From Nibribacter ruber (lineage in GTDB: Bacteria; Bacteroidota; Bacteroidia; Cytophagales; Hymenobacteraceae), in NCBI RefSeq assembly GCF_009913235.1, contig NZ_CP047897.1, positions 1,879,501-1,943,500 of the forward strand: a stretch of 64,000 nt of DNA, read 5' to 3'. The position numbers and the translations under genes are program-made. The notes beneath the pieces are model-generated. The model made no database searches, had not been told where the DNA came from, and was given only the letters and a program-made list of their open reading frames with translations. This document shows, in pieces, positions 1 to 64,000 of this stretch. The number at the start of each line of letters is the position of its first letter. Position 1 is the first letter of the stretch.

Positions 1-1996
1 CCTGCGGCTGAATGAAGGAATTGCTGGTCTGCCAGAAATCTATCGGCGAGATGCCCACTGTACTAGACACCAGGTGAATGTACTGGCGCATGCGCTGGTA
101 ACCGGCCTTCAGGGAGTTGTTCTCTGTAATGCTGAACTTCAGGGATACCCGCGGCTCCAGGCCTGAATACCTGGCAATGGTCTGGCCCGCGTCAAAATGC
201 AATGTGTCTTGGATGGTTCTGATTCTCTTGGTCTCACCGGGAGCATACACGTACACATCGCCGGGGCCAATGTTCCAGAAAGAAGAGAACCTGAGTCCTA
301 CCATGGCGCTCCACCGCGGACTGATGGTATATTCATCGCTCAAGTACAAGGCGCCTTCCATGGATTGCTGGTAGGGCAAGGCAGAACCGTTCACCGACGA
401 TTCCTCTGAAGTAGCCGCCAGAATGCCCGGCTGAAACTCATACCGCGTGCCCTGAAAACCTGCCGTAATCTGGTGCTTGCCGGCGTAATACGTCAGTTCT
501 GGTTTCACTTCTACAGACCACAAACCGTTCTTGAACGAAGAAGCCCGTGACGCCAGCTCATCTGTAGCCTCAAAGCTGTACTTGCTGATCACGCCACTCA
601 GAGAGCCCACCCATTTCTCACTGAACGTATGCGTGTGCTTGACAGAAGCGCCAATGTTCTGCCAGTTATACAAGCTGTCTTTGGTAAACCCGAAGGCATC
701 GCTGCTATAATAGCCGCCAATGGATATTTTATCTTTGGCGCCCAATTGGTGGTTGACCTGGGCGGTTATGTCATAGAAAGAGGCACTGCTTCTGCGCAAC
801 TGCTCGTCCTTTAATCGTTTCAGGAACCAGTCCAGGTAAGAAACCCGGCCGGCTACCAGAAACGTGGTATTCTTAGAAGCACCCAGCGGGCCTTCCAGCA
901 CCAACCGGCTGGTTACGGGGCCAAGGGCACCTTTGCCGGTCAGTTTGTTCTTGTTGCCTTCCTTTTGCTTTACATCCAGCACGCTAGACAATCTACCGCC
1001 AAACTGAGCAGGAATACCGCCTCTGTACAAGGTCACGTCCTGCACCGCGTCTGGGTTGAACACAGAGAAAAACCCGAACAAGTGGCTGGGATTGTACACT
1101 GGCACGCCGCCCATCAAAACCAGGTTTTGGTCAGTGCTGCCGCCGCGTACGTTAAAGCCGCCAGAGCCTTCCCCCACCGAGCTTACGCCTGGCAGGAGCA
1201 TGACGGCTTTCACCACATCTGCCTCGCCCATGAAGGTAGGCATCTTGCGCACCACACCCATGTCCAGCTTGTTCACCCCCATTTCTATGCTGTTCACATT
1301 CTGGTCGGTGAGGCGTTCTGAGTTGATCTGGACCTCATTTAAGGCCACGGCGTTTTCATACAGGGTCACGTCTACCTTGCCGCTGTTGTAGAGAGCTACA
1401 ATGCGCTCTTCAGGCATGAGGCCCACTACGCGGTAAGACACCAGGTGCTCCCCCACCGGCAAACTAAGTTCATAGTCTCCGTTGGCGTCTGACATGGCAC
1501 CTGCTTTCATGGCTGTTACTGCCACGGTGGCACCGGCCACGCCTTCTCCTGTTTTGGAATGGACCAGACGCCCGCGCAAGGTCACTTTAGCAGCTTTGGA
1601 AGCATTCTGCGGACTGCCCACCTGCACTCGGTTCAAAGGCCGGCCCTGGCTGTCTTTGGTGGCCAGCACCGGCTGTACGAAACCCGCCGGCTTTATCACG
1701 ATGGCGAAAGGATGATACTGAATAAACTCCAGGGTGGTACCTTCCAGAGATTTGCGCAACACCTCTGGTAAGGGTGTACGGTCAAACACGGCGGTTACCT
1801 TAATGTCTTGCAACCATTGGCTCTGGTAGTAGAACCGTAGCGGCGTCTTCTTCTCCAGGTCTGATAAAATAGTCTGCAACGGTGCCTGCTCATACCGCGC
1901 GGTAATCAAAGAATCTGAAGAGGTTTGGGCGGTTCCCAGAAACGGGATAAGTACTAGAAAGCAAGCGACAAGGGAAGCTAAAAAGGGGAAGCGCAT
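1..1996 (-). CDS. TonB-dependent receptor with STN domain (C-terminus cut by window edge)
   Basis: Outer-membrane receptor that would import a substrate using TonB energy. The frame is open from an ATG at 1996 to the window edge, giving at least 665 residues. A signal peptide ending in GTAQ is followed by an STN domain (about residues 35-105), a carboxypeptidase-like regulatory beta-sandwich (about 145-230), a TonB plug with the NVRGG motif, and the first part of the barrel. In Bacteroidota, receptors with an STN domain often take a signal from an anti-sigma factor, but no sigma/anti-sigma pair is visible next to it here. The substrate cannot be told. The gene has no in-window partner; it runs off the left edge. 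Confidence 0.9.
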   Translation of the reverse strand, partial: MRFPFLASLVACFLVLIPFLGTAQTSSDSLITARYEQAPLQTILSDLEKKTPLRFYYQSQWLQDIKVTAVFDRTPLPEVLRKSLEGTTLEFIQYHPFAIVIKPAGFVQPVLATKDSQGRPLNRVQVGSPQNASKAAKVTLRGRLVHSKTGEGVAGATVAVTAMKAGAMSDANGDYELSLPVGEHLVSYRVVGLMPEERIVALYNSGKVDVTLYENAVALNEVQINSERLTDQNVNSIEMGVNKLDMGVVRKMPTFMGEADVVKAVMLLPGVSSVGEGSGGFNVRGGSTDQNLVLMGGVPVYNPSHLFGFFSVFNPDAVQDVTLYRGGIPAQFGGRLSSVLDVKQKEGNKNKLTGKGALGPVTSRLVLEGPLGASKNTTFLVAGRVSYLDWFLKRLKDEQLRRSSASFYDITAQVNHQLGAKDKISIGGYYSSDAFGFTKDSLYNWQNIGASVKHTHTFSEKWVGSLSGVISKYSFEATDELASRASSFKNGLWSVEVKPELTYYAGKHQITAGFQGTRYEFQPGILAATSEESSVNGSALPYQQSMEGALYLSDEYTISPRWSAMVGLRFSSFWNIGPGDVYVYAPGETKRIRTIQDTLHFDAGQTIARYSGLEPRVSLKFSITENNSLKAGYQRMRQYIHLVSSTVGISPIDFWQTSNSFIQPQ

Positions 1997-2035
1997 GAAT
2001 TGCCTGGTTATATAAGCGTACCAAAGTAAAGGATA

Positions 2036-2063
2036 ATATCTCTGAGGGCAATTATATTCATCC
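2036..2063 (-). promoter_or_regulatory. Probable promoter of the STN TonB receptor
   Basis: On the minus strand a TTG is followed after about 18-19 nt by TTACTTTG, close to the Bacteroidota consensus TTG-N19/20-TAnnTTTG, and ends about 35-40 nt before the ATG at 1996. The match is imperfect in the first half of the -7 element, so this is tentative. Confidence 0.35.
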
Positions 2064-2218
2064 AACTGAAACTCCAAAAACCACCATGCCTGCCACCAAA
2101 CGAATTGCCCCGTCATTAGTAGCGCATAGGTCGGTTTACTTACAATTCTCTGATTAAAAATTTAGGCACAGCGCGGCCAGGCATCCTTTCTCAGAAAGGC
2201 TTTAGCGAGTAGACAGCC

Positions 2219-2256
2219 CGTTTTTGGCTTCTTTTCCAGAAAACAGGGCAAAAACG
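2219..2256. repeat. 38-bp intergenic palindrome, copy 1
   Basis: Member of the dispersed palindrome family whose arm is close to CGTTTTTGGCCTGTTTTC. It sits downstream of the radical SAM gene in a 441-bp gap (1997-2437). The rest of that gap shows nothing else I can name apart from the probable receptor promoter. The AT stretches are part of the stem, so there is no free U-tract as in a standard intrinsic terminator. Confidence 0.85.
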
Positions 2257-2437
2257 AAAGATGGATTGCTTGAAAGAAAAGCAAGTAGCACAGCCAAGGT
2301 AAACTACTAGCTGCACCACTGATAAGACAAAGAAAGGAAACTTATCCCCTACGGCAAAGCGCCAAGACGTAATTACCTATAAAGTAGTAGGAATGCGCCG
2401 CAAGTGGAGTCCTGTTTAAGACTTAAGCGGGCAGGCA

Positions 2438-3418
2438 CTAAGACAACATCCGTTTCCAGGTGCCTTTGCGCAGGTTGTACTTGAGGGTGCTGGGCAGCGC
2501 CTTCCACCAGTAGCGGTTGAGTTCCACGGCAAAGCTGGGTTGCATGTAGCAGTTGATGGTACAGCCCTCACAGGCGGGCAGCCGACCTTCCAAGGCAATC
2601 TGTTCTTTTACTTCTTGAGAGGTATATTTCTCATACAACTGGCCATTAATGGGAAACGTCTTCGCGCCTAGGTGGTAGCACGGCAGTACCAATTCATTCT
2701 CCGGAGAGATGACCAACGTAGTGCTGGCTGCTTTGCAGACGGGTTTGTCAATGTGGTTGCCGCCGTCCTTGCGCAACTGCACGAAGGCTTCGTTCAAATA
2801 CACGTACTTCTGCTTGCTGAATCTGACCAGGTATTCCAACTCTTCTTCAGACAGCTGTTCCCCCGTCTCCACCTGGTTGTACTCAAAGGCCGGGTTCAAG
2901 AGCAGCATGAGTTTGTTGGGCAGGCAGATTTCCTGGTACACCCGCTCTATCTGGTTCAGGTTGTGCTTAAACACCGTGAACAGAATGTCAGGCCGTTCCC
3001 CCAGGCTTTTGGCTATTTGAATAGACTCCAGCACGAAGTCAAAACAAGCCACGCCCCGGCCGGTGTCATGCTCGGTTTTGTCTGCGGAGTCCAGGGAGAA
3101 GTGCAGCATGTCTACCTTGCCTTTGAGGCGTTCGGCCCACTTGGGGTAGAGCATGCCGTTGGTGGTGAGCGTAGTGATGAAACCCATCTCCTGCGCCGCA
3201 CCCAGAAACAAGTCAATCTGACGGTGCAGCAGTGGCTCGCCGCCGGTAAAGTCCACCACGTTCACACCCAATCTGCGCAGGTCTTTCAGGTTCTGGATCA
3301 CGTCCTCCAACTTAATGTACGGCGAAGGCTTTTCCCAAATGTCACAGAAAGAGCACTTGGCGTTGCACCGGTACGTCACGTAGTAATTGGCCAGAACAGG
3401 ATGATGGATGATGCGCAT
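2438..3418 (-). CDS. Radical SAM protein with C-terminal cysteine cluster
   Basis: Radical S-adenosylmethionine enzyme of 326 residues. The first [4Fe-4S] motif is CX3CX2C at Cys18, Cys22 and Cys25, followed by the glycine-rich GGEP motif (about residue 60) that contacts SAM. A second group of cysteines lies between about residues 228 and 292 (VCKA, PCYHLG, CEGCTINC) and resembles a SPASM/twitch auxiliary cluster region. Such enzymes modify peptides, cofactors or lipids, but no precursor peptide or pathway gene is adjacent, so the substrate is unknown. ATG at 3418 fits the domain start. It appears to be transcribed alone; a palindrome lies on each side. Confidence 0.85.
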   Translation of the reverse strand: MRIIHHPVLANYYVTYRCNAKCSFCDIWEKPSPYIKLEDVIQNLKDLRRLGVNVVDFTGGEPLLHRQIDLFLGAAQEMGFITTLTTNGMLYPKWAERLKGKVDMLHFSLDSADKTEHDTGRGVACFDFVLESIQIAKSLGERPDILFTVFKHNLNQIERVYQEICLPNKLMLLLNPAFEYNQVETGEQLSEEELEYLVRFSKQKYVYLNEAFVQLRKDGGNHIDKPVCKAASTTLVISPENELVLPCYHLGAKTFPINGQLYEKYTSQEVKEQIALEGRLPACEGCTINCYMQPSFAVELNRYWWKALPSTLKYNLRKGTWKRMLS

Positions 3419-3512
3419 TTAATGTTGGTTGTACGGTTGCCTTGGCTCCTGCAAGGTACGCAATGCATACGGATTTCAGGATGAAGCGGTGAGTGCTGTT
3501 CCTATTCTGATT

Positions 3513-3550
3513 CGTTTTTGGCTTGTTTTCTGGGAAAGAGGCTAAAAACG
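3513..3550. repeat. 38-bp intergenic palindrome, copy 2
   Basis: Degenerate member of the same family, with a mismatched centre (TGGGAAAGAG). It lies about 95 bp upstream of the radical SAM start, the one host copy that is not obviously behind a stop codon. Confidence 0.75.
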
Positions 3551-4198
3551 TGGTTCTGTCCCAATTTGATTAAGCTGGCAATCACAGCAGAATCTCCCCT
3601 TGAGGATTTCGCAAACGAGCGTTTGGAGCAGCGAGGATTCTCCCCTTGAGGGGAGCGCAGAGGGGTGTTTACATCAGCTGCAAATACTCCCGCCGTGGTT
3701 GGCGTTCTCACCAACCACCCAGACTGCCGTTCTTAAGCGGTTACTTCCCATCCCCTTTCTTACTAGATTCCATCTGCCTTCCTCCCGGCTGGGGTTGGTT
3801 ACTTTTCTCCTTGATGAGAAAAGTAACCAAAAGAATCAAGAAGAAAAGAAACTCGCTGCCGCTCAGACAGTCTTTTCTTCACAGAGGCGCACCTGGCCAG
3901 CGTGATTTGTTTCATCGCCAGCTTACGCTGTTGGTGATGGACAGGCCATTGCTTTCTCCTTCGTGAAAAGAGACTTAAGCTGACCAGTTTCTTTTCCCTC
4001 TGTCAAGGGCAGGCGGGTTGCTGCTGGAGAGGCTGCAATGACGGTGTGCGCTGGCGCGGGAAGGAGATGATCGTTCTAGCCGTAGAGACCAGGCACCGCC
4101 TTGTCTCTGACGCACTTCCAGACTCGCGACTCAAGACTCAGAACTCAGGACTCGTTCAGACCTCGTAGTGTGCGAAGCTGCTACGAGTGTCTTCCCTC
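3551..4198. other. Gene-free stretch with hairpin-forming repeats
   Basis: No credible gene is present; the short open frames in it are poorly supported and interrupted by repeats. It contains a near-duplicate pair of AATCTCCCCTTGAGG / GATTCTCCCCTTGAGG (around 3590-3650), a perfect 15-bp hairpin at 3795-3830 and a weaker inverted repeat with CTCGTAG/CTACGAG at about 4161-4186. It ends at another 38-bp palindrome. It looks like an accumulation of intergenic repeats between a radical SAM gene and the end of a TonB receptor gene. Confidence 0.5.
3795..3830. repeat. Perfect 15-bp hairpin
   Basis: TTGGTTACTTTTCTC and its exact complement are separated by a 6-nt loop. From memory, similar GTTACTTTTCTC/GAGAAAAGTAAC hairpins occur between genes in Hymenobacter-like genomes, but I could not check that here. 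Its role is unknown. Confidence 0.6.
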
Positions 4199-4235
4199 GT
4201 TTTTTGCCTATTTCCCAGAAAATAGGCAAAAAACG
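4199..4235. repeat. 38-bp intergenic palindrome, copy 3
   Basis: Lies five bases beyond the stop codon of the TonB receptor whose end is at 4241. Arm CGTTTTTTGCCTATTTCC, nearly perfectly self-complementary. Confidence 0.85.
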
Positions 4236-4240
4236 GTTTC

Positions 4241-6688
4241 TTAAAACTCCAGCACAAACCCAATAGAAGGCAGGAACGTCACGTCATCTTCATCCAGAAT
4301 CAAGGGAATGGCGTTGGAGCCGTTGGGCTGCAGGGGCTGGCCGTCGGTGGTGGCGAAGCCGGTGTTGTCTGCGTTGCGTTGGAAGGTATATTGCGGAAGG
4401 GACGGGCCTTTGAACCGGAAGATGTTCTGGATGTCTACATACACGTCTAGGGTGGTGCGTTTGTAGTTCCATTTCTTGTCCAGGCGCACGTCCAGTTGTT
4501 GGAAAGACCGCAGGCGAAGGGAGTTCAGGCGGTCATAGTCCAGCAGGCCGGTACCCAGAGAGGCGTAGTTCTGTTGCGAGGCTTCCAAGTCAAACGGCGT
4601 GTACGGCGAACCACCGGCAAAACGATACTTGCCGCCCAACTCCCAGTTCTTGCCAAACTGCCAGCCCAGCAACGCAGATACCAAGTGACGGTTGTCCCAC
4701 GCCGAGGCGACGTAGTTTTCGTCGTTCAAGCCGGTGAACTCGCTTCGTACCAAAGTATAAGAGAACAGGCCGTACAGACCGCGAGTGAGCTTCTGTTGAA
4801 AGAAAAACTCGGCGCCGTAGGCCCTTCCCTTGCCCACGCTGGCCACGGCCTCGTTCCCAATCGCCCCGAACTCAATGCCTTGGTTGGCCAGTGACACGCC
4901 ATCACGCAAGGAGACTGGGTAATGGGCGTAGCGCTTGTAAAAACCCTCCACGGTGATGCGGTTGGCAATGCCCGGCAGAAACTCCACCCCCGCCACGTAA
5001 TGCGTGGCCCTTATGTAATCACTGTCTTTGTTGGCATAATCCCCCCCAGCATTCTGGAAACCCAGCACCGTGTAAATGGGCAGGCGGTAATACGTCCCCA
5101 CAGAGCCGTTCAGTTTCCAGCGCTCCGTCAAGGCATACGACCCAGAAAGACGCGGCGAAAGGGTTTCCAGCGGATTTCTGCCCTCCTTGGTAAACGAGTT
5201 CATGTCGCTGCGCACGCCCAGGGAAAGACTCAGCTTGTCTTGTAAAAAGCTGCGCGAAGCCTGACCGTACACACCATATCGCCAGAAATTGAGGTTAGTG
5301 TTGAAATCCAGAACCTCGCGGGGTTGCAGGACGGTGCCGTTCTGGTCCCGTACCTCGGGGCGTAGTTGGCTGAAGAACAGGTTGTCATAGCCTACGTATT
5401 GGGCCATGGCGCCGTAAGAGAACTTCCAGCCGCCGTTGAACTGGTTTACGTCTACTCTAAGCTTGTTTTCTTTCTCCTGCGAGCGGCTTTTGAAGATTCG
5501 GCGGGTCTCGTCTCCGTACTGTGCATCCTCAAAACGGTCCAGACGGTTCTCAAACACATTTCGGCTAATAGACACCTGCACAAAGCCATTGTCCAGAGAG
5601 CGTTTCAGGCTGGCACCCACGGTGTAGTTCCATTGATTAATGAGCGGGTTGGAGCGCAGGGCGTATTCCTTCTCCGGGGAGCTCTCCTTGGGCACGGCAA
5701 AACTGAACTCGTCAATGGCGCCAATGCCCAGCGCGGTAAGCGTGGTTTTGTCATTCAGCTGATGCGTGACCTTGTACTGAAAATCCCAGTAGTTGGGCCG
5801 AATGGGCAGATCAATGGCTTTGAACAGCAATTGCAGATACGACCGCCGCGCCGAGGCCAGAAACGTGGTCTTGGGTGCCAGCGGACCTTCCAAGGTACCA
5901 GCCAGTTCCGTGGCGCTCAGGCGTACGTTGCCCTGTAGCCTGTCTGGATTACCTTCTTTCTGCTTGAACTGGAACACGCTGGAAAGGGCGTTGTCATACT
6001 TTGCGTCAAAGGCGCTGGTGCTCAGGGTCACGTCTTCAATAAAAGACACGTTCAAGATGCCCTGCGGACCGCCGCTGCTACCCTGGGTAGAAAAATGGTT
6101 GATGACCGGTATCTCAATGCCGTCCAGAAAGAAGACGTTCTCGCCCGGGCCACCACCCCGTATCACAATGTCGTTTCTAAAACCGGCGCCCGTGCTACCC
6201 GCCCCGGCCACGCCTGGCAGCGTTTGGATGACGCGCGAAATGTCAAAGTTGCCACCGGGGTTGCTCTTGATTTCCTCACTACTCAGGCTCTGCACAGACA
6301 AGGGCGTTTCTACCGTGGCCACGCGAATGGACCGGTCCACGGTCACGTCTACCGCCTGCAGCTGGGTTTGGCTGGGTGCCAGGTCCAGGTTCAGGGTGAG
6401 GGCATTGCCCGAGGTAACCGGTATGTTGTAGCGGGTGATGGGCTCATAGCCCAGGTAGGTGGCTTTTAGATTGTAGTTCCCTGTGGGCACGTTCTCCAGA
6501 CGGTAGCGGCCCTGCGCATCTGTGGCCACGCCCAAGGTAGTCTGCTCCAATGAAACCGTGGCGCCAATGATGGGCTCCTGGGTGTTCTTGTCCCGCACCA
6601 CGCCGGTAATTCTGCCGGTATTCTGGGCCGAGGCGGCAAAAGCTATAAACAAGAAAAACAGAGAAAATAAACGGTGGGCAAGCTTCAT
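4241..6688 (-). CDS. TonB-dependent receptor (carboxypeptidase-like plug type)
   Basis: Outer-membrane TonB receptor of 815 residues when started at the ATG at 6688, which begins a clear signal peptide ending in ASAQ. A longer frame to 6784 exists, but its extra 32 residues show no secretion signal. A carboxypeptidase-regulatory-like domain (about residues 24-110) precedes the plug (VIRGGGPGEN motif, about 175) and a 22-strand-type barrel ending in a C-terminal aromatic residue. It lacks an STN domain, unlike the receptor at the left edge. No SusD-like partner is adjacent, so it is not a classic glycan pair; substrate unknown. Confidence 0.9.
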   Translation of the reverse strand: MKLAHRLFSLFFLFIAFAASAQNTGRITGVVRDKNTQEPIIGATVSLEQTTLGVATDAQGRYRLENVPTGNYNLKATYLGYEPITRYNIPVTSGNALTLNLDLAPSQTQLQAVDVTVDRSIRVATVETPLSVQSLSSEEIKSNPGGNFDISRVIQTLPGVAGAGSTGAGFRNDIVIRGGGPGENVFFLDGIEIPVINHFSTQGSSGGPQGILNVSFIEDVTLSTSAFDAKYDNALSSVFQFKQKEGNPDRLQGNVRLSATELAGTLEGPLAPKTTFLASARRSYLQLLFKAIDLPIRPNYWDFQYKVTHQLNDKTTLTALGIGAIDEFSFAVPKESSPEKEYALRSNPLINQWNYTVGASLKRSLDNGFVQVSISRNVFENRLDRFEDAQYGDETRRIFKSRSQEKENKLRVDVNQFNGGWKFSYGAMAQYVGYDNLFFSQLRPEVRDQNGTVLQPREVLDFNTNLNFWRYGVYGQASRSFLQDKLSLSLGVRSDMNSFTKEGRNPLETLSPRLSGSYALTERWKLNGSVGTYYRLPIYTVLGFQNAGGDYANKDSDYIRATHYVAGVEFLPGIANRITVEGFYKRYAHYPVSLRDGVSLANQGIEFGAIGNEAVASVGKGRAYGAEFFFQQKLTRGLYGLFSYTLVRSEFTGLNDENYVASAWDNRHLVSALLGWQFGKNWELGGKYRFAGGSPYTPFDLEASQQNYASLGTGLLDYDRLNSLRLRSFQQLDVRLDKKWNYKRTTLDVYVDIQNIFRFKGPSLPQYTFQRNADNTGFATTDGQPLQPNGSNAIPLILDEDDVTFLPSIGFVLEF

Positions 6689-6810
6689 AGTAGGCGTTGA
6701 AAAGGCAGTGATGTGGCAATGAAACCGGCAAGCATGTATATTGTTTAAACGGAAGATCTCCCGGCCAGGGCGTAAAGATGGCAAAGCAAACTGTAAGTAT
6801 GCCGCAATTC

Positions 6811-6848
6811 CGTTTTTGGGCTACTTCCCAGGAAACAGCCCAAAAACG
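6811..6848. repeat. 38-bp intergenic palindrome, copy 4
   Basis: Lies 27 bp behind the stop of the endonuclease III-like gene, followed by a short run of ACTC repeats (about 6850-6873). Arms CGTTTTTGGGCTACTTCC and its complement. Confidence 0.85.
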
Positions 6849-6875
6849 CCACTCACTCACTCACTCACTCACTCA

Positions 6876-7583
6876 TTACTTGTCAATGCCTTTGCTACGC
6901 ACTTCTGCATAATAATTACACAGGTTCTGGAGGGCGCAGGCTTCGCATTTGGGATGGTGGAAAGTGCAGACCTTCTGGCCGTGTTTGAGCATGTGGCGGT
7001 GGAAGTTGTAGAGCACGTCTGCGTCTGCCGGAAACATCTCCAGCAGAATAGCGTGGGCCTTGTCATGCGTGACCTTGGCACCAATCAACCCCACCCGCTG
7101 ACTGATGCGGTGCACATGCGTGTCTACGGGCAATACCGGTTTATGAAAGTTGAACAACAGCACCAGCGTGGCCGTCTTGAGCCCCACGCCCGGCAAGGCC
7201 ATGAGCCAGTCCATGGCGGGGGCCACCTCCATCTGCTCCAGAAACGCCAGGTTGAAGTCTGGGTGCGTCTGCTGAATGATGCGCAGGGTCTTCTGGATGT
7301 TCACCGCCTTGGCTCCCGGGAATTCAGCCGGGGAAAGGGCGTCTGCCAGCTCCTCTACCGGGGCGTCCATGACCTGCTGCCAGGTGGGGAACTTCTCCAG
7401 CATTTGAAAATACGCCTTCTCTTCATTGGCATGCGTGGTCCTGTGGCTCAGCATGGTAGAGATGAGTTCGCGCATGGGATCCCGCCGGGGGTAGGTGGGC
7501 AGACGTCCAAACACATCGTTTAATCGTAGGTGTACCTGCCAGGCTTTGTCTTTGGGCGAAAGGGAGTGGGCCAGTTCAGACAT
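6876..7583 (-). CDS. nth: Endonuclease III-like DNA glycosylase/AP lyase
   Basis: Base-excision repair enzyme of the HhH-GPD family that removes oxidised pyrimidines and cuts at abasic sites. From the ATG at 7583 it has 235 residues. The hairpin LPGVG (130-134) precedes the expected catalytic Lys136 and Asp154. A C-terminal [4Fe-4S] loop follows with the exact CX6CX2CX5C spacing (Cys206, 213, 216, 222). A frame extending to 7709 would run over the start of the divergent neighbour and adds residues without family similarity, so 7583 is preferred. Divergent from the metallo-hydrolase, sharing an 85-bp promoter gap. Whether it is a true Nth or a related HhH-GPD paralogue cannot be settled by eye. 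Confidence 0.85.
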   Translation of the reverse strand: MSELAHSLSPKDKAWQVHLRLNDVFGRLPTYPRRDPMRELISTMLSHRTTHANEEKAYFQMLEKFPTWQQVMDAPVEELADALSPAEFPGAKAVNIQKTLRIIQQTHPDFNLAFLEQMEVAPAMDWLMALPGVGLKTATLVLLFNFHKPVLPVDTHVHRISQRVGLIGAKVTHDKAHAILLEMFPADADVLYNFHRHMLKHGQKVCTFHHPKCEACALQNLCNYYAEVRSKGIDK

Positions 7584-7668
7584 ATGAATAAAGGTTTGTC
7601 TAAGAAACGCGCCACCCTTTGTAAAGTTTACGTACAAACTTGAAGCACTACTTCTATTAGGTAACACT

Positions 7669-8394
7669 ATGAATTTCACCTTCTTAGGCACCGGCGGCGC
7701 ATTTGACACAGACTACGGAAACTCTGCCGCCCTTGTCTCCTTTAAAGAAAGCACCATTCTATTGGATTGCGGTTTTACGGTATACCCCACCCTGCGCCAG
7801 CACCAATTGACGCGTACCCTGGACTATATCATGATCACGCACCTGCACAATGACCATACTGGCAGCCTGGCCAATGTCTTGCTGCACTGCCACTACTATA
7901 ACAAAGGCTGTAGGCCTACCATTCTGTACCCAGATGATGATTTCAGGAGCGAGCTGTATGAGTTTTTACGGCTGCAGCTGCAGAAGCCAGAGAAGTTTGC
8001 CGAGTTTCTTCCTATTTCTGAGATGCCGGGCATTACGGCGGTAGACACCTTTGGCCAGCACGCCGAAAACTACCAGACCTACGCCTACATCTTTGAGGAC
8101 AGTACCAACCGCATTGTCTACTCAGGAGACCTGGGCCAGCCCGAGGCCCTCTTCTCCCACATCAGAAGCCTGCCACCGCGCCCCACCTGCATCTACCATG
8201 ACATCACGTTTAATGAGCAGAACACGGCGCACACGTATTACAAAAAATTGATTCCGCTGGTGGGCGACTACAAGCTGTACGGCTACCACTGTGATCCTAC
8301 CAAAAATCCCCAGGACAATCCCTTTCCTTTGGTCTATCACCAGTCCAGCCTGATGCTGGCGCCCTACCAGCCCCAGTACAGCAACCCCGTTTAA
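7669..8394 (+). CDS. Metallo-beta-lactamase-fold hydrolase
   Basis: A 241-residue protein with the HxHxDH metal motif at His58, His60, Asp62 and His63 and an N-terminal FLGTGG strand as in RNase Z and related phosphodiesterases. Further metal ligands are likely at YSGD (about 149-152) and the late YGYHCD segment. Length and start resemble the RNase Z/ElaC or cyclic-nucleotide-phosphodiesterase-like branch, but the exosite arm of RNase Z is not recognisable, so the substrate is left open. It is followed six bases after its stop by a 38-bp palindrome. Confidence 0.8.
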   Translation: MNFTFLGTGGAFDTDYGNSAALVSFKESTILLDCGFTVYPTLRQHQLTRTLDYIMITHLHNDHTGSLANVLLHCHYYNKGCRPTILYPDDDFRSELYEFLRLQLQKPEKFAEFLPISEMPGITAVDTFGQHAENYQTYAYIFEDSTNRIVYSGDLGQPEALFSHIRSLPPRPTCIYHDITFNEQNTAHTYYKKLIPLVGDYKLYGYHCDPTKNPQDNPFPLVYHQSSLMLAPYQPQYSNPV

Positions 8395-8399
8395 CCATT

Positions 8400-8437
8400 C
8401 GTTTTTGGCTTGTTTTCAGCAAAACAGGCCAAAAACG
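8400..8437. repeat. 38-bp intergenic palindrome, copy 5
   Basis: Begins six bases after the stop of the metallo-hydrolase. A frame for the downstream membrane protein runs through it (reading as AKQAKNE), which argues that the true start of that protein is further downstream. Confidence 0.85.
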
Positions 8438-8553
8438 AAATCCAACCTGCTTCCTGCTTCTATTCAGGGAGAGCCGGCGCGACCGTTCTGGCTTTTTCTG
8501 CCATAGGTATGTTCCCCGGAAGCCTTATCTTGCGTCTGTTACTAGTGACCTCT

Positions 8554-9192
8554 ATGCCCTATTCCTTTGCCCTTGACCCTGAACGCACCCATTTCAGGAA
8601 GAACCTTTTGTTGATTGTGTATGTGCTGGTTTTCCTGGGTTACTGGGCCTACACCGGCTTTAACACCCCAGACCTCAAGAACTGGTGGCTGGAGAACACG
8701 CTCACTTTTTCAGCCATTATTCTGTTGGCGGCGTTTTACCGGCACTTTCAGTTCTCAGACTTCAGCTATACCTGCATGTTCCTGTTCTTAATGCTGCACG
8801 TGTACGGGAGCCAGTACACCTACTCAGAAAATCCGTTTGGATATTGGGTGAAGGATGAATTGGGCCTGGCGCGCAACCATTATGACCGGCTGGTCCACTT
8901 CGGGTTTGGGTTTCTGCTGGCCTACCCCATGTATGAGGTCTTCAGGCATTTGACCAAGATGCGTCCTTTGTTTGCCTTCCTGCTGCCCATTGAGCTGACC
9001 ATTAGCATGGGAGCCTTCTATGAACTGATTGAGTGGGCCGTGGCCGATGTCTTTTTCCCGGCGCAAGGCATGGCCTACCTGGGCACCCAGGGCGATGTTT
9101 GGGACGCGCAGAAAGACATTGCCATAGCCATGCTGGGGGCGGCCATCACCATGGGATCCGTTTTCCTGGGCAGTAGATTCTCTACTAAATAA
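8554..9192 (+). CDS. DUF2238 (YjdF-like) membrane protein
   Basis: Integral membrane protein of about 212 residues with five or six hydrophobic helices. It carries the family's typical features: a WLEN segment after the first helix, HVYGSQYTYSE, HYDRLVHFGFGFL, and a late YELIEWAVAD helix. An upstream frame reaches 8410 but passes through a palindromic repeat; ATG at 8509 is a possible alternative. The function of the family is not established. Confidence 0.8.
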   Translation: MPYSFALDPERTHFRKNLLLIVYVLVFLGYWAYTGFNTPDLKNWWLENTLTFSAIILLAAFYRHFQFSDFSYTCMFLFLMLHVYGSQYTYSENPFGYWVKDELGLARNHYDRLVHFGFGFLLAYPMYEVFRHLTKMRPLFAFLLPIELTISMGAFYELIEWAVADVFFPAQGMAYLGTQGDVWDAQKDIAIAMLGAAITMGSVFLGSRFSTK

Positions 9193-9193
9193 A

Positions 9194-9243
9194 AGCCTCC
9201 GTTTTTGGCCTGTTTTCTGTAAAATAGGCCAAAAACGGAGGCT
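9194..9243. repeat. Extended 38-bp palindrome, copy 6
   Basis: The core palindrome (9200-9237) is lengthened by complementary flanks AAGCCTC and GAGGCTT, making a roughly 25-bp stem. It lies between the convergent stops of the DUF2238 gene and the lipoprotein gene and could serve both transcripts. Confidence 0.85.
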
Positions 9244-9266
9244 TCCCAATCTTTGCCAGATACGTG

Positions 9267-9926
9267 CTAATCTGGCTTCACTTTCACATCGCCGGGTTCC
9301 ATCTTCACCTTCCCTTTGGGCGTCTCAATCTTGGTTTCTTCCTGGTTGATGTTGATTTTCACCTTGCCGGCCACGTATTTCACTTCTTTGGCGGCGCGCT
9401 TGTAGTAGTACTGGCGGGTGGTCCAATACCGGCGCACTTCTTCCAAACTCATCTGGCTTGACCTTCTGGCATCTCTGGCCAAAGAACGTTGCAACGAAGC
9501 CCTACTTGGTTTGCGGTAAACGGCAGCCACGGTGCGCTTAGAAGGCGTGGTCTTCGTCTCCGTTTTCACGGTAGCGCTGGTGGTGGTTGTTTTCCGGTCG
9601 GTTTCTGTAACGGTCCCCGGCGCACTGGTAGCGCCAGACGTGGCGGTTCCGCGGGCATTAGACTCGTCCTCTCCTCTTTCTGCTCTGGGAATGTAGGCCA
9701 TGTCTTCCTCTGGCCACTCAGAGGCGTAGGTATTGTAGGTGCTGTCATCGCCGGTGTAGGCTGTGCCGGTGGTGTCCACATCTGCTGAGTCTGGAGAGAA
9801 CACCAGGGTGTCTTCCACGGTGGTCTGAGGCAGATCGGCGCGGGCTTCTTCAGTCTTCACTTTCTCACAAGCGCCCAGGGTAAGGCCAAGTAGCAGGATG
9901 CCCAAAGGCTGTATGTTCATTTTCAT
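9267..9926 (-). CDS. Unknown lipoprotein with Thr/Ser-rich centre
   Basis: I do not recognise this family. From ATG 9926 (219 residues) there is a short signal sequence ending in a good lipobox, LTLGAC, so the mature protein would be acylated. The middle is acidic, then rich in Thr, Ser and Ala (low complexity, about 85-135). The C-terminal third is basic, with a RRYWTTRQYYYKRA stretch and an alternating Lys/Glu/Val tail ending in VKVKPD. The upstream in-frame extension to 10034 overlaps a terminator hairpin and is not credible. It follows an OmpA-like gene but is separated from it by that terminator. Confidence 0.65.
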   Translation of the reverse strand: MKMNIQPLGILLLGLTLGACEKVKTEEARADLPQTTVEDTLVFSPDSADVDTTGTAYTGDDSTYNTYASEWPEEDMAYIPRAERGEDESNARGTATSGATSAPGTVTETDRKTTTTSATVKTETKTTPSKRTVAAVYRKPSRASLQRSLARDARRSSQMSLEEVRRYWTTRQYYYKRAAKEVKYVAGKVKININQEETKIETPKGKVKMEPGDVKVKPD

Positions 9927-9995
9927 AGTTTTGTGCAATTGGTGAATACCCCTCAAACGGGCAAACGGCGCAGGGGTTGGGTTGGGCCTGGCGCA

Positions 9996-10034
9996 AAAAA
10001 AAGAAGGCTGGCCTTTGCAGGCCAGCCTTCTCAA
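9996..10034 (-). terminator. Intrinsic terminator of the glycine-zipper OmpA gene
   Basis: An 11-bp perfect stem (GAAGGCTGGCC and complement, loop of 6) followed on the minus strand by eight T residues, 20 bp after the stop of the OmpA-like gene. Confidence 0.9.
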
Positions 10035-10054
10035 GCATTTAAAGCACTAGGTGC

Positions 10055-10774
10055 TTAGTATTTCACTTCGCCACGCTCAGCGGCTTTCTTCAATTCTTCG
10101 CTTGCAAAGATGGCCACCTCTACACGACGGTTCTGCTGACGGCCAGCAGCGGTAGAGTTGTCAGCGATTGGCTGAGTTGAACCATAACCACGGGTCTGGA
10201 TGCGGCTAGACTCTACGCCCAATGAAGTAGCATAGTTGGCCACGGCCTGTGCTCTACGCTCAGAAAGCGGTTGGTTGATGGCATCTGTACCGGTGTTATC
10301 CGCGTGTCCTTCTACCAATACGTTGGTGCCTGGGTATTTCTTAAGCGTCTCGGCTAATTTAGCGATGTCTGCTCTAGAAGAAGCTTGCAGTTCTGCAGAG
10401 TTGGTAGCGAATAAAAGACCAGCGTCAAAGGTTACTTTGATACCTTCGCCTACGCGCTCTACCTGGGCGTTTTTCATTTCACGCTCCAATTCTTCGGCCT
10501 GCTTGTCCATTCTACGACCAATGATAGCACCAGTGGCACCACCTGCCGCCGCACCAATGATAGCGCCACGAGCCGTGTTACCAGTGGCCTTACCAATGAT
10601 ACCACCAATGATGGCACCAGAACCGGCCCCAATGATACCGCCTTTGGCAGTCTTGCTCATTCCTTTATTTTGAGTAGTACCAGTTGAGGTACCAGCGGTT
10701 TCGCTTGATTTACAAGAAGCGAATAGTAAGCTTCCGGCTAACATGGCGGTGAATGTTCCTTTTAAGATTTTCAT
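10055..10774 (-). CDS. OmpA-family lipoprotein with glycine zipper
   Basis: Envelope protein of 239 residues. Signal peptide ends in the lipobox LFASC (Cys21). Residues about 44-88 are a glycine-zipper segment with repeated GxxxG spacing (IIGAGSGAIIGGIIGKATG) that can pack in or against a membrane. Residues about 110-225 form an OmpA C-terminal domain with the VEGHADNTGTD and NRRVEV motifs that bind peptidoglycan. It would tether the outer membrane to the cell wall, resembling YiaD. Monocistronic, with its own terminator. Confidence 0.9.
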   Translation of the reverse strand: MKILKGTFTAMLAGSLLFASCKSSETAGTSTGTTQNKGMSKTAKGGIIGAGSGAIIGGIIGKATGNTARGAIIGAAAGGATGAIIGRRMDKQAEELEREMKNAQVERVGEGIKVTFDAGLLFATNSAELQASSRADIAKLAETLKKYPGTNVLVEGHADNTGTDAINQPLSERRAQAVANYATSLGVESSRIQTRGYGSTQPIADNSTAAGRQQNRRVEVAIFASEELKKAAERGEVKY

Positions 10775-10914
10775 AGTGTTTTTCTTTTTAATGAATGATG
10801 TAAAGAATGATTAAGGTCTTCAGCATCGGACATACATACTCATTTCCGGCTAAAATGTTCAGTATAGTTCCAAAACTATATTACCTAATGTAATAATCGT
10901 GCCAATTTAGAAAA

Positions 10915-10971
10915 ATATGAAAGCACCGGGGCCCGTTTAATCATCTTAAACGGGCCCCGGTGCTTTCATAT
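10915..10971. terminator. Perfect 26-bp inverted repeat, terminator of accD
   Basis: Two exactly complementary 26-nt arms with a 5-nt loop (TCATC). The GC core is ACCGGGGCCCGT and the ends are ATATGAA. On the minus strand it is followed by TTTTTC and lies 12 bp after the accD stop, so it is a strong terminator. On the plus strand there is only a short T run. Confidence 0.85.
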
Positions 10972-10983
10972 TTGAATACTAGT

Positions 10984-11877
10984 CTATTTTGAGGCTGATT
11001 TTTTAGCAGTTTTTTCTTTGAGAGGCGCTGTTTCAGGTGCCAACATGGCAATAAGCTGCGCCACGCGGTCTTTCAGGGCCTTGCGGTGCACAATGAAATC
11101 CAGGAAACCATGCTCTAGCACAAACTCTGCGCTCTGGAAACCCTTAGGCAGGTCTTTGCCAATGGTTTCTTTGATTACGCGCGGGCCGGCAAAGCCAATC
11201 AAAGCGCCCGGCTCAGAGATGTTGAAATCACCCAGCATGGCATAAGAAGCCGTCACGCCACCCGTGGTGGGGTCTGTTAACAAAGAGATGTAGGGTATCT
11301 TAGCTTCAGACAGCAACGCCAGTTTGGCAGAGGTCTTGGCCATTTGCATGAGGGAGAAACCCGCCTCCATCATACGCGCGCCCCCAGACTTGGAAATCAT
11401 CATGAACGGGATGTTGTGCTGGCGGCTGTAGTCAATGGCACGGGAAATCTTCTCTCCTACCACAGAACCCATGGAACCGCCAATGAAGTTGAAGTCCATA
11501 CAGGCCACAACCAAGTCCAGGCCGTTGGCTTTCCCATGGGCAGTGCGTACGGCGTCTTTCAGATTGGTTTTGCGCTGGGTGGCCTTGATGCGGTCTGGGT
11601 AAGCTTTGGTGTCTACAAAGTGCAAGGGATCGCCTGAGCTCAGGTTCTCATCCAGTTCTGTGAACGCGTTGCCATCAAACAAAATCTCAAAGTACTCTTG
11701 TGAGTTGATGCGGTCATGGTGGTCACACTTGGGGCAGGTGTACAGGTTTTGTCTATGCTCTGCCTTGCTGGTCACGGCCTTGCACTCGGGGCATTTGTGC
11801 CATAACCCGTCTGGGGTCTCTTTTTTGAGCTCCGTTGGGGTAACGATGCCTTTTTCTACTCTTCTAAACCAAGACAT
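10984..11877 (-). CDS. accD: Acetyl-CoA carboxylase carboxyltransferase, beta subunit
   Basis: Transfers the carboxyl group from biotin to acetyl-CoA in the first step of fatty acid synthesis, working with the alpha subunit (not in this window). The 297-residue protein has the N-terminal four-cysteine zinc ribbon (Cys29, 32, 48, 51) and the crotonase-like carboxyltransferase fold with [23 protein letters not shown] and [11 protein letters not shown], the motifs that form the acyl-CoA oxyanion hole. Length and start are typical. It stands alone with a strong terminator. Confidence 0.97.
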
Positions 11878-12029
11878 AGTGTATTTGTAAGGTTCTTTTC
11901 AACAATGAAGCTTTGGGCCAGAAACCCACTTGTGATTTCTAAAGCTTGCAAAGATAAAAAAGAAAAGGTAGCGCCCTACTCTGTTGCAGCAGAATACACG
12001 CCACCTCTTCCTATTTGTAGTTGGGTCTG

Positions 12030-13088
12030 TCAGGCAACAGTAATCTCCTGTGCCAGGTACACGTCCTGAATGGCATTCAACAGCCGTACGCCCTCTTTCA
12101 TGTCTTTCTGGAAGGACTTTCTGCCCGAAATGAGTCCCATGCCGCCGGCCCGCTTGTTAATGATGGCCGTGCGCACGGCGTCTGATAAATCAGATTCTCC
12201 CTTAGACTCCCCTCCTGAGTTGATGAGGCCCGCGCGGCCCATGTAGCAGTTGGCCACCTGGTAGCGCGTTAAGTCAATGGGGTGGTCTGTGGTGAGTTCT
12301 GAGTACATTTTGGGATGGCTCTTGGCAAAGTTGATGGCCGTAAACCCGCCGTTGTTCTCTGGTAGTTTCTGCTTGATGATGTCTGCCTGGATTGTCACGC
12401 CCAAGTGGTTGGCTTGGCCGGTCAAGTCAGCGGAAACGTGATAGTCTATGCCGTCTTTCTTGAAGGCGTTGTTGCGGGTGTAGCACCAGAGAATGGTAGC
12501 CATGCCCAGTTGGTGGGCCTGCTCAAAGGCTTCGGCCACTTCTATGATCTGCCGGCTAGACTCCTCAGACCCAAAATAAATGGTAGCACCCACGGCGGCC
12601 GCTCCCAGGTTCCATGCCTCCTCCACAGACCCGAACATGATTTGATCATACTTATTGGGGTAGGTGAGCAGCTCGTTGTGGTTGATCTTAACTATAAACG
12701 GAATCCGGTGGGCATATTTTCTGCTCAGCATGGCCAAATTGCCAAACGTAGTAGCCACCGCATTACACCCTCCCTCCAAGGCTAATCTAAGAATGTTCTC
12801 CGGGTCAAAATACATAGGATTGGGCGCGAACGAGGCCCCGGCGGTATGCTCAATGCCCTGGTCTACTGGCAGAATAGACACATAACCCGTACCGGCTAGA
12901 CGGCCGTTGTTGAACAACTGCCCCAGATTGCGCAATACCTGCGGCGAACGGTTAGAGTTCACGAAGATGCGTTCTATGAAATCTGGGCCGGGCAGATGGA
13001 GCATCTCCTTCGGGATGGCGGTGGCCTGGTACTGGAGAAGAGCGTCGGCGTCGGTGCCCAACAAGGAGGTAATGGTTTCTATGCTCAT
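12030..13088 (-). CDS. fbaB: Class I fructose-bisphosphate aldolase (DhnA/FbaB type)
   Basis: Glycolytic/gluconeogenic aldolase that interconverts fructose-1,6-bisphosphate with dihydroxyacetone phosphate and glyceraldehyde-3-phosphate through a lysine Schiff base. The 352-residue sequence carries [39 protein letters not shown] and a C-terminal GLISGRKSF phosphate-binding segment, as in the bacterial/archaeal DhnA family and unlike zinc class II enzymes. It is flanked by gaps on both sides; no clear terminator is visible behind its stop. Confidence 0.93.
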
Positions 13089-13392
13089 GGCTGAAGAAGA
13101 ATATACAAAATTTAGCTCCAGATAAAATACAAACTGGTATTGTTTAAGGATAGTCCAAAGTACATACGGCAGTTGGTCGGCTCCCGTTGAAAGACAAAAT
13201 CTTAAATTTTAATCAGACGTTATTTACCTGATAGAAAGAGACTTGCCCTTCTACTTCACATAATTTTACCCGTACAAGGCAATGTAGAAATTACCAGAGG
13301 CGTTACCTTTGGAGACGGTCTCAGACTAGAGAGACCCTCTTGCGTATAGGTACCTATTCGTTTGCCACCATCATTCACCTAACCCAATCCCT

Positions 13393-14103
13393 ATGAAAAG
13401 AACACGTTTCGCCGCCTCTTCGATAGCTGTTTTATTAGCTCTCACCTCTCTTGGTTCTTGCGTTTCTTCAAAGAAATACAAAGAGCTGGAAGCCAGTAAA
13501 AACGCCTTGGAGCAAGAGAAAGCCGCTGCGCAGCGTAGTCTGGAAGAAGCCAACGCCTCTGTGCGCGACCGTGACGCCAAGCTGGCCCAATACCAACAGC
13601 AGATTGCCCAAAAAGAAAGAATCCTCAATGAGCTGCGCGCCTCTGTCAATGAAGCCTTAAAGGGTTTCCAGGAGCAGGGCCTCACCGTGAACGTGCGCGA
13701 CGGCAAGGTGTACGTGACCATGCCTGAGAAACTGTTGTTTGCCACCGGAAGCACCAAGGTCAACGCCAACGGTCAGAACGCCCTGGGCAAACTGGCCAGC
13801 GCCATCAAAGGCCAGCGCGACACTGAAATTGTAGTAGAAGGCCACACCGATGACGTGGCAGTGGACCCGGCCAACGTGACCTTCAAAGACAACTGGGACC
13901 TGAGCGTACTGCGTGCCACCGAGGTAACGCGTCTCTTGATCAACAATGGCGTGGCTCCGCAGATGATTGTACCAGCCGGCCGTGGCCAGTACACGCCGTT
14001 GGCCATGACCCGCACCCCAGAGGCTCGTCAAAGCAACCGCCGTACAGAGATTATCCTGGCCCCCAACTTTGAGAAAATCCTGAACCTCTTGCAAAACGAC
14101 TAA
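13393..14103 (+). CDS. OmpA-family lipoprotein with coiled coil (first of two paralogues)
   Basis: A 236-residue envelope protein. Signal peptide ends in a lipobox, LGSC (Cys23), then KKYKELEA opens a charged coiled coil to about residue 80. The OmpA peptidoglycan-binding domain (about 105-230) has VVEGHTDDVAV and RQSNRRTEI. It probably spans from the outer membrane lipid anchor to the peptidoglycan. The next gene encodes a longer paralogue with the same architecture, suggesting tandem duplication, although a terminator and a new promoter separate them. Confidence 0.9.
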   Translation: MKRTRFAASSIAVLLALTSLGSCVSSKKYKELEASKNALEQEKAAAQRSLEEANASVRDRDAKLAQYQQQIAQKERILNELRASVNEALKGFQEQGLTVNVRDGKVYVTMPEKLLFATGSTKVNANGQNALGKLASAIKGQRDTEIVVEGHTDDVAVDPANVTFKDNWDLSVLRATEVTRLLINNGVAPQMIVPAGRGQYTPLAMTRTPEARQSNRRTEIILAPNFEKILNLLQND

Positions 14104-14151
14104 GGCCCAGGATCCTCTACACTGCTTGCAGGCCTCTGGCCCCTAAGCGAA

Positions 14152-14190
14152 AGAACAGCCGCGGCCCTTGGTCGGGGCTGTTCTTTTTTT
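14152..14190 (+). terminator. Intrinsic terminator behind the first OmpA paralogue
   Basis: Stem AGAACAGCC/GGCTGTTCT with a GC-rich interior, followed by seven or eight T residues. The T run merges into the left arm of a 38-bp palindrome. Confidence 0.85.
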
Positions 14191-14221
14191 AGGCTGTTTC
14201 CCAGAAAACAAGCCAAAAACG
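14184..14221. repeat. 38-bp intergenic palindrome, copy 7 (fused to terminator)
   Basis: Degenerate copy whose left arm is the T run of the preceding terminator (TTTTTTAGGCTGTTTCCC). The right arm AAACAAGCCAAAAACG is standard. Confidence 0.75.
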
Positions 14222-14230
14222 AAAATAGCC

Positions 14231-14260
14231 TTGGCCGCGCGGCTCAGGTTTTTATCTTTG
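14231..14260 (+). promoter_or_regulatory. Promoter of the second OmpA paralogue
   Basis: TTG (14231-14233), 19 nt, then TATCTTTG (14253-14260), a full match to the Bacteroidota promoter, 40 nt before the ATG at 14301. It shows that the two OmpA paralogues are separately transcribed. Confidence 0.75.
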
Positions 14261-14300
14261 TAGTTCTGCCCTAACCCTTTATTACCTTTAGTACTTTGCC

Positions 14301-15296
14301 ATGATTAAAAAACCTCTACTACGCTACGCCGGCGTAGCCCTGCTAGGCACGTGCCTGTTGGGCTCCTGCACCACCACCAAGAAATACAACGCCCTGTTGG
14401 CTCAGAAAGTAAACCTTGAGCGCGAGAAGGCAGACTGTGAAACCTCCCTGGCCAAAGCCACCACAGAGCGCACAGACTTAAGCAAGCAAGTGGCAGAACT
14501 TACAGAATACCGGCAGCAATTGGCTTCAGATACCACTCAGTTGGGCAACGTGCTGCGCAAGACCCAGTCTCTGTACGCAGACCTGAGCAGCAGCTATGAC
14601 AAGCTCATGAAAAACCATGACAAGCTCATGGCCAACAGCGCCCTGGAGTCTTCCAAACTCTCCAAAGACCTGAGCCGCCGCGAAGAAGAACTCAAAAAAC
14701 TGAACGAGGCCCTGGCCAAAAACCGCTCCCAGGTAGACCAGCTCTCTACGGATCTTAAATCCAGAGAAGAACGCCTGAATGAACTGGAGCGCATTCTTTC
14801 TGAGAAGGACAAAGCCGTGAACGCGCTTAAAACCAAAGTAAGCAACGCCCTTTTAGGCTTCAACAGCAAAGACCTGACGGTGAATGTGCAGAACGGCAAG
14901 GTGTACGTGTCTTTGTCTGAGCAACTGTTGTTCAAGTCTGGTTCAACCAAGGTAGACGCCAAAGGCCAGGACGCGCTGCGCAAGCTAGCCAACGCCCTCA
15001 AAGACCAGAACGACGTGAACGTAGTGGTGGAAGGCCACACCGATGACGTACCGGTTTCAAAAGGCACCGTGGGCATGCAGGACAACTGGGACCTGAGCGT
15101 ACTACGCGCCACCGAAATCACGCGCATCTTGACCAGCGCTGGCTTGGCCGGCACCAAAATCACGCCGTCTGGCCGCGCCGAGAACGTACCCCTGGACCCA
15201 GCCAAAACCGCCGAAGCCCGCCAGAAGAACCGCCGCACCGAGATTATTCTCACGCCAAAACTAGACGAGCTCTTCAAAATTCTGGAAGTGAATTAA
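14301..15296 (+). CDS. OmpA-family lipoprotein with long coiled coil (second paralogue)
   Basis: A 331-residue protein built like its upstream neighbour: lipobox LLGSC, TTKKYNALL, then a coiled coil extended to about residue 185 (about 100 residues longer), then an OmpA domain (about 200-325) with VVEGHTDDVPV, NWDLSVLRATEI and RQKNRRTEI. The longer coil implies a longer reach between outer membrane and cell wall. The shared NWDLSVLRATE block shows common origin with the 13393 gene. Confidence 0.9.
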   Translation: MIKKPLLRYAGVALLGTCLLGSCTTTKKYNALLAQKVNLEREKADCETSLAKATTERTDLSKQVAELTEYRQQLASDTTQLGNVLRKTQSLYADLSSSYDKLMKNHDKLMANSALESSKLSKDLSRREEELKKLNEALAKNRSQVDQLSTDLKSREERLNELERILSEKDKAVNALKTKVSNALLGFNSKDLTVNVQNGKVYVSLSEQLLFKSGSTKVDAKGQDALRKLANALKDQNDVNVVVEGHTDDVPVSKGTVGMQDNWDLSVLRATEITRILTSAGLAGTKITPSGRAENVPLDPAKTAEARQKNRRTEIILTPKLDELFKILEVN

Positions 15297-15339
15297 TCTC
15301 CTTACTTTCGGGCCGAGAGCAGGAATAAAGAGAAGACCT

Positions 15340-15377
15340 CGTTTTTGGGCTATTTTCCAGGAAACAGCCCAAAAACG
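15340..15377. repeat. 38-bp intergenic palindrome, copy 8
   Basis: Lies 43 bp behind the second OmpA stop, flanked by complementary CCTC/GAGG bases that lengthen the stem. Confidence 0.85.
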
Positions 15378-15477
15378 AGGTTTCACCTTCCTAATTTATG
15401 AAAGCCTGCAAGAGGTTCAGGCACACGCAAAACATACCAAACCACCCTCCTTTGACCAAAGGAGTAATCTTACCAAC

Positions 15478-15942
15478 ATGAGCAAACTTACCATTGACAG
15501 CTTTGAGAAACTGCAGCAGTACGAGGGCCAGGAAATAGGCGTCTCTGCCTACCACACCATCACGCAGGAGCAGATTCAGAATTTTGCCGAGGCTACTTTA
15601 GACTACCAGTGGATTCACCTGGACGCCGAACGCGCCCAAACCGAGTCTCCCTTTAAAAGCACCATTGCACACGGGTATCTAACGGTCTCTCTCCTGCCCT
15701 ACCTGTGGGGCCAGATCATTGAGATCCAGAACCTCAAGATGCAGGTGAACTATGAGATAGAAAGCCTGCGCTTTAACCAAGCCGTATTGGTAGACAGTGC
15801 CGTGCGCCTGCGCGTGAAACTACTTTCTGCCGTCAACCTTCGTGGCGTCATCAAAGCCCGCCTGGAAGTGACCATGGAAATTGAAGACAGCAAAAAACCA
15901 GCCTTCACGGGCGTCATCACGTTTTTGTATCACTTTAATTAA
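15478..15942 (+). CDS. MaoC-like (R)-specific enoyl-CoA hydratase
   Basis: A 154-residue single hot-dog domain. The hydratase motif is present: DYQWIHLD (about residues 42-49) with the expected Asp and His, followed by AHGYLTVSLLP (about 65-75). Such proteins hydrate trans-2-enoyl-CoA to (R)-3-hydroxyacyl-CoA; members of this short, NodN-like branch may use other acyl thioesters. No polyhydroxyalkanoate or beta-oxidation gene is adjacent, so the pathway is not fixed by context. Confidence 0.85.
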   Translation: MSKLTIDSFEKLQQYEGQEIGVSAYHTITQEQIQNFAEATLDYQWIHLDAERAQTESPFKSTIAHGYLTVSLLPYLWGQIIEIQNLKMQVNYEIESLRFNQAVLVDSAVRLRVKLLSAVNLRGVIKARLEVTMEIEDSKKPAFTGVITFLYHFN

Positions 15943-15980
15943 GACCCAAAAGCAAGGCGAAAGACACAAAACAAGGAACC

Positions 15981-16018
15981 CGTTTTTGGGCTGTTTTCTG
16001 GAAAACAGCCCAAAAACG
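15981..16018. repeat. 38-bp intergenic palindrome, copy 9
   Basis: Perfectly self-complementary copy with arm CGTTTTTGGGCTGTTTTC, 38 bp behind the MaoC-like stop. Confidence 0.9.
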
Positions 16019-16054
16019 GAACACAGAAGCATAGTCCCACTTATCTGGGATAAA

Positions 16055-16089
16055 CAAAACGCCAGCCCCACCGGTTGGCGTTTTGTTTT
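16055..16089 (+). terminator. Intrinsic terminator behind the MaoC-like gene
   Basis: Stem CAAAACGCCA/TGGCGTTTTG with an 11-nt loop and a following TTTTC. A possible promoter for the next gene (TTG at 16075, 18 nt, TAACTTTA at 16096) overlaps its right arm. Confidence 0.75.
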
Positions 16090-16129
16090 CTAGCATAACT
16101 TTAGGCTTTTTGCAAGGGTACAAGCTTAG

Positions 16130-17218
<1,089 letters not shown>

Positions 17219-17250
17219 GCTGCACCTACTTTTATTAGGAGTTCGCGTGT

Positions 17251-17288
17251 CGTTTTTAGCCTAATTTCTGGGAAATAGACTAAAAACG
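17251..17288. repeat. 38-bp intergenic palindrome, copy 10
   Basis: Behind the old yellow enzyme gene; arms CGTTTTTAGCCTAATTTC and GAAATAGACTAAAAACG. Confidence 0.85.
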
Positions 17289-17337
17289 GAGCCCCATTCC
17301 AACCCTCCCCCCGTGGACAGGGACTTTTCTATTGATG

Positions 17338-17375
17338 CGTTTTTGGTCTGTTTTGGGGAAAATAAGCAAAAAACG
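17338..17375. repeat. 38-bp intergenic palindrome, copy 11
   Basis: Middle copy of the cluster, more degenerate in the centre (TTTTGGGGAAAATAAG). Confidence 0.75.
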
Positions 17376-17472
17376 GGCCTTGGCGCAGGCGCTTGCAGGT
17401 CTTGCCGCAGGCTAAGAGGTCTTTTGGAGGGATGTCTTTCAGTTGTGAGTCTTTGAAAGCCGTGCATGTTTC

Positions 17473-17514
17473 TTGGTTTTTAGCCTAATTTCTGGAAAAT
17501 AGGCCAAAAACCAA
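17473..17514. repeat. Intergenic palindrome, copy 12
   Basis: Variant with ends TTGG/CCAA in place of CG, arm TTGGTTTTTAGCCTAATTTC. It abuts the next hairpin directly. Confidence 0.8.
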
Positions 17515-17541
17515 GAAAGCGGCCTTTGGGCCGCTTTCTCA
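17515..17541 (-). terminator. Terminator hairpin of the propeller regulator
   Basis: Ten-bp stem GAAAGCGGCC/GGCCGCTTTC with a 4-nt loop. On the minus strand it runs into TTGGTTTTT, 56 bp behind the regulator's stop. Confidence 0.7.
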
Positions 17542-17596
17542 TTATATTTAATTCCAAACGCAAGTCTTAGATTCTGTCTCATTTCTTGAATCTACC

Positions 17597-20491
17597 TTAA
17601 AACTTGAGCATGAAGTCGGTGAGGTTCTCGCTGCGGTCTAGTTCCAGCCTTTTGCGCAGGCGGTAACGGCTAATTTCTACGCCGCGCACAGAGATGTTGA
17701 GGAGCTGGGCTATGTCTTTGGTGGTGAGGTTCAGGCGAAGGTAGGTGCTCAGCTTGATTTCCTGGGGCGTGAGACAAGGGAAACGTTCCTGCAGACGGTG
17801 TATAAAATCCCCGTGCACGTGGTTGAAGTGGAGCTCAAACTGCTTCCAGTCTACCTCGCTGGTGATGTTGTGGTCAATGTTCTTGATGATGCGGTTGAGC
17901 TCATCGGCCTGGGCCGCCCTTCCTCCGTTCTTGATGATGTTCTGCAGTTCTGCCTTCACGGCGGTGAGCAGCTCGTTCTTGTTGATGAGGTGAATGGTGG
18001 AATAGGTAAGCTCGCGGTTTTTGTGATCAATCTCGGCCTGGAGCTTTTCATCCCGCAGGCGGTCTATCTCCTGTTCGCTTTGGTTGGTGATCTCGCGTAT
18101 CTCAATTTCCTTCTGCCCCAGCTTTCGTTCTTTGTCCAGGATGAGGCGGCGCTTCTCTTTCTTAAACCTGCGGTCTACCTGCATGGCCACGGCCCCCACC
18201 AGCAGGCCACCCAGCAAGGCATAGAACAGAAAAGCCCAGCTACTCCTATAAAACGGCGGATGAATGACAAACTCAAACGGTTTCGCCTCGCTCAGCGTCC
18301 CGAAGATGTTTCTGGCCCGCACCCTGAAAATGTAAGTTCCCTCTGGCAGGTTGGTATACTCCTTCTCCGTTTTGTTGGTCCAGGTAGACCATCCGCCGTC
18401 AAACCCCTCCAGGTAATATTGGTACTGGGTCTTTTCTGGCTGCTCATAAAAGGAAGATGCGTACACAAACCGCAGAGAGTTAAACGCATATTTCCAGTCA
18501 GTGTCCTGGGCGCGGTCCAGTAGCCGTCCTGTGTACAAGAGAGAGTCTTTCTCACTAGCTATGCTAAACACCTGGGCCAGGCGCGTCTGAAAAGGCGCCA
18601 TGCGTTTAGGTTTTGCCGCATTGTAATGGATAAAGCCGTCCTTGGCCCCAAACAACACATTGTTCAAATCCAGTATTTGAATGTAGCTGAGGTCATCATT
18701 GAGCTGGTCCTGAATGTTTTTGAAAAGCTTGTCTTCCATGGTGGGCTTACCAAACTTATCCAGGGAAATCTTGCCCACCCGCTGGTTGGAGATGAAGTAA
18801 ATGTTGCCCTGTATGTCTTCTTCCATCTCCACTACGTGCTCATCTGGCGCAAACAAAGAAGAATAGAACTTGTCCAGCACAAAGCGATTGGTAGCCTTGT
18901 TGAATTTGTAGACGCCGCTCAGGGCCGGGAAGATCAATTCATTGTTGATCTTCTCCATGTTGATGAGCTGGTCAGAAGGAAACCCATTTTTGGAATTGTA
19001 GAACTGTACTTTAATGATTCGCTCATAGGCGGCATCAAACGTGACCCTGAAGATGCCCTTATAGCCGTGGGCCATCCAGAGGTCGCCGTCCCGGTCAAAC
19101 TCCAACACCCTGGAAGACTCATCCAGGCCTTTGAATTTCTGCAGAAATTTTAGCCCTTCAGGTGTTGAAGAAAGTAGACTAATGCCATAGTAAGAGCCAG
19201 ACACCAACCTGTTAGGCTGGTTGGGCACCTGCACAAACTCCCAGGCACCGCCTAAAGGATAAATAAGTTGGGCTTTGTTGTCTTTGATTAAGAAGGGTCC
19301 GTTGTGGTGCGCCATGAGCAACTGCCCACCAATATGGTCCAGGTGATACACCTGCCCCGTGCTCTGGGGCACCAGCGTAAATCGTTTCTTGCCAGAGGTG
19401 AGGTTGGTCACATACAAGCCGCTGTTGGTACCCACATACAGAGAGTTGTCCTTTTGCATGGCTGCATAGCCCGTGCCGGCCAACCCCAGCGTACCGTCCA
19501 GCTTACTAAAAGGAGAGCTTAGTTCTACCATAGCCAGACCGTTGTTCAAGCCTAACCAGAGGTTGTCCTGGGTGTCTTGGTAGAGGGTGTGAATGGTATT
19601 GTCTAAAAGGCCGTCCTGCACGGCGGTGTGCAAGACCAACTTCCCTTGGTTGTCAATGACCACCAGTCCCTTGTTCTGGGTACCCAAGGCAAAATTACCA
19701 TCTTTTAAAAGGACAGCCTGGTTGATGACCAGTTCTTGGCAGGCAGTTGTTTCTTGTAACAGAAACGGGGCCACTTGTTGCCCGTCATAAAGGTATAATC
19801 CCTCTTTGATGGTGACAATCAAGAGTCGGTTTTTGTCATAGGGCAATACAGAGGCTATCTGCTTTTGCGCGAAGAACTCCCCACCAGGCAACAACTGGAG
19901 CTGGTTGTTCTCCAGCAGGGAAAGACCTTGGTTCCAGGCCAGGATGTACAGGTTCTTGTTTGCCTGGAAGCTGAATTCCAAAGGCCCCTTGGTTCTGATC
20001 ACCTGTACCTTCTGGCCAGGGGTGTATTGGTAGATGTTCTTGAACGTAAAGAAATAGATGCGGCCAGACTGCTCATAGATGCGCCACACCTCATCCAAGT
20101 TCCGGTCTTTGGTGGGTAGGCTGTCTGCTAAAGATTTGTAGGTAAGGATGCCGGCCTGGTCAGGTTCAAAGTATCCAAAATCGCCTTGGCTGCCCACGTA
20201 CACCCGCCCCTGTTTGCCCACAAATACGGAGCGAACCTTGGTGCCGGACTTGACGGAGTAGATGTTCCAGGTGGCTCCGTCAAACTCCAGTAGCCCGAAG
20301 TTATTGGCCACGTACAGCAGCTCTCTGTCATCTTGCACAATGCCCCAGCTCTGGATACCGCCTTTGAATTCTTCTGGCTTGAAGTTACGGATGACCGGAT
20401 TGCCAAAGAAGTAATCCTGCGCCTGGACTGTTGTAGTCAGGCACAAGAAACAAAGCAGCAAAAAAGCCCTACAAAGTGGTTGGAAGCCCAT
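17597..20491 (-). CDS. Propeller/Y_Y_Y sensor with C-terminal LuxR-type HTH
   Basis: One-component transmembrane regulator of 964 residues from ATG 20491. A signal peptide (ending VQAQ) is followed by a periplasmic beta-propeller built of Reg_prop repeats (about 30-660, with TLYQDTQDNLWLGLNNG as a clear unit). A Y_Y_Y immunoglobulin-like domain (about 665-735), one transmembrane helix (about 745-765), a cytoplasmic coiled coil (about 770-860) and a C-terminal helix-turn-helix (about 905-955, TTKDIAQLLNISVRGVEISR) come next. No histidine kinase or receiver domain is present, so it is not a full hybrid two-component system. Divergent from susC, it is the likely sensor of the glycan locus. Confidence 0.85.
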   Translation of the reverse strand: MGFQPLCRAFLLLCFLCLTTTVQAQDYFFGNPVIRNFKPEEFKGGIQSWGIVQDDRELLYVANNFGLLEFDGATWNIYSVKSGTKVRSVFVGKQGRVYVGSQGDFGYFEPDQAGILTYKSLADSLPTKDRNLDEVWRIYEQSGRIYFFTFKNIYQYTPGQKVQVIRTKGPLEFSFQANKNLYILAWNQGLSLLENNQLQLLPGGEFFAQKQIASVLPYDKNRLLIVTIKEGLYLYDGQQVAPFLLQETTACQELVINQAVLLKDGNFALGTQNKGLVVIDNQGKLVLHTAVQDGLLDNTIHTLYQDTQDNLWLGLNNGLAMVELSSPFSKLDGTLGLAGTGYAAMQKDNSLYVGTNSGLYVTNLTSGKKRFTLVPQSTGQVYHLDHIGGQLLMAHHNGPFLIKDNKAQLIYPLGGAWEFVQVPNQPNRLVSGSYYGISLLSSTPEGLKFLQKFKGLDESSRVLEFDRDGDLWMAHGYKGIFRVTFDAAYERIIKVQFYNSKNGFPSDQLINMEKINNELIFPALSGVYKFNKATNRFVLDKFYSSLFAPDEHVVEMEEDIQGNIYFISNQRVGKISLDKFGKPTMEDKLFKNIQDQLNDDLSYIQILDLNNVLFGAKDGFIHYNAAKPKRMAPFQTRLAQVFSIASEKDSLLYTGRLLDRAQDTDWKYAFNSLRFVYASSFYEQPEKTQYQYYLEGFDGGWSTWTNKTEKEYTNLPEGTYIFRVRARNIFGTLSEAKPFEFVIHPPFYRSSWAFLFYALLGGLLVGAVAMQVDRRFKKEKRRLILDKERKLGQKEIEIREITNQSEQEIDRLRDEKLQAEIDHKNRELTYSTIHLINKNELLTAVKAELQNIIKNGGRAAQADELNRIIKNIDHNITSEVDWKQFELHFNHVHGDFIHRLQERFPCLTPQEIKLSTYLRLNLTTKDIAQLLNISVRGVEISRYRLRKRLELDRSENLTDFMLKF

Positions 20492-20494
20492 GTT

Positions 20495-20525
20495 CAAATA
20501 TACAAATCTGATAGCAGGCTATCAA
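20495..20525 (-). promoter_or_regulatory. Promoter of the propeller regulator, nearly leaderless
   Basis: On the minus strand TTG, 20 nt, then TATATTTG (20495-20502), an exact consensus match. Only three bases separate the -7 element from the ATG at 20491, so the transcript should start at or very near the start codon. Confidence 0.65.
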
Positions 20526-20616
20526 TACTGCGTGATGTAATTAACAAAAACACATTTTACTAATTCTTTTTTACCAAAAACGCATTTACACCACTCTAAT
20601 GAGGTTTTACCTAAGG

Positions 20617-20671
20617 TTGTAGTAGTACTGATGTAGTGCTTGAGAGCCTTTGATGTAGTATTGATGTAGTC
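20617..20671 (+). promoter_or_regulatory. Tandem 11-bp repeat array, putative regulator operator
   Basis: Five consecutive 11-bp units fill this stretch: TTGTAGTAGTA, CTGATGTAGTG, CTTGAGAGCCT (degenerate), TTGATGTAGTA and TTGATGTAGTC. Three copies of TGATGTAGT start at 20629, 20651 and 20662, spaced 22 and 11 bp, so all lie on one face of the helix. The array ends five bases before the susC -33 element, the usual place for an activator, and lies between susC and its divergent regulator. Binding by that regulator is inferred. Confidence 0.65.
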
Positions 20672-20675
20672 AAAA

Positions 20676-20708
20676 TTTAGGTAAGAGGGTCCTACTCAGC
20701 TACTTTTA
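20676..20708 (+). promoter_or_regulatory. Probable susC promoter
   Basis: TTTA (20676-20679), 21 nt, TACTTTTA (20701-20708), about 37 nt before the ATG at 20746. Both boxes deviate from consensus, as expected for a promoter that needs an activator bound at the adjacent repeat array. Confidence 0.5.
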
Positions 20709-20745
20709 GGCATGCTTAACGCTACCACCTAACCTAATCTAACAC

Positions 20746-23700
20746 ATGAAGAAAAATCTACTTTTTTTCCTCTTATTCCATTTGTGTGGGATTGCCTTTG
20801 CGCAGACCACTATCACTGGACGCGTCACCTCTGCGGCGGGCGGTGAGCCATTGCCTGGAGTAAGTGTGGTGATCAAAGGCACTACCAACGGCACCTCTAC
20901 CGATGCAGAGGGACGCTATCAGATTCAAGCACCTGGCACAGGCGGCACCTTAGTCTTCTCTTACATAGGATTTGTCTCCAAAGAAGAAGCCATCAATGGA
21001 AGAACTACTATCAACATGGGCTTACAGGAAGACGCCAGAGCCTTGCAAGAAGTAGTGGTGGTAGGGTATGGCACTCAGTTACGAAGAGAAGTGTCAACGG
21101 CTATCTCCTCTGTTTCTACGGAAGAAATCACTCAAACCCCTGTAACCAGAATAGAGCAGGCCCTACAAGGTCGCGTAGCCGGTGTGCAGGCCACCAACAT
21201 TTCTGGTCAGCCCGGCGATGCACCAACCATCAGAATAAGGGGGATTGGTTCAACGGGTAATTCTAACCCCATCTATATAGTAGATGGATTCCCGGTGGGT
21301 GGCATTGACTATTTGAACCCCGGTGATATTGAGAAAATAGACATTTTAAAGGATGCGGCTTCGGCAGCCATCTATGGAGCCAGAGGCGGAAACGGGGTGG
21401 TGATCATCACCACCAAGCAAGGCAAGAGAGACGGCAAGATGACGGTTTCTTATGACGGCTATTACGGCGTTCAGAACCCTTGGAGGAGATTAGAGCTGTT
21501 GAACGGGCGTGAATACGCTACTTTGATGAATGAAGGTGCCGCTAACGCAGGCCTTACGCCTCCTTTCACAGACCCAAGCCAGTACGGTGAAGGCACAGAC
21601 TGGCAGGACGCCATCTTCGAAAAAAACGCTCCCATCCAAAACCACCAATTAACCATCAATGGCGGTAGCGAGAAGTCTGGCTACTCAGCGGCTTTCTCTT
21701 ATTTTGACCAAGACGGCATTGTGGGCGGTGACAAGTCCAACTTCCAGCGCTACACTGCTAGAATTAACGCAGACAACCAGGTAAAGAGCTTCCTGAAAAT
21801 TGGTACTAATCTGGCATACACCCACATTAAGAGACGGTCTTTTGATGCCAACCAGGAGTTTGGCGGTATTCTGAGCAATGCCATCAATATGGACCCGCTC
21901 ACGCCTGTGTTTGAAACCGATCCGGCCAAGTTGGCACAGAGTCAGTACACCTTAAACCCGGTGGTAAGAGACGGAAACGGAAACGTGTTTGCCATTTCTC
22001 CTTATGCCTCACAAGAAATTGTGAACCCATTGGCCCGCCTGCAGGTCATGAACGGACTTACCAACGTAGACAAATTTGTAGGTAACGCCATGGCTGAATT
22101 AAAACTGCTGGACGGTCTTACCTTCCATTCTACGTTGGGCATTGACCTGGCCTTTGTGGTAGGCAGCAACTACAATCCCATCTTCTATTTGAATGCAGCT
22201 CAGTACAACCCTAATTCACTAGTATCCAGAAGCACGGACAGGTACTACACATGGCAGGCTGAAAACTATGCTACCTACAAAAAAGGCTTTGGAGAGCATA
22301 ACCTAGAAGTAACAGTTGGTACATCTGCCTTGAAGGACCGTGGAGAAGGTTTGTTTGGCTCAAACACTGGGTTAGTTACCAGTGATCCTACCATGGCTTA
22401 TCTCAACCTGGCGGTAAATGCGGGTACGGCCGTAGCACAAGGTGGTGCCTATGAGCATGCTATCCTCTCTTTCTTTGGAAGAGCCAATTACAACTACAAG
22501 GGGAAATACCTTTTATCTGCCACGGTTAGAAGAGATGGCTCTTCCAGATTTGGTAGAGACAATAGATTTGCCACTTTCCCTTCGTTCTCAGCGGGCTGGG
22601 TACTGTCAGATGAATCTTTCTTTCCAGAGACCAACACCATTTCTCTTGCTAAACTTCGTGCTTCTTGGGGACAAAATGGGAATGAACAAATTGGAGGCCC
22701 TTACCCTTGGGCGGCGCAGATTGGTGTAGGCAGAGGTTACACTTTCTATAATCCAGGTGCCAAAGGCTATACCAGCGGTGCTGGGGCTGTGGCCATAGCC
22801 AACACAGAGCTAGGTTGGGAAGCCTCTGAGCAAACCAATATTGGTTTAGACCTAAACTTCTTCAACAACGCATTAACCTTTACCACAGACTATTATATCA
22901 AAACTACTAAAGGGCTTTTAGTCATTGCTCCCATTCCAGCTACCCCAGGAGAGAATCCGGGTCCAATCAATGGTGGGAATGTAAAAAACCAAGGAGTAGA
23001 GATGGCGCTTGGCTACCAAGGTAATGTGGGTGGGCTTGGCTATAACTTCTCCCTAAACGGTACCTACAACAAGAATGAGGTTACCGAAATCAGCAATCCA
23101 GAAGGGTTGTTAGGGCAAGTAAACATCTCAACCTATGGTCCTGCTAACAGGACAGCAGTTGGCTTACCGGTAGGTGCCTTCTATGGGTACAAGACCGCCG
23201 GCATCTTCCAGAACCAAACGCAGGTAGACGCACAAGAATTGCAACCAGACGCAGTACCTGGCGATGTGATCTTTGTGGATGTGAACAAGGACGGCAAGTT
23301 TGACACTAATGACCGTACATATTTGGGCAATCCTACCCCTAAGTTCACCACTGGCTTTAACATGGGTTTTGATTTCAAGAATTTTGACATCAGTGCCTTC
23401 TTCTACGGAGCCTTTGGTCATAAAATCTTTAACGGCACCCGCCGCTATGACTTGGTGTACTCCAATACTCAGTCAAGAGCGCTTAACCGCTGGACCGGTG
23501 AAAACAGCACCAATGAGTTCCCAAGATTCACCTTTAATGACACGAACGGCAACTATAAGAACATCTCTGACTTGTATATAGAGGACGGGGACTTCGTGCG
23601 CTTGAAGACTTTACAATTAGGCTACAACCTGCCAGGGACGCTTTTAACCAAGATACACATGCAGAAACTGCGCGTGTATGTGTCAGCAGACAATTTGATC

Positions 23701-23826
23701 ACGCTCACAGACTATTCTGGTTTTGACCCTGAAATTGGTGCCCGTGGCGCCATTGACATAGGAATTGACAGAGGCGTGTATCCGCAGGCCAAAACATTCA
23801 GATTAGGTTTTAATGCCACTTTCTAA
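20746..23826 (+). CDS. SusC/RagA-family TonB-linked outer membrane transporter
   Basis: Glycan importer of 1026 residues. Signal peptide (ending AFAQ), carboxypeptidase-like domain (about 22-100), the VVVVGYGTQ TonB-box region, plug with IRIRGIGSTGNSNPIYIVDG, then a large barrel ending in an aromatic residue (GFNATF). With the SusD-like lipoprotein that follows 10 bp later it would form the pedal-bin importer for glucan oligosaccharides. Enzymes downstream point to laminarin or another mixed/beta-1,3-glucan. First gene of the operon. Confidence 0.95.
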   Translation: MKKNLLFFLLFHLCGIAFAQTTITGRVTSAAGGEPLPGVSVVIKGTTNGTSTDAEGRYQIQAPGTGGTLVFSYIGFVSKEEAINGRTTINMGLQEDARALQEVVVVGYGTQLRREVSTAISSVSTEEITQTPVTRIEQALQGRVAGVQATNISGQPGDAPTIRIRGIGSTGNSNPIYIVDGFPVGGIDYLNPGDIEKIDILKDAASAAIYGARGGNGVVIITTKQGKRDGKMTVSYDGYYGVQNPWRRLELLNGREYATLMNEGAANAGLTPPFTDPSQYGEGTDWQDAIFEKNAPIQNHQLTINGGSEKSGYSAAFSYFDQDGIVGGDKSNFQRYTARINADNQVKSFLKIGTNLAYTHIKRRSFDANQEFGGILSNAINMDPLTPVFETDPAKLAQSQYTLNPVVRDGNGNVFAISPYASQEIVNPLARLQVMNGLTNVDKFVGNAMAELKLLDGLTFHSTLGIDLAFVVGSNYNPIFYLNAAQYNPNSLVSRSTDRYYTWQAENYATYKKGFGEHNLEVTVGTSALKDRGEGLFGSNTGLVTSDPTMAYLNLAVNAGTAVAQGGAYEHAILSFFGRANYNYKGKYLLSATVRRDGSSRFGRDNRFATFPSFSAGWVLSDESFFPETNTISLAKLRASWGQNGNEQIGGPYPWAAQIGVGRGYTFYNPGAKGYTSGAGAVAIANTELGWEASEQTNIGLDLNFFNNALTFTTDYYIKTTKGLLVIAPIPATPGENPGPINGGNVKNQGVEMALGYQGNVGGLGYNFSLNGTYNKNEVTEISNPEGLLGQVNISTYGPANRTAVGLPVGAFYGYKTAGIFQNQTQVDAQELQPDAVPGDVIFVDVNKDGKFDTNDRTYLGNPTPKFTTGFNMGFDFKNFDISAFFYGAFGHKIFNGTRRYDLVYSNTQSRALNRWTGENSTNEFPRFTFNDTNGNYKNISDLYIEDGDFVRLKTLQLGYNLPGTLLTKIHMQKLRVYVSADNLITLTDYSGFDPEIGARGAIDIGIDRGVYPQAKTFRLGFNATF

Positions 23827-23836
23827 GACTGAACCC

Positions 23837-25408
23837 ATGAAGACTATTCGTAAAAACACTTCAAAATATTTAGTTCTGGGTCTGCTAGCGTTTGGCTCGG
23901 CCAGCTGTGACAGCTTCCTGGACCTGACGCCCATTGACCAACGCACCACTGACAACTTCTATAAGACAGAAGCAGATGCCACTGAAGCCCTTGTTGGAAT
24001 TTATGACGTCCTTCAGTGGAACACGGTGAAGGGCTTTCACCCTACCCCCATGCTCCTGGATGTGGCTTCAGATGATGCCTACGCAGGTGGAGGAAACCGC
24101 ACAGACATTGTGAATATTCAGGAAATGGACTTTCACAAAATTCTACCTAACAATCCAGAGGTACAGGGCCTTTATAAGAAGCACTACTTTGGTATTTCCA
24201 GAGCCAATACCCTACTAGAAAAGATTGAAGGGGTAGATGCCTCTGAGAACTTTAAGAAAGTAACCATTGCTGAGGCCAAGTTCCTACGCGCTCATTTTTA
24301 CCTGGACCTTGTGCGCTTCTTTGAGAACGTTCCGCTGGTGCTCAAGTCTTTGTCACCTAGTGAGTACAACCAACCTCAGGCCACACCTAAAGCGGTGTAT
24401 GACCAGATTGCCAAGGACCTGGAAGAAGCCATTGTAGACCTGCCTGCCACTACCTTGACAAGCAGCAAAGGCAGGGCCACCAAATGGGCCGCAAAAGCGT
24501 TGCTAGCCAGAACGTACTTGTTCTACAAAGGCGTGTACGGTCAGGAACTGCAAGCCGGTTCCACCACTGTCAATGGAGCAAGAGCGTTAACGCATTTACA
24601 GGATATCATCAATAACAGCGGCCATGACTTGATGGCCAACTATGGTGACATCTTTAAAAGAGCCAGCGAGTTTGGGATAGAGTCCGTCTGGGAGATTTCC
24701 TACTCAGATGAAAACCCTTGGTGGGACTGGGGCTACATTCACGGTGGTGAGGGCAACATGCAACCTCAGATGCAGGGACCGCGCATCAAGAACCCCGCCT
24801 CTGAGAATTATGTAGCCGGCTGGAGCGCTGCCACTCCCACCCAGGAGCTGTTTGATGCCTTTGGCGCCAATGACCCGAGACGCGATGCCACCATTTTGGT
24901 AGAAACCGAATTGGCTGGCGGCAAAGCCAACTTGAACATTGGCTACCAGCACACCGGGTATTTCAGTCAGAAGTATTCTACCTCTAAAGAATATGCTCCG
25001 GCCGCCGGACAACCAGAATTGAATTGGGGCAACAACTACCGCGCCATCAGATACGCAGATGTGCTCTTGATGGCCGCAGAACTGGCTTTGACCAACGGAG
25101 GCAACGCAGAGACCTATTTAACAGAGGTAAGAGCCCGCGTAGGTCTGACACCGGTTCCTGCCACTCTGGACAACATCAAGAAAGAGAGACGACTGGAATT
25201 AGCGCTGGAAGGCCATCGCTATTGGGACTTGCTGCGCTGGAACACAGCCGCTCAGGAAATTCCTACCACGCAGATAGGCCCTATGTACGTGGGAGACAAC
25301 AGTGATTTTGTCATCACCTACAACGCGGCTAGAAAAGGCTTCTTCCCAATTCCACAGAGTGAGATTGACCTTTCTGGCGGTACACTTAAGCCAAACGCAG
25401 GATATTAA
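23837..25408 (+). CDS. SusD/RagB-family glycan-binding lipoprotein
   Basis: Surface lipoprotein of 523 residues that caps the SusC barrel. From ATG 23837, a signal peptide ends in FGSASC; the mature start CDSFLDLTP is typical. TPR-like helices include RANTLLEKIEG and AKFLRAHFYLDLVRFF, and the C-terminus carries KKERRLELALEGHRYWDLLRW, the family hallmark. A start at 23813 is in frame but lies inside the end of susC and adds residues before the signal peptide. Confidence 0.95.
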   Translation: MKTIRKNTSKYLVLGLLAFGSASCDSFLDLTPIDQRTTDNFYKTEADATEALVGIYDVLQWNTVKGFHPTPMLLDVASDDAYAGGGNRTDIVNIQEMDFHKILPNNPEVQGLYKKHYFGISRANTLLEKIEGVDASENFKKVTIAEAKFLRAHFYLDLVRFFENVPLVLKSLSPSEYNQPQATPKAVYDQIAKDLEEAIVDLPATTLTSSKGRATKWAAKALLARTYLFYKGVYGQELQAGSTTVNGARALTHLQDIINNSGHDLMANYGDIFKRASEFGIESVWEISYSDENPWWDWGYIHGGEGNMQPQMQGPRIKNPASENYVAGWSAATPTQELFDAFGANDPRRDATILVETELAGGKANLNIGYQHTGYFSQKYSTSKEYAPAAGQPELNWGNNYRAIRYADVLLMAAELALTNGGNAETYLTEVRARVGLTPVPATLDNIKKERRLELALEGHRYWDLLRWNTAAQEIPTTQIGPMYVGDNSDFVITYNAARKGFFPIPQSEIDLSGGTLKPNAGY

Positions 25409-25432
25409 TACATCTATTTAAAGACAGAAAAA

Positions 25433-26851
25433 ATGAAAAGATATACAGCCTATTTGGCCACCCTGTTGCTCATGACCTTTGTCTGGAGCGGCTGCGAGGT
25501 AGATGACCCAGAACTAGCGGAGGCCCCCTCTGCTGAAATGGTTTCCTTTACCACCACACCTACCACCACCAACGCCAACATCATCAACTTTGAGTCTACC
25601 TCACCGGGCTTTAAGTCTGTGTGGGACTTTGGAGATGGGGCTACCGCTGAAGGTACCAAAGTGTCACATGGCTACCCAGTAAAAGGCAACTACACGGTAA
25701 AACTGACCATCTACACATCGGGCGGTTCTGCCACTGGCTCTAAAACCGTGACCATTGCCAATACCAACCCCAGCATGCTAAACCGTGAGGATTATAACTT
25801 CTTAACGGGCGGCGCCAACCAGTTAGAAGGCAAGACGTGGGTGATTGATAAAAACTCCCCAGGCCACCTGGGCATTGGGCCAATTGGAGGCACTACGCCA
25901 GAATGGTACACGGCTGCGCCCAATGAAAAAGCCAGCGAAGGGTATTATGATGATGAAATGACCTTCGTGTTGGGCAACACCTTGTCTTATACCTACAAAA
26001 ACAATGGCAACACCTTCGCGAATGGTGACAACGCCCCTGGCATAGGAGGTACCAAAGGCGCTGACCAAACGGTCAACTACACCCCTCCTACCAACCTTAC
26101 CTGGAGCATCTCTGAAGAAGGCGACAAGAAGTTCCTGATCATCTCCAATGGCGGCTTCATTGGCTATTATACCGGGGTTTCTAAGTATGAGATCCTTTCT
26201 TTAACCGAGAACGAGATGTACCTGCGCAGCGGCAGCGCCGCGGTGGCAGAACATGCCTGGTACCAAAAGCTGGTGCGCAAAGGATATGCTCCACCCAAAC
26301 CGGTGAAGGAATATAAAGCCGTAGACATCGCCGATAATTTTGACACGCCGGGCACCTTTACCTGGAAGTTTGAGAACATTGGCTTCAATGAGAACTTTGA
26401 CAACCCCGCGCAGCTCCCTTCCAACACGTCAGACAAGGTGGGCCGCTACGTGAGACAAGCTGGCCAGGCCAATGAGTTTGGAAACGCCAACATCCAGTTC
26501 ACCCACAACCTGGACCTGACCAAGCGCCACGTGTTCAAGGTGAAGGTGTTTGTGCCTAGCTACAATGACTATACCACCATGGGCGGTGCCGAGGATTGGT
26601 CTCCAGTGAAAACGCTGCAGAAGCAACTTTCTGTGAAATTGCAAAACTCTGAACTAGGCGGCAATGCTTACACTACCCAGGCAGAAGTGATCCAGCAGGT
26701 AACCCAGTTGGACCAGTGGGTGGAGTTGACGTTTGATTTTAGCGCCCATGCGTCTAGAAAAGACTTTGACAAGATTGTGGTTCAGTTTGGCGGCGAGGCT
26801 CACTTTAACCCTGGCATCTTCTACCTGGATGATTTCCGGTTGATGCCTTAA
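25433..26851 (+). CDS. PKD-domain surface lipoprotein, likely glycan-binding
   Basis: A 472-residue lipoprotein (lipobox VWSGC, Cys21). An early PKD domain (about 40-110, with VWDFGDG) is followed by two beta-rich regions. The last (about 300-470) reads like a carbohydrate-binding jelly roll ending FYLDDFRLMP. Third position after susC and susD, where surface glycan-binding proteins usually sit, suggests it helps catch beta-glucan at the cell surface. It has no catalytic motif that I can see. A terminator follows, so downstream enzymes may be made at a lower level. Confidence 0.8.
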   Translation: MKRYTAYLATLLLMTFVWSGCEVDDPELAEAPSAEMVSFTTTPTTTNANIINFESTSPGFKSVWDFGDGATAEGTKVSHGYPVKGNYTVKLTIYTSGGSATGSKTVTIANTNPSMLNREDYNFLTGGANQLEGKTWVIDKNSPGHLGIGPIGGTTPEWYTAAPNEKASEGYYDDEMTFVLGNTLSYTYKNNGNTFANGDNAPGIGGTKGADQTVNYTPPTNLTWSISEEGDKKFLIISNGGFIGYYTGVSKYEILSLTENEMYLRSGSAAVAEHAWYQKLVRKGYAPPKPVKEYKAVDIADNFDTPGTFTWKFENIGFNENFDNPAQLPSNTSDKVGRYVRQAGQANEFGNANIQFTHNLDLTKRHVFKVKVFVPSYNDYTTMGGAEDWSPVKTLQKQLSVKLQNSELGGNAYTTQAEVIQQVTQLDQWVELTFDFSAHASRKDFDKIVVQFGGEAHFNPGIFYLDDFRLMP

Positions 26852-26867
26852 CTACCTTTTGACTCTG

Positions 26868-26902
26868 TAGGCCAGAGACAAACCGTTTCTGGCCTATTTT
26901 TT
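26868..26902 (+). terminator. Terminator/attenuator between binding proteins and GH16
   Basis: Nine-bp perfect stem TAGGCCAGA/TCTGGCCTA, 11-nt loop, then six T residues. It lies inside the polysaccharide locus, 17 bp after the PKD gene and 17 bp before the GH16 start, with no clear new promoter visible between. Confidence 0.8.
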
Positions 26903-26918
26903 CTAAATCAGCCCTAAA

Positions 26919-29024
26919 ATGCAAAAATTCAAATACTTGACCCTGTGCCTAATGATCTTCCTGGCTTTGGGTGCAAGGGCGCAGAATGCCACCTTCAATG
27001 AGCTTGTCTGGCAAGATGAGTTTGAAGGCGAAGGCGCTCCCAACCCTGCCTGGTGGAGCTATGACCTGGGCACTGGAGACGGTGGCTGGGGCAACCGCGA
27101 GTTACAGTCCTACACCAACCAATTAGCCAACGTACGGCAGTCGGGAGGCAAGCTGGTCATTGAGGCCATCAAGCAGAACGGCAACTGGACCTCGGGCCGC
27201 ATAAAAACCCAAGGCAAATTCAAGTTCACGTATGGCCGCGTAGAATGGAAAGCCAAACTAGCACCCGGCGTGGGCACCTGGCCTGCCCTCTGGATGCTGG
27301 GCGAAGCGGTCACGACCAAAGGCTGGCCTGCCTGTGGTGAGATTGACGTCATGGAGTACATTGATCGTCTACCTGGCAAGATACAGGCGGCCTTGCATAC
27401 CCCGTCTAGCTTTGGCAACACCCAGAACATTGGCTCCACGCAAATTCCAGATCCTACCACCGCCTTCCATATTTATGCGGCAGAATGGTCACCCACAGAG
27501 ATTAAGTTTTTTGTGGACAACACCCTGTACTATACCTATGCCCCAGCAGTGAGAGACGCCAGAACCTGGCCATTTACTGAAGACCAGTTCCTGATTATGA
27601 ATATTGCCGTGGGAGGGAACATGGGCAGCGAACCCAGCCTGGAAACCAACGGTCAGAAAAACGGCGTAGATCCCAACCTTTCCAGCACCCGCATGGAGGT
27701 GGAGTATGTACGCGTATACCAGACCTTCAAAGAGCTCACCCTCACAGGGCCTACCTTGGTAAAGCCATCGGCGCAAAACGTCACGTTTAAAGCCAGCCAG
27801 TTGGCCAATGCCACCTACACCTGGACCTTGCCAGACGGCGCAACTATTTTAAGTGGGCAAGGCACGGCAGAAGTGACAGTAAACTGGGGCAGAAAGTCTG
27901 GCACGGTACAAGTGCAGATGCAGCACAATGGCCAGACCTACACCAAATCCATAGAAGTAAAAACCAAGATGATACCCACGGGGAGCTCTTTCCTGATTGA
28001 AGGCTTCTCTCCGGTTCCGGCAACGCAACTAAAATCCTCTGGCGGCACCTTTGAACTAAGCCAGGCCATTGACGCCCTTAGAATCAATTACAATATTACC
28101 ACGCCCAACAACCTGCCGGCGGTGGTGTATGAACTGGAATCGCCGCTGGACATGACCGACTTTCCGGTTTTGGCAGCCTCCATCAAGACGCTCAATAAAA
28201 GCAAAACCGTTTCCTTACGAATAGACCTGTTAGATGCCACCGGTAAAGTAACCGGTGGCAATCAGGTTTTTACGCTTTCACCGTTAATTGATGACGGTGA
28301 CTATTACACGTACCACTTCAATTACGCCAGCGCGTTTGGCACCGGTTCTGGCCAGGTAGACCCAGCCTCCATCAGCAAGATTAGGCTGCTTGTCAATTAT
28401 GGCTTGTTCGGGTCACCGGGGCAAGATTCTTTATGGGTGGATAGTTTCAGTGTTTTACCTACCATGCCCGCCACGCCAAACAGAGCCTCGCACGCCGTCG
28501 CAACTACGACGGCTTCTGGCATTACCGTGACCTGGCAAGACAATGCCGCCAATGAGCAGAACTTCAAGGTTTTCAAGAGCGCCAAGAGTAATGGAGAATA
28601 CTTGGAAATAGGGTCAGTGGCTGCCAATACCAGAACGTTCACAGACCCATCCGGCACACGGGAAAGCTTTTACAAAATTCAGGCAGCCAACGCCGCCGGA
28701 GCAGCCAGTTTTTCTAACATAGCCACTGTTGCCGGCGTGATTAGCGGCCTGCCTCATGATGAAGTTCTGGCCAGACAAGTCCGTCTGTTTCCCAACCCGG
28801 CCAAGACCAGGTTCTTTCTTTCTCACCCAATCGGTCTTAAGATATCAGCCATCAGGCTTTTTTCATTAAACGGCCAAGAAGTACAGTTACCAACGTTTTC
28901 TCTCCAATCAAGAGAATCTACGGTAGAGGTAAACCTTACATCGCAATTGCCAGACGGGCTCTACCTGTGTCAAATTCAAACAGAGAAGGCCTTGCTGTAC
29001 AAACGCCTTCTTATCCAGAAATAA
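26919..29024 (+). CDS. Secreted GH16 endo-beta-glucanase (laminarinase-like) with T9SS tag
   Basis: A 701-residue secreted enzyme. After the signal peptide (ARAQ) a GH16 domain spans about 25-265. It has the catalytic motif GEIDVMEY (nucleophile Glu141, Asp143, acid/base Glu146) and the bulge form EIDxxE typical of laminarinases. A PKD/Ig-like domain (about 270-345), a beta-sandwich that may bind carbohydrate (about 350-510), an FN3-like domain (about 520-600) and a type A type IX secretion sorting domain (about 620-701, LFPNPAKT to LLYKRLLIQK) follow. It would cut beta-1,3-glucan outside the cell. Confidence 0.92.
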   Translation: MQKFKYLTLCLMIFLALGARAQNATFNELVWQDEFEGEGAPNPAWWSYDLGTGDGGWGNRELQSYTNQLANVRQSGGKLVIEAIKQNGNWTSGRIKTQGKFKFTYGRVEWKAKLAPGVGTWPALWMLGEAVTTKGWPACGEIDVMEYIDRLPGKIQAALHTPSSFGNTQNIGSTQIPDPTTAFHIYAAEWSPTEIKFFVDNTLYYTYAPAVRDARTWPFTEDQFLIMNIAVGGNMGSEPSLETNGQKNGVDPNLSSTRMEVEYVRVYQTFKELTLTGPTLVKPSAQNVTFKASQLANATYTWTLPDGATILSGQGTAEVTVNWGRKSGTVQVQMQHNGQTYTKSIEVKTKMIPTGSSFLIEGFSPVPATQLKSSGGTFELSQAIDALRINYNITTPNNLPAVVYELESPLDMTDFPVLAASIKTLNKSKTVSLRIDLLDATGKVTGGNQVFTLSPLIDDGDYYTYHFNYASAFGTGSGQVDPASISKIRLLVNYGLFGSPGQDSLWVDSFSVLPTMPATPNRASHAVATTTASGITVTWQDNAANEQNFKVFKSAKSNGEYLEIGSVAANTRTFTDPSGTRESFYKIQAANAAGAASFSNIATVAGVISGLPHDEVLARQVRLFPNPAKTRFFLSHPIGLKISAIRLFSLNGQEVQLPTFSLQSRESTVEVNLTSQLPDGLYLCQIQTEKALLYKRLLIQK

Positions 29025-29105
29025 CTTTAACCCCGTTTGCGCTTCCTTTCGCTCTAAAACCAGAGAAAAGGAAAACATCACCTTCAAAGACCAAACTGCA
29101 ACCTC

Positions 29106-31373
29106 ATGAAAAGATTTACCGCTACGTGCCTGGTCCTCTTCCTTATTCTATTTTCCTTCACCTCCTTCACGCCAGCCCCCCAGAAAGCGCCCATTGAAAA
29201 GCGCATTGAAGACCTGCTGGCCAAAATGACCCTGGAAGAGAAAGTAGGCCAGCTCAATTTTGTGGTAGGCGACCTCTTCAACACCGGTCCCACCGTACGT
29301 ACCTCTCAGTCAGACAAGTTTAATGACGCCATCAAGAAAGGCGAAATCACGGGCATTTTCAACATCCATGGCGCCGAGTATGTGGGCAAACTGCAAAAGT
29401 TAGCTGTGAAAGAATCTCGTCTGGGCATTCCCTTGATCATTGGCGCAGACATTATTCATGGTTTTAAAACCGTGTTTCCCATCCCTTTGGGCGAGTCTGC
29501 CAGTTGGGATTTGGCCGCTATTGAAAATGGCTCCCGTGTGGCCGCCATTGAATCTACGGCCGGGGGCATTAACCTGACCTTCGCGCCCATGGTAGACATT
29601 AGCCGCGACTCTAGATGGGGCCGCACTGCCGAGGGCGCCGGCGAGGACCCATATCTGGGCTCTTTGATTGCCGCTGCCCGCGTGAAAGGATTTCAAGGGA
29701 AAGACTTGGCAGACCCAAGAACCATGGCTGCCTGCGTGAAACACTTTGTGGCCTACGGTGCCGCCGAAGCTGGCCGTGACTACAACACTACTGACATGTC
29801 TGAGTACTTATTGAGAGATGTGTATTTGCCTCCTTTCAAAGCTGCCTTAGATGCAGGTTCTGCCACTTTGATGTCAGCGTTTAATGAGTTGAACGGCGTA
29901 CCGGCCACCGGCAACATGTTCACCATGGACCAGATCCTCAGAAAAGAGTGGGGCTTTAAAGGCGCGGTCATCTCAGACTGGCAGAACATCACGGAGATGG
30001 TCAACCACGGCTATTCCAAAGACCACGCCCAAGCCGCAGAGCAAGCTTTGAGAGCTGGCACTGATGTAGACATGATGGGCGAAGCATATTTGAAATTTGT
30101 TCCAGAACTGGTAAAAAGCGGCAAACTGGACCAGAAGATATTGGATGAGTCGGTGCGCCGCGTGCTCTGGCTGAAGTTTAGGTTAGGCTTGTTTGACAAC
30201 CCGTATCTGTACTCAGATGTCAAGCGCGAAAAGAAGGAAATCAGGTCTAAAGAAAACCTGGCCGCAGCCTTTGACATGGCTCGCAAATCAATGGTATTGT
30301 TAAAGAACCAAGGTAATATTCTGCCATTGACTACCGCTACTAAAAAGATTGCCGTGATTGGGCCATTGGGCAACAACAAAGCAGACATGAACGGTACCTG
30401 GTCGTTTTTTGGGGAGGAGCAGCACGCGGTAAGCTTCCTGGAGGGCATCAAGAAATACGCGAAAGGCGCTGAGGTGACCTTTGCCGAGGGCTGTGACCTG
30501 TACACCAATTCCACAGACAAATTCGCCGCCGCCGTTGCCGCCGCTCGTAATGCAGATGTGGTCATTATGGCCATTGGCGAGAGCGCCGTCATGAACGGTG
30601 AAGGCGCCTCAAGGGCAGACATCGGGTTGCCCGGCGTGCAGTTGGACCTAGTAAAGGAAATCCACAAGACCGGCAAGCCCATCGTGGCGTTGGTGAGCAG
30701 TGGCCGGGCTTTGGAACTGTCTTGGCTGGGCCAGAACATCCCTACCATCATGGCTACCTGGTCACTGGGGTCTGAGGCTGGCAATGCCGTGGCCAGTGTC
30801 TTGTTTGGCGAATACAACCCTGCTGGCAAACTGCCTCTCTCGTTTCCGCGGCACGTGGGTCAGTTGCCGTTGTATTATAACATCAAGAACACCGGCCGCA
30901 TGTATGAAGGTACTCACTCAGAGCCGGGCAGTGAACGCGTGTACCGCTCCCGCTACCGCGATGTACCCAACACCGCTTTGTATCCGTTCGGGTATGGCTT
31001 AAGCTACACCACCTTTGCCTACGGACAGCCAAAACTAAACAAGAGCAGCATAGGCGGTAATGAGAACCTGGTCCTGACCGTAGACGTCACCAACACTGGT
31101 AAGTACACCGGCGAAGAAGTAGTACAGCTATACATCCAGGACCTAGTGGGCAGCACCGCCAGACCAGTTAAACAGCTCAAGAAATTCCAGAAGCTGTCCT
31201 TCGCCCCCGGCGAGAAGAAAACCGTCACGTTCACCCTCAATGCCAGCGACCTTTCCTTCTGGCGCCAGAACATGACGTTTGGGGCAGAACCCGGCGATTT
31301 TAAAATCATGGTAGGAGGCAATTCCAGAGACGTGCAGACCCTGCCGTTCACCTTGACCTCTACCTCTATCTAA
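29106..31373 (+). CDS. bglX: GH3 beta-glucosidase (BglX-like)
   Basis: Exo-acting beta-glucosidase of 755 residues, probably periplasmic (signal peptide to about residue 25). The (alpha/beta)8 domain has RWGRTAEGAGEDPYLGS, KHFVAYGAAEAGRDYN, and the nucleophile Asp291 in VISDWQNITEM. The alpha/beta sandwich and the fibronectin-III-like C-terminal domain (about 670-750, NTGKYTGEEVVQLYIQD) follow. It would finish oligosaccharides released by the GH16 enzyme into glucose. Last gene of the locus. Confidence 0.93.
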   Translation: MKRFTATCLVLFLILFSFTSFTPAPQKAPIEKRIEDLLAKMTLEEKVGQLNFVVGDLFNTGPTVRTSQSDKFNDAIKKGEITGIFNIHGAEYVGKLQKLAVKESRLGIPLIIGADIIHGFKTVFPIPLGESASWDLAAIENGSRVAAIESTAGGINLTFAPMVDISRDSRWGRTAEGAGEDPYLGSLIAAARVKGFQGKDLADPRTMAACVKHFVAYGAAEAGRDYNTTDMSEYLLRDVYLPPFKAALDAGSATLMSAFNELNGVPATGNMFTMDQILRKEWGFKGAVISDWQNITEMVNHGYSKDHAQAAEQALRAGTDVDMMGEAYLKFVPELVKSGKLDQKILDESVRRVLWLKFRLGLFDNPYLYSDVKREKKEIRSKENLAAAFDMARKSMVLLKNQGNILPLTTATKKIAVIGPLGNNKADMNGTWSFFGEEQHAVSFLEGIKKYAKGAEVTFAEGCDLYTNSTDKFAAAVAAARNADVVIMAIGESAVMNGEGASRADIGLPGVQLDLVKEIHKTGKPIVALVSSGRALELSWLGQNIPTIMATWSLGSEAGNAVASVLFGEYNPAGKLPLSFPRHVGQLPLYYNIKNTGRMYEGTHSEPGSERVYRSRYRDVPNTALYPFGYGLSYTTFAYGQPKLNKSSIGGNENLVLTVDVTNTGKYTGEEVVQLYIQDLVGSTARPVKQLKKFQKLSFAPGEKKTVTFTLNASDLSFWRQNMTFGAEPGDFKIMVGGNSRDVQTLPFTLTSTSI

Positions 31374-31391
31374 TTTCTTTCATGTGGAAGT

Positions 31392-31429
31392 CGTTTTTGG
31401 CCTGTTTTCCCAAAAACAACTAAAAAACG
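31392..31429. repeat. Intergenic palindrome, copy 13 (degenerate)
   Basis: Left arm CGTTTTTGGCCTGTTTTCC is standard but the right arm is altered (AAAACAACTAAAAAACG). It lies 18 bp behind bglX and joins the next terminator. Confidence 0.7.
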
Positions 31430-31455
31430 CCAGCTACAATAGCTGGCGTTTTTTC
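31423..31455. terminator. Bidirectional terminator between bglX and the NTF2-like gene
   Basis: Eight-bp stem CGCCAGCT/AGCTGGCG with a 5-nt loop, six A before and six T after, so it can stop transcripts from both convergent genes. Confidence 0.9.
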
Positions 31456-31472
31456 ATATAAAGTCAAGTAAA

Positions 31473-31904
31473 TTATAGCTTATAGGCTTGCCTGGCCAGT
31501 AACTTCCATTGCCCGTGTTGCTTCTGCCAGACCAGCAGCACACCCAATTTCACAGTGCCCGGGTTGCCGCTGTCATTGGTGGTAGCAGACAGTTGATGTC
31601 TTACTAGAGCCGTTTTGCCAGAGACTTGTATGCTTTGATTGGCCAGGTCAATAGTCACAAAATCAGATTTCTTAGTGACCAAGGCCTCTATGAACGCTTG
31701 CTTGCCCTCTACCCTGCCGCTGGAGTGCCCATAGCTCAAGTCATTGGCTACCACTTCTTCCAACGCTTTCTTTTCACCAGACAGCATGGCCTGCTTTAAG
31801 GCCTCCACCGCAGTGGCTACCTGTTTTTCGTCTTTAGATTGGGCCTTGGTGGTCATGCTGGCCATGAAAAGGCAAACCAATAACAGTCCTACTATTTTGT
31901 GCAT
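31473..31904 (-). CDS. Secreted NTF2-like (DUF4440/SnoaL-type) protein
   Basis: A 143-residue exported protein: signal peptide ending TKAQ, then a single cone-shaped NTF2-like domain with the family's VATAVEALKQAMLSG helix, NDLSYGHSSGRVEGKQAFIEAL and C-terminal VWQKQHGQWKLLARQAYKL. Such domains bind or convert diverse small molecules; no catalytic residue can be assigned. Convergent with bglX and not part of the glycan operon. Confidence 0.8.
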   Translation of the reverse strand: MHKIVGLLLVCLFMASMTTKAQSKDEKQVATAVEALKQAMLSGEKKALEEVVANDLSYGHSSGRVEGKQAFIEALVTKKSDFVTIDLANQSIQVSGKTALVRHQLSATTNDSGNPGTVKLGVLLVWQKQHGQWKLLARQAYKL

Positions 31905-31998
31905 GAGCTTCTCTGTTTAAGCGATGAACGGGAGTCCTAAACTACGCAATCTTGGCCATCTCCTGAAAGCCCTAGAACGCCTCAAGAAAGAAAAACCT

Positions 31999-32036
31999 CG
32001 TTTTTGATCTGTTTTCCAGAAAACAAGCCAAAAACG
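31999..32036. repeat. 38-bp intergenic palindrome, copy 14
   Basis: Lies between the divergent NTF2-like and SIMPL genes, about 95 bp upstream of the former's start. Centre GATCTGTTTTCCAGAAAACA. Confidence 0.8.
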
Positions 32037-32122
32037 AAAAGCGTCAAGGCTTTAAAATATCTGGCAGCTTGCTATCTTTCATTCAGAATATTAACCGCCT
32101 AGCGCCAAACCCTACACTCCCG

Positions 32123-32869
32123 ATGAAACTTTCTTCTCTGTTCTCTCCCATGAAAGCCTCTACTATATTACCGCTTTTCGTTGGCTTGCTTCTGCTTAGT
32201 TCCTGCGGAGGACAAACCACCTCTCCCGTAAAACAGGTGAAAGTGCTGGGCTACGGAGGCGTGACCATCTACCCAGACGTGGCTGAAATTTCGGTGGAGG
32301 CCTCCTTTACCAAAGACCGCATGAAGGATGCCGTGCAAGAGGTGCAGGCCGTCACCAACAGCGTACTGGCCCTCTCAAAAAAGTACACTGCTTCTGGAGA
32401 AGACGTGCGCATTAGTAGCATCTCGGCTAACAAGGACTATGCCTACGTCAACGGCAAAAACCAATTCACGGGCTTCAACTCCTCCCAGTCCATCACCATC
32501 AAAATCACTGACCTTAAAAGACTGGAAGCCTTTATGGAAGAACTGCTGGCCACCAAGATCAACCGCATCCAGAACATCAGTTACACGCACACCAAGGCCG
32601 ACAGCCTAAGAAGAGAAGCCAACGCCTTAGCTCTGTCAGACGCTGTGAAGGCCGCCGACAATCTTTGCTCGGTTACCAAATCCACCAGGGGAGCTGTCCT
32701 AGAGATGGCCAACTACCGCACCCTGGACACGGGCAACGGTAACTATTCAGCTGACCAGGACATTGACGTGGAGTTGTATGGCAAAGGGTTTGGCGGAAGC
32801 GGCTTTAAAGTCACGCCTGAGTTGTTAAAATTCAAGAGCACCTGCCACGTGGCCTTCGCCATAGAGTAA
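32123..32869 (+). CDS. SIMPL-domain (DUF541) lipoprotein
   Basis: A 248-residue lipoprotein with a signal peptide ending in the lipobox LLSSC. The SIMPL/DUF541 fold follows: VKVLGYGGVTIYPDVAEISVEASF, then DVRISSISANKDYAY, and LKRLEAFMEELLATKINRIQNISYTHTKADSLRREANALALSDAVKAADNL in shortened form as in the family. The role of these proteins is poorly known. ATG 32123 and ATG 32150 both give acceptable signal peptides; TATCTTTC near 32073 may be part of the promoter. Confidence 0.8.
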   Translation: MKLSSLFSPMKASTILPLFVGLLLLSSCGGQTTSPVKQVKVLGYGGVTIYPDVAEISVEASFTKDRMKDAVQEVQAVTNSVLALSKKYTASGEDVRISSISANKDYAYVNGKNQFTGFNSSQSITIKITDLKRLEAFMEELLATKINRIQNISYTHTKADSLRREANALALSDAVKAADNLCSVTKSTRGAVLEMANYRTLDTGNGNYSADQDIDVELYGKGFGGSGFKVTPELLKFKSTCHVAFAIE

Positions 32870-32872
32870 TCA

Positions 32873-32912
32873 CTGTTTTTGGCTTGTTTTCCGGAAATCA
32901 GGCCAAAAACGG
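32873..32912. repeat. 38-bp intergenic palindrome, copy 15
   Basis: Begins three bases after the SIMPL stop and ends nine bases before the convergent stop of the next gene, so it lies at both 3' ends. Confidence 0.85.
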
Positions 32913-32920
32913 TTTGCCTT

Positions 32921-33607
32921 TTACAACGCGAAGGGCGGCGCCTGGTTGGGTTTCCAGACGGTCTGGGCCAGTTCATTCAAGGCTAAGCGGGCGTTCCGGA
33001 AGCCCTGTGCTAGCTGGGTGTAGACTTCGGCCAGTTCCAGTTCATAGGCCAGTTTGTGCGTAGCTGCCAGCCTGAAACTGCTTCTACCCACCTCTTCATA
33101 ATACGACGGGTCAGGCGCTCCGCGTTGTTGGCGGCGCTCTATCCAGGCCTGGAACATACCTGACAGAAATAGCGCGTAGTTGCCTATGTGCACGCGTATT
33201 AAAAAGGCCTCGGCCGCTGAGGCGTTAGTCAAGGCCTCCAGCATGTCTACAATGTATTGAAAGCGGTGCGGAAGTTTTTCATGGGGTGAGTGCATGCGCT
33301 GGGTGGTGGAGAACTGCCAGAGCAAAGAGGCAATGTAATCTGCCAGTTCACGGTCTTCAATGTTTTGGCGGCGCAGAACGGTTCGGGCCAACACATAAAA
33401 ATACAGTTGCTGAGAAACGCTCACTTGTCCTGCTTGCGATAGCAAGGCCTTGGGGAGGGCCTCGTGGTCCAGCATTTCGTCGCGGCACTCCGGGTCGCTG
33501 AGGAGTTCTATCAGACTTACATGTTTGGCAATCTGCCTGGACAGAATGCGGGCTATAAAATCAAAGTCCGTGGCGGTGAATTGGGCACGGCAGTTGGCTA
33601 ACACCAT
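32921..33607 (-). CDS. Unknown helical protein
   Basis: I do not recognise this 228-residue protein. It is predicted mostly alpha-helical with no signal peptide or transmembrane segment, rich in Ala, Leu, Gln and Arg. The motif-like stretches HRFQYIVDMLEAL and LRRQNIEDRELADYIASLLW are amphipathic. Codon use and start (ATG 33607) look like the neighbours. It stands alone and faces the SIMPL gene. Confidence 0.6.
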   Translation of the reverse strand: MVLANCRAQFTATDFDFIARILSRQIAKHVSLIELLSDPECRDEMLDHEALPKALLSQAGQVSVSQQLYFYVLARTVLRRQNIEDRELADYIASLLWQFSTTQRMHSPHEKLPHRFQYIVDMLEALTNASAAEAFLIRVHIGNYALFLSGMFQAWIERRQQRGAPDPSYYEEVGRSSFRLAATHKLAYELELAEVYTQLAQGFRNARLALNELAQTVWKPNQAPPFAL

Positions 33608-33735
33608 GGTTCATGCTCCTTTCCAATGTGAGTGGATGTTCTAGGGTATGATTGAATTCTGAAAAGACAGGAAAGCCTTGTCAGCGTGTAATCTTAAAAC
33701 GAAGTAGCATTTTAGAAGGTTATCAGAGCGTCCTC

Positions 33736-33773
33736 CGTTTTTAGGCTATTTTCTGGAAAACAGGCTAAAAACG
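33736..33773. repeat. 38-bp intergenic palindrome, copy 16
   Basis: Lies behind the cystathionine synthase-like gene, next to a CCCCGC/GCGGGG hairpin at 33778-33806 that may be that gene's terminator on the minus strand. Confidence 0.85.
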
Positions 33774-33831
33774 AAAATCCCCGCCGGTTCTGCACCAGCG
33801 GGGACTTTCTGAAAAATCTAAGATTTTAAGC

Positions 33832-34971
33832 TTAGCCGATGGCCTGTTCTAAATCTGCAATAAGGTCTTCTACGTCTTCAATGCCCACGCTCAAACGGAT
33901 GAGCGAGTCAGACAAGCCGCCTTTCAAACGCTCTACCTGCGGAATGCTGGCGTGCGTCATGGTGGCCGGGTGCCCGCAAAGCGATTCTACGCCGCCCAGA
34001 GACTCGGCTAAGGCGAAGTACTTCAATTTCTCCAGTACTTGAATGGCATCTTCCTGCTTGTCGCCTTTTAAAACAAAGGAAATCATGCCCCCGAAGTCGC
34101 GCATCTGGTCACGGGCAATCGGGTGGTTAGGATGGCTTTCAAACCCTGGCCAGAAGACCTTCTCTACCTTAGGGTGCTGACGCAGGTATTCGGCGACGGC
34201 TTTCCCGTTCTCGCAGTGGCGTTGCATGCGTATGTGCAAAGTCTTGAGTCCGCGCAAAACCAGAAAGCAATCTTGTGGACCAGGAGTTCCGCCGCAGGCG
34301 TTCTGGAAGAAAGCCAACTGCTCAGCCAGGGCATCGTCCTTCACCACAATAGCACCCATCACCACGTCTGAGTGACCGGCCATGTATTTGGTGAGTGAGT
34401 GCATCACAATGTCAGCACCCAAGTCCAAAGGAGTTTGCAGGTACGGCGTGCTGAAGGTGTTGTCCACTACCAGCGTGAGGTTGTGCTTCTTGCTGATTTG
34501 AGAGGCGCCTTTGATGTCAATGATGTTGAGCAATGGGTTGGTTGGCGTCTCTACCCATATCATCTTGGTGTTCTCCGTGATGTGCTGCTCAATGCTCTGA
34601 ATGTCGGCCATGGACACAAAGGTGAACTTGATGCCGTAGTTCTGGTACACCTTGGTGAAAATGCGGTAGGTACCGCCGTACAAGTCATTGGTAGAAATCA
34701 CCTCATCACCAGGCTTCAACAACTTGATGATACAGTCTGTGGCGGCCATACCTGAGGCGAAGCACAGGCCGTGGTTCCCGTTTTCCAGCGCAGCCAGGGC
34801 ACTTTGCAAAGCACTGCGGGTAGGATTGTGGGTGCGTGAGTATTCGTAGCCTTTGTGGTCGCCGGGCGAGCGCTGCACGTAGGTGGAGGTCTGATAAATA
34901 GGCGTCATGATGGCGCCGGTGGTAGGGTCTGGCTCTACCCCTGCGTGTATGGTTTTGGTTCCGAATTTCAT
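33832..34971 (-). CDS. PLP-dependent trans-sulfuration enzyme (cystathionine gamma-synthase-like)
   Basis: Cys/Met metabolism PLP enzyme of 379 residues. PLP-binding Lys195 lies in HSLTKYMAGHSD; FASGMAATDCI, NDLYGGTYR and VETPTNPLLNI are typical. Family members act as cystathionine gamma-synthase (methionine synthesis), gamma-lyase or beta-lyase, and sequence alone does not separate these. The Glu-rich C-terminus and RLSVGIEDVEDLI favour the synthase/gamma-lyase group. It is monocistronic, with an open promoter gap shared with the divergent VTT gene. Confidence 0.9.
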   Translation of the reverse strand: MKFGTKTIHAGVEPDPTTGAIMTPIYQTSTYVQRSPGDHKGYEYSRTHNPTRSALQSALAALENGNHGLCFASGMAATDCIIKLLKPGDEVISTNDLYGGTYRIFTKVYQNYGIKFTFVSMADIQSIEQHITENTKMIWVETPTNPLLNIIDIKGASQISKKHNLTLVVDNTFSTPYLQTPLDLGADIVMHSLTKYMAGHSDVVMGAIVVKDDALAEQLAFFQNACGGTPGPQDCFLVLRGLKTLHIRMQRHCENGKAVAEYLRQHPKVEKVFWPGFESHPNHPIARDQMRDFGGMISFVLKGDKQEDAIQVLEKLKYFALAESLGGVESLCGHPATMTHASIPQVERLKGGLSDSLIRLSVGIEDVEDLIADLEQAIG

Positions 34972-35102
34972 AGAGTCTTATACGGTTGTACCGGTGCAAG
35001 TTAGCCAAATTGCCCGCAAGTTGCCAAAGGTGCGCATTCAGCCATTGCGCCGTTTTTGCCGTAGTTCTGGTAAATTACCCGATATTCGGGGCCTTGACGC
35101 CT

Positions 35103-35798
35103 ATGTGGAAAAAACTGCTTCAACAAAATACTGGAACGCTGTTGTACTCTGCCTTGCTGGTGGTGGTGCCGGTGCTGGCCAGTTCGGCACTGGCGTTCTG
35201 GCTCTACAGAAACCAGGAATTGCTGCAGAACCTATCTCCTGCCGGCATGGTGCTATATTTTGCGGTGGTATCCTTAACCATGGCCTTCGCGCTCACGCCC
35301 ACCACCTTTGTAGCCTTGGCGACGGGTTTTCTGTTTGGCTGGGTCTCCTTTTCGGGCGTGGTGGTTTCTTATGGCATAGCAGCTCTGATTGGCTACGCCG
35401 TGGCCCGCCTCATTGACCATGGCAAAATGACCAACTTTCTGCACCAGTTCCCCAAAGCCGAGGGCGTCATTGATGAGCTACGCGAACACAGTTGGAGCTT
35501 GATTATCTTGACCCGTATCTCGCCGGTACTGCCCTTTGCCTTTATGACATTCGTTTTGTCTTTGGTGCAGGTACCCAGGGGCCGGTTTTTAATAGCCAGC
35601 ATGGCAGGCATGTTGCCGCGCACGCTCTTCTTCTTCTGGGTGGGCACGCAGGCCCAGGACTTGCTGGCCTTGTTGCAAGACCCTAATGCGGGCACCATGG
35701 GCAAACTGCTGATGGGTGCGTTGGTGGTTATTTCCCTGGGAGGCATCTATGTTTTACTAAACCGAGCCATTAAAAAAGCCCTGGCGAAGAAGAATTAG
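35103..35798 (+). CDS. VTT/TVP38-family membrane protein
   Basis: Inner-membrane protein of 231 residues from ATG 35103, with about five hydrophobic segments and the central VTT (SNARE-associated) domain: FALTPTTFVALATGFLFG, a reentrant loop, and ILTRISPVLPFAFMTFVLSLVQVPRGRF shortened as in the family. DedA/TVP38 proteins include lipid scramblases or flippases; that role here is inferred. The upstream in-frame extension to 34986 is cysteine-rich and not membrane-like. Confidence 0.85.
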   Translation: MWKKLLQQNTGTLLYSALLVVVPVLASSALAFWLYRNQELLQNLSPAGMVLYFAVVSLTMAFALTPTTFVALATGFLFGWVSFSGVVVSYGIAALIGYAVARLIDHGKMTNFLHQFPKAEGVIDELREHSWSLIILTRISPVLPFAFMTFVLSLVQVPRGRFLIASMAGMLPRTLFFFWVGTQAQDLLALLQDPNAGTMGKLLMGALVVISLGGIYVLLNRAIKKALAKKN

Positions 35799-35893
35799 CT
35801 AAGTGGCCGCGTCAGGAATCGTACCTGAATCCATTGATTTCCAGCCTGAATTAAATTAATGGCAGAATTTTACAGAAAATCTTTAGCGAGAAC

Positions 35894-35924
35894 TTGCGTA
35901 TAAAGGGGCAACCTACTACCTTTG
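35894..35924 (+). promoter_or_regulatory. Promoter of tRNA-Arg
   Basis: TTG (35894-35896), exactly 20 nt, TACCTTTG (35917-35924), a full match to the Bacteroidota consensus, 15 nt before the tRNA's first base. Confidence 0.8.
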
Positions 35925-35939
35925 CATCACTAAATAACT

Positions 35940-36013
35940 GGTCACGTAGCTCAACTGGATAGAGCATCTGACTACGAATCAGAAGGTTTGGGGTTCGACT
36001 CCCTACGCGACCA
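35940..36013 (+). tRNA. tRNA-Arg (anticodon ACG)
   Basis: Cloverleaf of 74 nt: D stem GCTC/GAGC, anticodon stem TCTGA/TCAGA with loop CTACGAA (ACG at 35974-35976), T loop TTCGACT, discriminator A, no encoded CCA. It decodes CGN arginine codons after A34 deamination. The acceptor stem has an A-C mismatch at the fifth pair (35944 with 36008), and the T stem has a G-T pair. The phage begins just beyond its 3' end, so the 3' half may be the phage-supplied copy of the attachment core. Confidence 0.9.
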
Positions 36014-36017
36014 CAGG

Positions 36018-36050
36018 AAACGCCCTTTACAGCTTGTAAAGGGCGTTTTT
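36018..36050 (+). terminator. Terminator behind tRNA-Arg
   Basis: Perfect 11-bp stem ACGCCCTTTAC/GTAAAGGGCGT with a 5-nt loop and five T residues, starting five bases after the tRNA end. Whether it belongs to host or phage is unclear. Confidence 0.85.
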
Positions 36051-36063
36051 CATGTATATGGGA

Positions 36064-36103
36064 GCGTTTTTGGGAGCGTTTTCTAAAAACAGGCCTGAAA
36101 AGC
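36064..36103. repeat. Degenerate palindrome at the prophage edge
   Basis: GCGTTTTTGGGAGCGTTTTC followed by a right arm AAAACAGGCCTGAAAAGCG resembles the host 38-bp family but with several changes. It lies between the tRNA terminator and the stop of the tape measure gene. Confidence 0.5.
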
Positions 36104-36122
36104 GTACCGGAATACTACCAAA

Positions 36123-39100
36123 TCAGGCACTGGATCTATCCGTCAGCACGTTCAATACAGCAATTCCCTCCTGAGTTTCTCCCACGTTGTTGTGCACCTG
36201 CAGATGTTTAGGCCAAGAGGCGACTTCCGTTCGCATGGCCCTCATTTCTGCCACCATCTGCAGCATGATCATTTCTGAGTTGGCCGCAGAAGGCGCGCCG
36301 GGAACCTGGGCGTCTGCGGCGGTCATGCCTCCCTCGGCAAATGCCCGGGCACCTTTCACACGTTCAGACTCCAGCCAGCCCACGGTGTTGGCGTATTTAG
36401 GCGAAGAGATCATCCAGTTGGGAATCACAAGCTCCGCACCGCGCTCACCTATCAGACCAAGCTTGGCACTGCCCACAAACCCGCCGTCTGCGAAAGAGCC
36501 GATGGAGCCGCCAGAATAACCAGAGGCGGTCTCCCACATGCCGTTGCGCTCTACCATGTTGATGAGTGCCCGGCCTCCCCCGCGGCTGGTCATACCACCA
36601 GTGGCGAACTGCTGGGCGTTCACCTGTACGGCGGCACTGTTGGCGCGCATGATGGCAGAAGCCGTCTTAACCGAGGCGATGATCATACCCGCACCTGGGA
36701 ACAAGGCATTGGCCGGGTTCTCATTGGCCGTCTTCCAGATACCTTGGATCTCCTCTGCCAGGTTCACTGCGATCATGCCCTTGCTGAACGCCTTGATTAC
36801 GCTGGCATTCTTCTTGCGCATGGCCTCATCTGCGGAGAAGAAGTCAATTCCGGCCTGCAGCACCTCCTTAAAACCTCCGGTGGTTCTTTTGAACATGGCG
36901 TCCTTGAACTCTGCAGTCCTTTTCTCATTGGCAATCTTCCCGTCTGCAATCTCCTTGTCAGTGGCAAGAATTTCATTCTTCAGCTTTTTTGCCGCCAAAG
37001 ACTCGCCTTGGTTGGCCTCCTCAAGAATGGCAAGATTGGCTACTGCCGTGGCTTTTTTCAATTCCAGCAGTCTTTCATCTCTAAGCATCTCAGCTTCAAG
37101 AGCCAGCAGGGATTGTTCCTCCAGAACTGCTTGATCCGTTAAAAAATCATTTTGGATTTTTTCCGCTTTCAATGCGGCTTCTTCATCGCTTTTAGCTAGT
37201 CTTTTTTCCAGATCTTCCTGTTCCTTGGCATTCCGTTTCTCCTCAGCTTCGTCTAAAGCTGCCTGCTCAGCGGCCTTCAGTTCTTCATCCTTGAGTTTTT
37301 GCTGTTGGTCCAGATTGTCGATGAGCGCCATCTTCTCCAGACCCGTAGCGGCAATGTTGTCCAGTACCGCTGTGCGCTGCTTGTTTAATTCCCTTTTTTC
37401 CAGTTCATGCTGCAGACGAAGCTTGGCCAGAACCTTGTCGATACCGTCTTCCATCACCTCCACCTTCAGTTTGGCGAATTCGATTTCTGCCTCCATTTCA
37501 GCCTTGTTGAACTCTTCACGCGCTTTGGCCAGCTCCTTTGCTGCTTTTTCTGCGGCTTTCTTGGCTTCCTTCTCAGCTTTCTCCCTCGCTTTTTTCTGAG
37601 CCTCGGTCTCAGCGGTTGCCACGGCCTCTCCTTTCTTGGCGGCTTCAATCTTCTCTTCTTCGGCCTGAGCGGCCGCTTTTTCCTTCTGAGTCTTGATGCG
37701 CTTGTCCTGGCTGCTAGTGTACCCATCAATGTAAGCCATTCCTGCCCTTGCCCCGGCACCTCCAACGTCATTCACAACCCCATCAAAGGTTTTCTTCAGA
37801 CCTGATTTTATCTTGTTCACATCCAGGGTGAAGATGCCCACCAAAAGGTCAGCCACGCCGCCCAACACATTGACGGCCGCGTTCTTAATGGAGGTAAAGA
37901 CAGATGATACTATGGCTGCAAGCCCACCAATGTGCCCGCGCACCAGTCCGCTGCTGTTGTAAAGCTTTACAAATCCCTCAATCAGGCCGTCAATCACCAT
38001 TATGGCACCTTTGATGGGGGCCACCAAAAGCTCAAAGACAAATCGAAGCCCTTCTACCACAGCACTGGCAGCGTCTCCCTGGGAGTTGAAAAGACCCATG
38101 CCCTCCACCAGGCCCATCACATCATCCCATAGGTCAGTGACAACTCCCCACAGATCCCTGAAGATGGCCACCACCGGTTCTGATTTCTCCATCACCTGGC
38201 CAAGAAAGTCAGAGGCCTTGTTCAACCCGTTCTGAACGAAGCCACCCAGAGTCTCCTGCAGCTCGCCAAGCGTCATCTGCAAGGAAGCCCAACCACCGCC
38301 AGCCTTCCTGGCCGCTTCAGCGGAACCGCCGAACTCCTTGTTCAACTCTGCCAGGATCATGCGCTGAGCACCGGCCTTGTCACCGGTCTCCACCATGCCT
38401 TTGATCATTTCCTTCTGGTCGGCGGTAAAGCTCACCCCTACCTTGCTAAGGGCAGTGATTCCCTTGATAGGGTCATTGAGGGCCTTACCTACTTGAATGG
38501 AGGCGCCTTTCAAGTCTGCCGGGCCGTCACCGGCCATTTTCTGGGCCATGTCTTGGATGGCGGGCAGGGCTTCCTCAAACACGCCCTTTTTAATTTCTGT
38601 GAAGGTGAGCAAGAGGGTGGCGGCACCTTTGGTGGCATCATCGTCAAAAAGTGTTTTACCCATTCTCTCCTCTGCCAAAGCCTCAATCTCTGCCTTGGTG
38701 ATGCCGGCCGCGTAGGCAGTGCTCTTCAGACCCGCCTCTAGTTGCGAGTTGATCTGGGCGCTGCCCTCAAACGCCTTCTGCGAGGTGGTGAACAAGCCCC
38801 AAAGCTGCTGGGCTGCGGCCAGTAAGCCGCCGCCCGTGAAAACGCCTAGCGCATTGCCCCACATCTGCTTGAAGAAGCCACCTCCGGACGCTGCCATGGT
38901 CTGGGCCTTGGCTAGGCCGTTGATCTCGGCTCTGGCTTCATTTGCCTTCTGTTTGATGGACTGGTACTGTTGGATAAGATCTTTCCTTTTCGGGTCATCT
39001 GCCGCCATTTTATTGATCTGCGCGTTCAGAATAGCCTGTGCGCCGGCCATCTCCTTTATGGAGGCGTTAAACTTCTCCCCGTTGGCGATAATCTCGATCT

Positions 39101-39128
39101 CACGGGTGGTCTTGTCTGTAGAAGCCAT
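36123..39128 (-). CDS. Phage tape measure protein
   Basis: Sets tail length and passes through the tail tube during DNA entry. At 1001 residues it would suggest a tail of roughly 150 nm by the usual 1.5 angstrom per residue rule (inference). N-terminal region to about 330 is helical, with TAYAAGITKAEIEALAEE resembling the TMP core. Hydrophobic stretches (about 340-430) follow, then a long Lys/Glu/Ala coiled coil (about 480-740), then Gly-rich segments FATGGMTSRGGG and SFADGGFVG as in other tape measures. It is the last gene of the phage tail unit, ending next to tRNA-Arg. Confidence 0.88.
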   Translation of the reverse strand: MASTDKTTREIEIIANGEKFNASIKEMAGAQAILNAQINKMAADDPKRKDLIQQYQSIKQKANEARAEINGLAKAQTMAASGGGFFKQMWGNALGVFTGGGLLAAAQQLWGLFTTSQKAFEGSAQINSQLEAGLKSTAYAAGITKAEIEALAEERMGKTLFDDDATKGAATLLLTFTEIKKGVFEEALPAIQDMAQKMAGDGPADLKGASIQVGKALNDPIKGITALSKVGVSFTADQKEMIKGMVETGDKAGAQRMILAELNKEFGGSAEAARKAGGGWASLQMTLGELQETLGGFVQNGLNKASDFLGQVMEKSEPVVAIFRDLWGVVTDLWDDVMGLVEGMGLFNSQGDAASAVVEGLRFVFELLVAPIKGAIMVIDGLIEGFVKLYNSSGLVRGHIGGLAAIVSSVFTSIKNAAVNVLGGVADLLVGIFTLDVNKIKSGLKKTFDGVVNDVGGAGARAGMAYIDGYTSSQDKRIKTQKEKAAAQAEEEKIEAAKKGEAVATAETEAQKKAREKAEKEAKKAAEKAAKELAKAREEFNKAEMEAEIEFAKLKVEVMEDGIDKVLAKLRLQHELEKRELNKQRTAVLDNIAATGLEKMALIDNLDQQQKLKDEELKAAEQAALDEAEEKRNAKEQEDLEKRLAKSDEEAALKAEKIQNDFLTDQAVLEEQSLLALEAEMLRDERLLELKKATAVANLAILEEANQGESLAAKKLKNEILATDKEIADGKIANEKRTAEFKDAMFKRTTGGFKEVLQAGIDFFSADEAMRKKNASVIKAFSKGMIAVNLAEEIQGIWKTANENPANALFPGAGMIIASVKTASAIMRANSAAVQVNAQQFATGGMTSRGGGRALINMVERNGMWETASGYSGGSIGSFADGGFVGSAKLGLIGERGAELVIPNWMISSPKYANTVGWLESERVKGARAFAEGGMTAADAQVPGAPSAANSEMIMLQMVAEMRAMRTEVASWPKHLQVHNNVGETQEGIAVLNVLTDRSSA

Positions 39129-39129
39129 C

Positions 39130-39570
39130 TTAAATGTTGATTACAAGTTTCTTTTGAATGCTGCCGGCCACGTTCTCCACTCCTTGAATGGCAGCTTTGT
39201 CGGCCAGCAGGTGACTTAGCTGGTTTACCTGATGGCCTATACTGTCGCGGCCCTTGCTGTACCAGCGCTTGGGCGCACGCCTGTTGCCACGGGCTTTTCC
39301 CAGAATCCTGCGGCTGGTGGCGTTTTCCTTCTGGTCTCCCAGCTTGGAGCCGCGCCCCACCCCCATGTCCACCATGGCACCATACCAGGCATAGGCTATC
39401 TTGATTTTCTCCACGTCGCCGTTGGAATGGGCCATCACCTCGCCGGCGAAGCTCTGGTCAAGGTCTCCCGTGCTTTTGATCCTTAGTTTCTTAAGCTGCT
39501 GCCGCCAGTTCTGAATGACAAGGGCCAGCCACTCCTGGCTTATCTCGCGCTGTGTCTTTGCTTCTTCCAT
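39130..39570 (-). CDS. Unknown phage tail-module protein
   Basis: A 146-residue basic protein from ATG 39570, which overlaps the upstream stop by one base (TGATG). It has an N-terminal helix (EEAKTQREISQEWL), IKSTGDLDQSFAGEV, MVDMGVGRGSKL, and a basic centre (ARGNRRAPKRWYSKGRDSI). Placed immediately before the tape measure gene, where tail completion or chaperone-type proteins occur, but I do not recognise a family. The longer frame to 39648 lies inside the upstream gene. Confidence 0.65.
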   Translation of the reverse strand: MEEAKTQREISQEWLALVIQNWRQQLKKLRIKSTGDLDQSFAGEVMAHSNGDVEKIKIAYAWYGAMVDMGVGRGSKLGDQKENATSRRILGKARGNRRAPKRWYSKGRDSIGHQVNQLSHLLADKAAIQGVENVAGSIQKKLVINI

Positions 39571-41057
39571 CAGTAGTTTCTCCTTATGGGCACCTTGGCC
39601 GTTTTCAGTCCGTTCTTTTTGCTGATGGTGAAGCTGACCTTCTCCCAAAGCCCGGTAAAGATGCCGCCCTCATGCCGGATGAGGCAGCGCCGGCCGTGGT
39701 TGAGGCTCAGAATCTCGTGAATGCGCAGCGCCTGCTCCGTCTCCACGCGGTCAGACTCATCCAAAAAGTCAAGCCAAGGCTTGTGCCGACGCAGGTACAG
39801 GCCGTGCGGCCCGTCCCACTCCAGAGAGTCTGAAGAGATCTGGTCACCCATGCGGTTCACTGTTCCAGAGGTGCCCAGCGGGTAGGTGGTGCCGTCATTG
39901 TTGGGCTGCAGGCCGTGGTAGGCCAGCACCCTGAAGGAGAATCTGTCCTGCTCCTGCTGGGTGACGGGCACCAGCCAGTCACGCTGGCCTGTGCCGCCCC
40001 AGAAAAGGTAGTTGACCACCATGGGCAGCGTGGCCACCTGACAAGGCACGTCCTCAAGACCATCACCCACCTGGTAGGAGTAGTCAAAAGCCACCTGCTT
40101 CTGCTCATCATCGGGGTCTGCCTCCATGGCCAGCGTGAAGCCCCCGAAGGGCGCCGGCTCCCACTCATACACCCGGCCGGTGAACTCTGACCAGTCCACG
40201 TAGGTGCGGTCGGCCACCACGTCTCTGAGGCGCACGACCTCCATCTCCTTCCGGAGCGGGTTGAACACGAAGCCTATGCTGAACAATGAGCGTATGGCCT
40301 TCAGAAACTCGTTCACCTTCATGTCGGGCACATGCTCTGCCAGCACCACGTCTATATCTGGGTCTGCAGAAGTTGGGAAATAGGCCCGCGTGTTGAAGAC
40401 CACCAGCCTTTTGACGGCCTCCTCCTCCAGCCAGTCACCAGTCACGGTATAGCCGAAATGGGCCATGGCCGCCTTGAGCACGTGCACCAGGTAAGGAAAT
40501 GGCGTGACGGGAAACTCGTAGGGTCTCATGACATTGGAGTTGAATGGAAACCCTTCGTCATAGAAGTTCTGGTACCCGCTGAAATCCGGCTGCTCTACTT
40601 TAGAGAAACCAAGGTTGCGCACCGGGAACAGCGCGTAACTGGACTCTGGGTAGGCCGGCTGCACGCTCAGCTGCAGCGGCACGGTGCCATAGTCGATGTC
40701 CCGCAAGCCGGCCTCCTTGATCTGCACGGAGATGTCGCCCACATCGGTCTGGAAGTTCACTTCGTAGCCTTTCTCTGAGCGCCTGATGACGTTCAGCTTT
40801 CCCATGCGCCACAGCTGGCCCATCAGGAACAGTTGGCACGGCAACTCGGGCTGGCGATACCGGGCCACGGATAGATGGCCGGGAAACTTCAGCTTCAGAT
40901 TGTTCACGGCGCTGAAGGGCAGCGTGAACGGGAAGGTGAGCGTGCCCGGAATGCGGTCAAACTCAAACAGCGTGTTCCAGATCTCAATCTGGATGGAGAG
41001 ATCGGCCGGCAGATCCAACCAGTCATCTCCCAACTTAAGGGCTATGAATTCTCTCAT
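39570..41057 (-). CDS. Phage tail-tip/hub candidate
   Basis: A 495-residue beta-rich protein with no recognised family. The N-terminal 100 residues (LPADLSIQIEIWNTLFEFDR) look like a structural beta-domain of a tail component, with later segments rich in Trp and Tyr. Start overlaps the stop of the 690-residue gene by four bases (ATGA), implying translational coupling. Between the adhesin-like protein and the tape measure gene, it is most likely a baseplate, hub or distal tail protein. Confidence 0.6.
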   Translation of the reverse strand: MREFIALKLGDDWLDLPADLSIQIEIWNTLFEFDRIPGTLTFPFTLPFSAVNNLKLKFPGHLSVARYRQPELPCQLFLMGQLWRMGKLNVIRRSEKGYEVNFQTDVGDISVQIKEAGLRDIDYGTVPLQLSVQPAYPESSYALFPVRNLGFSKVEQPDFSGYQNFYDEGFPFNSNVMRPYEFPVTPFPYLVHVLKAAMAHFGYTVTGDWLEEEAVKRLVVFNTRAYFPTSADPDIDVVLAEHVPDMKVNEFLKAIRSLFSIGFVFNPLRKEMEVVRLRDVVADRTYVDWSEFTGRVYEWEPAPFGGFTLAMEADPDDEQKQVAFDYSYQVGDGLEDVPCQVATLPMVVNYLFWGGTGQRDWLVPVTQQEQDRFSFRVLAYHGLQPNNDGTTYPLGTSGTVNRMGDQISSDSLEWDGPHGLYLRRHKPWLDFLDESDRVETEQALRIHEILSLNHGRRCLIRHEGGIFTGLWEKVSFTISKKNGLKTAKVPIRRNY

Positions 41058-43126
41058 GGCTCCATGGGTTTAAGGGTGGCAGTCTGGTCTATTAGGTAAC
41101 CGGCCGCGTTTAATTTTGGCGTATAGCGGTGGCGGCGCAGGAACTGCACCTCAAAGTCAATGTAGCCCGTGTCCTCATTCTCATCCAGAAGTTTGTGGTT
41201 CTTGTCTATGACATACACCGGCGTGTAGCGGTCTTTCTCCACCAGCCAGACCCGCTGCGAGAGCAGGAAGTCCTCAAATGTCTCTACCTCGTGCTGGCTG
41301 CGGTAGCCGGTGCTCAGTTCCATGGTCGACTTGCCAGTCTTAGAGAAGACCTCCAACTCATGCCGGTCGGCACGCGAACCCGGCAGCAGGTTTCTCTCCA
41401 GAGAGCTGCTGTCTGGGTCAAACTTCTTCTTGGCGCGGCCGGTGGCCACCAACGTATTTATGCCGCCGAGGCTGTTGGCATACAGCAGATACCTTCTCTT
41501 CTCGCCGAAGTCCTCCAGCAGATGATAGCGGCGCGTCTCACTTATCACTTTGCCAAGCGGGTCTTGCACATACAAGTCCCAGCTTTTCACAGCTATGCCG
41601 GGCTTCTTTAAATCAAGGCCAAGCTGCCCATGGCCCACCGGCAGGCAGTAAAGCTCAAACCGCTTAACGCCGTTGACCGCATGCACGTCATAGGTGGCCG
41701 AGGTACCGTCTGAAAAACGCACCCTTGCCTTCACCGTAAAGCCGGCAAGGTCAAAGGAGTTGGGCATGAAGTACAGAAACTCAGGCTGGTCGGCATACAC
41801 CCACTTCACCGGCAAGTCCCACGTGAAGAAAGGCTTGCGGTTGACCTGATAGCTACTGAAGAAAGTATCCAGCAGCATCTCGGTGGTGTCAAGACCGCCG
41901 TAGAGCACGTACTGGGTGTCAATCTGGGAGTAGTCCCCAATGATGGGCGGGGTTCCGTATTTTTCGGTGTATTTCAGATAAAACCGCTTGAAAACAGAGT
42001 CTGCGCGAACGGCAATACTACCGCCGAAGGGAGGCAGGTGCGGCTCTACGAAGGAATGCAGCAGCTCGCGCACGTCAAAGACCGTGGTGCCGTCTGAGTT
42101 GGACGGGTGCTCCAGCGGATCCGGCAACACCTTCACAAACTCACCGGACTCATAATCAGGCTCAATGAGCACCTCGCACAGAAAGGAAAGGTTGGGCTTG
42201 GTCTCGGGTGCGTCTGTGGCCAGGTTCAGCGTGACTGGGTTCTGGGAGAAGTGAAACCTGAAATCCCTGATGTTCACGGGCACCGTGGTATTACAGCCCA
42301 GAGAGTCGGTGACCTTCAGCTGCAGAATGCCAGGCTCCAGTTCTGTGCGGTCTTTCTCAGTGGAGCCGTCAGACCAGAGGAACGCATAGGGCGCCACGCC
42401 ACCAGAAACGGAGACCGTCACGTCTTTGCCGTTCACCAGGGCAATGACCGTGATGCGTGGGTTCTGCGCAATGACCACCTCCAGCGTAAGGGTCTGGTCC
42501 TGGGTGCCGGCAGGCATGCCGGACTGGCTGGCCATGCTGTCGGTCACAACAACGGAGTAGGTACCGGCCGCAAGCATGGGCCGGTTCTGCTGGGTGGAAC
42601 CGTCAGACCAAAGGAAGAAATACGGCGCATAGCCCCCAACTACCTCCAGGGTGGCCGTGCCGCTGGTACCGCCCCAGCAGGTGACCACGGTGGTGGAAAG
42701 ATTCACCACCAGCGGGTTCGGGCTGATGTTGACGGTGCCGCTCATGGTGAAGGCGGTCTGGCCTAGATTGGAGAAGCCGTAGGGCATGTTCAGGGCGTCG
42801 CCGTATTCAGTGGCCACCACGTTCACCTGCCCGCCCACCGGTTCGGTGCCGTTGTAGCTCACGCCCGCGGTCACGCTGAACCTGGTCTCGCCAACGGAGG
42901 CGAGGTACCGCTGAACGGCCTGCACCACCAGGTTCAGGTTGTCCTGGATCATGGGTGCGGTCCACTGGCCCTCCTGGTTGCCCAGCCGGTTCTGGGAGAA
43001 GTTGTTGCCAAGGTCTGTGTTGGTGGCCGTGAAGCGCACCACGCTGCCAAGGAAGCTTATCTCAAACCAGTCGCCGGCGTCTAGGTAGACGCCGGTCTGG
43101 ATTCTTACGCTTGCGTACTGTGCCAT
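41054..43126 (-). CDS. Phage tail protein with two SprB-type repeats
   Basis: A 690-residue structural protein. Residues about 140-200 and 230-285 are two related beta-sandwich repeats, each with GGYAPYFFLWSDGST or GGVAPYAFLWSDGST (WSDGST at 173-178 and 251-256) followed by a TYSVVVTD or LQLKVTDSLGC strand. This matches the SprB repeat of Bacteroidota gliding-motility adhesins. The N-terminal 130 residues and the C-terminal half (about 300-690, LLEDFGEKRRYLLYANSLGG) look like a tail structural part. It probably forms a tail tip or side fibre that touches the cell surface. Confidence 0.75.
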   Translation of the reverse strand: MAQYASVRIQTGVYLDAGDWFEISFLGSVVRFTATNTDLGNNFSQNRLGNQEGQWTAPMIQDNLNLVVQAVQRYLASVGETRFSVTAGVSYNGTEPVGGQVNVVATEYGDALNMPYGFSNLGQTAFTMSGTVNISPNPLVVNLSTTVVTCWGGTSGTATLEVVGGYAPYFFLWSDGSTQQNRPMLAAGTYSVVVTDSMASQSGMPAGTQDQTLTLEVVIAQNPRITVIALVNGKDVTVSVSGGVAPYAFLWSDGSTEKDRTELEPGILQLKVTDSLGCNTTVPVNIRDFRFHFSQNPVTLNLATDAPETKPNLSFLCEVLIEPDYESGEFVKVLPDPLEHPSNSDGTTVFDVRELLHSFVEPHLPPFGGSIAVRADSVFKRFYLKYTEKYGTPPIIGDYSQIDTQYVLYGGLDTTEMLLDTFFSSYQVNRKPFFTWDLPVKWVYADQPEFLYFMPNSFDLAGFTVKARVRFSDGTSATYDVHAVNGVKRFELYCLPVGHGQLGLDLKKPGIAVKSWDLYVQDPLGKVISETRRYHLLEDFGEKRRYLLYANSLGGINTLVATGRAKKKFDPDSSSLERNLLPGSRADRHELEVFSKTGKSTMELSTGYRSQHEVETFEDFLLSQRVWLVEKDRYTPVYVIDKNHKLLDENEDTGYIDFEVQFLRRHRYTPKLNAAGYLIDQTATLKPMEP

Positions 43127-43127
43127 G

Positions 43128-43676
43128 CTAGCTTAGTTTTTTCTGTTTGAAGTTGAGGCGCGGGTTGTTGACCCGGAAGGTGAAGTCAAAGCGGGTGCCG
43201 TAGTACTGCAGCGCCACCTGCGCCACCTTGTCGTTGGTGATGTCATTGGCCGTGATGCGCGTGGCCGGGCGGTCGCCGAGGTTGTTGATCTTGAACATGG
43301 CCTCTGCCATGACCTCCTCCCCGATCAGCTCAGACTGGTCATAGACCAGTTCCTGCGCGTCTGGGTCGTTGACGTCACAGATGCTCAGGATCAGGAAGCC
43401 GCCGAACAGTTCCTTGGTGATGTGGCCACCGCCGTTGTCGCCGTAGCCGGCCTCGTAGTTCTGGAGCACCATGAAGTAGCCTGACTTTACTTTGTTCTTC
43501 AGCTTGTCATAGAACTCCTTCAGGTCCAGCACGCGCTGCACCGGGTCGCTGCTGAGGGTCATGCGCAGAAAGCGGATGTTGTTCTGCTTGGGGTCTGGGT
43601 TGCCCTCAGAGTGCATCAGCTGCGGGTGCTGCTCTGCCAACTCCCGGAAAAGGGCGTTATACTCAATTGTTCTCAT
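43128..43676 (-). CDS. Unknown phage tail-module protein
   Basis: A 182-residue acidic protein, not recognised. Segments NNIRFLRMTLSSDPVQRVLDL and YFMVLQNYEAGYGDNGGGH precede a beta-rich C-terminus with RFDFTFRVNNPRLNF. It overlaps the upstream gene by 14 bases and is one base from the adhesin-like gene, so it belongs to the tail operon. Position would suit a neck, tail terminator or tail-tube chaperone, but nothing in the sequence decides. Confidence 0.6.
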   Translation of the reverse strand: MRTIEYNALFRELAEQHPQLMHSEGNPDPKQNNIRFLRMTLSSDPVQRVLDLKEFYDKLKNKVKSGYFMVLQNYEAGYGDNGGGHITKELFGGFLILSICDVNDPDAQELVYDQSELIGEEVMAEAMFKINNLGDRPATRITANDITNDKVAQVALQYYGTRFDFTFRVNNPRLNFKQKKLS

Positions 43677-44505
43677 TGTTTCTTCTTTCTTGTTCCTCTA
43701 TCTGCTCAAAGCGCTGCTGCATGGCGGCAAGGATGTTTCTTATGTTGGCGCGGCCGGTTGCCTCAATGTTGATCACGTGGCCGCTCATGCCCAGCAGCAC
43801 GCCGTCCCAGCCGCTGCGGCCGGCCTTCTTCTGGGTGCCCTCTGAGAACACCAGCGGAAACTCCCCCTCCAGTTCAAAGCGGCAGCCCCGGTACCAGCTC
43901 AGCACGGCCAGCTTCACCTCCAGCGGCAGCCTGGCCACCAGCTGCGCCCGGCGCTCCACCAGGTGCTGGTTGAACTCCTGCCGGCAGTCGCCGCCGTAGC
44001 TGGTGAGTCTTTTGACTATGAAGTGAAACCACCGCTTCTCCCGGTACAGGCAGGCCACGAAGCGGTCCAGCTTCTCAGGGGTCTGCTTCTGGGTGAAGGA
44101 CATGAAATAGGTGTCTGCGTAGATGAACTCCAGAAAGGAGAGGCTGCGGAAGCGCTCTCGCGGCCCGAAGAGCGCGGGCCGCAAGCAATTGGCAATGCCT
44201 GGCACCCTGAGTCTGGGAAGCAGCTGCGCCGTCAGTCCCTTGAAACCGGAGTCTAAGAACTTGACCAGCCAGTGCAGCTGCACGATCTGAATAGGCGTGA
44301 AGGCCAGGAAGATGCCGAGGGGAAGGTTAAGCAGGATACGCAGGCGCTCCAGGCGCAGCAGGTGCTTCTTCTGCTCCTCTGGGATCCCGGTTGCGCTGAG
44401 CCACCGGGACTCTGCGGCTATGACTTTGACGAGTTGTCGGCCGGTGAGCTCATTCCAATCGGATGGCAGTTGCCGGTACAGCGTTCCTATTTTGACTTCG
44501 TGCAT
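43663..44505 (-). CDS. Unknown phage protein heading the tail operon
   Basis: A 280-residue basic, Leu/Arg-rich helical protein from ATG 44505 (MHEVKIGTLYRQLPSDWNEL). An upstream in-frame extension to 44577 runs through a terminator hairpin and the phage promoter motif, so the shorter start is preferred. No domain is recognised; the C-terminus is Glu/Gln/Asn-rich (IEEQERRNNENN). It is the first gene of the unit that includes the tail genes. Confidence 0.65.
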   Translation of the reverse strand: MHEVKIGTLYRQLPSDWNELTGRQLVKVIAAESRWLSATGIPEEQKKHLLRLERLRILLNLPLGIFLAFTPIQIVQLHWLVKFLDSGFKGLTAQLLPRLRVPGIANCLRPALFGPRERFRSLSFLEFIYADTYFMSFTQKQTPEKLDRFVACLYREKRWFHFIVKRLTSYGGDCRQEFNQHLVERRAQLVARLPLEVKLAVLSWYRGCRFELEGEFPLVFSEGTQKKAGRSGWDGVLLGMSGHVINIEATGRANIRNILAAMQQRFEQIEEQERRNNENN

Positions 44506-44524
44506 GGTGTGGAAGTGGTATGCA

Positions 44525-44561
44525 CGAATTTCCGAAGGCAGGCTACCGCTGGAAAGGACAC
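44525..44561 (-). promoter_or_regulatory. Phage promoter family, member A (tail unit; weakest copy)
   Basis: On the minus strand GTGTCCTTTC (44552-44561), exactly 22 nt, then ATTCG (44525-44529) in place of the CTTTG of the other copies. The -7-like 8-mer is GAAATTCG. It lies directly behind a terminator and 19 nt before ATG 44505. Confidence 0.6.
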
Positions 44562-44589
44562 AAAAAAGCCCTGGCAATTGCCAAGGCTA
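44561..44589 (-). terminator. Terminator behind the unknown membrane protein
   Basis: AGCCTTGGCA / TGCCAGGGCT hairpin with T6 on the minus strand, running straight into the promoter motif. Its 24-base core is identical to the terminator at 45610-45633. Confidence 0.85.
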
Positions 44590-44614
44590 CATTATATTAC
44601 GCTATAGAAAATTT

Positions 44615-45478
44615 CTATTTATTGCCCACGGCGCTGACCTTTTCAGGTTTATTGTTCTGAGTATTAAGATGCCGTAGTTCCTCTGAGATATGTTTTTGAT
44701 ATTGGACCAGGCTGTCAAACGCAGGCTTCTGCTTTAGGTATAGTTTATTAAAGTGTTGGAGTTCTTTTGGGGTTTCGTCACGATAGGCTGACCATGCGCT
44801 CACGCCAGAGGCAATACCCGACAAAGATGAAAGAACAACTGAGGCAATGGCAACATATATTGAGATTTCAGAAACCCTTTTAGTGTTCGCTATTGCCTCG
44901 TCCTGCCGATTATTACGCATTAACTCATCCACATACACATGTCCTTCGAGTGTTAATCGTGCTATGACCTTATAGGCATATAAAGACCCAGTGTCACTTA
45001 TCCGCCCAGAATAGCCAAACGGAGGCACTTTCTCTGACTCGGTAAATAAATGGCCTAACAGCTCAGTTCTATAAGTAATCCACCCCTTTGCCTGCAATTC
45101 ATCAAGACTTGTTTTTATAGCAAACGCCTCCTCAAAGTCATCTTTTCGCAAATTGAATGTTGAGATAAGAAATGGATTAATCTCAATCCCATTATAAGAA
45201 GTATGCTTATATAGATACTTCAGTAGATCTTCATAAATATTTAAGGGCTTAAAAGTACGGGTGAAGTAATCTAATTTACCCTTGGCTGAAAGAAAATAGG
45301 CATATGTCTCCTCATTTCTCTCTAATACCCCACTTGCATGTAAGTCTTCGACCAAAGCGCCAATTTGCTGAATATCAATATCTTTAAACCAATCCTTTAT
45401 ATTTTGGATATAATAACCACCTGTTGACGGATATTTAATAATGTGTTCTATTAGATCATCTTCTGTAATGGCCTTCAT
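44615..45478 (-). CDS. Unknown AT-rich membrane protein, phage moron candidate
   Basis: A 287-residue protein of clearly lower GC than the structural genes. Two winged-helix-like segments (about 1-70 and 85-145, EDDLIEHIIKYPSTGGYYI and ILKYLYKHTSYNGI-like) are followed by one transmembrane helix (about 215-238, VAIASVVLSSLSGIASGVSA) and a coiled, charged tail. I know no family for it. Flanked by copies of the same terminator and lacking the phage structural promoter, it looks like an added cargo gene. Such membrane-anchored morons often exclude other phages, but that is inference. Confidence 0.65.
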   Translation of the reverse strand: MKAITEDDLIEHIIKYPSTGGYYIQNIKDWFKDIDIQQIGALVEDLHASGVLERNEETYAYFLSAKGKLDYFTRTFKPLNIYEDLLKYLYKHTSYNGIEINPFLISTFNLRKDDFEEAFAIKTSLDELQAKGWITYRTELLGHLFTESEKVPPFGYSGRISDTGSLYAYKVIARLTLEGHVYVDELMRNNRQDEAIANTKRVSEISIYVAIASVVLSSLSGIASGVSAWSAYRDETPKELQHFNKLYLKQKPAFDSLVQYQKHISEELRHLNTQNNKPEKVSAVGNK

Positions 45479-45602
45479 AAATAAATTTTGCTTATGCCAA
45501 GCTATATATTAATAGGCAGTTTTTAAAAATTTTCCTGACAGGGCAACTCTTTTAGATCTCTCTGGCTCCCCAAGCTCCTGAAGGCTATCATAGCGGGAGA
45601 CC

Positions 45603-45633
45603 AAAAAAAAAGCCCTGGCAATTGCCAAGGCTA
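45603..45633 (-). terminator. Duplicate terminator behind the 68-residue gene
   Basis: The same hairpin as at 44561-44589, identical over 24 bases, followed on the minus strand by a run of eight or nine T. Confidence 0.85.
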
Positions 45634-45642
45634 ATGAAGTTT

Positions 45643-45849
45643 TTATTTGAGTGAGCGGCGCCTGAGCACCAGCTGTTCATCACCGTTCTCCACTACAATC
45701 AGTTTCTCATATCCGTCACCATTCTTGGCGAACTTCAGCTTCTCAAATACTTTATTGCTCTCCGGTTCAGTTAGTCCGTCTACGTAAATCAACACTTTAT
45801 CAGAACCTTCCTTCCGCACCTGCACACTGTAAATCCCTCTGATATCCAT
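45643..45849 (-). CDS. Small unknown phage protein
   Basis: A 68-residue protein (MDIRGIYSVQVRKEGS to LVLRRRSLK) with a likely beta-alpha-beta layout: two strands, a SNKVFEKLKFAK helix, then strands. Small and Lys/Glu-rich, like anti-host or regulatory phage proteins, but no family is recognised. Its upstream gap of 59 bp is shared with the divergent HNH gene. Confidence 0.55.
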   Translation of the reverse strand: MDIRGIYSVQVRKEGSDKVLIYVDGLTEPESNKVFEKLKFAKNGDGYEKLIVVENGDEQLVLRRRSLK

Positions 45850-45908
45850 AGTAAGCTTAGTTTACTTATTAGCTTGTAATCCTGATATTAGCTTAACTTA
45901 AATATACT

Positions 45909-46454
45909 ATGATACTAAACATAGACCTATTGCCAAATGAAGTTTGGGAAACACCAATTGTAATAAGGAGCAGTCAGGTGTTAAGATTCACAAAGTACCT
46001 GGTCAGCAATAAAGGAAGGGTTTACTCCCTTGTTAATGAAAGCTTAATGAGTTTAAATAGCAGGGTGCGTGGGTATGTTTCCGTAAATCTAATGATGCAG
46101 AAAGGAAAATATGCAACCATTACAGTGCACCGTCTAGTTGCAGGGACTTTTATTGAGAATCCAGAAAATAATACTCATGTTAACCACAAAGATGGTGTTA
46201 GACATAACAATAATGTAGAGAACTTAGAGTGGACTACCTGCAAAGACAATATTAATCATGGTCACACTAGAAGGAGGAAGTTCACAGATAAAGAACTAGC
46301 TACGCTGCTTAAAGATAGGCCAGACCTATATAGCGCAGTACTGGAAATGAAACAGTATTTATTAGAAAAGAAGGTTTTTGGAGAAGGTCCAATATCACCC
46401 ATCTGTATTTCCTATTCGATAGAAAAGAGAGATTATAACATAAGAATTGAATAA
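45909..46454 (+). CDS. HNH homing endonuclease with NUMOD4 motif
   Basis: A 181-residue free-standing homing endonuclease. The N-terminal NUMOD4 motif reads LPNEVWETPIV; the middle has SNKGRVYSL. The HNH nuclease (about 73-118) contains VHRLVAGTFI, NHKDGVRHNNNVENLEW with His93 and following Asn residues as metal ligands. It is the only plus-strand gene in the phage region, and AT-rich. It would cut specific DNA lacking the insertion and spread by repair. Confidence 0.88.
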   Translation: MILNIDLLPNEVWETPIVIRSSQVLRFTKYLVSNKGRVYSLVNESLMSLNSRVRGYVSVNLMMQKGKYATITVHRLVAGTFIENPENNTHVNHKDGVRHNNNVENLEWTTCKDNINHGHTRRRKFTDKELATLLKDRPDLYSAVLEMKQYLLEKKVFGEGPISPICISYSIEKRDYNIRIE

Positions 46455-46733
46455 CTAATCAATCTGCACAATTCTACTTTGGGAGTTCTGATGATCAGTT
46501 AAGGCGGTGAGGAAAAGCTGCAGAGCATTCATGGCCGCATAGTCTGCGGCCCAGTCAGAGATATGCTCTGGGTCACGCTTTACGGCGTTGAACACCAAGT
46601 TATTCACAAGACCATGTAAACTTGCCATGTCTGGTACCAGATGCATCAGCTGGATCAACGCGCCCATGGTATTATCGGTAAGCTCTGGTTGGTTGTGGAT
46701 GACGAAGGTGTCACCGACTTTGGAGATGGCCAT
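46455..46733 (-). CDS. Small unknown phage protein
   Basis: A 92-residue protein from ATG 46733 (MAISKVGDTFVIHN), largely helical after the first strand. A longer frame to 46886 adds a basic stretch that reads through GC-rich inverted repeats and is doubted; ATG 46808 is another option. Its stop is adjacent to the HNH stop (46454/46455), so the two genes converge with no spacer. No function can be assigned. Confidence 0.5.
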   Translation of the reverse strand: MAISKVGDTFVIHNQPELTDNTMGALIQLMHLVPDMASLHGLVNNLVFNAVKRDPEHISDWAADYAAMNALQLFLTALTDHQNSQSRIVQID

Positions 46734-47023
46734 CGTTGTTTCGCAAAGGGTGGGAAACAGGCACCCGCGTGCCCGTGAGAAGGAGCTGCGAAACAACTTA
46801 ACAGTCATTTTAGGGAGCCTTACGGGTACCCTACTCCTCCCCACGGGCACACGGCTATATAGTAATCTATAAAAGCCTAAACCCATGGGTGCCCCACGCC
46901 TATTGAATCGGAATGGGGCAACCAGGACTGTTAATAATGTTTCGCGTTACAAAATTCAGCAAATACTACCAGATATCAAAGCTTTCCATTTTTGGCCTGT
47001 TTTCTGGAAAACAGGCCAAAAAC
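46734..47023. other. Intergenic stretch between moron region and lysis genes
   Basis: No gene is convincing here. It contains GC-rich direct and inverted GGGCAC/GTGCCC and GGGTACC blocks (about 46755-46850), an AT-rich stretch at 46920-46985, and a host-type palindrome at its end. It may hold the promoter of the 92-residue gene, but I see no clear consensus. Confidence 0.4.
46988..47023. repeat. Host-type palindrome inside the prophage, copy 17
   Basis: Core TTTTTGGCCTGTTTTC and its exact complement around TGG. The core is identical base for base to the other prophage copy at 57628-57664. It lies behind the spanin-like gene and its terminator. Confidence 0.9.
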
Positions 47024-47058
47024 AAAAAGCCCTCAGCTAATGAGGCGAGGGCTTTTTG
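47023..47058. terminator. Terminator behind the spanin-like gene
   Basis: Twelve-bp outer stem CAAAAAGCCCTC/GAGGGCTTTTTG; both strands have T-rich 3' arms, so it may act in both directions. Confidence 0.85.
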
Positions 47059-47085
47059 TATGTCAAATATAAAATGGGTTGTCTG

Positions 47086-47706
47086 CTAATTGAGGAGGTA
47101 AACCGTAGTAGCTGCCCCGGCAATGAAGCCGAGGCCAAGCCAGACGCCGGTGCGCCTCCTGGGCACCTCAACCGAAAAACTCTGCAGGTCGGTCACCGTG
47201 GAATGCGGGTTAAGATTTCGGACCATTACTTCTAAGGTGGTAGGTTTGAAAATGCCGTTGGACCTGCTCACCTGAAATATCTCCAGTTCATTCCTGACTC
47301 GGTAATCCAGCGTGGGATGTTCTTTTTGTAAGTCTATGCTGGCGTTTATCCATTCATCATTGAAGGCGAGAATAGATTTGGAGGCCGGGTCTGGCGGTGA
47401 GGCGTCCACAATACCGATGGTCTCTACTGCCACCACGGTTGCGGTCTTGGTGCCGGTGCCTACTTTCCTCACTGCCTTGCCCAGCTTGGTTTCCTGACGG
47501 CCCACGGCTTTTGCGGAATTCACCTGCAATGGCTTGCTGGCCGTTTCCACGCCTTTGGCATCTTCTTTCTTAACAATCGGCTCATACTGAGACTGAAGGT
47601 TGGCCTCCGTCTGCCTTCGCTCACTGATGGAAGTGAACAAACCTGAGCAGACCACCAGCAGCGCAATCAAGAGCGCGGAACCAGCGGCAATCACATAGTT
47701 TCTCAT
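47086..47706 (-). CDS. Spanin-like/membrane-anchored phage lysis accessory candidate
   Basis: A 206-residue protein with an N-terminal transmembrane helix (about 4-25, VIAAGSALLIALLVVCSGLF), a Lys/Glu/Thr-rich stalk, a central folded part, and a short C-terminal hydrophobic segment (about 190-205, WLGLGFIAGAATTVYLL). Being the next gene after holin and endolysin, it may help disrupt or bridge the envelope like a spanin. There is no clear lipobox or sequence match, so this is a position-based guess. Confidence 0.5.
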   Translation of the reverse strand: MRNYVIAAGSALLIALLVVCSGLFTSISERRQTEANLQSQYEPIVKKEDAKGVETASKPLQVNSAKAVGRQETKLGKAVRKVGTGTKTATVVAVETIGIVDASPPDPASKSILAFNDEWINASIDLQKEHPTLDYRVRNELEIFQVSRSNGIFKPTTLEVMVRNLNPHSTVTDLQSFSVEVPRRRTGVWLGLGFIAGAATTVYLLN

Positions 47707-47746
47707 ACTTTTTACTTAAAGGGTTTGGTTGGTTTTAAATAGGATT

Positions 47747-47783
47747 CAAAGGTTGTCACTGGCCGCACTTTCAGAAAGGACAC
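47747..47783 (-). promoter_or_regulatory. Phage promoter family, member E (spanin-like gene)
   Basis: On the minus strand GTGTCCTTTC (47774-47783), 22 nt, CTTTG (47747-47751); 8-mer AACCTTTG. It is 40 nt before ATG 47706 and begins five bases after the endolysin stop, with only a T5 run and no strong hairpin between. Confidence 0.75.
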
Positions 47784-47788
47784 AAAAA

Positions 47789-48472
47789 TCACAGCTGCTT
47801 CAGGAGCCGCAAAGCCTTCAAAAAATCGGCGGCGTAGCTGGCCACTTTTGCCGCTTTGTCTGATCCGTTAATGATGGCCCGTGCACTGGTGAAGTCACAG
47901 GATTTAGTGGTGATGAAATGAGAGAGTTTCCTAGTGGTGAACCATCCGTCACGCATGCCCACCACCAGGGTGTTCACGGCAATGGGAAGCTCTGCGATTC
48001 GCTCTGGGTGGGCAACCAGGTCAACGCCCACGGCCGTGCCGGCGCGCCTGTAGTTGTCCTTGCCCGTAGTCTGGCAGAAATCGCGGCCGCGAAACTTCCA
48101 ACCTTCACCTGAGGCCTCATTGCCGTTGCCCATTCTGTTACAGTAACAGTTGTTTGCAATCGCCTGAGGCTTGTGGGCCAGTTTCTTGGCCAGTGCGTTG
48201 GGTACCTTCACTTTCGCCTTGGGATCCACGGCATAGCGGCCGGGCCAGTTGTTGGCCAGCCCCTGCGCTGAGTAGTTCAGGTTTTCACCCGTTGGCACCA
48301 TCCCCTCACCCACTTCATGGAAGACGGTGGCCAGCACGTAGGCAATCTGCTCCAGCTGGGTGACGCCCCGGTCTTTGCAGGTTTTAACGATCAACTCGAT
48401 TGCGGCCACCGCCGACTGCGGAATGGAGTTGCCGAACAGGGCAACCCGCACGTTGTCAAAGAAGGCTTTCAT
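47789..48472 (-). CDS. GH19 chitinase-like endolysin
   Basis: Phage lysozyme-type enzyme of 227 residues that would cut the peptidoglycan glycan strands at lysis. GH19 hallmarks: AYVLATVFHEVGEGM with catalytic Glu53, GENLNYSAQGL with Glu63, CNRMGNGN, and GWKFRGRDFCQTTGKDNYRRAG. There is no signal peptide, so export depends on the holin. It overlaps the holin by one base. Confidence 0.92.
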   Translation of the reverse strand: MKAFFDNVRVALFGNSIPQSAVAAIELIVKTCKDRGVTQLEQIAYVLATVFHEVGEGMVPTGENLNYSAQGLANNWPGRYAVDPKAKVKVPNALAKKLAHKPQAIANNCYCNRMGNGNEASGEGWKFRGRDFCQTTGKDNYRRAGTAVGVDLVAHPERIAELPIAVNTLVVGMRDGWFTTRKLSHFITTKSCDFTSARAIINGSDKAAKVASYAADFLKALRLLKQL

Positions 48473-48993
48473 TACCTGCCCTCCTCTTTTGGTTGGAAGG
48501 CATCTAAAATGTTCTGGCCATTGAGGGTGCCTTCTTCCTGCACGCTTACCATGCGGCTGCGGAACCAGTTAGGCAGAAAGCCCTTGCCTACTTTCTTCAG
48601 GTTCTCATCCACCGACATCACCTCGCACCCGATCAACAGAAAATAGATGAAGCCTTTGAAGCCTGGGAAAACGATGCTGGCCCAGAAATTCGGCTCGCCG
48701 TCCACCAGGTGATGCGTGAGCACGTGCACGATGATCAGGACGAAGAAGTACTCCCCCAGTTTTTTGCAGATCTGCCGAAGCCTGAAGGAGTAGAGCGTTC
48801 TGGCGATCCAGGAGGCATAGATGCCGCTCAGGGTGTCTATGAACACGGCCACCACCAGGAAGCCCACAAAGTCCCAGTCGTTGAAGACGTACTTGTTGAA
48901 CAGGTTGATGGCTAGTTCCAAGGCGTGCTGGGAGCCGGAGGAGATGACCGCCAATACAAGCAGCATCTGGTTGAAAACGATAGAAAGGAGCAT
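48472..48993 (-). CDS. Phage holin (phage_holin_4 type)
   Basis: A 173-residue membrane protein with about four hydrophobic segments (VFNQMLLVLAVISSG, FVGFLVVAVFIDTLSGIYASW, FFVLIIVHVLTHHL, FKGFIYFLLIGCEVMS). The DxxSGIxAS pattern and KKLGEYFF stretch match holins of Bacteroidota and Firmicutes phages. It would open the inner membrane and time lysis, directly upstream of the endolysin. Confidence 0.88.
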   Translation of the reverse strand: MLLSIVFNQMLLVLAVISSGSQHALELAINLFNKYVFNDWDFVGFLVVAVFIDTLSGIYASWIARTLYSFRLRQICKKLGEYFFVLIIVHVLTHHLVDGEPNFWASIVFPGFKGFIYFLLIGCEVMSVDENLKKVGKGFLPNWFRSRMVSVQEEGTLNGQNILDAFQPKEEGR

Positions 48994-49024
48994 TTTAAAA
49001 GGGTTTAGTATGGGTTGGGTTGGG

Positions 49025-50029
49025 TTAGAATGCGCGGAAGGTTCTGTTGGTGGACTGGTTCAAAGGCACCTTTTCCACTGGTGCGGAATAGCGGTCACTG
49101 GTGAAGTAGGCGGCGTATTTGGTCTCAGATGCGTTGCGGTCCAGGTACTGGCGCATCTTGTGCAGGAAGTGAAGGCCGTCCACCTCTGCCTCGCGTATCT
49201 TGGACTCCAGCAGTTTGGCGTTGTCGGCATCCGCTTCTTTGGCGTTGCCCTCGTCAATCCTGGCATAGGTGATCTCTATGCCGTCCGGCGTGAGCTCAAA
49301 GCCCTGCTCTACCAGCGCCTTGGCCACGGTGAGGTGCGCCAGCGCCGGTTGTATATAATATTCCAGCAGGCGTTTGTTGTCTTCGCTCACGGTGCCGGCC
49401 TTGATCTGGGTGCTGATCTCATCGGCCAGTTCCTCCCCTATCTGCGGAATGATGCCCATGCGCTCCACTTTCCTGATGACCGGCTGTAGGCCAAGGAAGG
49501 TAAGCCAGGAGTTCCGGATGGAGTAGTGCTCAGAGAACTCAGCGGCCGCGTTGATGAAGTTGCGCCTGAACTGGGAAAGGATGCCCGAGTTCTTCCACTC
49601 TATAAAATCAGCTTCTTCCACGTTGGCAATTAGATACTGCAGGGATTTCTCCAAGGCGCTGTAACCCTTTTTAAGCAGGCTTCTTCTCAGTTCGTTCGTC
49701 TGCCACTGGAAGGCAGTCTTAACGGACTGGTCAGAGTGAATATGGATGCCAAGGTTGGTGATGTCCACTTGGTTCAATGCCATGTAGCCTTCCATGGCCA
49801 GATTGGCAATTGCCCCCTGCAGATACCCTAGAAGCACCTTCTGCTTGTCTGTCAGCGTTTGTGCCTCGTATTTTTCCAGAAGCAACTCATAGAAGGCGTT
49901 GCCAAGGTATTTCCTCAGATGCTCGTCTTCCACCAATAGGATGTCACCCATGACCGGCTCCAGCTCAAAGCTGCTGGCCACGCCCACGTAGAGCGTAAAT
50001 TCCTCAATTGTTCTAATCAGCGTTTTCAT
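49025..50029 (-). CDS. Phage structural protein, connector candidate (DUF6712-like)
   Basis: A 334-residue mostly helical protein. The opening LIRTIEEFTLYVGVASSFELEPVMGD (shown in part) and LRKYLGNAFYELLLEKY resemble, from memory, the Bacteroidota phage family DUF6712. Two similar-looking halves (YLGNAFYELL and ITYARIDEGN regions) may be a duplication. It follows the portal gene, so a head-tail connector or neck role is likely but unproven. Start overlaps the previous stop by four bases. Confidence 0.65.
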   Translation of the reverse strand: MKTLIRTIEEFTLYVGVASSFELEPVMGDILLVEDEHLRKYLGNAFYELLLEKYEAQTLTDKQKVLLGYLQGAIANLAMEGYMALNQVDITNLGIHIHSDQSVKTAFQWQTNELRRSLLKKGYSALEKSLQYLIANVEEADFIEWKNSGILSQFRRNFINAAAEFSEHYSIRNSWLTFLGLQPVIRKVERMGIIPQIGEELADEISTQIKAGTVSEDNKRLLEYYIQPALAHLTVAKALVEQGFELTPDGIEITYARIDEGNAKEADADNAKLLESKIREAEVDGLHFLHKMRQYLDRNASETKYAAYFTSDRYSAPVEKVPLNQSTNRTFRAF

Positions 50030-50238
50030 GATGCTTTGTCATTTTGGCTAAAGCCGATTCTATTTTTCTCTTCTGCCAACTGCAGCATGGCTCCTGGGAA
50101 GTTGCAGCTGCGCAGGTCTTTGTTGTGGTTGATCCAGACGCACACATATTTGCCGTCCTCTGCCTTTGCGGCCACTGTCATGCGACACTCTGGGTTGGAG
50201 ACGAGTGCCACCAACTGGCCTTCCCGGTATTCTTCCAT
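50026..50238 (-). CDS. Small DUF2158-like protein
   Basis: A 70-residue protein with a beta-barrel-like pattern: YREGQLVALVSNPECRMTVAA then YVCVWINHNKDLRSCNFPG. This matches the DUF2158/YodC small-protein pattern (K/R-xG-D/Q-V-V, RMTV, a Cys/Trp strand). It lies three bases behind the portal stop. Function unknown. Confidence 0.65.
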   Translation of the reverse strand: MEEYREGQLVALVSNPECRMTVAAKAEDGKYVCVWINHNKDLRSCNFPGAMLQLAEEKNRIGFSQNDKAS

Positions 50239-50241
50239 GGC

Positions 50242-51585
50242 TTAGGAGGTTTCCTGCTGCACCTGCTTGCCTTTGTCCAGCGTCATGATGAGTGGGTTCT
50301 GGATCCGGAACACCGTGTTGGGGTTCCAGCCGTTGACGTCCCTTACCGTGTAAAGCGGTTCCAGCACCAGTTCCTGCTGGAATTTGGAGGTAGAGATGAA
50401 GTTGTTGAAATGCACGCGGGCGTCTGAGCCGGAGCCCGCGCCCATGCTCTTGCCGGGCGTGATACCCATGAGCACCGGAGCCAAGCCCACGGCGGTCAGA
50501 ATATGGGAAGAAGCCTCCTGAGAGTCTTCCACATAGATGCCCGATTGCAGCTTGTCATCAACGGCCTCTACTTTGAAAGCCGCAATGGTCTCACCAGAAT
50601 CAAGTGTGATAGTAGTAGTAAGAATGGACTTGCCTGCACCGTCCGTACCGGCCATCACTTTGTCAAAAGTCTCGAGTTCATCACCGATAATAAGTTTGCG
50701 CTGGTCCTCAGACTTCTCATCCCAGTCTTTGTATTTCCACACCCAGTAGGCAGAGTGCACAGAGACGATGTATTTGATGGTAAGCTGGTTTTTGAAAAGC
50801 TGCTTCTTAAACTCTGGGATGGCCTGCGCCACCTCCAACCATCCGGAGCGGCGAACGCTGTTCCAGGAAGCCAACTGATAAGCGCATTTGTCCGGCGATG
50901 GAATGGAGATGGGATAAATGAACTTGTCTTCGCCTGACTCCAGAATCTGCGCAACCGGGTCATCATACGGGTCCAGTACGCTCACGCTCTTCAAACCGTC
51001 GATAGAATCAGACTTGTCCCAGTTGCCGTTTATGTACAGGCGCTCAAAAATGCCACTGGTGGGGTTTGCCTTTGAATAGCGGCTGAAAGTGGCCTCCTGC
51101 GAGGTAAGGCGCACGATCTGGGAGCCGTCACGCGATTTGACAAACTCAGGAAAGGAGTTGGCAAACCAGGACAGATCCATAAAGGACTCATAGCCGTAGC
51201 GGAGGATGTTGGTCTTTCTGAAAAACTCATCAATGGCCGTGTCCTTGGTGCGCTGGAATATCTCATTGCCAGCATCATCATAACCGGTAATCTCACCGTA
51301 GGTAATGCCACCGGCGTGCCATAGGGCTGCGCGGCGCTCAAGAACGGCAGGCAGGATGGTGTTCTTCTCTGCCTCTTCACGCACGTTCTGCGGGAACTTG
51401 TTATCATCTCCCCACTTCTCAATGTCGCCACCGCCGTCTGCCTTCTTGGTGGGTACGGTGGGCGTTCCCATGTCCCGGCCCTTACTGCCTGCGTTGGCGG
51501 CAGACAAGGCGCTGCCGGTTTTGAAGACGCTGCGGGAATTGGACCCGAAGAACATGGTGCCTGAGCTATTGGCTATAACCGTCAT
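50242..51585 (-). CDS. Phage portal protein
   Basis: Forms the dodecameric ring through which DNA enters the head. The 447-residue protein has the wing/stem pattern of phage portals: IEKWGDDNKFPQNVREEAEKN near the start, ILRYGYESFMDLSWFANSFPEF, WLEVAQAIPEFKKQLFKNQ, and the C-terminal channel region GSGSDARVHFNNFISTS with FQQELVLEPL. It overlaps the preceding stop by one base (TAATG). Confidence 0.85.
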   Translation of the reverse strand: MTVIANSSGTMFFGSNSRSVFKTGSALSAANAGSKGRDMGTPTVPTKKADGGGDIEKWGDDNKFPQNVREEAEKNTILPAVLERRAALWHAGGITYGEITGYDDAGNEIFQRTKDTAIDEFFRKTNILRYGYESFMDLSWFANSFPEFVKSRDGSQIVRLTSQEATFSRYSKANPTSGIFERLYINGNWDKSDSIDGLKSVSVLDPYDDPVAQILESGEDKFIYPISIPSPDKCAYQLASWNSVRRSGWLEVAQAIPEFKKQLFKNQLTIKYIVSVHSAYWVWKYKDWDEKSEDQRKLIIGDELETFDKVMAGTDGAGKSILTTTITLDSGETIAAFKVEAVDDKLQSGIYVEDSQEASSHILTAVGLAPVLMGITPGKSMGAGSGSDARVHFNNFISTSKFQQELVLEPLYTVRDVNGWNPNTVFRIQNPLIMTLDKGKQVQQETS

Positions 51586-51929
51586 TAGATAATTACTTTA
51601 AGGTCGTTGAACTGGGTGATAAGGAAGAGGTGCACGGTGCGCGTCTGGCCGTTGCCGAGGATGATGTTGCGGGTGGCGTTGGCGAAGTGGTTGGGGTTTT
51701 TCTTGGACTTGGCAGGCGATTCTGAGTCCACAGGAAAATCTTCCTGTGTCTCTGCTGAATTGGTTTTCCCTTTTCTGCCCACGCTGGTCATGGTGACGCC
51801 ACGGCGCACCTTGCGCTCACCACCGGTCTGTTTTTTCTCATTGGCGGTGAAGTGCACAATGTCGAAAGGCTCACCCTCCTCCATTTTTTCCAGCGCATCC
51901 GCAAGCCGTATGATTCCCTTTCCTTTCAT
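51585..51929 (-). CDS. Small basic phage protein
   Basis: A 114-residue protein from ATG 51929 (MKGKGIIRLADALEKMEEGE). Very rich in Lys and charged residues in the middle (KKQTGGERKVRRG, ESPAKSKKNPNH), with a hydrophobic C-terminal strand. An extension to 52055 would read through the phage promoter and so is rejected. It is first in the portal transcript; function not recognised. Confidence 0.65.
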   Translation of the reverse strand: MKGKGIIRLADALEKMEEGEPFDIVHFTANEKKQTGGERKVRRGVTMTSVGRKGKTNSAETQEDFPVDSESPAKSKKNPNHFANATRNIILGNGQTRTVHLFLITQFNDLKVII

Positions 51930-51936
51930 AGTAGCC

Positions 51937-51973
51937 CAAAGTTCAGGCGCGGCGGTGCGTGCGGAAAGGACAC
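51937..51973 (-). promoter_or_regulatory. Phage promoter family, member C (portal unit)
   Basis: On the minus strand GTGTCCTTTC (51964-51973), 22 nt, CTTTG (51937-51941); 8-mer GAACTTTG. Only seven bases separate it from ATG 51929, so the transcript is leaderless or nearly so. It is preceded by T6. Confidence 0.8.
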
Positions 51974-52020
51974 AAAAAACGGGAACGGGTATTTTAGAGG
52001 GTATTGGTTGTTTAGTGGCA

Positions 52021-52045
52021 ACTTTCCAGAAAACAGGCCAAAAAC
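52021..52045. repeat. Half-palindrome of the host family in the phage
   Basis: Right arm CCAGAAAACAGGCCAAAAAC without a matching left arm, between the terminase and portal units. A remnant of the 38-bp family. Confidence 0.6.
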
Positions 52046-52216
52046 CCAGTCTCAAAAATTTTCTGGCAAAACCGCGTCAGTTTTCCCGAAACCAAAAAAA
52101 ACGAGGCCCGGCCAGATTTCGCAGTCTCAAAATGCGGATTCGCACCCCGGCCTTGCTCTAACGCGTGGCGGCAGTTGCCACCCCCTAATCGGGGGATATA
52201 TGACCGGCGACCCCAA

Positions 52217-52250
52217 AGCAAAAGAGCCGCAGCGGTCTGGCTGCGGCTCT
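52217..52250 (-). terminator. Terminator behind the terminase large subunit
   Basis: Ten-bp stem AGAGCCGCAG/CTGCGGCTCT, 8-nt loop, followed on the minus strand by TTTTG. Lies 30 bp behind the terminase stop. Confidence 0.8.
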
Positions 52251-52279
52251 CGCCTTCATTGCTTATGTGATGGCAAAGC

Positions 52280-53941
52280 CTACCTGGTCACCACCACCAG
52301 GTCAGCGAAGTTGCCACCCCTTCTGATCACGTGCTTGTCTATGCTGACCAGATGCAGGTCCACGGTATCAGTGTAGTGGGTAGCCTCCTGAGCCGGCGTT
52401 GAGGCGCGGCCCTCGCTGCTCTTGTCTTTAGCAATCTGCCCATCCCTGCCCTCACGCACCGGCGCCATGGTCAGTGCCGTGAGCACGTCCTTGCAGTGCA
52501 CCTTATTGAACCTGATCTTAGGCAGGCGCGGGTTCTTCTCTGAGAACATCTCGTGGGCCAGGTGATACCTGGCTTGGTGCCTTGGCATACGACCCAGCTC
52601 CACCTTGGTCACTGTCCAGCCCCGCTTCTTGAGACACTCCATGAACTGCTGGTTATAGGACAGCTTAGAGTCTGCGCGCCTGTGGTCACCGTGCTCCTTG
52701 TCCGGAATGAAGAAGATCTTCTTATTGAGATGGTAGGCATAGTAGTCGCAGAACTCTTCGGCCAGGTCACTGATCAGCTTAGGGTGCTTCACATAGAAGC
52801 CCTTCAGGAACCTGTACTCCGGGCTTAGGTCCTGAGCCACGGTAAGGGATGATATCTTGGCCCCCCAGTCCACGGCAAGGCGCAAGGGCTGGCTGCTCAC
52901 ACAGTCACCGTCCATGCGGCTGTCTGCAGTAGTGAGTTTGTCCAACTGGTAGTTCAATCCCTCCAGGTAGGCATCATTCTCAAACTGGTTATAGGTGTGC
53001 TTCTTCAGGCTAAGGGTTGGGTAGAAGCCGGCCTCTACCTTTCCCGGCCGCTGGTTGAGCACCTCCATCAGGAACACGTACTCGGTAAGCGACTCACGCT
53101 GCTGCTCCAGGTATTTGATGCCCAGGTTTCTCAGGTTCTCAAACGCATTGGCCTCAGAGTAGAGCAGGCCCGTTGCCGGGTCTGGGTAGAACTTCAGTTC
53201 CTTGCTAAGGCGGTTGATGTCCTGCCACAGCTTTTTCCTGAACTCAACATCCTTATTATCTATGAACTTCAGCTGCAGGTCAATCATCTCATTCTGCAGA
53301 GTGATGAAATCATAGCCTGCCTTGATATAGTGCTCCCCTCCCTTCAAAAGCCAATGGCTGGCGTCATAGGGCATGGAACTGAAGTGGAATTCCCCATGGT
53401 GCAGACGCTGGTTTTTGAAGAAGCGGCGGTTACCGCGCAAAGTAGGCAGCACCTCCCTATCATACTGGTCTTTGTTGATCAGCAGGGACTCATCCGAGAT
53501 ACTGCCGTCAAAGTTACCCCCACGGGCGCTGGTGGCCCCGCCGTCCTGACTTACCATCTGAAACACCACGCCTTCCTTCCAGAAGTAGATGCAGTGGTCG
53601 TATTTCAAAGGCGGTTCATAAGGCTCAATGGCCTTCCACGTTTTGGGCGGTCTTCTGCCCACGAAATAATGCACGTCTTTATAGAGGCCCAGTCTGGCGA
53701 GAGAACCGATCGTACTAGGAAGCGTGACAGTCAATAGCTGCTGGAAAGTAGAGCCGAGGATCACCCACTTGCTTCTGGGAAGCGTTTTGATGATCAACAG
53801 GATCAGCCAGGCAATGATGGAAGACTTGCCGGTGGCACGCCCCCAGAGGCAGATGGAGGCGGCAAACTTACTGACAGCGAAAAGAAGCTGGACCCGGTTA
53901 AGGTCCAGCTTCTTAGACTTTGGCTCTGGGCTACTCATCAT
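52280..53941 (-). CDS. terL: Terminase large subunit
   Basis: ATP-driven motor and nuclease that packages phage DNA. From ATG 53941 it has 553 residues. The Walker A-like GRATGKSS (34-41) opens the ATPase; GNFDGSISDESLLI may carry the Walker B/DE region. The C-terminal RNase H-like nuclease has LAVDWGAKISS (Asp ligand), FIPDKEHGDHR and MAPVREGRDGQIAKDKSS. The start overlaps the small subunit stop by 11 bases; a GTG at 53980 would overlap more. Confidence 0.85.
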   Translation of the reverse strand: MMSSPEPKSKKLDLNRVQLLFAVSKFAASICLWGRATGKSSIIAWLILLIIKTLPRSKWVILGSTFQQLLTVTLPSTIGSLARLGLYKDVHYFVGRRPPKTWKAIEPYEPPLKYDHCIYFWKEGVVFQMVSQDGGATSARGGNFDGSISDESLLINKDQYDREVLPTLRGNRRFFKNQRLHHGEFHFSSMPYDASHWLLKGGEHYIKAGYDFITLQNEMIDLQLKFIDNKDVEFRKKLWQDINRLSKELKFYPDPATGLLYSEANAFENLRNLGIKYLEQQRESLTEYVFLMEVLNQRPGKVEAGFYPTLSLKKHTYNQFENDAYLEGLNYQLDKLTTADSRMDGDCVSSQPLRLAVDWGAKISSLTVAQDLSPEYRFLKGFYVKHPKLISDLAEEFCDYYAYHLNKKIFFIPDKEHGDHRRADSKLSYNQQFMECLKKRGWTVTKVELGRMPRHQARYHLAHEMFSEKNPRLPKIRFNKVHCKDVLTALTMAPVREGRDGQIAKDKSSEGRASTPAQEATHYTDTVDLHLVSIDKHVIRRGGNFADLVVVTR

Positions 53942-54572
53942 CTTCGTCTTTTTCAGTTTCCTCATGCTCCCAGCTGTCACCGAGTCCCTGCTGTTGCACA
54001 GAATCCACCACTAACTCATAATCCGTCTCTGGGATGTTCTCCAGATTAATGACTCTGCTGGTACCAGTGGCGGTCATTAACTGCATCACATACGTGTGGG
54101 CCTCCATCAACTCAGCATCATAGCCGTTCACATCGGTCTGGTCAAGGCCTTTGAGCATGGCCATGTTCTTGATGGCGCGGTTCATGGCACCCAGGTCAGG
54201 CGGTCTCTGGGTGGCCGCAAGCTGGAACACCTTCATGCTGTACTCATACAGGATGTGGCGAAGACCCTGCTTGCTCACCTGCGTCACGTCACCGAAAAGC
54301 TGTGTGCACTGGTTGATCACACGGTAAGCGGTGGCCCGACTGATCTTGAACCGGGAAGTAAGCAGAGGCACCGCCTGCTCAAACGAGTGGTATTGCACCA
54401 ACAGCCCCCAAGCCGCCTCCAGCTGCTCACGCACTTCTTTGTCCTTTTCAGAAAGCAGCAGGTCACCATCCTCCTCAATGTAGGAATTGTAGATGCGGTC
54501 AAGCCGCGTGTCATTCTTAGGCTTCGGGATTAGCGAATCCGGCAAGCTGCTCGTGATTAAGCTCTTCTCCAT
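53931..54572 (-). CDS. Terminase small subunit (putative)
   Basis: A 213-residue helical protein with a helix-turn-helix in RFKISRATAYRVINQCTQLF (about 72-92) and an acidic C-terminal tail (EHEETEKDEDDE), as in DNA-recognising terminase small subunits. Its position right before the large subunit supports this. It overlaps the methyltransferase end by 56 bases. Confidence 0.75.
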   Translation of the reverse strand: MEKSLITSSLPDSLIPKPKNDTRLDRIYNSYIEEDGDLLLSEKDKEVREQLEAAWGLLVQYHSFEQAVPLLTSRFKISRATAYRVINQCTQLFGDVTQVSKQGLRHILYEYSMKVFQLAATQRPPDLGAMNRAIKNMAMLKGLDQTDVNGYDAELMEAHTYVMQLMTATGTSRVINLENIPETDYELVVDSVQQQGLGDSWEHEETEKDEDDE

Positions 54573-55788
54573 TTCTCAATACTTTATAGGGTAGATTGTT
54601 CTCTTGCATGTATTTGACCCACCGGCGCACGTGCACGTCCACATAGCGAGGATCCAGTTCCTGACTGTAGCACTGGCGCTGCAGCTGCTCACAGGCGATC
54701 AACTGGGAGCCTGAGCCGCCGAAGCCGTCAAACACGATGTCCCGGCGCTGCGAGCTCTGCTCCAGCATGTAAAGCAGAATCGGGATGGGTTTCATGGTCG
54801 GGTGCTCTGCATTGCGGGTGGGCCTGTCAAACTCCAGCACCGTGGTCTGTTTCCGGTCAGAATACCACTTATGCGCGGCGCCTTCCTTCCAACCATACAG
54901 AATAGGCTCATGCTTCCAGTGGTAGTCCTGCCGGCCCATCACCATGGAGTTCTTCAGCCACACAAGGCACTGGCTTAGTTTAAGACCCGAGTCCTTTAAA
55001 GCGGTTCTGAAGTTGGCTCCTTCTGAGTCTGCGTGGAAAACATAGATGGGAGCGCCTGCCTCCATGAACAGATAGCAATTGGTGTAGAAGTCATGCAGGA
55101 ACTGGAAGAAGGAAGAGTCATCCATGCTGTCATTCTCAATTTTGAGAGACTCCTTGGTCTTGCCTTCATAGTTCACATTATAGGGCGGGTCCGTGATCAC
55201 CAGAGCCGCCAACTGGCCGTTCATGGTCTTGGCCACGGCATCGCTGTCAGTGCTGGAGGCGCAGTGCACGCGGTGGGTGATGCGCTTGCTTGGACTGATG
55301 AACTCATACAAGTCGCCTTCCACAGAAACAGGCACGCGAGGCAATACCGGCTCAAAATCAGACTCCTGCTCTGGGTTCAGTTCCTTCATAAGGGAGTCTG
55401 GCATCTTGAACTCTTCCACGTTCAAGCCAAGGCCGGCAAGGTCAATGTCTTTGAAAATATCCTCCAGCACGTCAGTGTCCCAATGCCCGATCTGAACATT
55501 GGAGCGCACGTTGTATTCCTTCAACTCAAGCTCAGTGAGCAGGCGGTTAGGGTAACGCACGTCAATCAACTCCTCACCTCTCTCCAAATCAAAGAGAATC
55601 TTCAGGCGCTGGTGGCCGGCAATGACGGTGCCGTCCTGGTTGATCACCGGTATTTCCACTAAGTTGAATTTACCGATGGACTCGGCCAGTATCTGGCGGC
55701 GCTCCGGAGTCAGGATGCGCGGGTTGTACTCATAGGGAATAAGGTCAGAGACGCGGCGCTGCACCGTGCTCCAGATTAAATCAGTCAT
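54517..55788 (-). CDS. ParB-domain DNA methyltransferase (orphan)
   Basis: A 423-residue fusion. Residues 1-100 are a ParB/Srx-type domain (LIPYEYNPRILTPERRQILAES, VIAGHQRLKIL with GHQR at 58-61). Residues about 155-420 are an N4-cytosine/N6-adenine methyltransferase, with DPPYNVNY (200-207) before FDGFGGSGS (353-361), the beta-class order. No restriction enzyme is adjacent. It sits in the same transcript as terminase; modifying phage DNA before packaging could protect it from restriction on entry. Confidence 0.92.
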   Translation of the reverse strand: MTDLIWSTVQRRVSDLIPYEYNPRILTPERRQILAESIGKFNLVEIPVINQDGTVIAGHQRLKILFDLERGEELIDVRYPNRLLTELELKEYNVRSNVQIGHWDTDVLEDIFKDIDLAGLGLNVEEFKMPDSLMKELNPEQESDFEPVLPRVPVSVEGDLYEFISPSKRITHRVHCASSTDSDAVAKTMNGQLAALVITDPPYNVNYEGKTKESLKIENDSMDDSSFFQFLHDFYTNCYLFMEAGAPIYVFHADSEGANFRTALKDSGLKLSQCLVWLKNSMVMGRQDYHWKHEPILYGWKEGAAHKWYSDRKQTTVLEFDRPTRNAEHPTMKPIPILLYMLEQSSQRRDIVFDGFGGSGSQLIACEQLQRQCYSQELDPRYVDVHVRRWVKYMQENNLPYKVLRNGEELNHEQLAGFANPEA

Positions 55789-56398
55789 TTTGGGTTTGTT
55801 TTAAAAGTTGCGAAACAGTATTGATCTTTTCCTCCAGCGCCGGCAGTTCTGCCTGGCGTTTCGGGTTTTTGCGAAGTTTGGCGCGTAGGGCACGCATGTT
55901 GAGCAGCTCTTGCTTGAGTTGGGCGCGGTCTGCTATCTGGGAGAAGTCGGTGGGCTGCTCTTCAGGTTTCTCCAGATTGAAATAGATGGCGGTGATTAAT
56001 TTAGTAAGCTCCACAATGCGTAGGCAGTGAAACAGTCTAGTCATGGGACCAGCGTACTCAAGCTGGGCATGGAGCATGGTCCGCTCATCCAGCAAAGCAC
56101 GCAGCCGACCGTTCACCTCTGGGTGAGGCGCTTTTGTGACGTTTTCCGGGGTTTTTGTGACAGTTTTCGGCCTATTTTGTATAAAAGAGCTTGAAACCGG
56201 TGCGGGTTTAGCTGTAGGTAAACTCTGCTGCAGCAATTCCTCCAGTGCAGAGCGCAGCTTCTTTTTGGAGAAGGAATACTCCCCTTTGTTGAACAGGTCT
56301 TTGAGTGCCTGGTTGGTACCATGGCACGCATACAGCGCGGCACCGTCTTGGAAATTGCCGCTTGTCTCTAGCCAGACTTTAATGCCCTCATACTTCAT
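55781..56398 (-). CDS. Unknown phage protein heading the terminase unit
   Basis: A 205-residue helical protein from ATG 56398, which lies four bases from the -7 element. N-terminal ETSGNFQDGAALYACHGTN, a Pro/Thr/Lys linker (about 62-85), and a Lys/Leu/Glu C-terminal coil. I know no family. Overlaps the methyltransferase start by eight bases. An extension to 56461 runs through the terminator and promoter and is rejected. Confidence 0.65.
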   Translation of the reverse strand: MKYEGIKVWLETSGNFQDGAALYACHGTNQALKDLFNKGEYSFSKKKLRSALEELLQQSLPTAKPAPVSSSFIQNRPKTVTKTPENVTKAPHPEVNGRLRALLDERTMLHAQLEYAGPMTRLFHCLRIVELTKLITAIYFNLEKPEEQPTDFSQIADRAQLKQELLNMRALRAKLRKNPKRQAELPALEEKINTVSQLLKQTQND

Positions 56399-56402
56399 AG
56401 GA

Positions 56403-56439
56403 CAAAGGTGCGGCCGGCAATTGCCGCTGGAAAGGACGT
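56403..56439 (-). promoter_or_regulatory. Phage promoter family, member B (terminase unit)
   Basis: On the minus strand ACGTCCTTTC (56430-56439; GT replaced by AC), 22 nt, CTTTG (56403-56407); 8-mer CACCTTTG. Four bases before ATG 56398, so leaderless. It runs directly out of the T run of the preceding terminator. Confidence 0.75.
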
Positions 56440-56472
56440 AAAAAAAGCCTGCATGAGTCATGCAGGCTTTAG
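56440..56472 (-). terminator. Terminator behind the capsid/tube unit
   Basis: Thirteen-bp perfect stem AAAGCCTGCATGA/TCATGCAGGCTTT with a one-base centre, T7 on the minus strand, fused to promoter B. Confidence 0.9.
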
Positions 56473-56500
56473 TTTAGAAACAAAAATCAAATCAGCGGGC

Positions 56501-56683
56501 CTAAGCCCCCTTCTTCGTTTTCAGTGCTAAGTACGGGAAATTGCCCGACTTGGCATAGGCATTGGCTTCCTTGAGGGTGAGCGTGGCCAGATTAACCTCC
56601 CGGCCGTCTGCCAGGATCACTCTTCTCACGCCATGAGGCGCCGTGTACTTTCTGGCCACCTCCGGTTTCAAGGTTGCTGCCAT
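56501..56683 (-). CDS. Small unknown phage protein
   Basis: A 60-residue basic protein (MAATLKPEVARKYTAPHG) with a central GREVNLATLTLKEANAYAK strand-helix. It lies one base behind the tail-tube candidate. Possibly a minor structural or connector piece; no family recognised. Confidence 0.6.
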   Translation of the reverse strand: MAATLKPEVARKYTAPHGVRRVILADGREVNLATLTLKEANAYAKSGNFPYLALKTKKGA

Positions 56684-56684
56684 C

Positions 56685-57224
56685 TTACGGGCCTACTACT
56701 ACAGCCGATTTCAACACGATGTCGCCTTCATAGAAAGCCAACAGGTTCGTGTAGTACTCGCACTTGAAGGTCCAGCCTCTGCGACCGCCTGACAGCTTGC
56801 CTGAAGAGTAGCTAGGCGTGATGCGCACGCCCAGGCCTTTAGAGCCTAACTGGATCTTGGTGCCATCGGCCTGCGGCACGATCATGATGCAGTTCTTGTT
56901 CTTCACTTTTCTTGCGAAAACAGCCGCCTCCTTAGAGGTGCCTGGGTGGAAGAACTCAAACGAGCCTTTGAAGCCCGTGCCGTCCGGGTCACCCACCGGA
57001 TCTAATTTCAACTCAGCTGAGTCCATGGTGGCATACACTTCACTGAAGCCTTTGCCATCTGCGAAGGTATGGGCGCCGTCAATGGTCACCTCGTCACCAG
57101 GCAGTTCAGTGGTCTTAAGACCTTTCAGCAACAGGAACTCGTTCTCTGGTGCGATGTAAAGGTCGGTGCGAATACCGGGGGTGTTGTCTGTACCATCCGG
57201 TTCTTTCAAATCAAGTAAATCCAT
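56685..57224 (-). CDS. Probable major tail tube protein
   Basis: A 179-residue beta-rich protein with a pattern seen in siphovirus tail-tube proteins: GFKGSFEFFHPGTSKEA, followed by the beta-strand/loop FARKVKNKNCIMIVPQADGTKIQLG and a C-terminal GWTFKCEYYTNLLAFYEGDIVLK. No exact family is identified. Being between the capsid gene and the terminase genes is unusual for a tail protein but fits the altered gene order here. Confidence 0.55.
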   Translation of the reverse strand: MDLLDLKEPDGTDNTPGIRTDLYIAPENEFLLLKGLKTTELPGDEVTIDGAHTFADGKGFSEVYATMDSAELKLDPVGDPDGTGFKGSFEFFHPGTSKEAAVFARKVKNKNCIMIVPQADGTKIQLGSKGLGVRITPSYSSGKLSGGRRGWTFKCEYYTNLLAFYEGDIVLKSAVVVGP

Positions 57225-57244
57225 TAATATGGTCTCCTTTCAAA

Positions 57245-57595
57245 CTATGATTTAACAACTGGGCTTAGGATGCCAGACTTCTTCTCCACCAGTAGAGAAA
57301 GCAGCTCTTTGTCAGCCACCAATTGAGCAGCGGTAACGTCTTCATCTTTCTCTGGATGCTGGAACTTGGCACAGTTCACCTGATACTGGACGCCTTCATG
57401 CGTTACCACCGGAAGCACTTTGCCTTTAGCGGCCTCTGCGTCTTCCAACGCCACCAGTTGCTCATCAATGATGGCATCCTTTGCCGCCAGCTGCTCTTTC
57501 AGCAGCGCAATCTCCTGCTCTGGAGTAAGCTTTACTGCCTGCTCCGGTGCAGGCTTGTTGGTCTGCTCTGTGGCAGGTTGATTATTTTTTGCCAT
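57245..57595 (-). CDS. Unknown capsid-module protein
   Basis: A 116-residue protein. N-terminal Gln/Pro/Thr-rich stretch with Glu-rich coiled-coil (TPEQEIALLKEQLAAKDAII), then a beta-region KVLPVVTHEGVQYQVNCAKF. Lies directly behind the capsid gene, so a capsid decoration or head-completion protein is possible. Not recognised. Confidence 0.55.
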   Translation of the reverse strand: MAKNNQPATEQTNKPAPEQAVKLTPEQEIALLKEQLAAKDAIIDEQLVALEDAEAAKGKVLPVVTHEGVQYQVNCAKFQHPEKDEDVTAAQLVADKELLSLLVEKKSGILSPVVKS

Positions 57596-57627
57596 TTCTA
57601 TGGTCTCCTTAACTAATGTTGAAAATT

Positions 57628-57664
57628 GTTTTTGGCCTGTTTTCTGGAAAACAGGCCAAAAACG
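57628..57664. repeat. Host-type palindrome behind the capsid gene, copy 18
   Basis: A perfect palindrome (arm GTTTTTGGCCTGTTTTC) 19 bp behind the capsid stop, inside the capsid operon. Its core matches the copy at 46988-47023 exactly. It may stabilise the upstream capsid mRNA end or reduce downstream expression. Confidence 0.9.
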
Positions 57665-57682
57665 TCAGATTAAAACAAAGGC

Positions 57683-58636
57683 TTAGCCTACTAAGTCCTG
57701 GTCGTTGGTGAACACCAACTCTGGTAGGATGAAACCTACCCCTGAGCTCCAGTCAGTGAAGAGCTTGACCATACGGTCCACGCTCTCAATGTTCATCGCA
57801 TTCTTGTTCTGGGTGCGCTTTCCTAAGTGGATGGCGTTGCCTGGCGTGGTACAGAAAATCTTGTTAGAACCGATCATGGATGGAAGCCCTTTGATGGTGA
57901 TGTTGGAGAAATCCACAGAGCCGTTGCTGGCTTTGTAGTCCGTATCCTTACCATACAAGGCTTTGTAGCCTCTGTGGAAGCGCTTCTCTAAGGAAGGCTG
58001 CAAGGCCAGCTGCATCGGGATGTGCTGGTAGCGCAGGTTGATCTTGTCAACGAAGTCCTCTATCTGCTGCACGAATACTTTGTTATCAGTGTCAGGGGCT
58101 CCCATTACGATTGGCGTAATACGGCCAGCCGTTACGTTGTCATTGATGCACTTGCGCAGACCGTTCATGGAGGTACCAGCAGCACCGGCCACACCGTTTG
58201 CCGGTGCTTGGAATACGCCTTTGTACACCTCGTTCAACTCATAGTCTTCTTTCGCCTGCGGCAAAAGCATGATCTCTACGAACCAACGGATGAAAGGCCA
58301 CTCCTTACGGTCGATGCCCTCGCCGGTAAGGAAACCCAGCCAAGAAGACTCCAGGTCATCTGGGTACTCCTCAGTGTCCACTTTCATTTTAAACTGCTCA
58401 ATGGCAAGCGGCTTAAACTCAAGCGAGTTCAACGGCGTCCAGGCCTTCTGGAACGGCTGCAGGACGCGGCCCATGGTTGCCTTGGCGGCACGCCACACGG
58501 TCTCATCCGTCAAAATCGGCGTCAGGATAGTATCCGTCACCGACTGGTAGTTGAGCAACTTGTAAAGTCTGCTCAGGTTCTGTCCGTTGTTCAGGTAATA
58601 AGCCCCAAACTCGGTTTTGATGTCTGCAATATTCAT
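57683..58636 (-). CDS. Major capsid protein
   Basis: The 317-residue protein directly behind the protease/scaffold, as in most tailed phages. It has a long N-terminal helical part (ILTDETVWRAAKATMGRVLQ), an E-loop-like and P-domain-like middle, and a C-terminal FSNITIKGLPSMIGSNKIFCTTPGN segment that looks like an HK97-fold beta-structure. No phage family match can be made by eye, but position and size support the call. Confidence 0.7.
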   Translation of the reverse strand: MNIADIKTEFGAYYLNNGQNLSRLYKLLNYQSVTDTILTPILTDETVWRAAKATMGRVLQPFQKAWTPLNSLEFKPLAIEQFKMKVDTEEYPDDLESSWLGFLTGEGIDRKEWPFIRWFVEIMLLPQAKEDYELNEVYKGVFQAPANGVAGAAGTSMNGLRKCINDNVTAGRITPIVMGAPDTDNKVFVQQIEDFVDKINLRYQHIPMQLALQPSLEKRFHRGYKALYGKDTDYKASNGSVDFSNITIKGLPSMIGSNKIFCTTPGNAIHLGKRTQNKNAMNIESVDRMVKLFTDWSSGVGFILPELVFTNDQDLVG

Positions 58637-58650
58637 CGGTATTTAAAAAT

Positions 58651-59085
58651 TTAGTTGAACAAAGGGTTGTCTGCCAGAGCCTTGTTATGCTCCAACTCTG
58701 CCATGGCTTTGGCGTTTTCATCTGTGCCTTCGGTCAACTCCGTGCCGTCCTTAGACACAGATGTAGATGAGGCGGCAGGCTTTTTGCCAAGCTTTGCGTT
58801 CTCCGCTTTCAAAGAGGCAATCTCCGTGTTGGCGGTTTCCAAAGCAGTGTTGGCAGTGGCCAGGTCAGCAGTAAGCTGAGTTTCGTTGGCTACAGAAGCA
58901 GTGAATGCCTCATGCTGCTCAACAGTGATAAGGGCGGCGCCTTCAATGCCAGCGGCCTCCAACTCATCATTGGCGGCGTCTACCATTTCAGCGGTCAGTT
59001 CTTCGCCTTTCTTGCCGGCTAAAGCAGTCACAGCGGCGAAGGCAACGGTTGCCTCGGCCACTGGTTTTTTTGAGAAAATTCCCAT
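58651..59085 (-). CDS. Possible nested in-frame scaffold protein
   Basis: A 144-residue product if translation starts at the internal ATG 59085. The region just before it encodes a Gln/Pro/Asn/Thr linker and is AT-rich (CAAATACTACA), which suits Bacteroidota initiation. The product would be an Ala/Glu/Thr coiled-coil scaffold, in analogy with lambda Nu3. Inference only. Confidence 0.35.
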   Translation of the reverse strand: MGIFSKKPVAEATVAFAAVTALAGKKGEELTAEMVDAANDELEAAGIEGAALITVEQHEAFTASVANETQLTADLATANTALETANTEIASLKAENAKLGKKPAASSTSVSKDGTELTEGTDENAKAMAELEHNKALADNPLFN

Positions 59086-60018
59086 TGTAGTATTTGAATT
59101 AGGTTGGTTTGCGTTTTCGGTGCCGGTCTCGGCTCTGGCCAGTTCTGCCGCACGCTGCACAGCGTACTCAAAAGTGCCCATCTCATCTGCGAGGCCGTGG
59201 TCAATGATGGCCTGCCCGACGTAGACTTTGCCTGTCAGCACGTCCTCTGCCTTCAGGTCAAGTTTTCCTTCTCTGTTCTCTTGCACAGAAGAGGTAAAAG
59301 CCGCGTTGAGCGGGTCCAACTGCGTTTTCTGAAGCAGCTCATATTTGCCCTTCAGCGCCTGCAGGTAAGGCTCGTTCTTGTCTTTGGAGTCAGTGGCCCG
59401 TATGGTGTGGGTCTTGATGCCGAACTTCTCATAGTAGGCGCTGTAATCGGTGATGGTGGTCATGGTACCGATGCTGCCCACCATGGCGGTCTTACCGGAG
59501 GCAATGATCAGATTGGCGTTGGATCCAGACCAGTAGGCGGCAGAGCACATGAGTTCCGCGAAAGACACGAAGGGTTTCTGGGTGCCGGCGATAAGTCCTG
59601 CGAAGCGCTCAGTGCCTGCCACCGTTCCACCGGGAGAGTTGAAAATGCCGACGTGCGCAATGATGTTCTCATGCGCATCGGCCTCCTGGATCCAGCGGCC
59701 CATGGTAGCAGTGCCAGGCGCACCGCAGAAGTCCTCGGTCATCATGGGACCTTCCACCCTGTGAATGGCGATTGAGCCGGCAGGCGCGTCATCATAGCTG
59801 GAGAAGCTAGACATGAAGCTTCTCTCAGAGGAGGATAGGCCTTCCACAATGGCCATGGCCACGACTCTCGGCGGTTTCTCCTCCTTTTCAGCAGAAGCAG
59901 TTTCCGGGCCTTTTCTCTCCATCATCTGGAAAACCATGGCCAAATAGGACTCGGCGGCATGTGGCTCAATGGCCCACGCGTCACGGAGAACAGCGGAAAG
60001 AACTTTGTTGAATTGCAT
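58651..60018 (-). CDS. S49-family prohead protease fused to scaffold domain
   Basis: A 455-residue protein. Residues about 75-285 are a ClpP/SppA-type S49 serine peptidase with the oxyanion strand NSPGG (127-131) and catalytic Ser159 in CSAAYW, followed by GSIGTM. Residues 312-455 are a Glu/Ala/Thr-rich coiled-coil scaffold-like part. ATG 59085 (residue 312, MGIFSKKP) may start a separate in-frame scaffold protein after an AT-rich stretch, as in lambda C/Nu3. First gene of the capsid unit. Confidence 0.88.
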   Translation of the reverse strand: MQFNKVLSAVLRDAWAIEPHAAESYLAMVFQMMERKGPETASAEKEEKPPRVVAMAIVEGLSSSERSFMSSFSSYDDAPAGSIAIHRVEGPMMTEDFCGAPGTATMGRWIQEADAHENIIAHVGIFNSPGGTVAGTERFAGLIAGTQKPFVSFAELMCSAAYWSGSNANLIIASGKTAMVGSIGTMTTITDYSAYYEKFGIKTHTIRATDSKDKNEPYLQALKGKYELLQKTQLDPLNAAFTSSVQENREGKLDLKAEDVLTGKVYVGQAIIDHGLADEMGTFEYAVQRAAELARAETGTENANQPNSNTTMGIFSKKPVAEATVAFAAVTALAGKKGEELTAEMVDAANDELEAAGIEGAALITVEQHEAFTASVANETQLTADLATANTALETANTEIASLKAENAKLGKKPAASSTSVSKDGTELTEGTDENAKAMAELEHNKALADNPLFN

Positions 60019-60044
60019 CGGGATACCGGTAATAAGTTTCGATG

Positions 60045-60081
60045 CAAAGTTGAACCTGTCTTAGGGCTGTGGAAAGGACAC
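60045..60081 (-). promoter_or_regulatory. Phage promoter family, member D (capsid unit)
   Basis: On the minus strand GTGTCCTTTC (60072-60081), 22 nt, CTTTG (60045-60049); 8-mer CAACTTTG; 26 nt before ATG 60018. It begins directly at the T run of the preceding terminator. Confidence 0.85.
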
Positions 60082-60108
60082 AAAAAAGCCCCACCGAGTG
60101 GGGCTTTT
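60082..60108 (-). terminator. Terminator behind the tail-fibre unit
   Basis: Ten-bp stem AAAAGCCCCA/TGGGGCTTTT with a 5-nt loop and T6, directly after the stop codon at 60110 and fused to promoter D. Confidence 0.9.
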
Positions 60109-60109
60109 C

Positions 60110-60649
60110 CTATACTTTTATAAGCGATTCAATCTTGAAACTACAAGTTACTCCTATCCCCTGCTTAGTGGTGAACACACCCACCTCCTCAAAATAAGGA
60201 TCCGTCAGAAAGGCGCCGGGAGTATAAAGCCACGGGTTAGGCCGGTAGCCGCAGATGGCGCTGAACTCTGAGCAGAACCAACCAACCCAGCGCCTGAGAA
60301 CGCCAGTTCTTCCGTTCCAAGTCCACTTAAGGCCCAGTTTCCGTGCAATCAACTGAAATAACATCATCACCAGGTCAAAGAAACCGTAAGGCTTACTTTC
60401 TTTTGGCAAGTCAAATGGTCCCAGAGGCTTAAGTACCTGCACACGACGGTTGGTTTTTTTCAACCATTCGTCAAGTTCTGTCTTCTCCCTTCCCTTGGCC
60501 GTCATTTCATACACGTGGCCATTAATCAAGTTAGCCGTGTGGTTTGGCCCGTTGAGCACCAAACGCAGAAACAGGCTGAAAAGGCTAAGAAGGAACGCCT
60601 TCACAGAAGACGCGTCCAGCGAGTTTGTGATGACAAAGACCGCTTTCAT
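60110..60649 (-). CDS. Permuted papain-like (YiiX/NlpC-P60-type) amidase candidate
   Basis: A 179-residue protein from ATG 60649, immediately after the preceding stop. It has NHTANLINGHVYEM (a His near the start) and later WFCSEFSAICGY with a Cys. In permuted NlpC/P60 (LRAT/YiiX-like) enzymes the His precedes the catalytic Cys in this way. It may act on peptidoglycan or lipid substrates during entry; the assignment is based on motif order only. Confidence 0.5.
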   Translation of the reverse strand: MKAVFVITNSLDASSVKAFLLSLFSLFLRLVLNGPNHTANLINGHVYEMTAKGREKTELDEWLKKTNRRVQVLKPLGPFDLPKESKPYGFFDLVMMLFQLIARKLGLKWTWNGRTGVLRRWVGWFCSEFSAICGYRPNPWLYTPGAFLTDPYFEEVGVFTTKQGIGVTCSFKIESLIKV

Positions 60650-60650
60650 G

Positions 60651-61142
60651 CTACTGGTTGTTTTCATAAAAGTCACCCCTTGCCTGCATTTTCATCTCCT
60701 CGGTCTGGACAATAGGCGTACCGTCGTCGTTGAAGACGCGGTTCGCCTTCGGCTGGCGCATCACGGCCCTCACAAAGCCGTTCTCGTCAAACTGCCCGAA
60801 CACGTCGCCGAACATCATGGTGAAGGTGGCGGCGTCCTGACCGTTAGTCCTCACCTGCAGCGTCCCGAACAGCGGGTGCGTCCTCTGGGGCATGGCGTTG
60901 GGAAGCTGGTTGCCGTTGCTGTCGAACAGGTCCCACTCGAAGGTGGTCAGAATGTACGACAGGTGACCCTTCCCAGGCTTGTGGTGGATCTCCTTTTTTA
61001 TCGGGTAGAACCGGCCCACCAGCCCGTTGGCGTAGGGCGTTCCCTCTTCGATATACTCCACAAACTCACCGTCTGCGTCAATTCCCTTGTAGAAGGTGTA
61101 GGGCAGACCCTCGTACACCTTCTCTACTTTCATTACTGCCAT
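60651..61142 (-). CDS. Unknown phage tail-fibre-unit protein
   Basis: A 163-residue beta-rich protein, with YILTTFEWDLFDSNGN, HPLFGTLQVRTNGQDAATFTMMFGDV. It has no recognised family, but lies between fibre genes and the amidase candidate. Could be a fibre chaperone or a baseplate piece. Confidence 0.6.
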   Translation of the reverse strand: MAVMKVEKVYEGLPYTFYKGIDADGEFVEYIEEGTPYANGLVGRFYPIKKEIHHKPGKGHLSYILTTFEWDLFDSNGNQLPNAMPQRTHPLFGTLQVRTNGQDAATFTMMFGDVFGQFDENGFVRAVMRQPKANRVFNDDGTPIVQTEEMKMQARGDFYENNQ

Positions 61143-61154
61143 GGCGTGTATAAA

Positions 61155-61721
61155 TTAATAAGGTACAAATGTTGCGGTGCCGGGAACGGTGGCCACCAAG
61201 CCCTTCAAAGTATCGTTCAAGTCATCCTCCAAAAGGAAATGTGACTGGATGGAGGCGGCGAAGGCCCGGCTGTTGAGCTTCAGGTCCTGCCGCTCCTGAA
61301 TGGTGAGCGGGGCCGAGTAGGTGCGCAGGTCGGCTATCCTGCGCTGCACGAACTCCACGTCCGTGAAGCGGCTGCTGATGCGCAGGGTCGCCGTCTGCGG
61401 GTTGACGAACTCCACGTATACCCGCGCCCAGGTGTTGAGCAGCCCTGACTCGGGGCTGGAGCTGGTGCTGTCCACGTCGTTGTAGCTGATCTTGCTGGTG
61501 CCCACGCTGGTGCTTTTGATGACCAGTGCGTCACCGCCCGCCCGGGCGTCCAGCAGGTAGTGGTTGGTGGTCATGGCCGCCGTGTTGATCCAGAAGGAGA
61601 CCGCCCTACAGCTGGTGATGGGCACCTTCAGGTTCTGGTCCACGCCGTTGAGCTGCAATGCGCCCAGCAATGCCAGGTTGCCCGGGCTGGGTTTGACGAT
61701 TCCGTGCTGCGCTGTTATCAT
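61155..61721 (-). CDS. LamG/concanavalin-like tail-fibre protein candidate
   Basis: A 188-residue protein with a beta-sandwich pattern: ISCRAVSFWINT-like (SCRAVSFWINTAAM), YLLDARAGGDALVIKST, WARVYVEFVNPQTATLRISSRF, and IADLRTYSAPLTIQE. This resembles laminin-G/concanavalin-like lectin domains used for glycan binding in phage fibres. Overlaps the upstream fibre gene by four bases. Confidence 0.6.
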   Translation of the reverse strand: MITAQHGIVKPSPGNLALLGALQLNGVDQNLKVPITSCRAVSFWINTAAMTTNHYLLDARAGGDALVIKSTSVGTSKISYNDVDSTSSSPESGLLNTWARVYVEFVNPQTATLRISSRFTDVEFVQRRIADLRTYSAPLTIQERQDLKLNSRAFAASIQSHFLLEDDLNDTLKGLVATVPGTATFVPY

Positions 61722-62620
61722 GCCGTCAGGTCCCCCGCTACCGTGGCCACCGCGGCGCTCTCAAAGAAAATGGTGAAGGTGGCCTTCTGCTTCCTGGACT
61801 TGAGGAACCCGTCCGGGTGGTCCAGGGTGACGCCGCCCGTGGTGGTCAGGTTTATCTGGCCGGCGCCCTTCTGCTTGACGATGCACTGGAAGCCCGCGCC
61901 CAAAGCCCCTACTGAGAGCGTGTTGCCGCTGGCGTTGTCTACCAGCACCAGCGCCCCGTTGTGGGCGGCGGTCAGGACGTTGGCCGTGCCGGTGAGCGTG
62001 AAGACGCTGAGGCTCTTGTCTGCCTTCAGTCCCTGCCCTGTCTTGAGCTCGTTGATGGCTGCCACCAGCGAATCCTTGGCGGTGGTGGCCAGGTTGCCAA
62101 GCGTGCCTATCCAGCCACTTAAGATGCCGCCTTGCTTGGCGCTCAGCGCATTCGTAGCGCTCACACTGGCCAAGCTATCCTCTACAATGATATTGGAGAG
62201 TACCGACAGCTTGCTTTTCTCAGCCAGTGTGTAGTTCTCGTCAGAAAGCTGTTTGGTGCCAGACTTATCTACTTTCAGGCTTAAGGCACCCTCTGCAGAA
62301 GTGATCCTAGATTCAAGACTGGCCACGTCCAGGTATTTCTCCCAGTAGGCCGTGTTCTGGGTCGGGGCAACTGCGCTGTTGAAAGCCATTTTTACTCTCC
62401 AAAGAACGTTGCCAGAAAGCCAGTAGGTGTCTGCCTCCTTGGCACCGTCTTCATAGACGCCCTTGAACTTACCGGTAAGGCCGGCAAGCTTTGGTGCGAT
62501 GCCGTCCACGGCAAGAATTATGGCTGTGCGGATCTTGCCCACATCGGTCCCCCCCTGTTCCCCTGAAATAAGTTGCGCGGCAATGGATGCCTTCAGTTGC
62601 GCTATTTCTTCTGCTGTCAT
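61718..62620 (-). CDS. Phage tail fibre protein
   Basis: A 300-residue protein with the fibre motif SLASVSATNALSAKQGGIL (about 150-168), widespread in tail fibres with repeated SATNALSAxQG. An N-terminal helical anchor (EEIAQLKASIAAQL) and a beta-rich C-terminus (LTGTANVLTAAHNGALVLVD) with no chaperone site seen. Overlaps upstream and downstream genes by four bases each. Confidence 0.75.
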   Translation of the reverse strand: MTAEEIAQLKASIAAQLISGEQGGTDVGKIRTAIILAVDGIAPKLAGLTGKFKGVYEDGAKEADTYWLSGNVLWRVKMAFNSAVAPTQNTAYWEKYLDVASLESRITSAEGALSLKVDKSGTKQLSDENYTLAEKSKLSVLSNIIVEDSLASVSATNALSAKQGGILSGWIGTLGNLATTAKDSLVAAINELKTGQGLKADKSLSVFTLTGTANVLTAAHNGALVLVDNASGNTLSVGALGAGFQCIVKQKGAGQINLTTTGGVTLDHPDGFLKSRKQKATFTIFFESAAVATVAGDLTA

Positions 62621-63261
62621 ATCAGTATTTTAAACTCCAGTGTGAATTCACTTTCGATGGAAAGGGTCTCTCCAGGCTGCACAATTTTCACCACCTCACC
62701 GTTGAACATCACCTTGATAGGTTCACCGGATCCAGAGCCTGGCACCGGTGGGTTGGCCTCTCCCAGATCAGTGACCTCAAAGTTTCCTGAGTAGAAGAAA
62801 GCCGGGAATATGCTCTCGGCCTTGAAGCCAGCGGCATAAGCATTGTTTCTGGAAGGCGAGTCACCGGAGGCGTACTTGTACTCAAAGCCCAGTGAAAAAT
62901 CTCTGTGGCCAGAGAATTTGAGGTAACCGTTAAAGTCCCGGTGCAGCACCACATACCGGCCGCGCATGATTTTGTAGAGCAGCTGGGCCAGTTCGGGTGT
63001 GTCTTTTGGGAAACTCCCCTTCAGGTCATGGTTGTAGTAGATGCCGCGCTGGTCCTGCTTGGGCACTAGATTGAAGCCTGCAGAGTCTCTGGTGAATACC
63101 AGCATGCCCCAAGTGGCCCCTTCCTTCAGCACAATGTCGCCGATCAGGCGCAGACCGTCCGTATCTGGGAACTGGTCCCAGTCAATGTTTGAGTGGGCGG
63201 TATAGAAGACCGCCTCAACACCACCCATGTTGTCTGAGTCAATCTGCAGGATGTTGTCCAT
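62617..63261 (-). CDS. Unknown phage fibre/base protein heading the fibre unit
   Basis: A 214-residue protein from ATG 63261, with beta-rich sections, e.g. EGATWGMLVFTRDSAGF and GYLKFSGHRDFSLGFEYKYASG. The C-terminal region (GNFEVTDLGEANPPVPG) looks like a linker plus strand. No family recognised. An extension to 63285 would start inside the promoter. Confidence 0.6.
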   Translation of the reverse strand: MDNILQIDSDNMGGVEAVFYTAHSNIDWDQFPDTDGLRLIGDIVLKEGATWGMLVFTRDSAGFNLVPKQDQRGIYYNHDLKGSFPKDTPELAQLLYKIMRGRYVVLHRDFNGYLKFSGHRDFSLGFEYKYASGDSPSRNNAYAAGFKAESIFPAFFYSGNFEVTDLGEANPPVPGSGSGEPIKVMFNGEVVKIVQPGETLSIESEFTLEFKILI

Positions 63262-63282
63262 AATAGGGAAAAGATTATGGGG

Positions 63283-63319
63283 CAAAGGTCACACGCGCAG
63301 GCGCATTCAGAAAGGACAC
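63283..63319 (-). promoter_or_regulatory. Phage promoter family, member F (fibre unit)
   Basis: On the minus strand GTGTCCTTTC (63310-63319), 22 nt, CTTTG (63283-63287); 8-mer GACCTTTG; 21 nt before ATG 63261. It follows the terminator at 63352-63384 by 32 bases. Confidence 0.8.
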
Positions 63320-63351
63320 CTATTACAGCAGGTATGGTAGGGAGAGGCACA

Positions 63352-63384
63352 AGAAAAAACCCCCACCAGTCTGGCAGGGGTTCT
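63352..63384 (-). terminator. Terminator behind the rightmost gene
   Basis: Stem AACCCCTGCCA/TGGTGGGGGTT, loop GAC, followed on the minus strand by TTTTTTCTT. Lies 83 bp behind the stop of the rightmost phage gene. Confidence 0.8.
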
Positions 63385-63467
63385 TGGGTAAGCTAGTTTT
63401 GGGGGTAAGTTATTTGACCTGTTTTCCTGAAAACACCGTGTAAAAGCGAGGGACAAAACTGAAAGTA

Positions 63468-64000
63468 CTAAGCGGCCATTTTCGCAACTTTTTTTTGCAG
63501 ATAACGTGAGTCCAGTGCCTTTACCGTTTGGAGAGTAAAAAGGAAAGGAAGGAAGTCTACTCCCTTTAACCTTTTCTTGCCGGCCTTGTTCTTCTTTGCC
63601 CAGTAGCGCTGGTAGGCTTTCTTCAATGCGTCAAACTTCACATCGGTTTCATCAAAGCCATACTTGGCCATGAAGACCTCAATGGCCTGCTTCTGCTCCA
63701 CGCCGAACATCTCCAAAAATTCAATTATACCGAACATCTCGGCCTCAATCAGGTCCTGCACCAATGTGTTGAATTGGTGGGCCGTCTCAGAGCTAACGTT
63801 GCGGCAACCGCGCTCAAAGAAGGAGTGCTCACCCACGTTAACCTTAAAGACGCAGGGGTACCCAGCCACAAAAGAATCAAACTGGCTGTCAATGTTCTCA
63901 CGGCGCAGCATACTGAAAAGAGCAATGCCCAGATGGGTTCTCTTGTTCAGACGGAAGCCACGGGGGAATTTCTCAGCCAGGAATTTTGAGACGTGGGATT
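63468..64000 (-). CDS. Unknown phage protein, N-terminus beyond the window
   Basis: The frame is open to the window edge: at least 176 residues, with the in-window start at 63911 being only an internal Met. The visible part is helical and charged (NKRTHLGIALFSMLRRENIDSQ shortened here), with a Phe/Glu-rich middle (IIEFLEMFGVEQKQAIEVF) and a Lys-rich tail. I do not recognise it. Being outside the structural operons, it may belong to the early or replication region. Confidence 0.65.
   Translation of the reverse strand, partial: SHVSKFLAEKFPRGFRLNKRTHLGIALFSMLRRENIDSQFDSFVAGYPCVFKVNVGEHSFFERGCRNVSSETAHQFNTLVQDLIEAEMFGIIEFLEMFGVEQKQAIEVFMAKYGFDETDVKFDALKKAYQRYWAKKNKAGKKRLKGVDFLPFLFTLQTVKALDSRYLQKKVAKMAA

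Follow-up and report, generated by a model that had tools for sequence, protein, structure and literature searches.

At the middle promoters of phage T4, which combine a MotA box with AsiA, the activator box replaces the -35 element and the host sigma factor still reads the downstream box. Mu C/Mor, P2 Ogr and proteins of the RinA/ArpU type are late activators. The primary-sigma (sigma-ABfr) promoter of Bacteroidota is described with TTTG at about -33 and TAnnTTTG at -7 in the excerpt of PMC7366714 used here. For a late-promoter class of Bacteroidota phages, no describing paper was found in the open-licence literature. A Rufibacter prophage of ~41.8 kb, located at tRNA-Arg, carries six copies of a promoter-like motif in its late region, all inside the 64-kb window (the whole stretch of DNA that was analysed). 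These are probably late promoters of the host polymerase, in which the -33 element is replaced by the box of a 186-AA phage activator.

The left attachment site of the prophage is a 19-bp direct repeat (35998..36016) at the 3' end of tRNA-Arg (35940-36014), and its partner lies beyond the window at 77755-77773. A sequence-only reading had claimed six minus-strand copies of the motif, and a window scan located every one of them on that strand. Copy 1 (63283..63319), an exact match to GTGTCCTTTC-N22-CTTTG, precedes the gene at 62617-63261 (also given as 62617-63285). Copy 2 (60045..60081, exact) precedes the head maturation protease gene (58651-60018, minus strand; PF01343, phrog_53). Copy 3 (56403..56439), which has ACGTCC and an ATG 4 nt past the box, heads an operon with a ParB-type methyltransferase and the terminase (large subunit 52280..53980, minus strand; phrog_2). 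Copy 4 (51937..51973, exact, ATG 7 nt past the box) precedes the portal operon; the portal-like protein (50242..51585, minus strand) matches phrog_11226 weakly and is present in 10 of 10 distant phages. Copy 5 (47747..47783, exact) precedes the gene at 47086-47706. Copy 6 (44525..44561), with ATTCG at the -7 end and thus two mismatches, precedes the gene at 43663-44505 and the tail module, which includes the tail length tape measure protein (36123..39128, minus strand; phrog_27166 and others). Both deviations, ACGTCC in one copy and ATTCG in the 44.5-kb copy, had been described beforehand and are present in the sequence; R. roseus has an orthologous ATTCG copy matching copy 6. The gene labels of the sequence-only reading were broadly correct, except that ‘spanin’ was not confirmed. 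Its claim of six transcription units gains support from terminator-like hairpins on the minus strand immediately ahead of four of the six copies (60082..60110 at copy 2, 56444..56470 at copy 3, 47789..47812 at copy 5 and 44567..44588 at copy 6). That all copies are intergenic holds if the genes begin downstream of the boxes, but not for the mechanical ORF list, in which three ORFs overlap a copy (43663-44577, 51585-52055 and 55781-56461). Each of these has an in-frame ATG, which lies 20, 8 and 5 nt, respectively, past the final G of the box.

The exact pattern, found in four of the six copies, has no match elsewhere in the 4.35-Mb genome, so that all four genome-wide exact matches lie inside the prophage. 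On the two strands of the window together, the octamer GTCCTTTC occurs at the six copy sites and at no other place. With up to 2 mismatches allowed, the window contains 7 matches to the full pattern, compared to a mean of 0.17 and a maximum of 3 in 100 dinucleotide-preserving shuffles; the genome contains 33, compared to 16 for the pattern read backwards. The seventh window match (GTCTCC..CTTAG, 57232-57268) lies on the plus strand in opposite orientation to the six copies, and the R. roseus prophage has an equivalent, weaker match with 3 mismatches on its opposite strand. We take the plus-strand match to be a coding chance.

At the position of the -33 TTTG, all six window copies have TTTC, and relatives have TTTY. 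The first T of TAnnTTTG was said to be absent, and indeed none of the six copies has it. As a general trait this does not stand, because Bacteroides relatives have the canonical TAnnTTTG box. The missing T is a local trait and the important deviation is the one at -33; since the relatives keep a normal -7 box, the replacement is confined to the -33 element.

The sequence-only reading had named as a check that relatives should conserve both the motif and its spacing, and such conservation was found more widely than it had proposed. The pattern TTTTTGTGTCCTTTY-N22-YTTTG was present in 71 stretches of viral contigs, compared to 6 for N21, 2 for N23 and 2 for the reversed pattern. The motif recurs in prophages of Hymenobacter, Spirosoma, Flavobacterium, Zunongwangia, Aquimarina and Bacteroides, and the isolate Polaribacter phage Leef_1 has it in the form TGTCCTTT. 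What stays constant across the copies compared is the core GTCCT and its distance, and the flanks vary with the subfamily of the candidate activator.

The suggestion that the late genes have an activator or sigma adaptor specific to the phage was borne out to the extent that a concrete candidate was found. Directly upstream of copy 1, where the early genes give way to the late ones, lies a minus-strand gene (63468-64028) for an HTH-like protein of 186 AA, picked out by conservation, motif linkage and a structural model; its start codon at 64028 is just past the window end (63468..64000 inside). Among 27 family members compared to Pfam-A, each family fitted 2 members at most (best E 0.0038) and no sigma family was among the matches. 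NCBIfam and PHROGs gave one weak match each, the curated families of Mor/C, Ogr, MotA and ArpU/RinA gave none, and solved structures gave only weak matches for the HTH.

In 60 stretches fetched by means of the 186-AA family, 127 copies (up to 2 mismatches) were on the strand of the protein and 3 on the other; for the 40 of these loci that come from genomes which the motif scan had not picked up, these numbers were 76 and 3. When distances of 12 to 35 were scanned in the 60 loci, YTTTG came 22 nt after GTCCTTTY 88 times on the strand of the protein and never at a different distance there, with 4 scattered cases on the opposite strand. Of the 47 genomes that have the protein, 23 contained at least two exact copies, compared to 2 of 157 without it. 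The family was present in each of the 12 IMG/VR records with the motif and a length of ≥ 30 kb that were searched. At E 0.01 the family was absent from six motif-bearing Bacteroidota genomes (G209, G211, G223, G227, G229 and G230), G222 gave a doubtful match, and G219 and G226 had matches only on contigs other than that of the motif. A strict site of either class was lacking in 6 of the 60 loci carrying the protein. At the level of sequence, the motif, its spacing, strand and conservation and its association with the 186-AA family are established, and the protein is the likely reader.

Late promoters whose reader is another phage protein, for example the 62617-63285 product or a partner of the 186-AA protein, are an unlikely alternative. 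The 186-AA protein is the only widely common early gene (9 of 10 distant phages; next best 3, integrase 4). The structural genes and the 62617-63285 gene, the latter in the same 9 phages, are as widely common, hence the association is partly explained by descent of the whole late module. The 62617-63285 gene, however, sits behind the first late promoter and is therefore a late gene itself, and the HTH_17 protein at 72157-72489, common to near relatives, is present in 0 of the 10 distant phages.

In one subclade of the 186-AA family, CGTCCTA (class B) replaces the normal (class A) box at the same distance, and no other clade of the protein was found with this class-B box. Four genomes, of which G110 is metagenome-assembled, hold both class-A and class-B boxes, each with its own 186-AA subfamily. 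Judged by these pairings, box and protein family co-diverge. This speaks against a host factor (alternative or ECF sigma factor or host activator) which reads the boxes and is exploited by phages while the 186-AA protein does another job. The spread of the box across hosts within one phylum would fit such a factor, and ECF sigma factors are common in Bacteroidota according to excerpts of PMC9723704 and PMC7366714. Outside the prophage, however, the host genome has no exact copy, and the -7 box of Bacteroides relatives is that of the primary sigma factor, which makes a host reader quite improbable.

Because a terminator stands ahead of most copies, an element working in RNA or elongation (antitermination or terminator read-through) was considered. 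In addition to the hairpins in the window, T-runs precede 95 of 126 class-A sites, but none of the 32 class-B sites and not copy 1. A -7 element at constant distance closes the box, start codons follow immediately, and Rfam gave no match, so this explanation is very improbable. A DNA site for packaging, replication or structure would account for a repeated, phage-wide and strand-biased element, but is barely credible, as the copies precede genes, are oriented with transcription and keep operon-specific traits (second motif position C in 24 of 29 copies of the copy-3 operon, T in 91 of 91 copies of three other operons).

With late promoters under a 186-AA activator as the preferred reading, host RNA polymerase with its primary sigma factor would read the six sites. 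Sigma would contact the -7 box (nAnYTTTG in the window copies, TAnnTTTG in Bacteroides relatives), and TGTCCTTTY would stand in for the usual -33 TTTG, with the core GTCCT at about -39 to -35. The 186-AA protein would bind this box at the promoter edge and recruit or hold the polymerase, thus acting by activation rather than in another role, and would jointly activate the operons for morphogenesis and lysis, which the terminators ahead of most copies would insulate. The first ATG is exactly 4 nt past the box at 50 of 126 class-A sites and nearer at 2; given the placement of the -7 box at -12 to -5 in an excerpt of PMC9723704, such an ATG begins at +1. The predicted transcription start is the fifth base past TTTG. 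More tentatively, and with somewhat less than even confidence, the 186-AA family may form a new class of specificity factors, assuming the -33 contact that the divergent primary sigma factor of Bacteroidota would otherwise make. It would be a separate invention of sigma appropriation, common to phages whose hosts range from gut Bacteroides to marine and soil bacteria. The family would have no fewer than two box specificities, TGTCCTTT and CGTCCTA, which coexist in one host genome.

A widely common box with a likely reader would make late operons, start sites and working prophages readable from sequence in Bacteroidota, a phylum dominant in gut and environment. The two box/protein pairs could serve as expression tools, and the timing of late genes in Bacteroidota phages becomes directly testable.

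Compared to the sigma-ABfr promoter, the motif agrees in the -7 box of Bacteroides relatives and in the distance of the -33 element, but has TGTCCTTTY for TTTG and lies in phage late regions. In phage Leef_1, the -7 boxes are poor, whereas six TGTCCTTT boxes lie on one strand and the unannotated Leef1_39, just ahead of the capsid genes, is a structural homologue of the 186-AA protein (BFVD rank 1, TM 0.69/0.81). Like Mu C/Mor, P2 Ogr and RinA/ArpU, the candidate is a small phage protein at the early/late border which would switch several late promoters; it differs in phylum, in the lack of a sequence match and in a box at the -33 edge. Box and spacing also differ from those of T4 MotA/AsiA, late instead of middle genes are concerned and the 186-AA protein has no Pfam family relation; what is shared is the proposed arrangement, an activator box in place of the upstream element and host sigma at the downstream box.

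All six minus-strand copies of the putative late promoter (an upstream block, N22 and CTTTG) proposed by the sequence-only reading were recovered, at 44525-44561, 47747-47783, 51937-51973, 56403-56439, 60045-60081 and 63283-63319, and GTCCTTTC is confined to these places within the window. With up to two mismatches, the pattern matched seven times in the window against 0.17 expected from shuffles; the seventh match, at 57232, is on the plus strand. Across the genome (a single contig of 4,352,178 bases) there are four exact matches, all inside the prophage, and 33 matches with up to two mismatches against 16 for the pattern written backwards.

A 19-bp direct repeat marks both ends of the prophage (35998-36016, at the 3' end of tRNA-Arg, and 77755-77773, outside the window); the integrase gene lies at 76257-77600. 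From right to left, the late genes encode a head maturation protease, a ParB-type methyltransferase, the terminase large subunit, a portal-like protein, a DUF6712 protein, holin, endolysin and tape measure, and four of the six motif copies are directly preceded by terminator-like hairpins. An identical terminator stem, AGCCTTGGCAATTGCCAGGGCT, was seen at 44567-44588 and 45611-45632, on either side of gene 44615-45478, which is absent from three relatives compared and looks like an inserted cargo gene. The tail-module protein encoded at 41054-43126 contains SprB repeats, which are known in host gliding adhesins. The amidoligase gene (PF12224, 64395-65327) is outside the late operons; that of Hymenobacter pini (L055/L054 region, G063:C8:307124-308107) is within the late region.

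Exact GTGTCCTTTC-N22-CTTTG was found in six of the 204 genomes of the family (Hymenobacteraceae), among them Rufibacter latericius (G134), R. roseus (G138) and H. pini (G063). With up to three mismatches, their prophages have 3, 6 and 5 same-strand copies, respectively, the contig of R. latericius stopping within the prophage. Matches at three mismatches on the other strand or elsewhere number four in R. latericius (two on the minus strand), three in R. roseus (two on the plus strand, one beyond the late region) and none in H. pini; chance suffices to explain them. Two compared genomes, G135 and G139, have one exact match each and no surrounding cluster. The conservation in relatives that the sequence-only reading had named as a check was borne out for both motif and spacing: in a scan of 84,980 species genomes, the pattern with T-run and Y at both ends occurred in 66 stretches, 53 of them from Bacteroidota (one a tandem repeat, L086) and 13 from other or unassigned sources, and 71 IMG/VR stretches were obtained for N22 against 6 for N21, 2 for N23 and 2 for the reversed pattern. 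In nearly all Bacteroides copies seen, the final eight bases read TAnnTTTG. In Polaribacter phage Leef_1, TGTCCTTT is found at six places, all on the coding strand, against an expectation of 0.36 for each strand; every box is 40 to 70 bases upstream of a morphogenesis-region gene.

Common to four related prophages are structural genes, an HTH_17 gene and, just before the first late promoter, a gene for a 186-aa protein (63468-64028, minus strand), the candidate activator. Before this gene, at 64051-64087 (outside the window; L032 4051-4087), stands a degenerate box, AAGTCCTTTC-N22-ATTTA, with four mismatches, a threshold at which chance matches are common. Of 37 genomes or records bearing the motif, 18 were matched by a profile of six sequences (A1); a profile of 27 sequences (A3) matched in 25 of 43, mostly ones missed by or weak with A1, plus new ones; G242-G244, doubtful motif bearers within the 43, gave no A3 match. 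As a rule, the protein match is on the same contig and strand as the motif and upstream of it, except that in Spirosoma (G208) one motif copy lies upstream of the match, while in G219 and G226 matches are confined to other contigs. In G207 (B. xylanisolvens) the matches lie elsewhere because the prophage there lost that part; the match in G222 is doubtful, and the profile search found no match to the family in the motif bearers G209, G211, G223, G227, G229 and G230. Among 24 IMG/VR records searched, the protein was present in all 12 of at least 30 kb and in 3 of the 12 shorter ones. Iterated profiles on ten distant phages, using proteins of at least 80 aa, showed the structural and packaging genes and 62617-63285 to be widely shared; of the genes right of the late region the candidate alone was (9 of 10; the next 3, the integrase 4).

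The association was also examined from the protein side. A3 gave 64 matches in 47 of the 204 genomes, two being halves of one R. latericius gene. From 60 loci (all but those of G000, G138 and G134), up to 20 kb downstream was taken regardless of known motif; in these 1,057,090 bases the motif occurred 41, 54 and 32 times at 0, 1 and 2 mismatches on the protein's strand against 0, 0 and 3 times on the opposite one. Since A3 was built from motif-bearing genomes, the count was repeated on 40 loci of genomes missed by the motif scan, giving 20, 31 and 25 against 0, 0 and 3; a site of class A (usual box, GTCCTTT-type core) or class B (CGTCCTA at the same distance) was on the protein's strand in 34 of the 40 and on the opposite strand in one. 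Of the 47 genomes with the protein, 27 contain exact GTGTCCTTTY-N22-YTTTG and 23 have at least two exact copies; among the 157 lacking the protein, the corresponding numbers are 20 (p 2.4e-9) and 2 (p 2.6e-15). These p values overstate the significance because the genomes are related. Exact copies total 79 with the protein and 23 without, the backward pattern giving 13 across all 204. The 23 are somewhat above the backward control, and some, e.g. in G121, look like phage copies.

Of the 60 loci, 22 were chosen for having few or no normal sites. On the protein's strand, these contain 28 cases of GTCCTA with YTTTG 30 nt downstream, and the other 38 loci contain 92 cases of GTCCTT so placed; the opposite strand has none in either set. 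Under a single rule, 54 of the 60 loci had sites on the protein's strand and two on the other; 40 loci were assigned to class A, 14 to B and six to neither. In a quick tree of 71 rows, whose deeper joins are unsure owing to long branches, a single branch (SH-aLRT 98) separates the 14 class-B rows from all others, and class changes once against a shuffled mean of 13.0. Both classes are present within each of four genomes (G037, G102, G110, G114), which argues that specificity would be set by the phage. Class-B boxes often stand just before and just after the activator gene, near positions 220 and 790 of the loci (L299-L301, L305, L321, L324, L328-L331, L334, L335), which suggests that the class-B candidate may be autoregulated.

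Spacing is strict: the protein's strand carries 145 GTCCTTTY, 88 of them followed by YTTTG at 22 nt and not one at any other distance from 12 to 35; of 19 on the opposite strand, four have YTTTG, at scattered distances. A T-run precedes 95 of 126 class-A sites and none of 32 class-B sites. Of the 126, 50 have their first ATG exactly 4 nt past the box and two have it nearer; of the 32, eight have it at 4 nt and three at 0 nt. With the -7 box, the downstream promoter element, at -12 to -5, as given in PMC9723704, an ATG at 4 nt would start at the predicted +1; leaders under 10 nt (3.7%; PMC7366714) and leaderless starts (5.5%; PMC9723704) are rare in the phylum. The operon that includes gene 55781 of the window has C at the second position in 24 of 29 copies and keeps the ATG 4 nt past the box in 25 of the 29; in three other operons, all 91 copies have T at that position. 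The ACGTCC variant that had been reported, and is indeed present, is therefore an inherited trait of this operon. In the protease operon, the leader (60018-60044, with orthologues in L284-L341) often has an inverted repeat CATCG..CGATG in the stretch from the -7 box to the start codon, which may be an RNA hairpin or a DNA operator. Where the first ATG of a class-A site is 15-24 nt past the box (43 sites), it pairs with the first nine bases in 25; in shuffled leaders, this was so in 126 of 860.

The AlphaFold2 model of the candidate protein has a mean pLDDT of 89, and its C-terminal part (about 92-151) is helix-turn-helix-like, with weak matches only. Isolated weak matches aside, searches of Pfam, NCBIfam and PHROGs returned no family. 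The A3 database search gave 268 proteins at E 1e-5; among the 120 listed, two are named 'transcriptional regulator' and the others 'hypothetical protein'. No description of this box, the protein family or their reach was found in the open-licence literature searched. As judged from sequence comparison, the predicted late promoters form a real, widely conserved class, and the 186-aa protein is a strong candidate for their activator. A phage activator replacing a -35-type element is of a known kind; MotA likewise acts in place of such an element.
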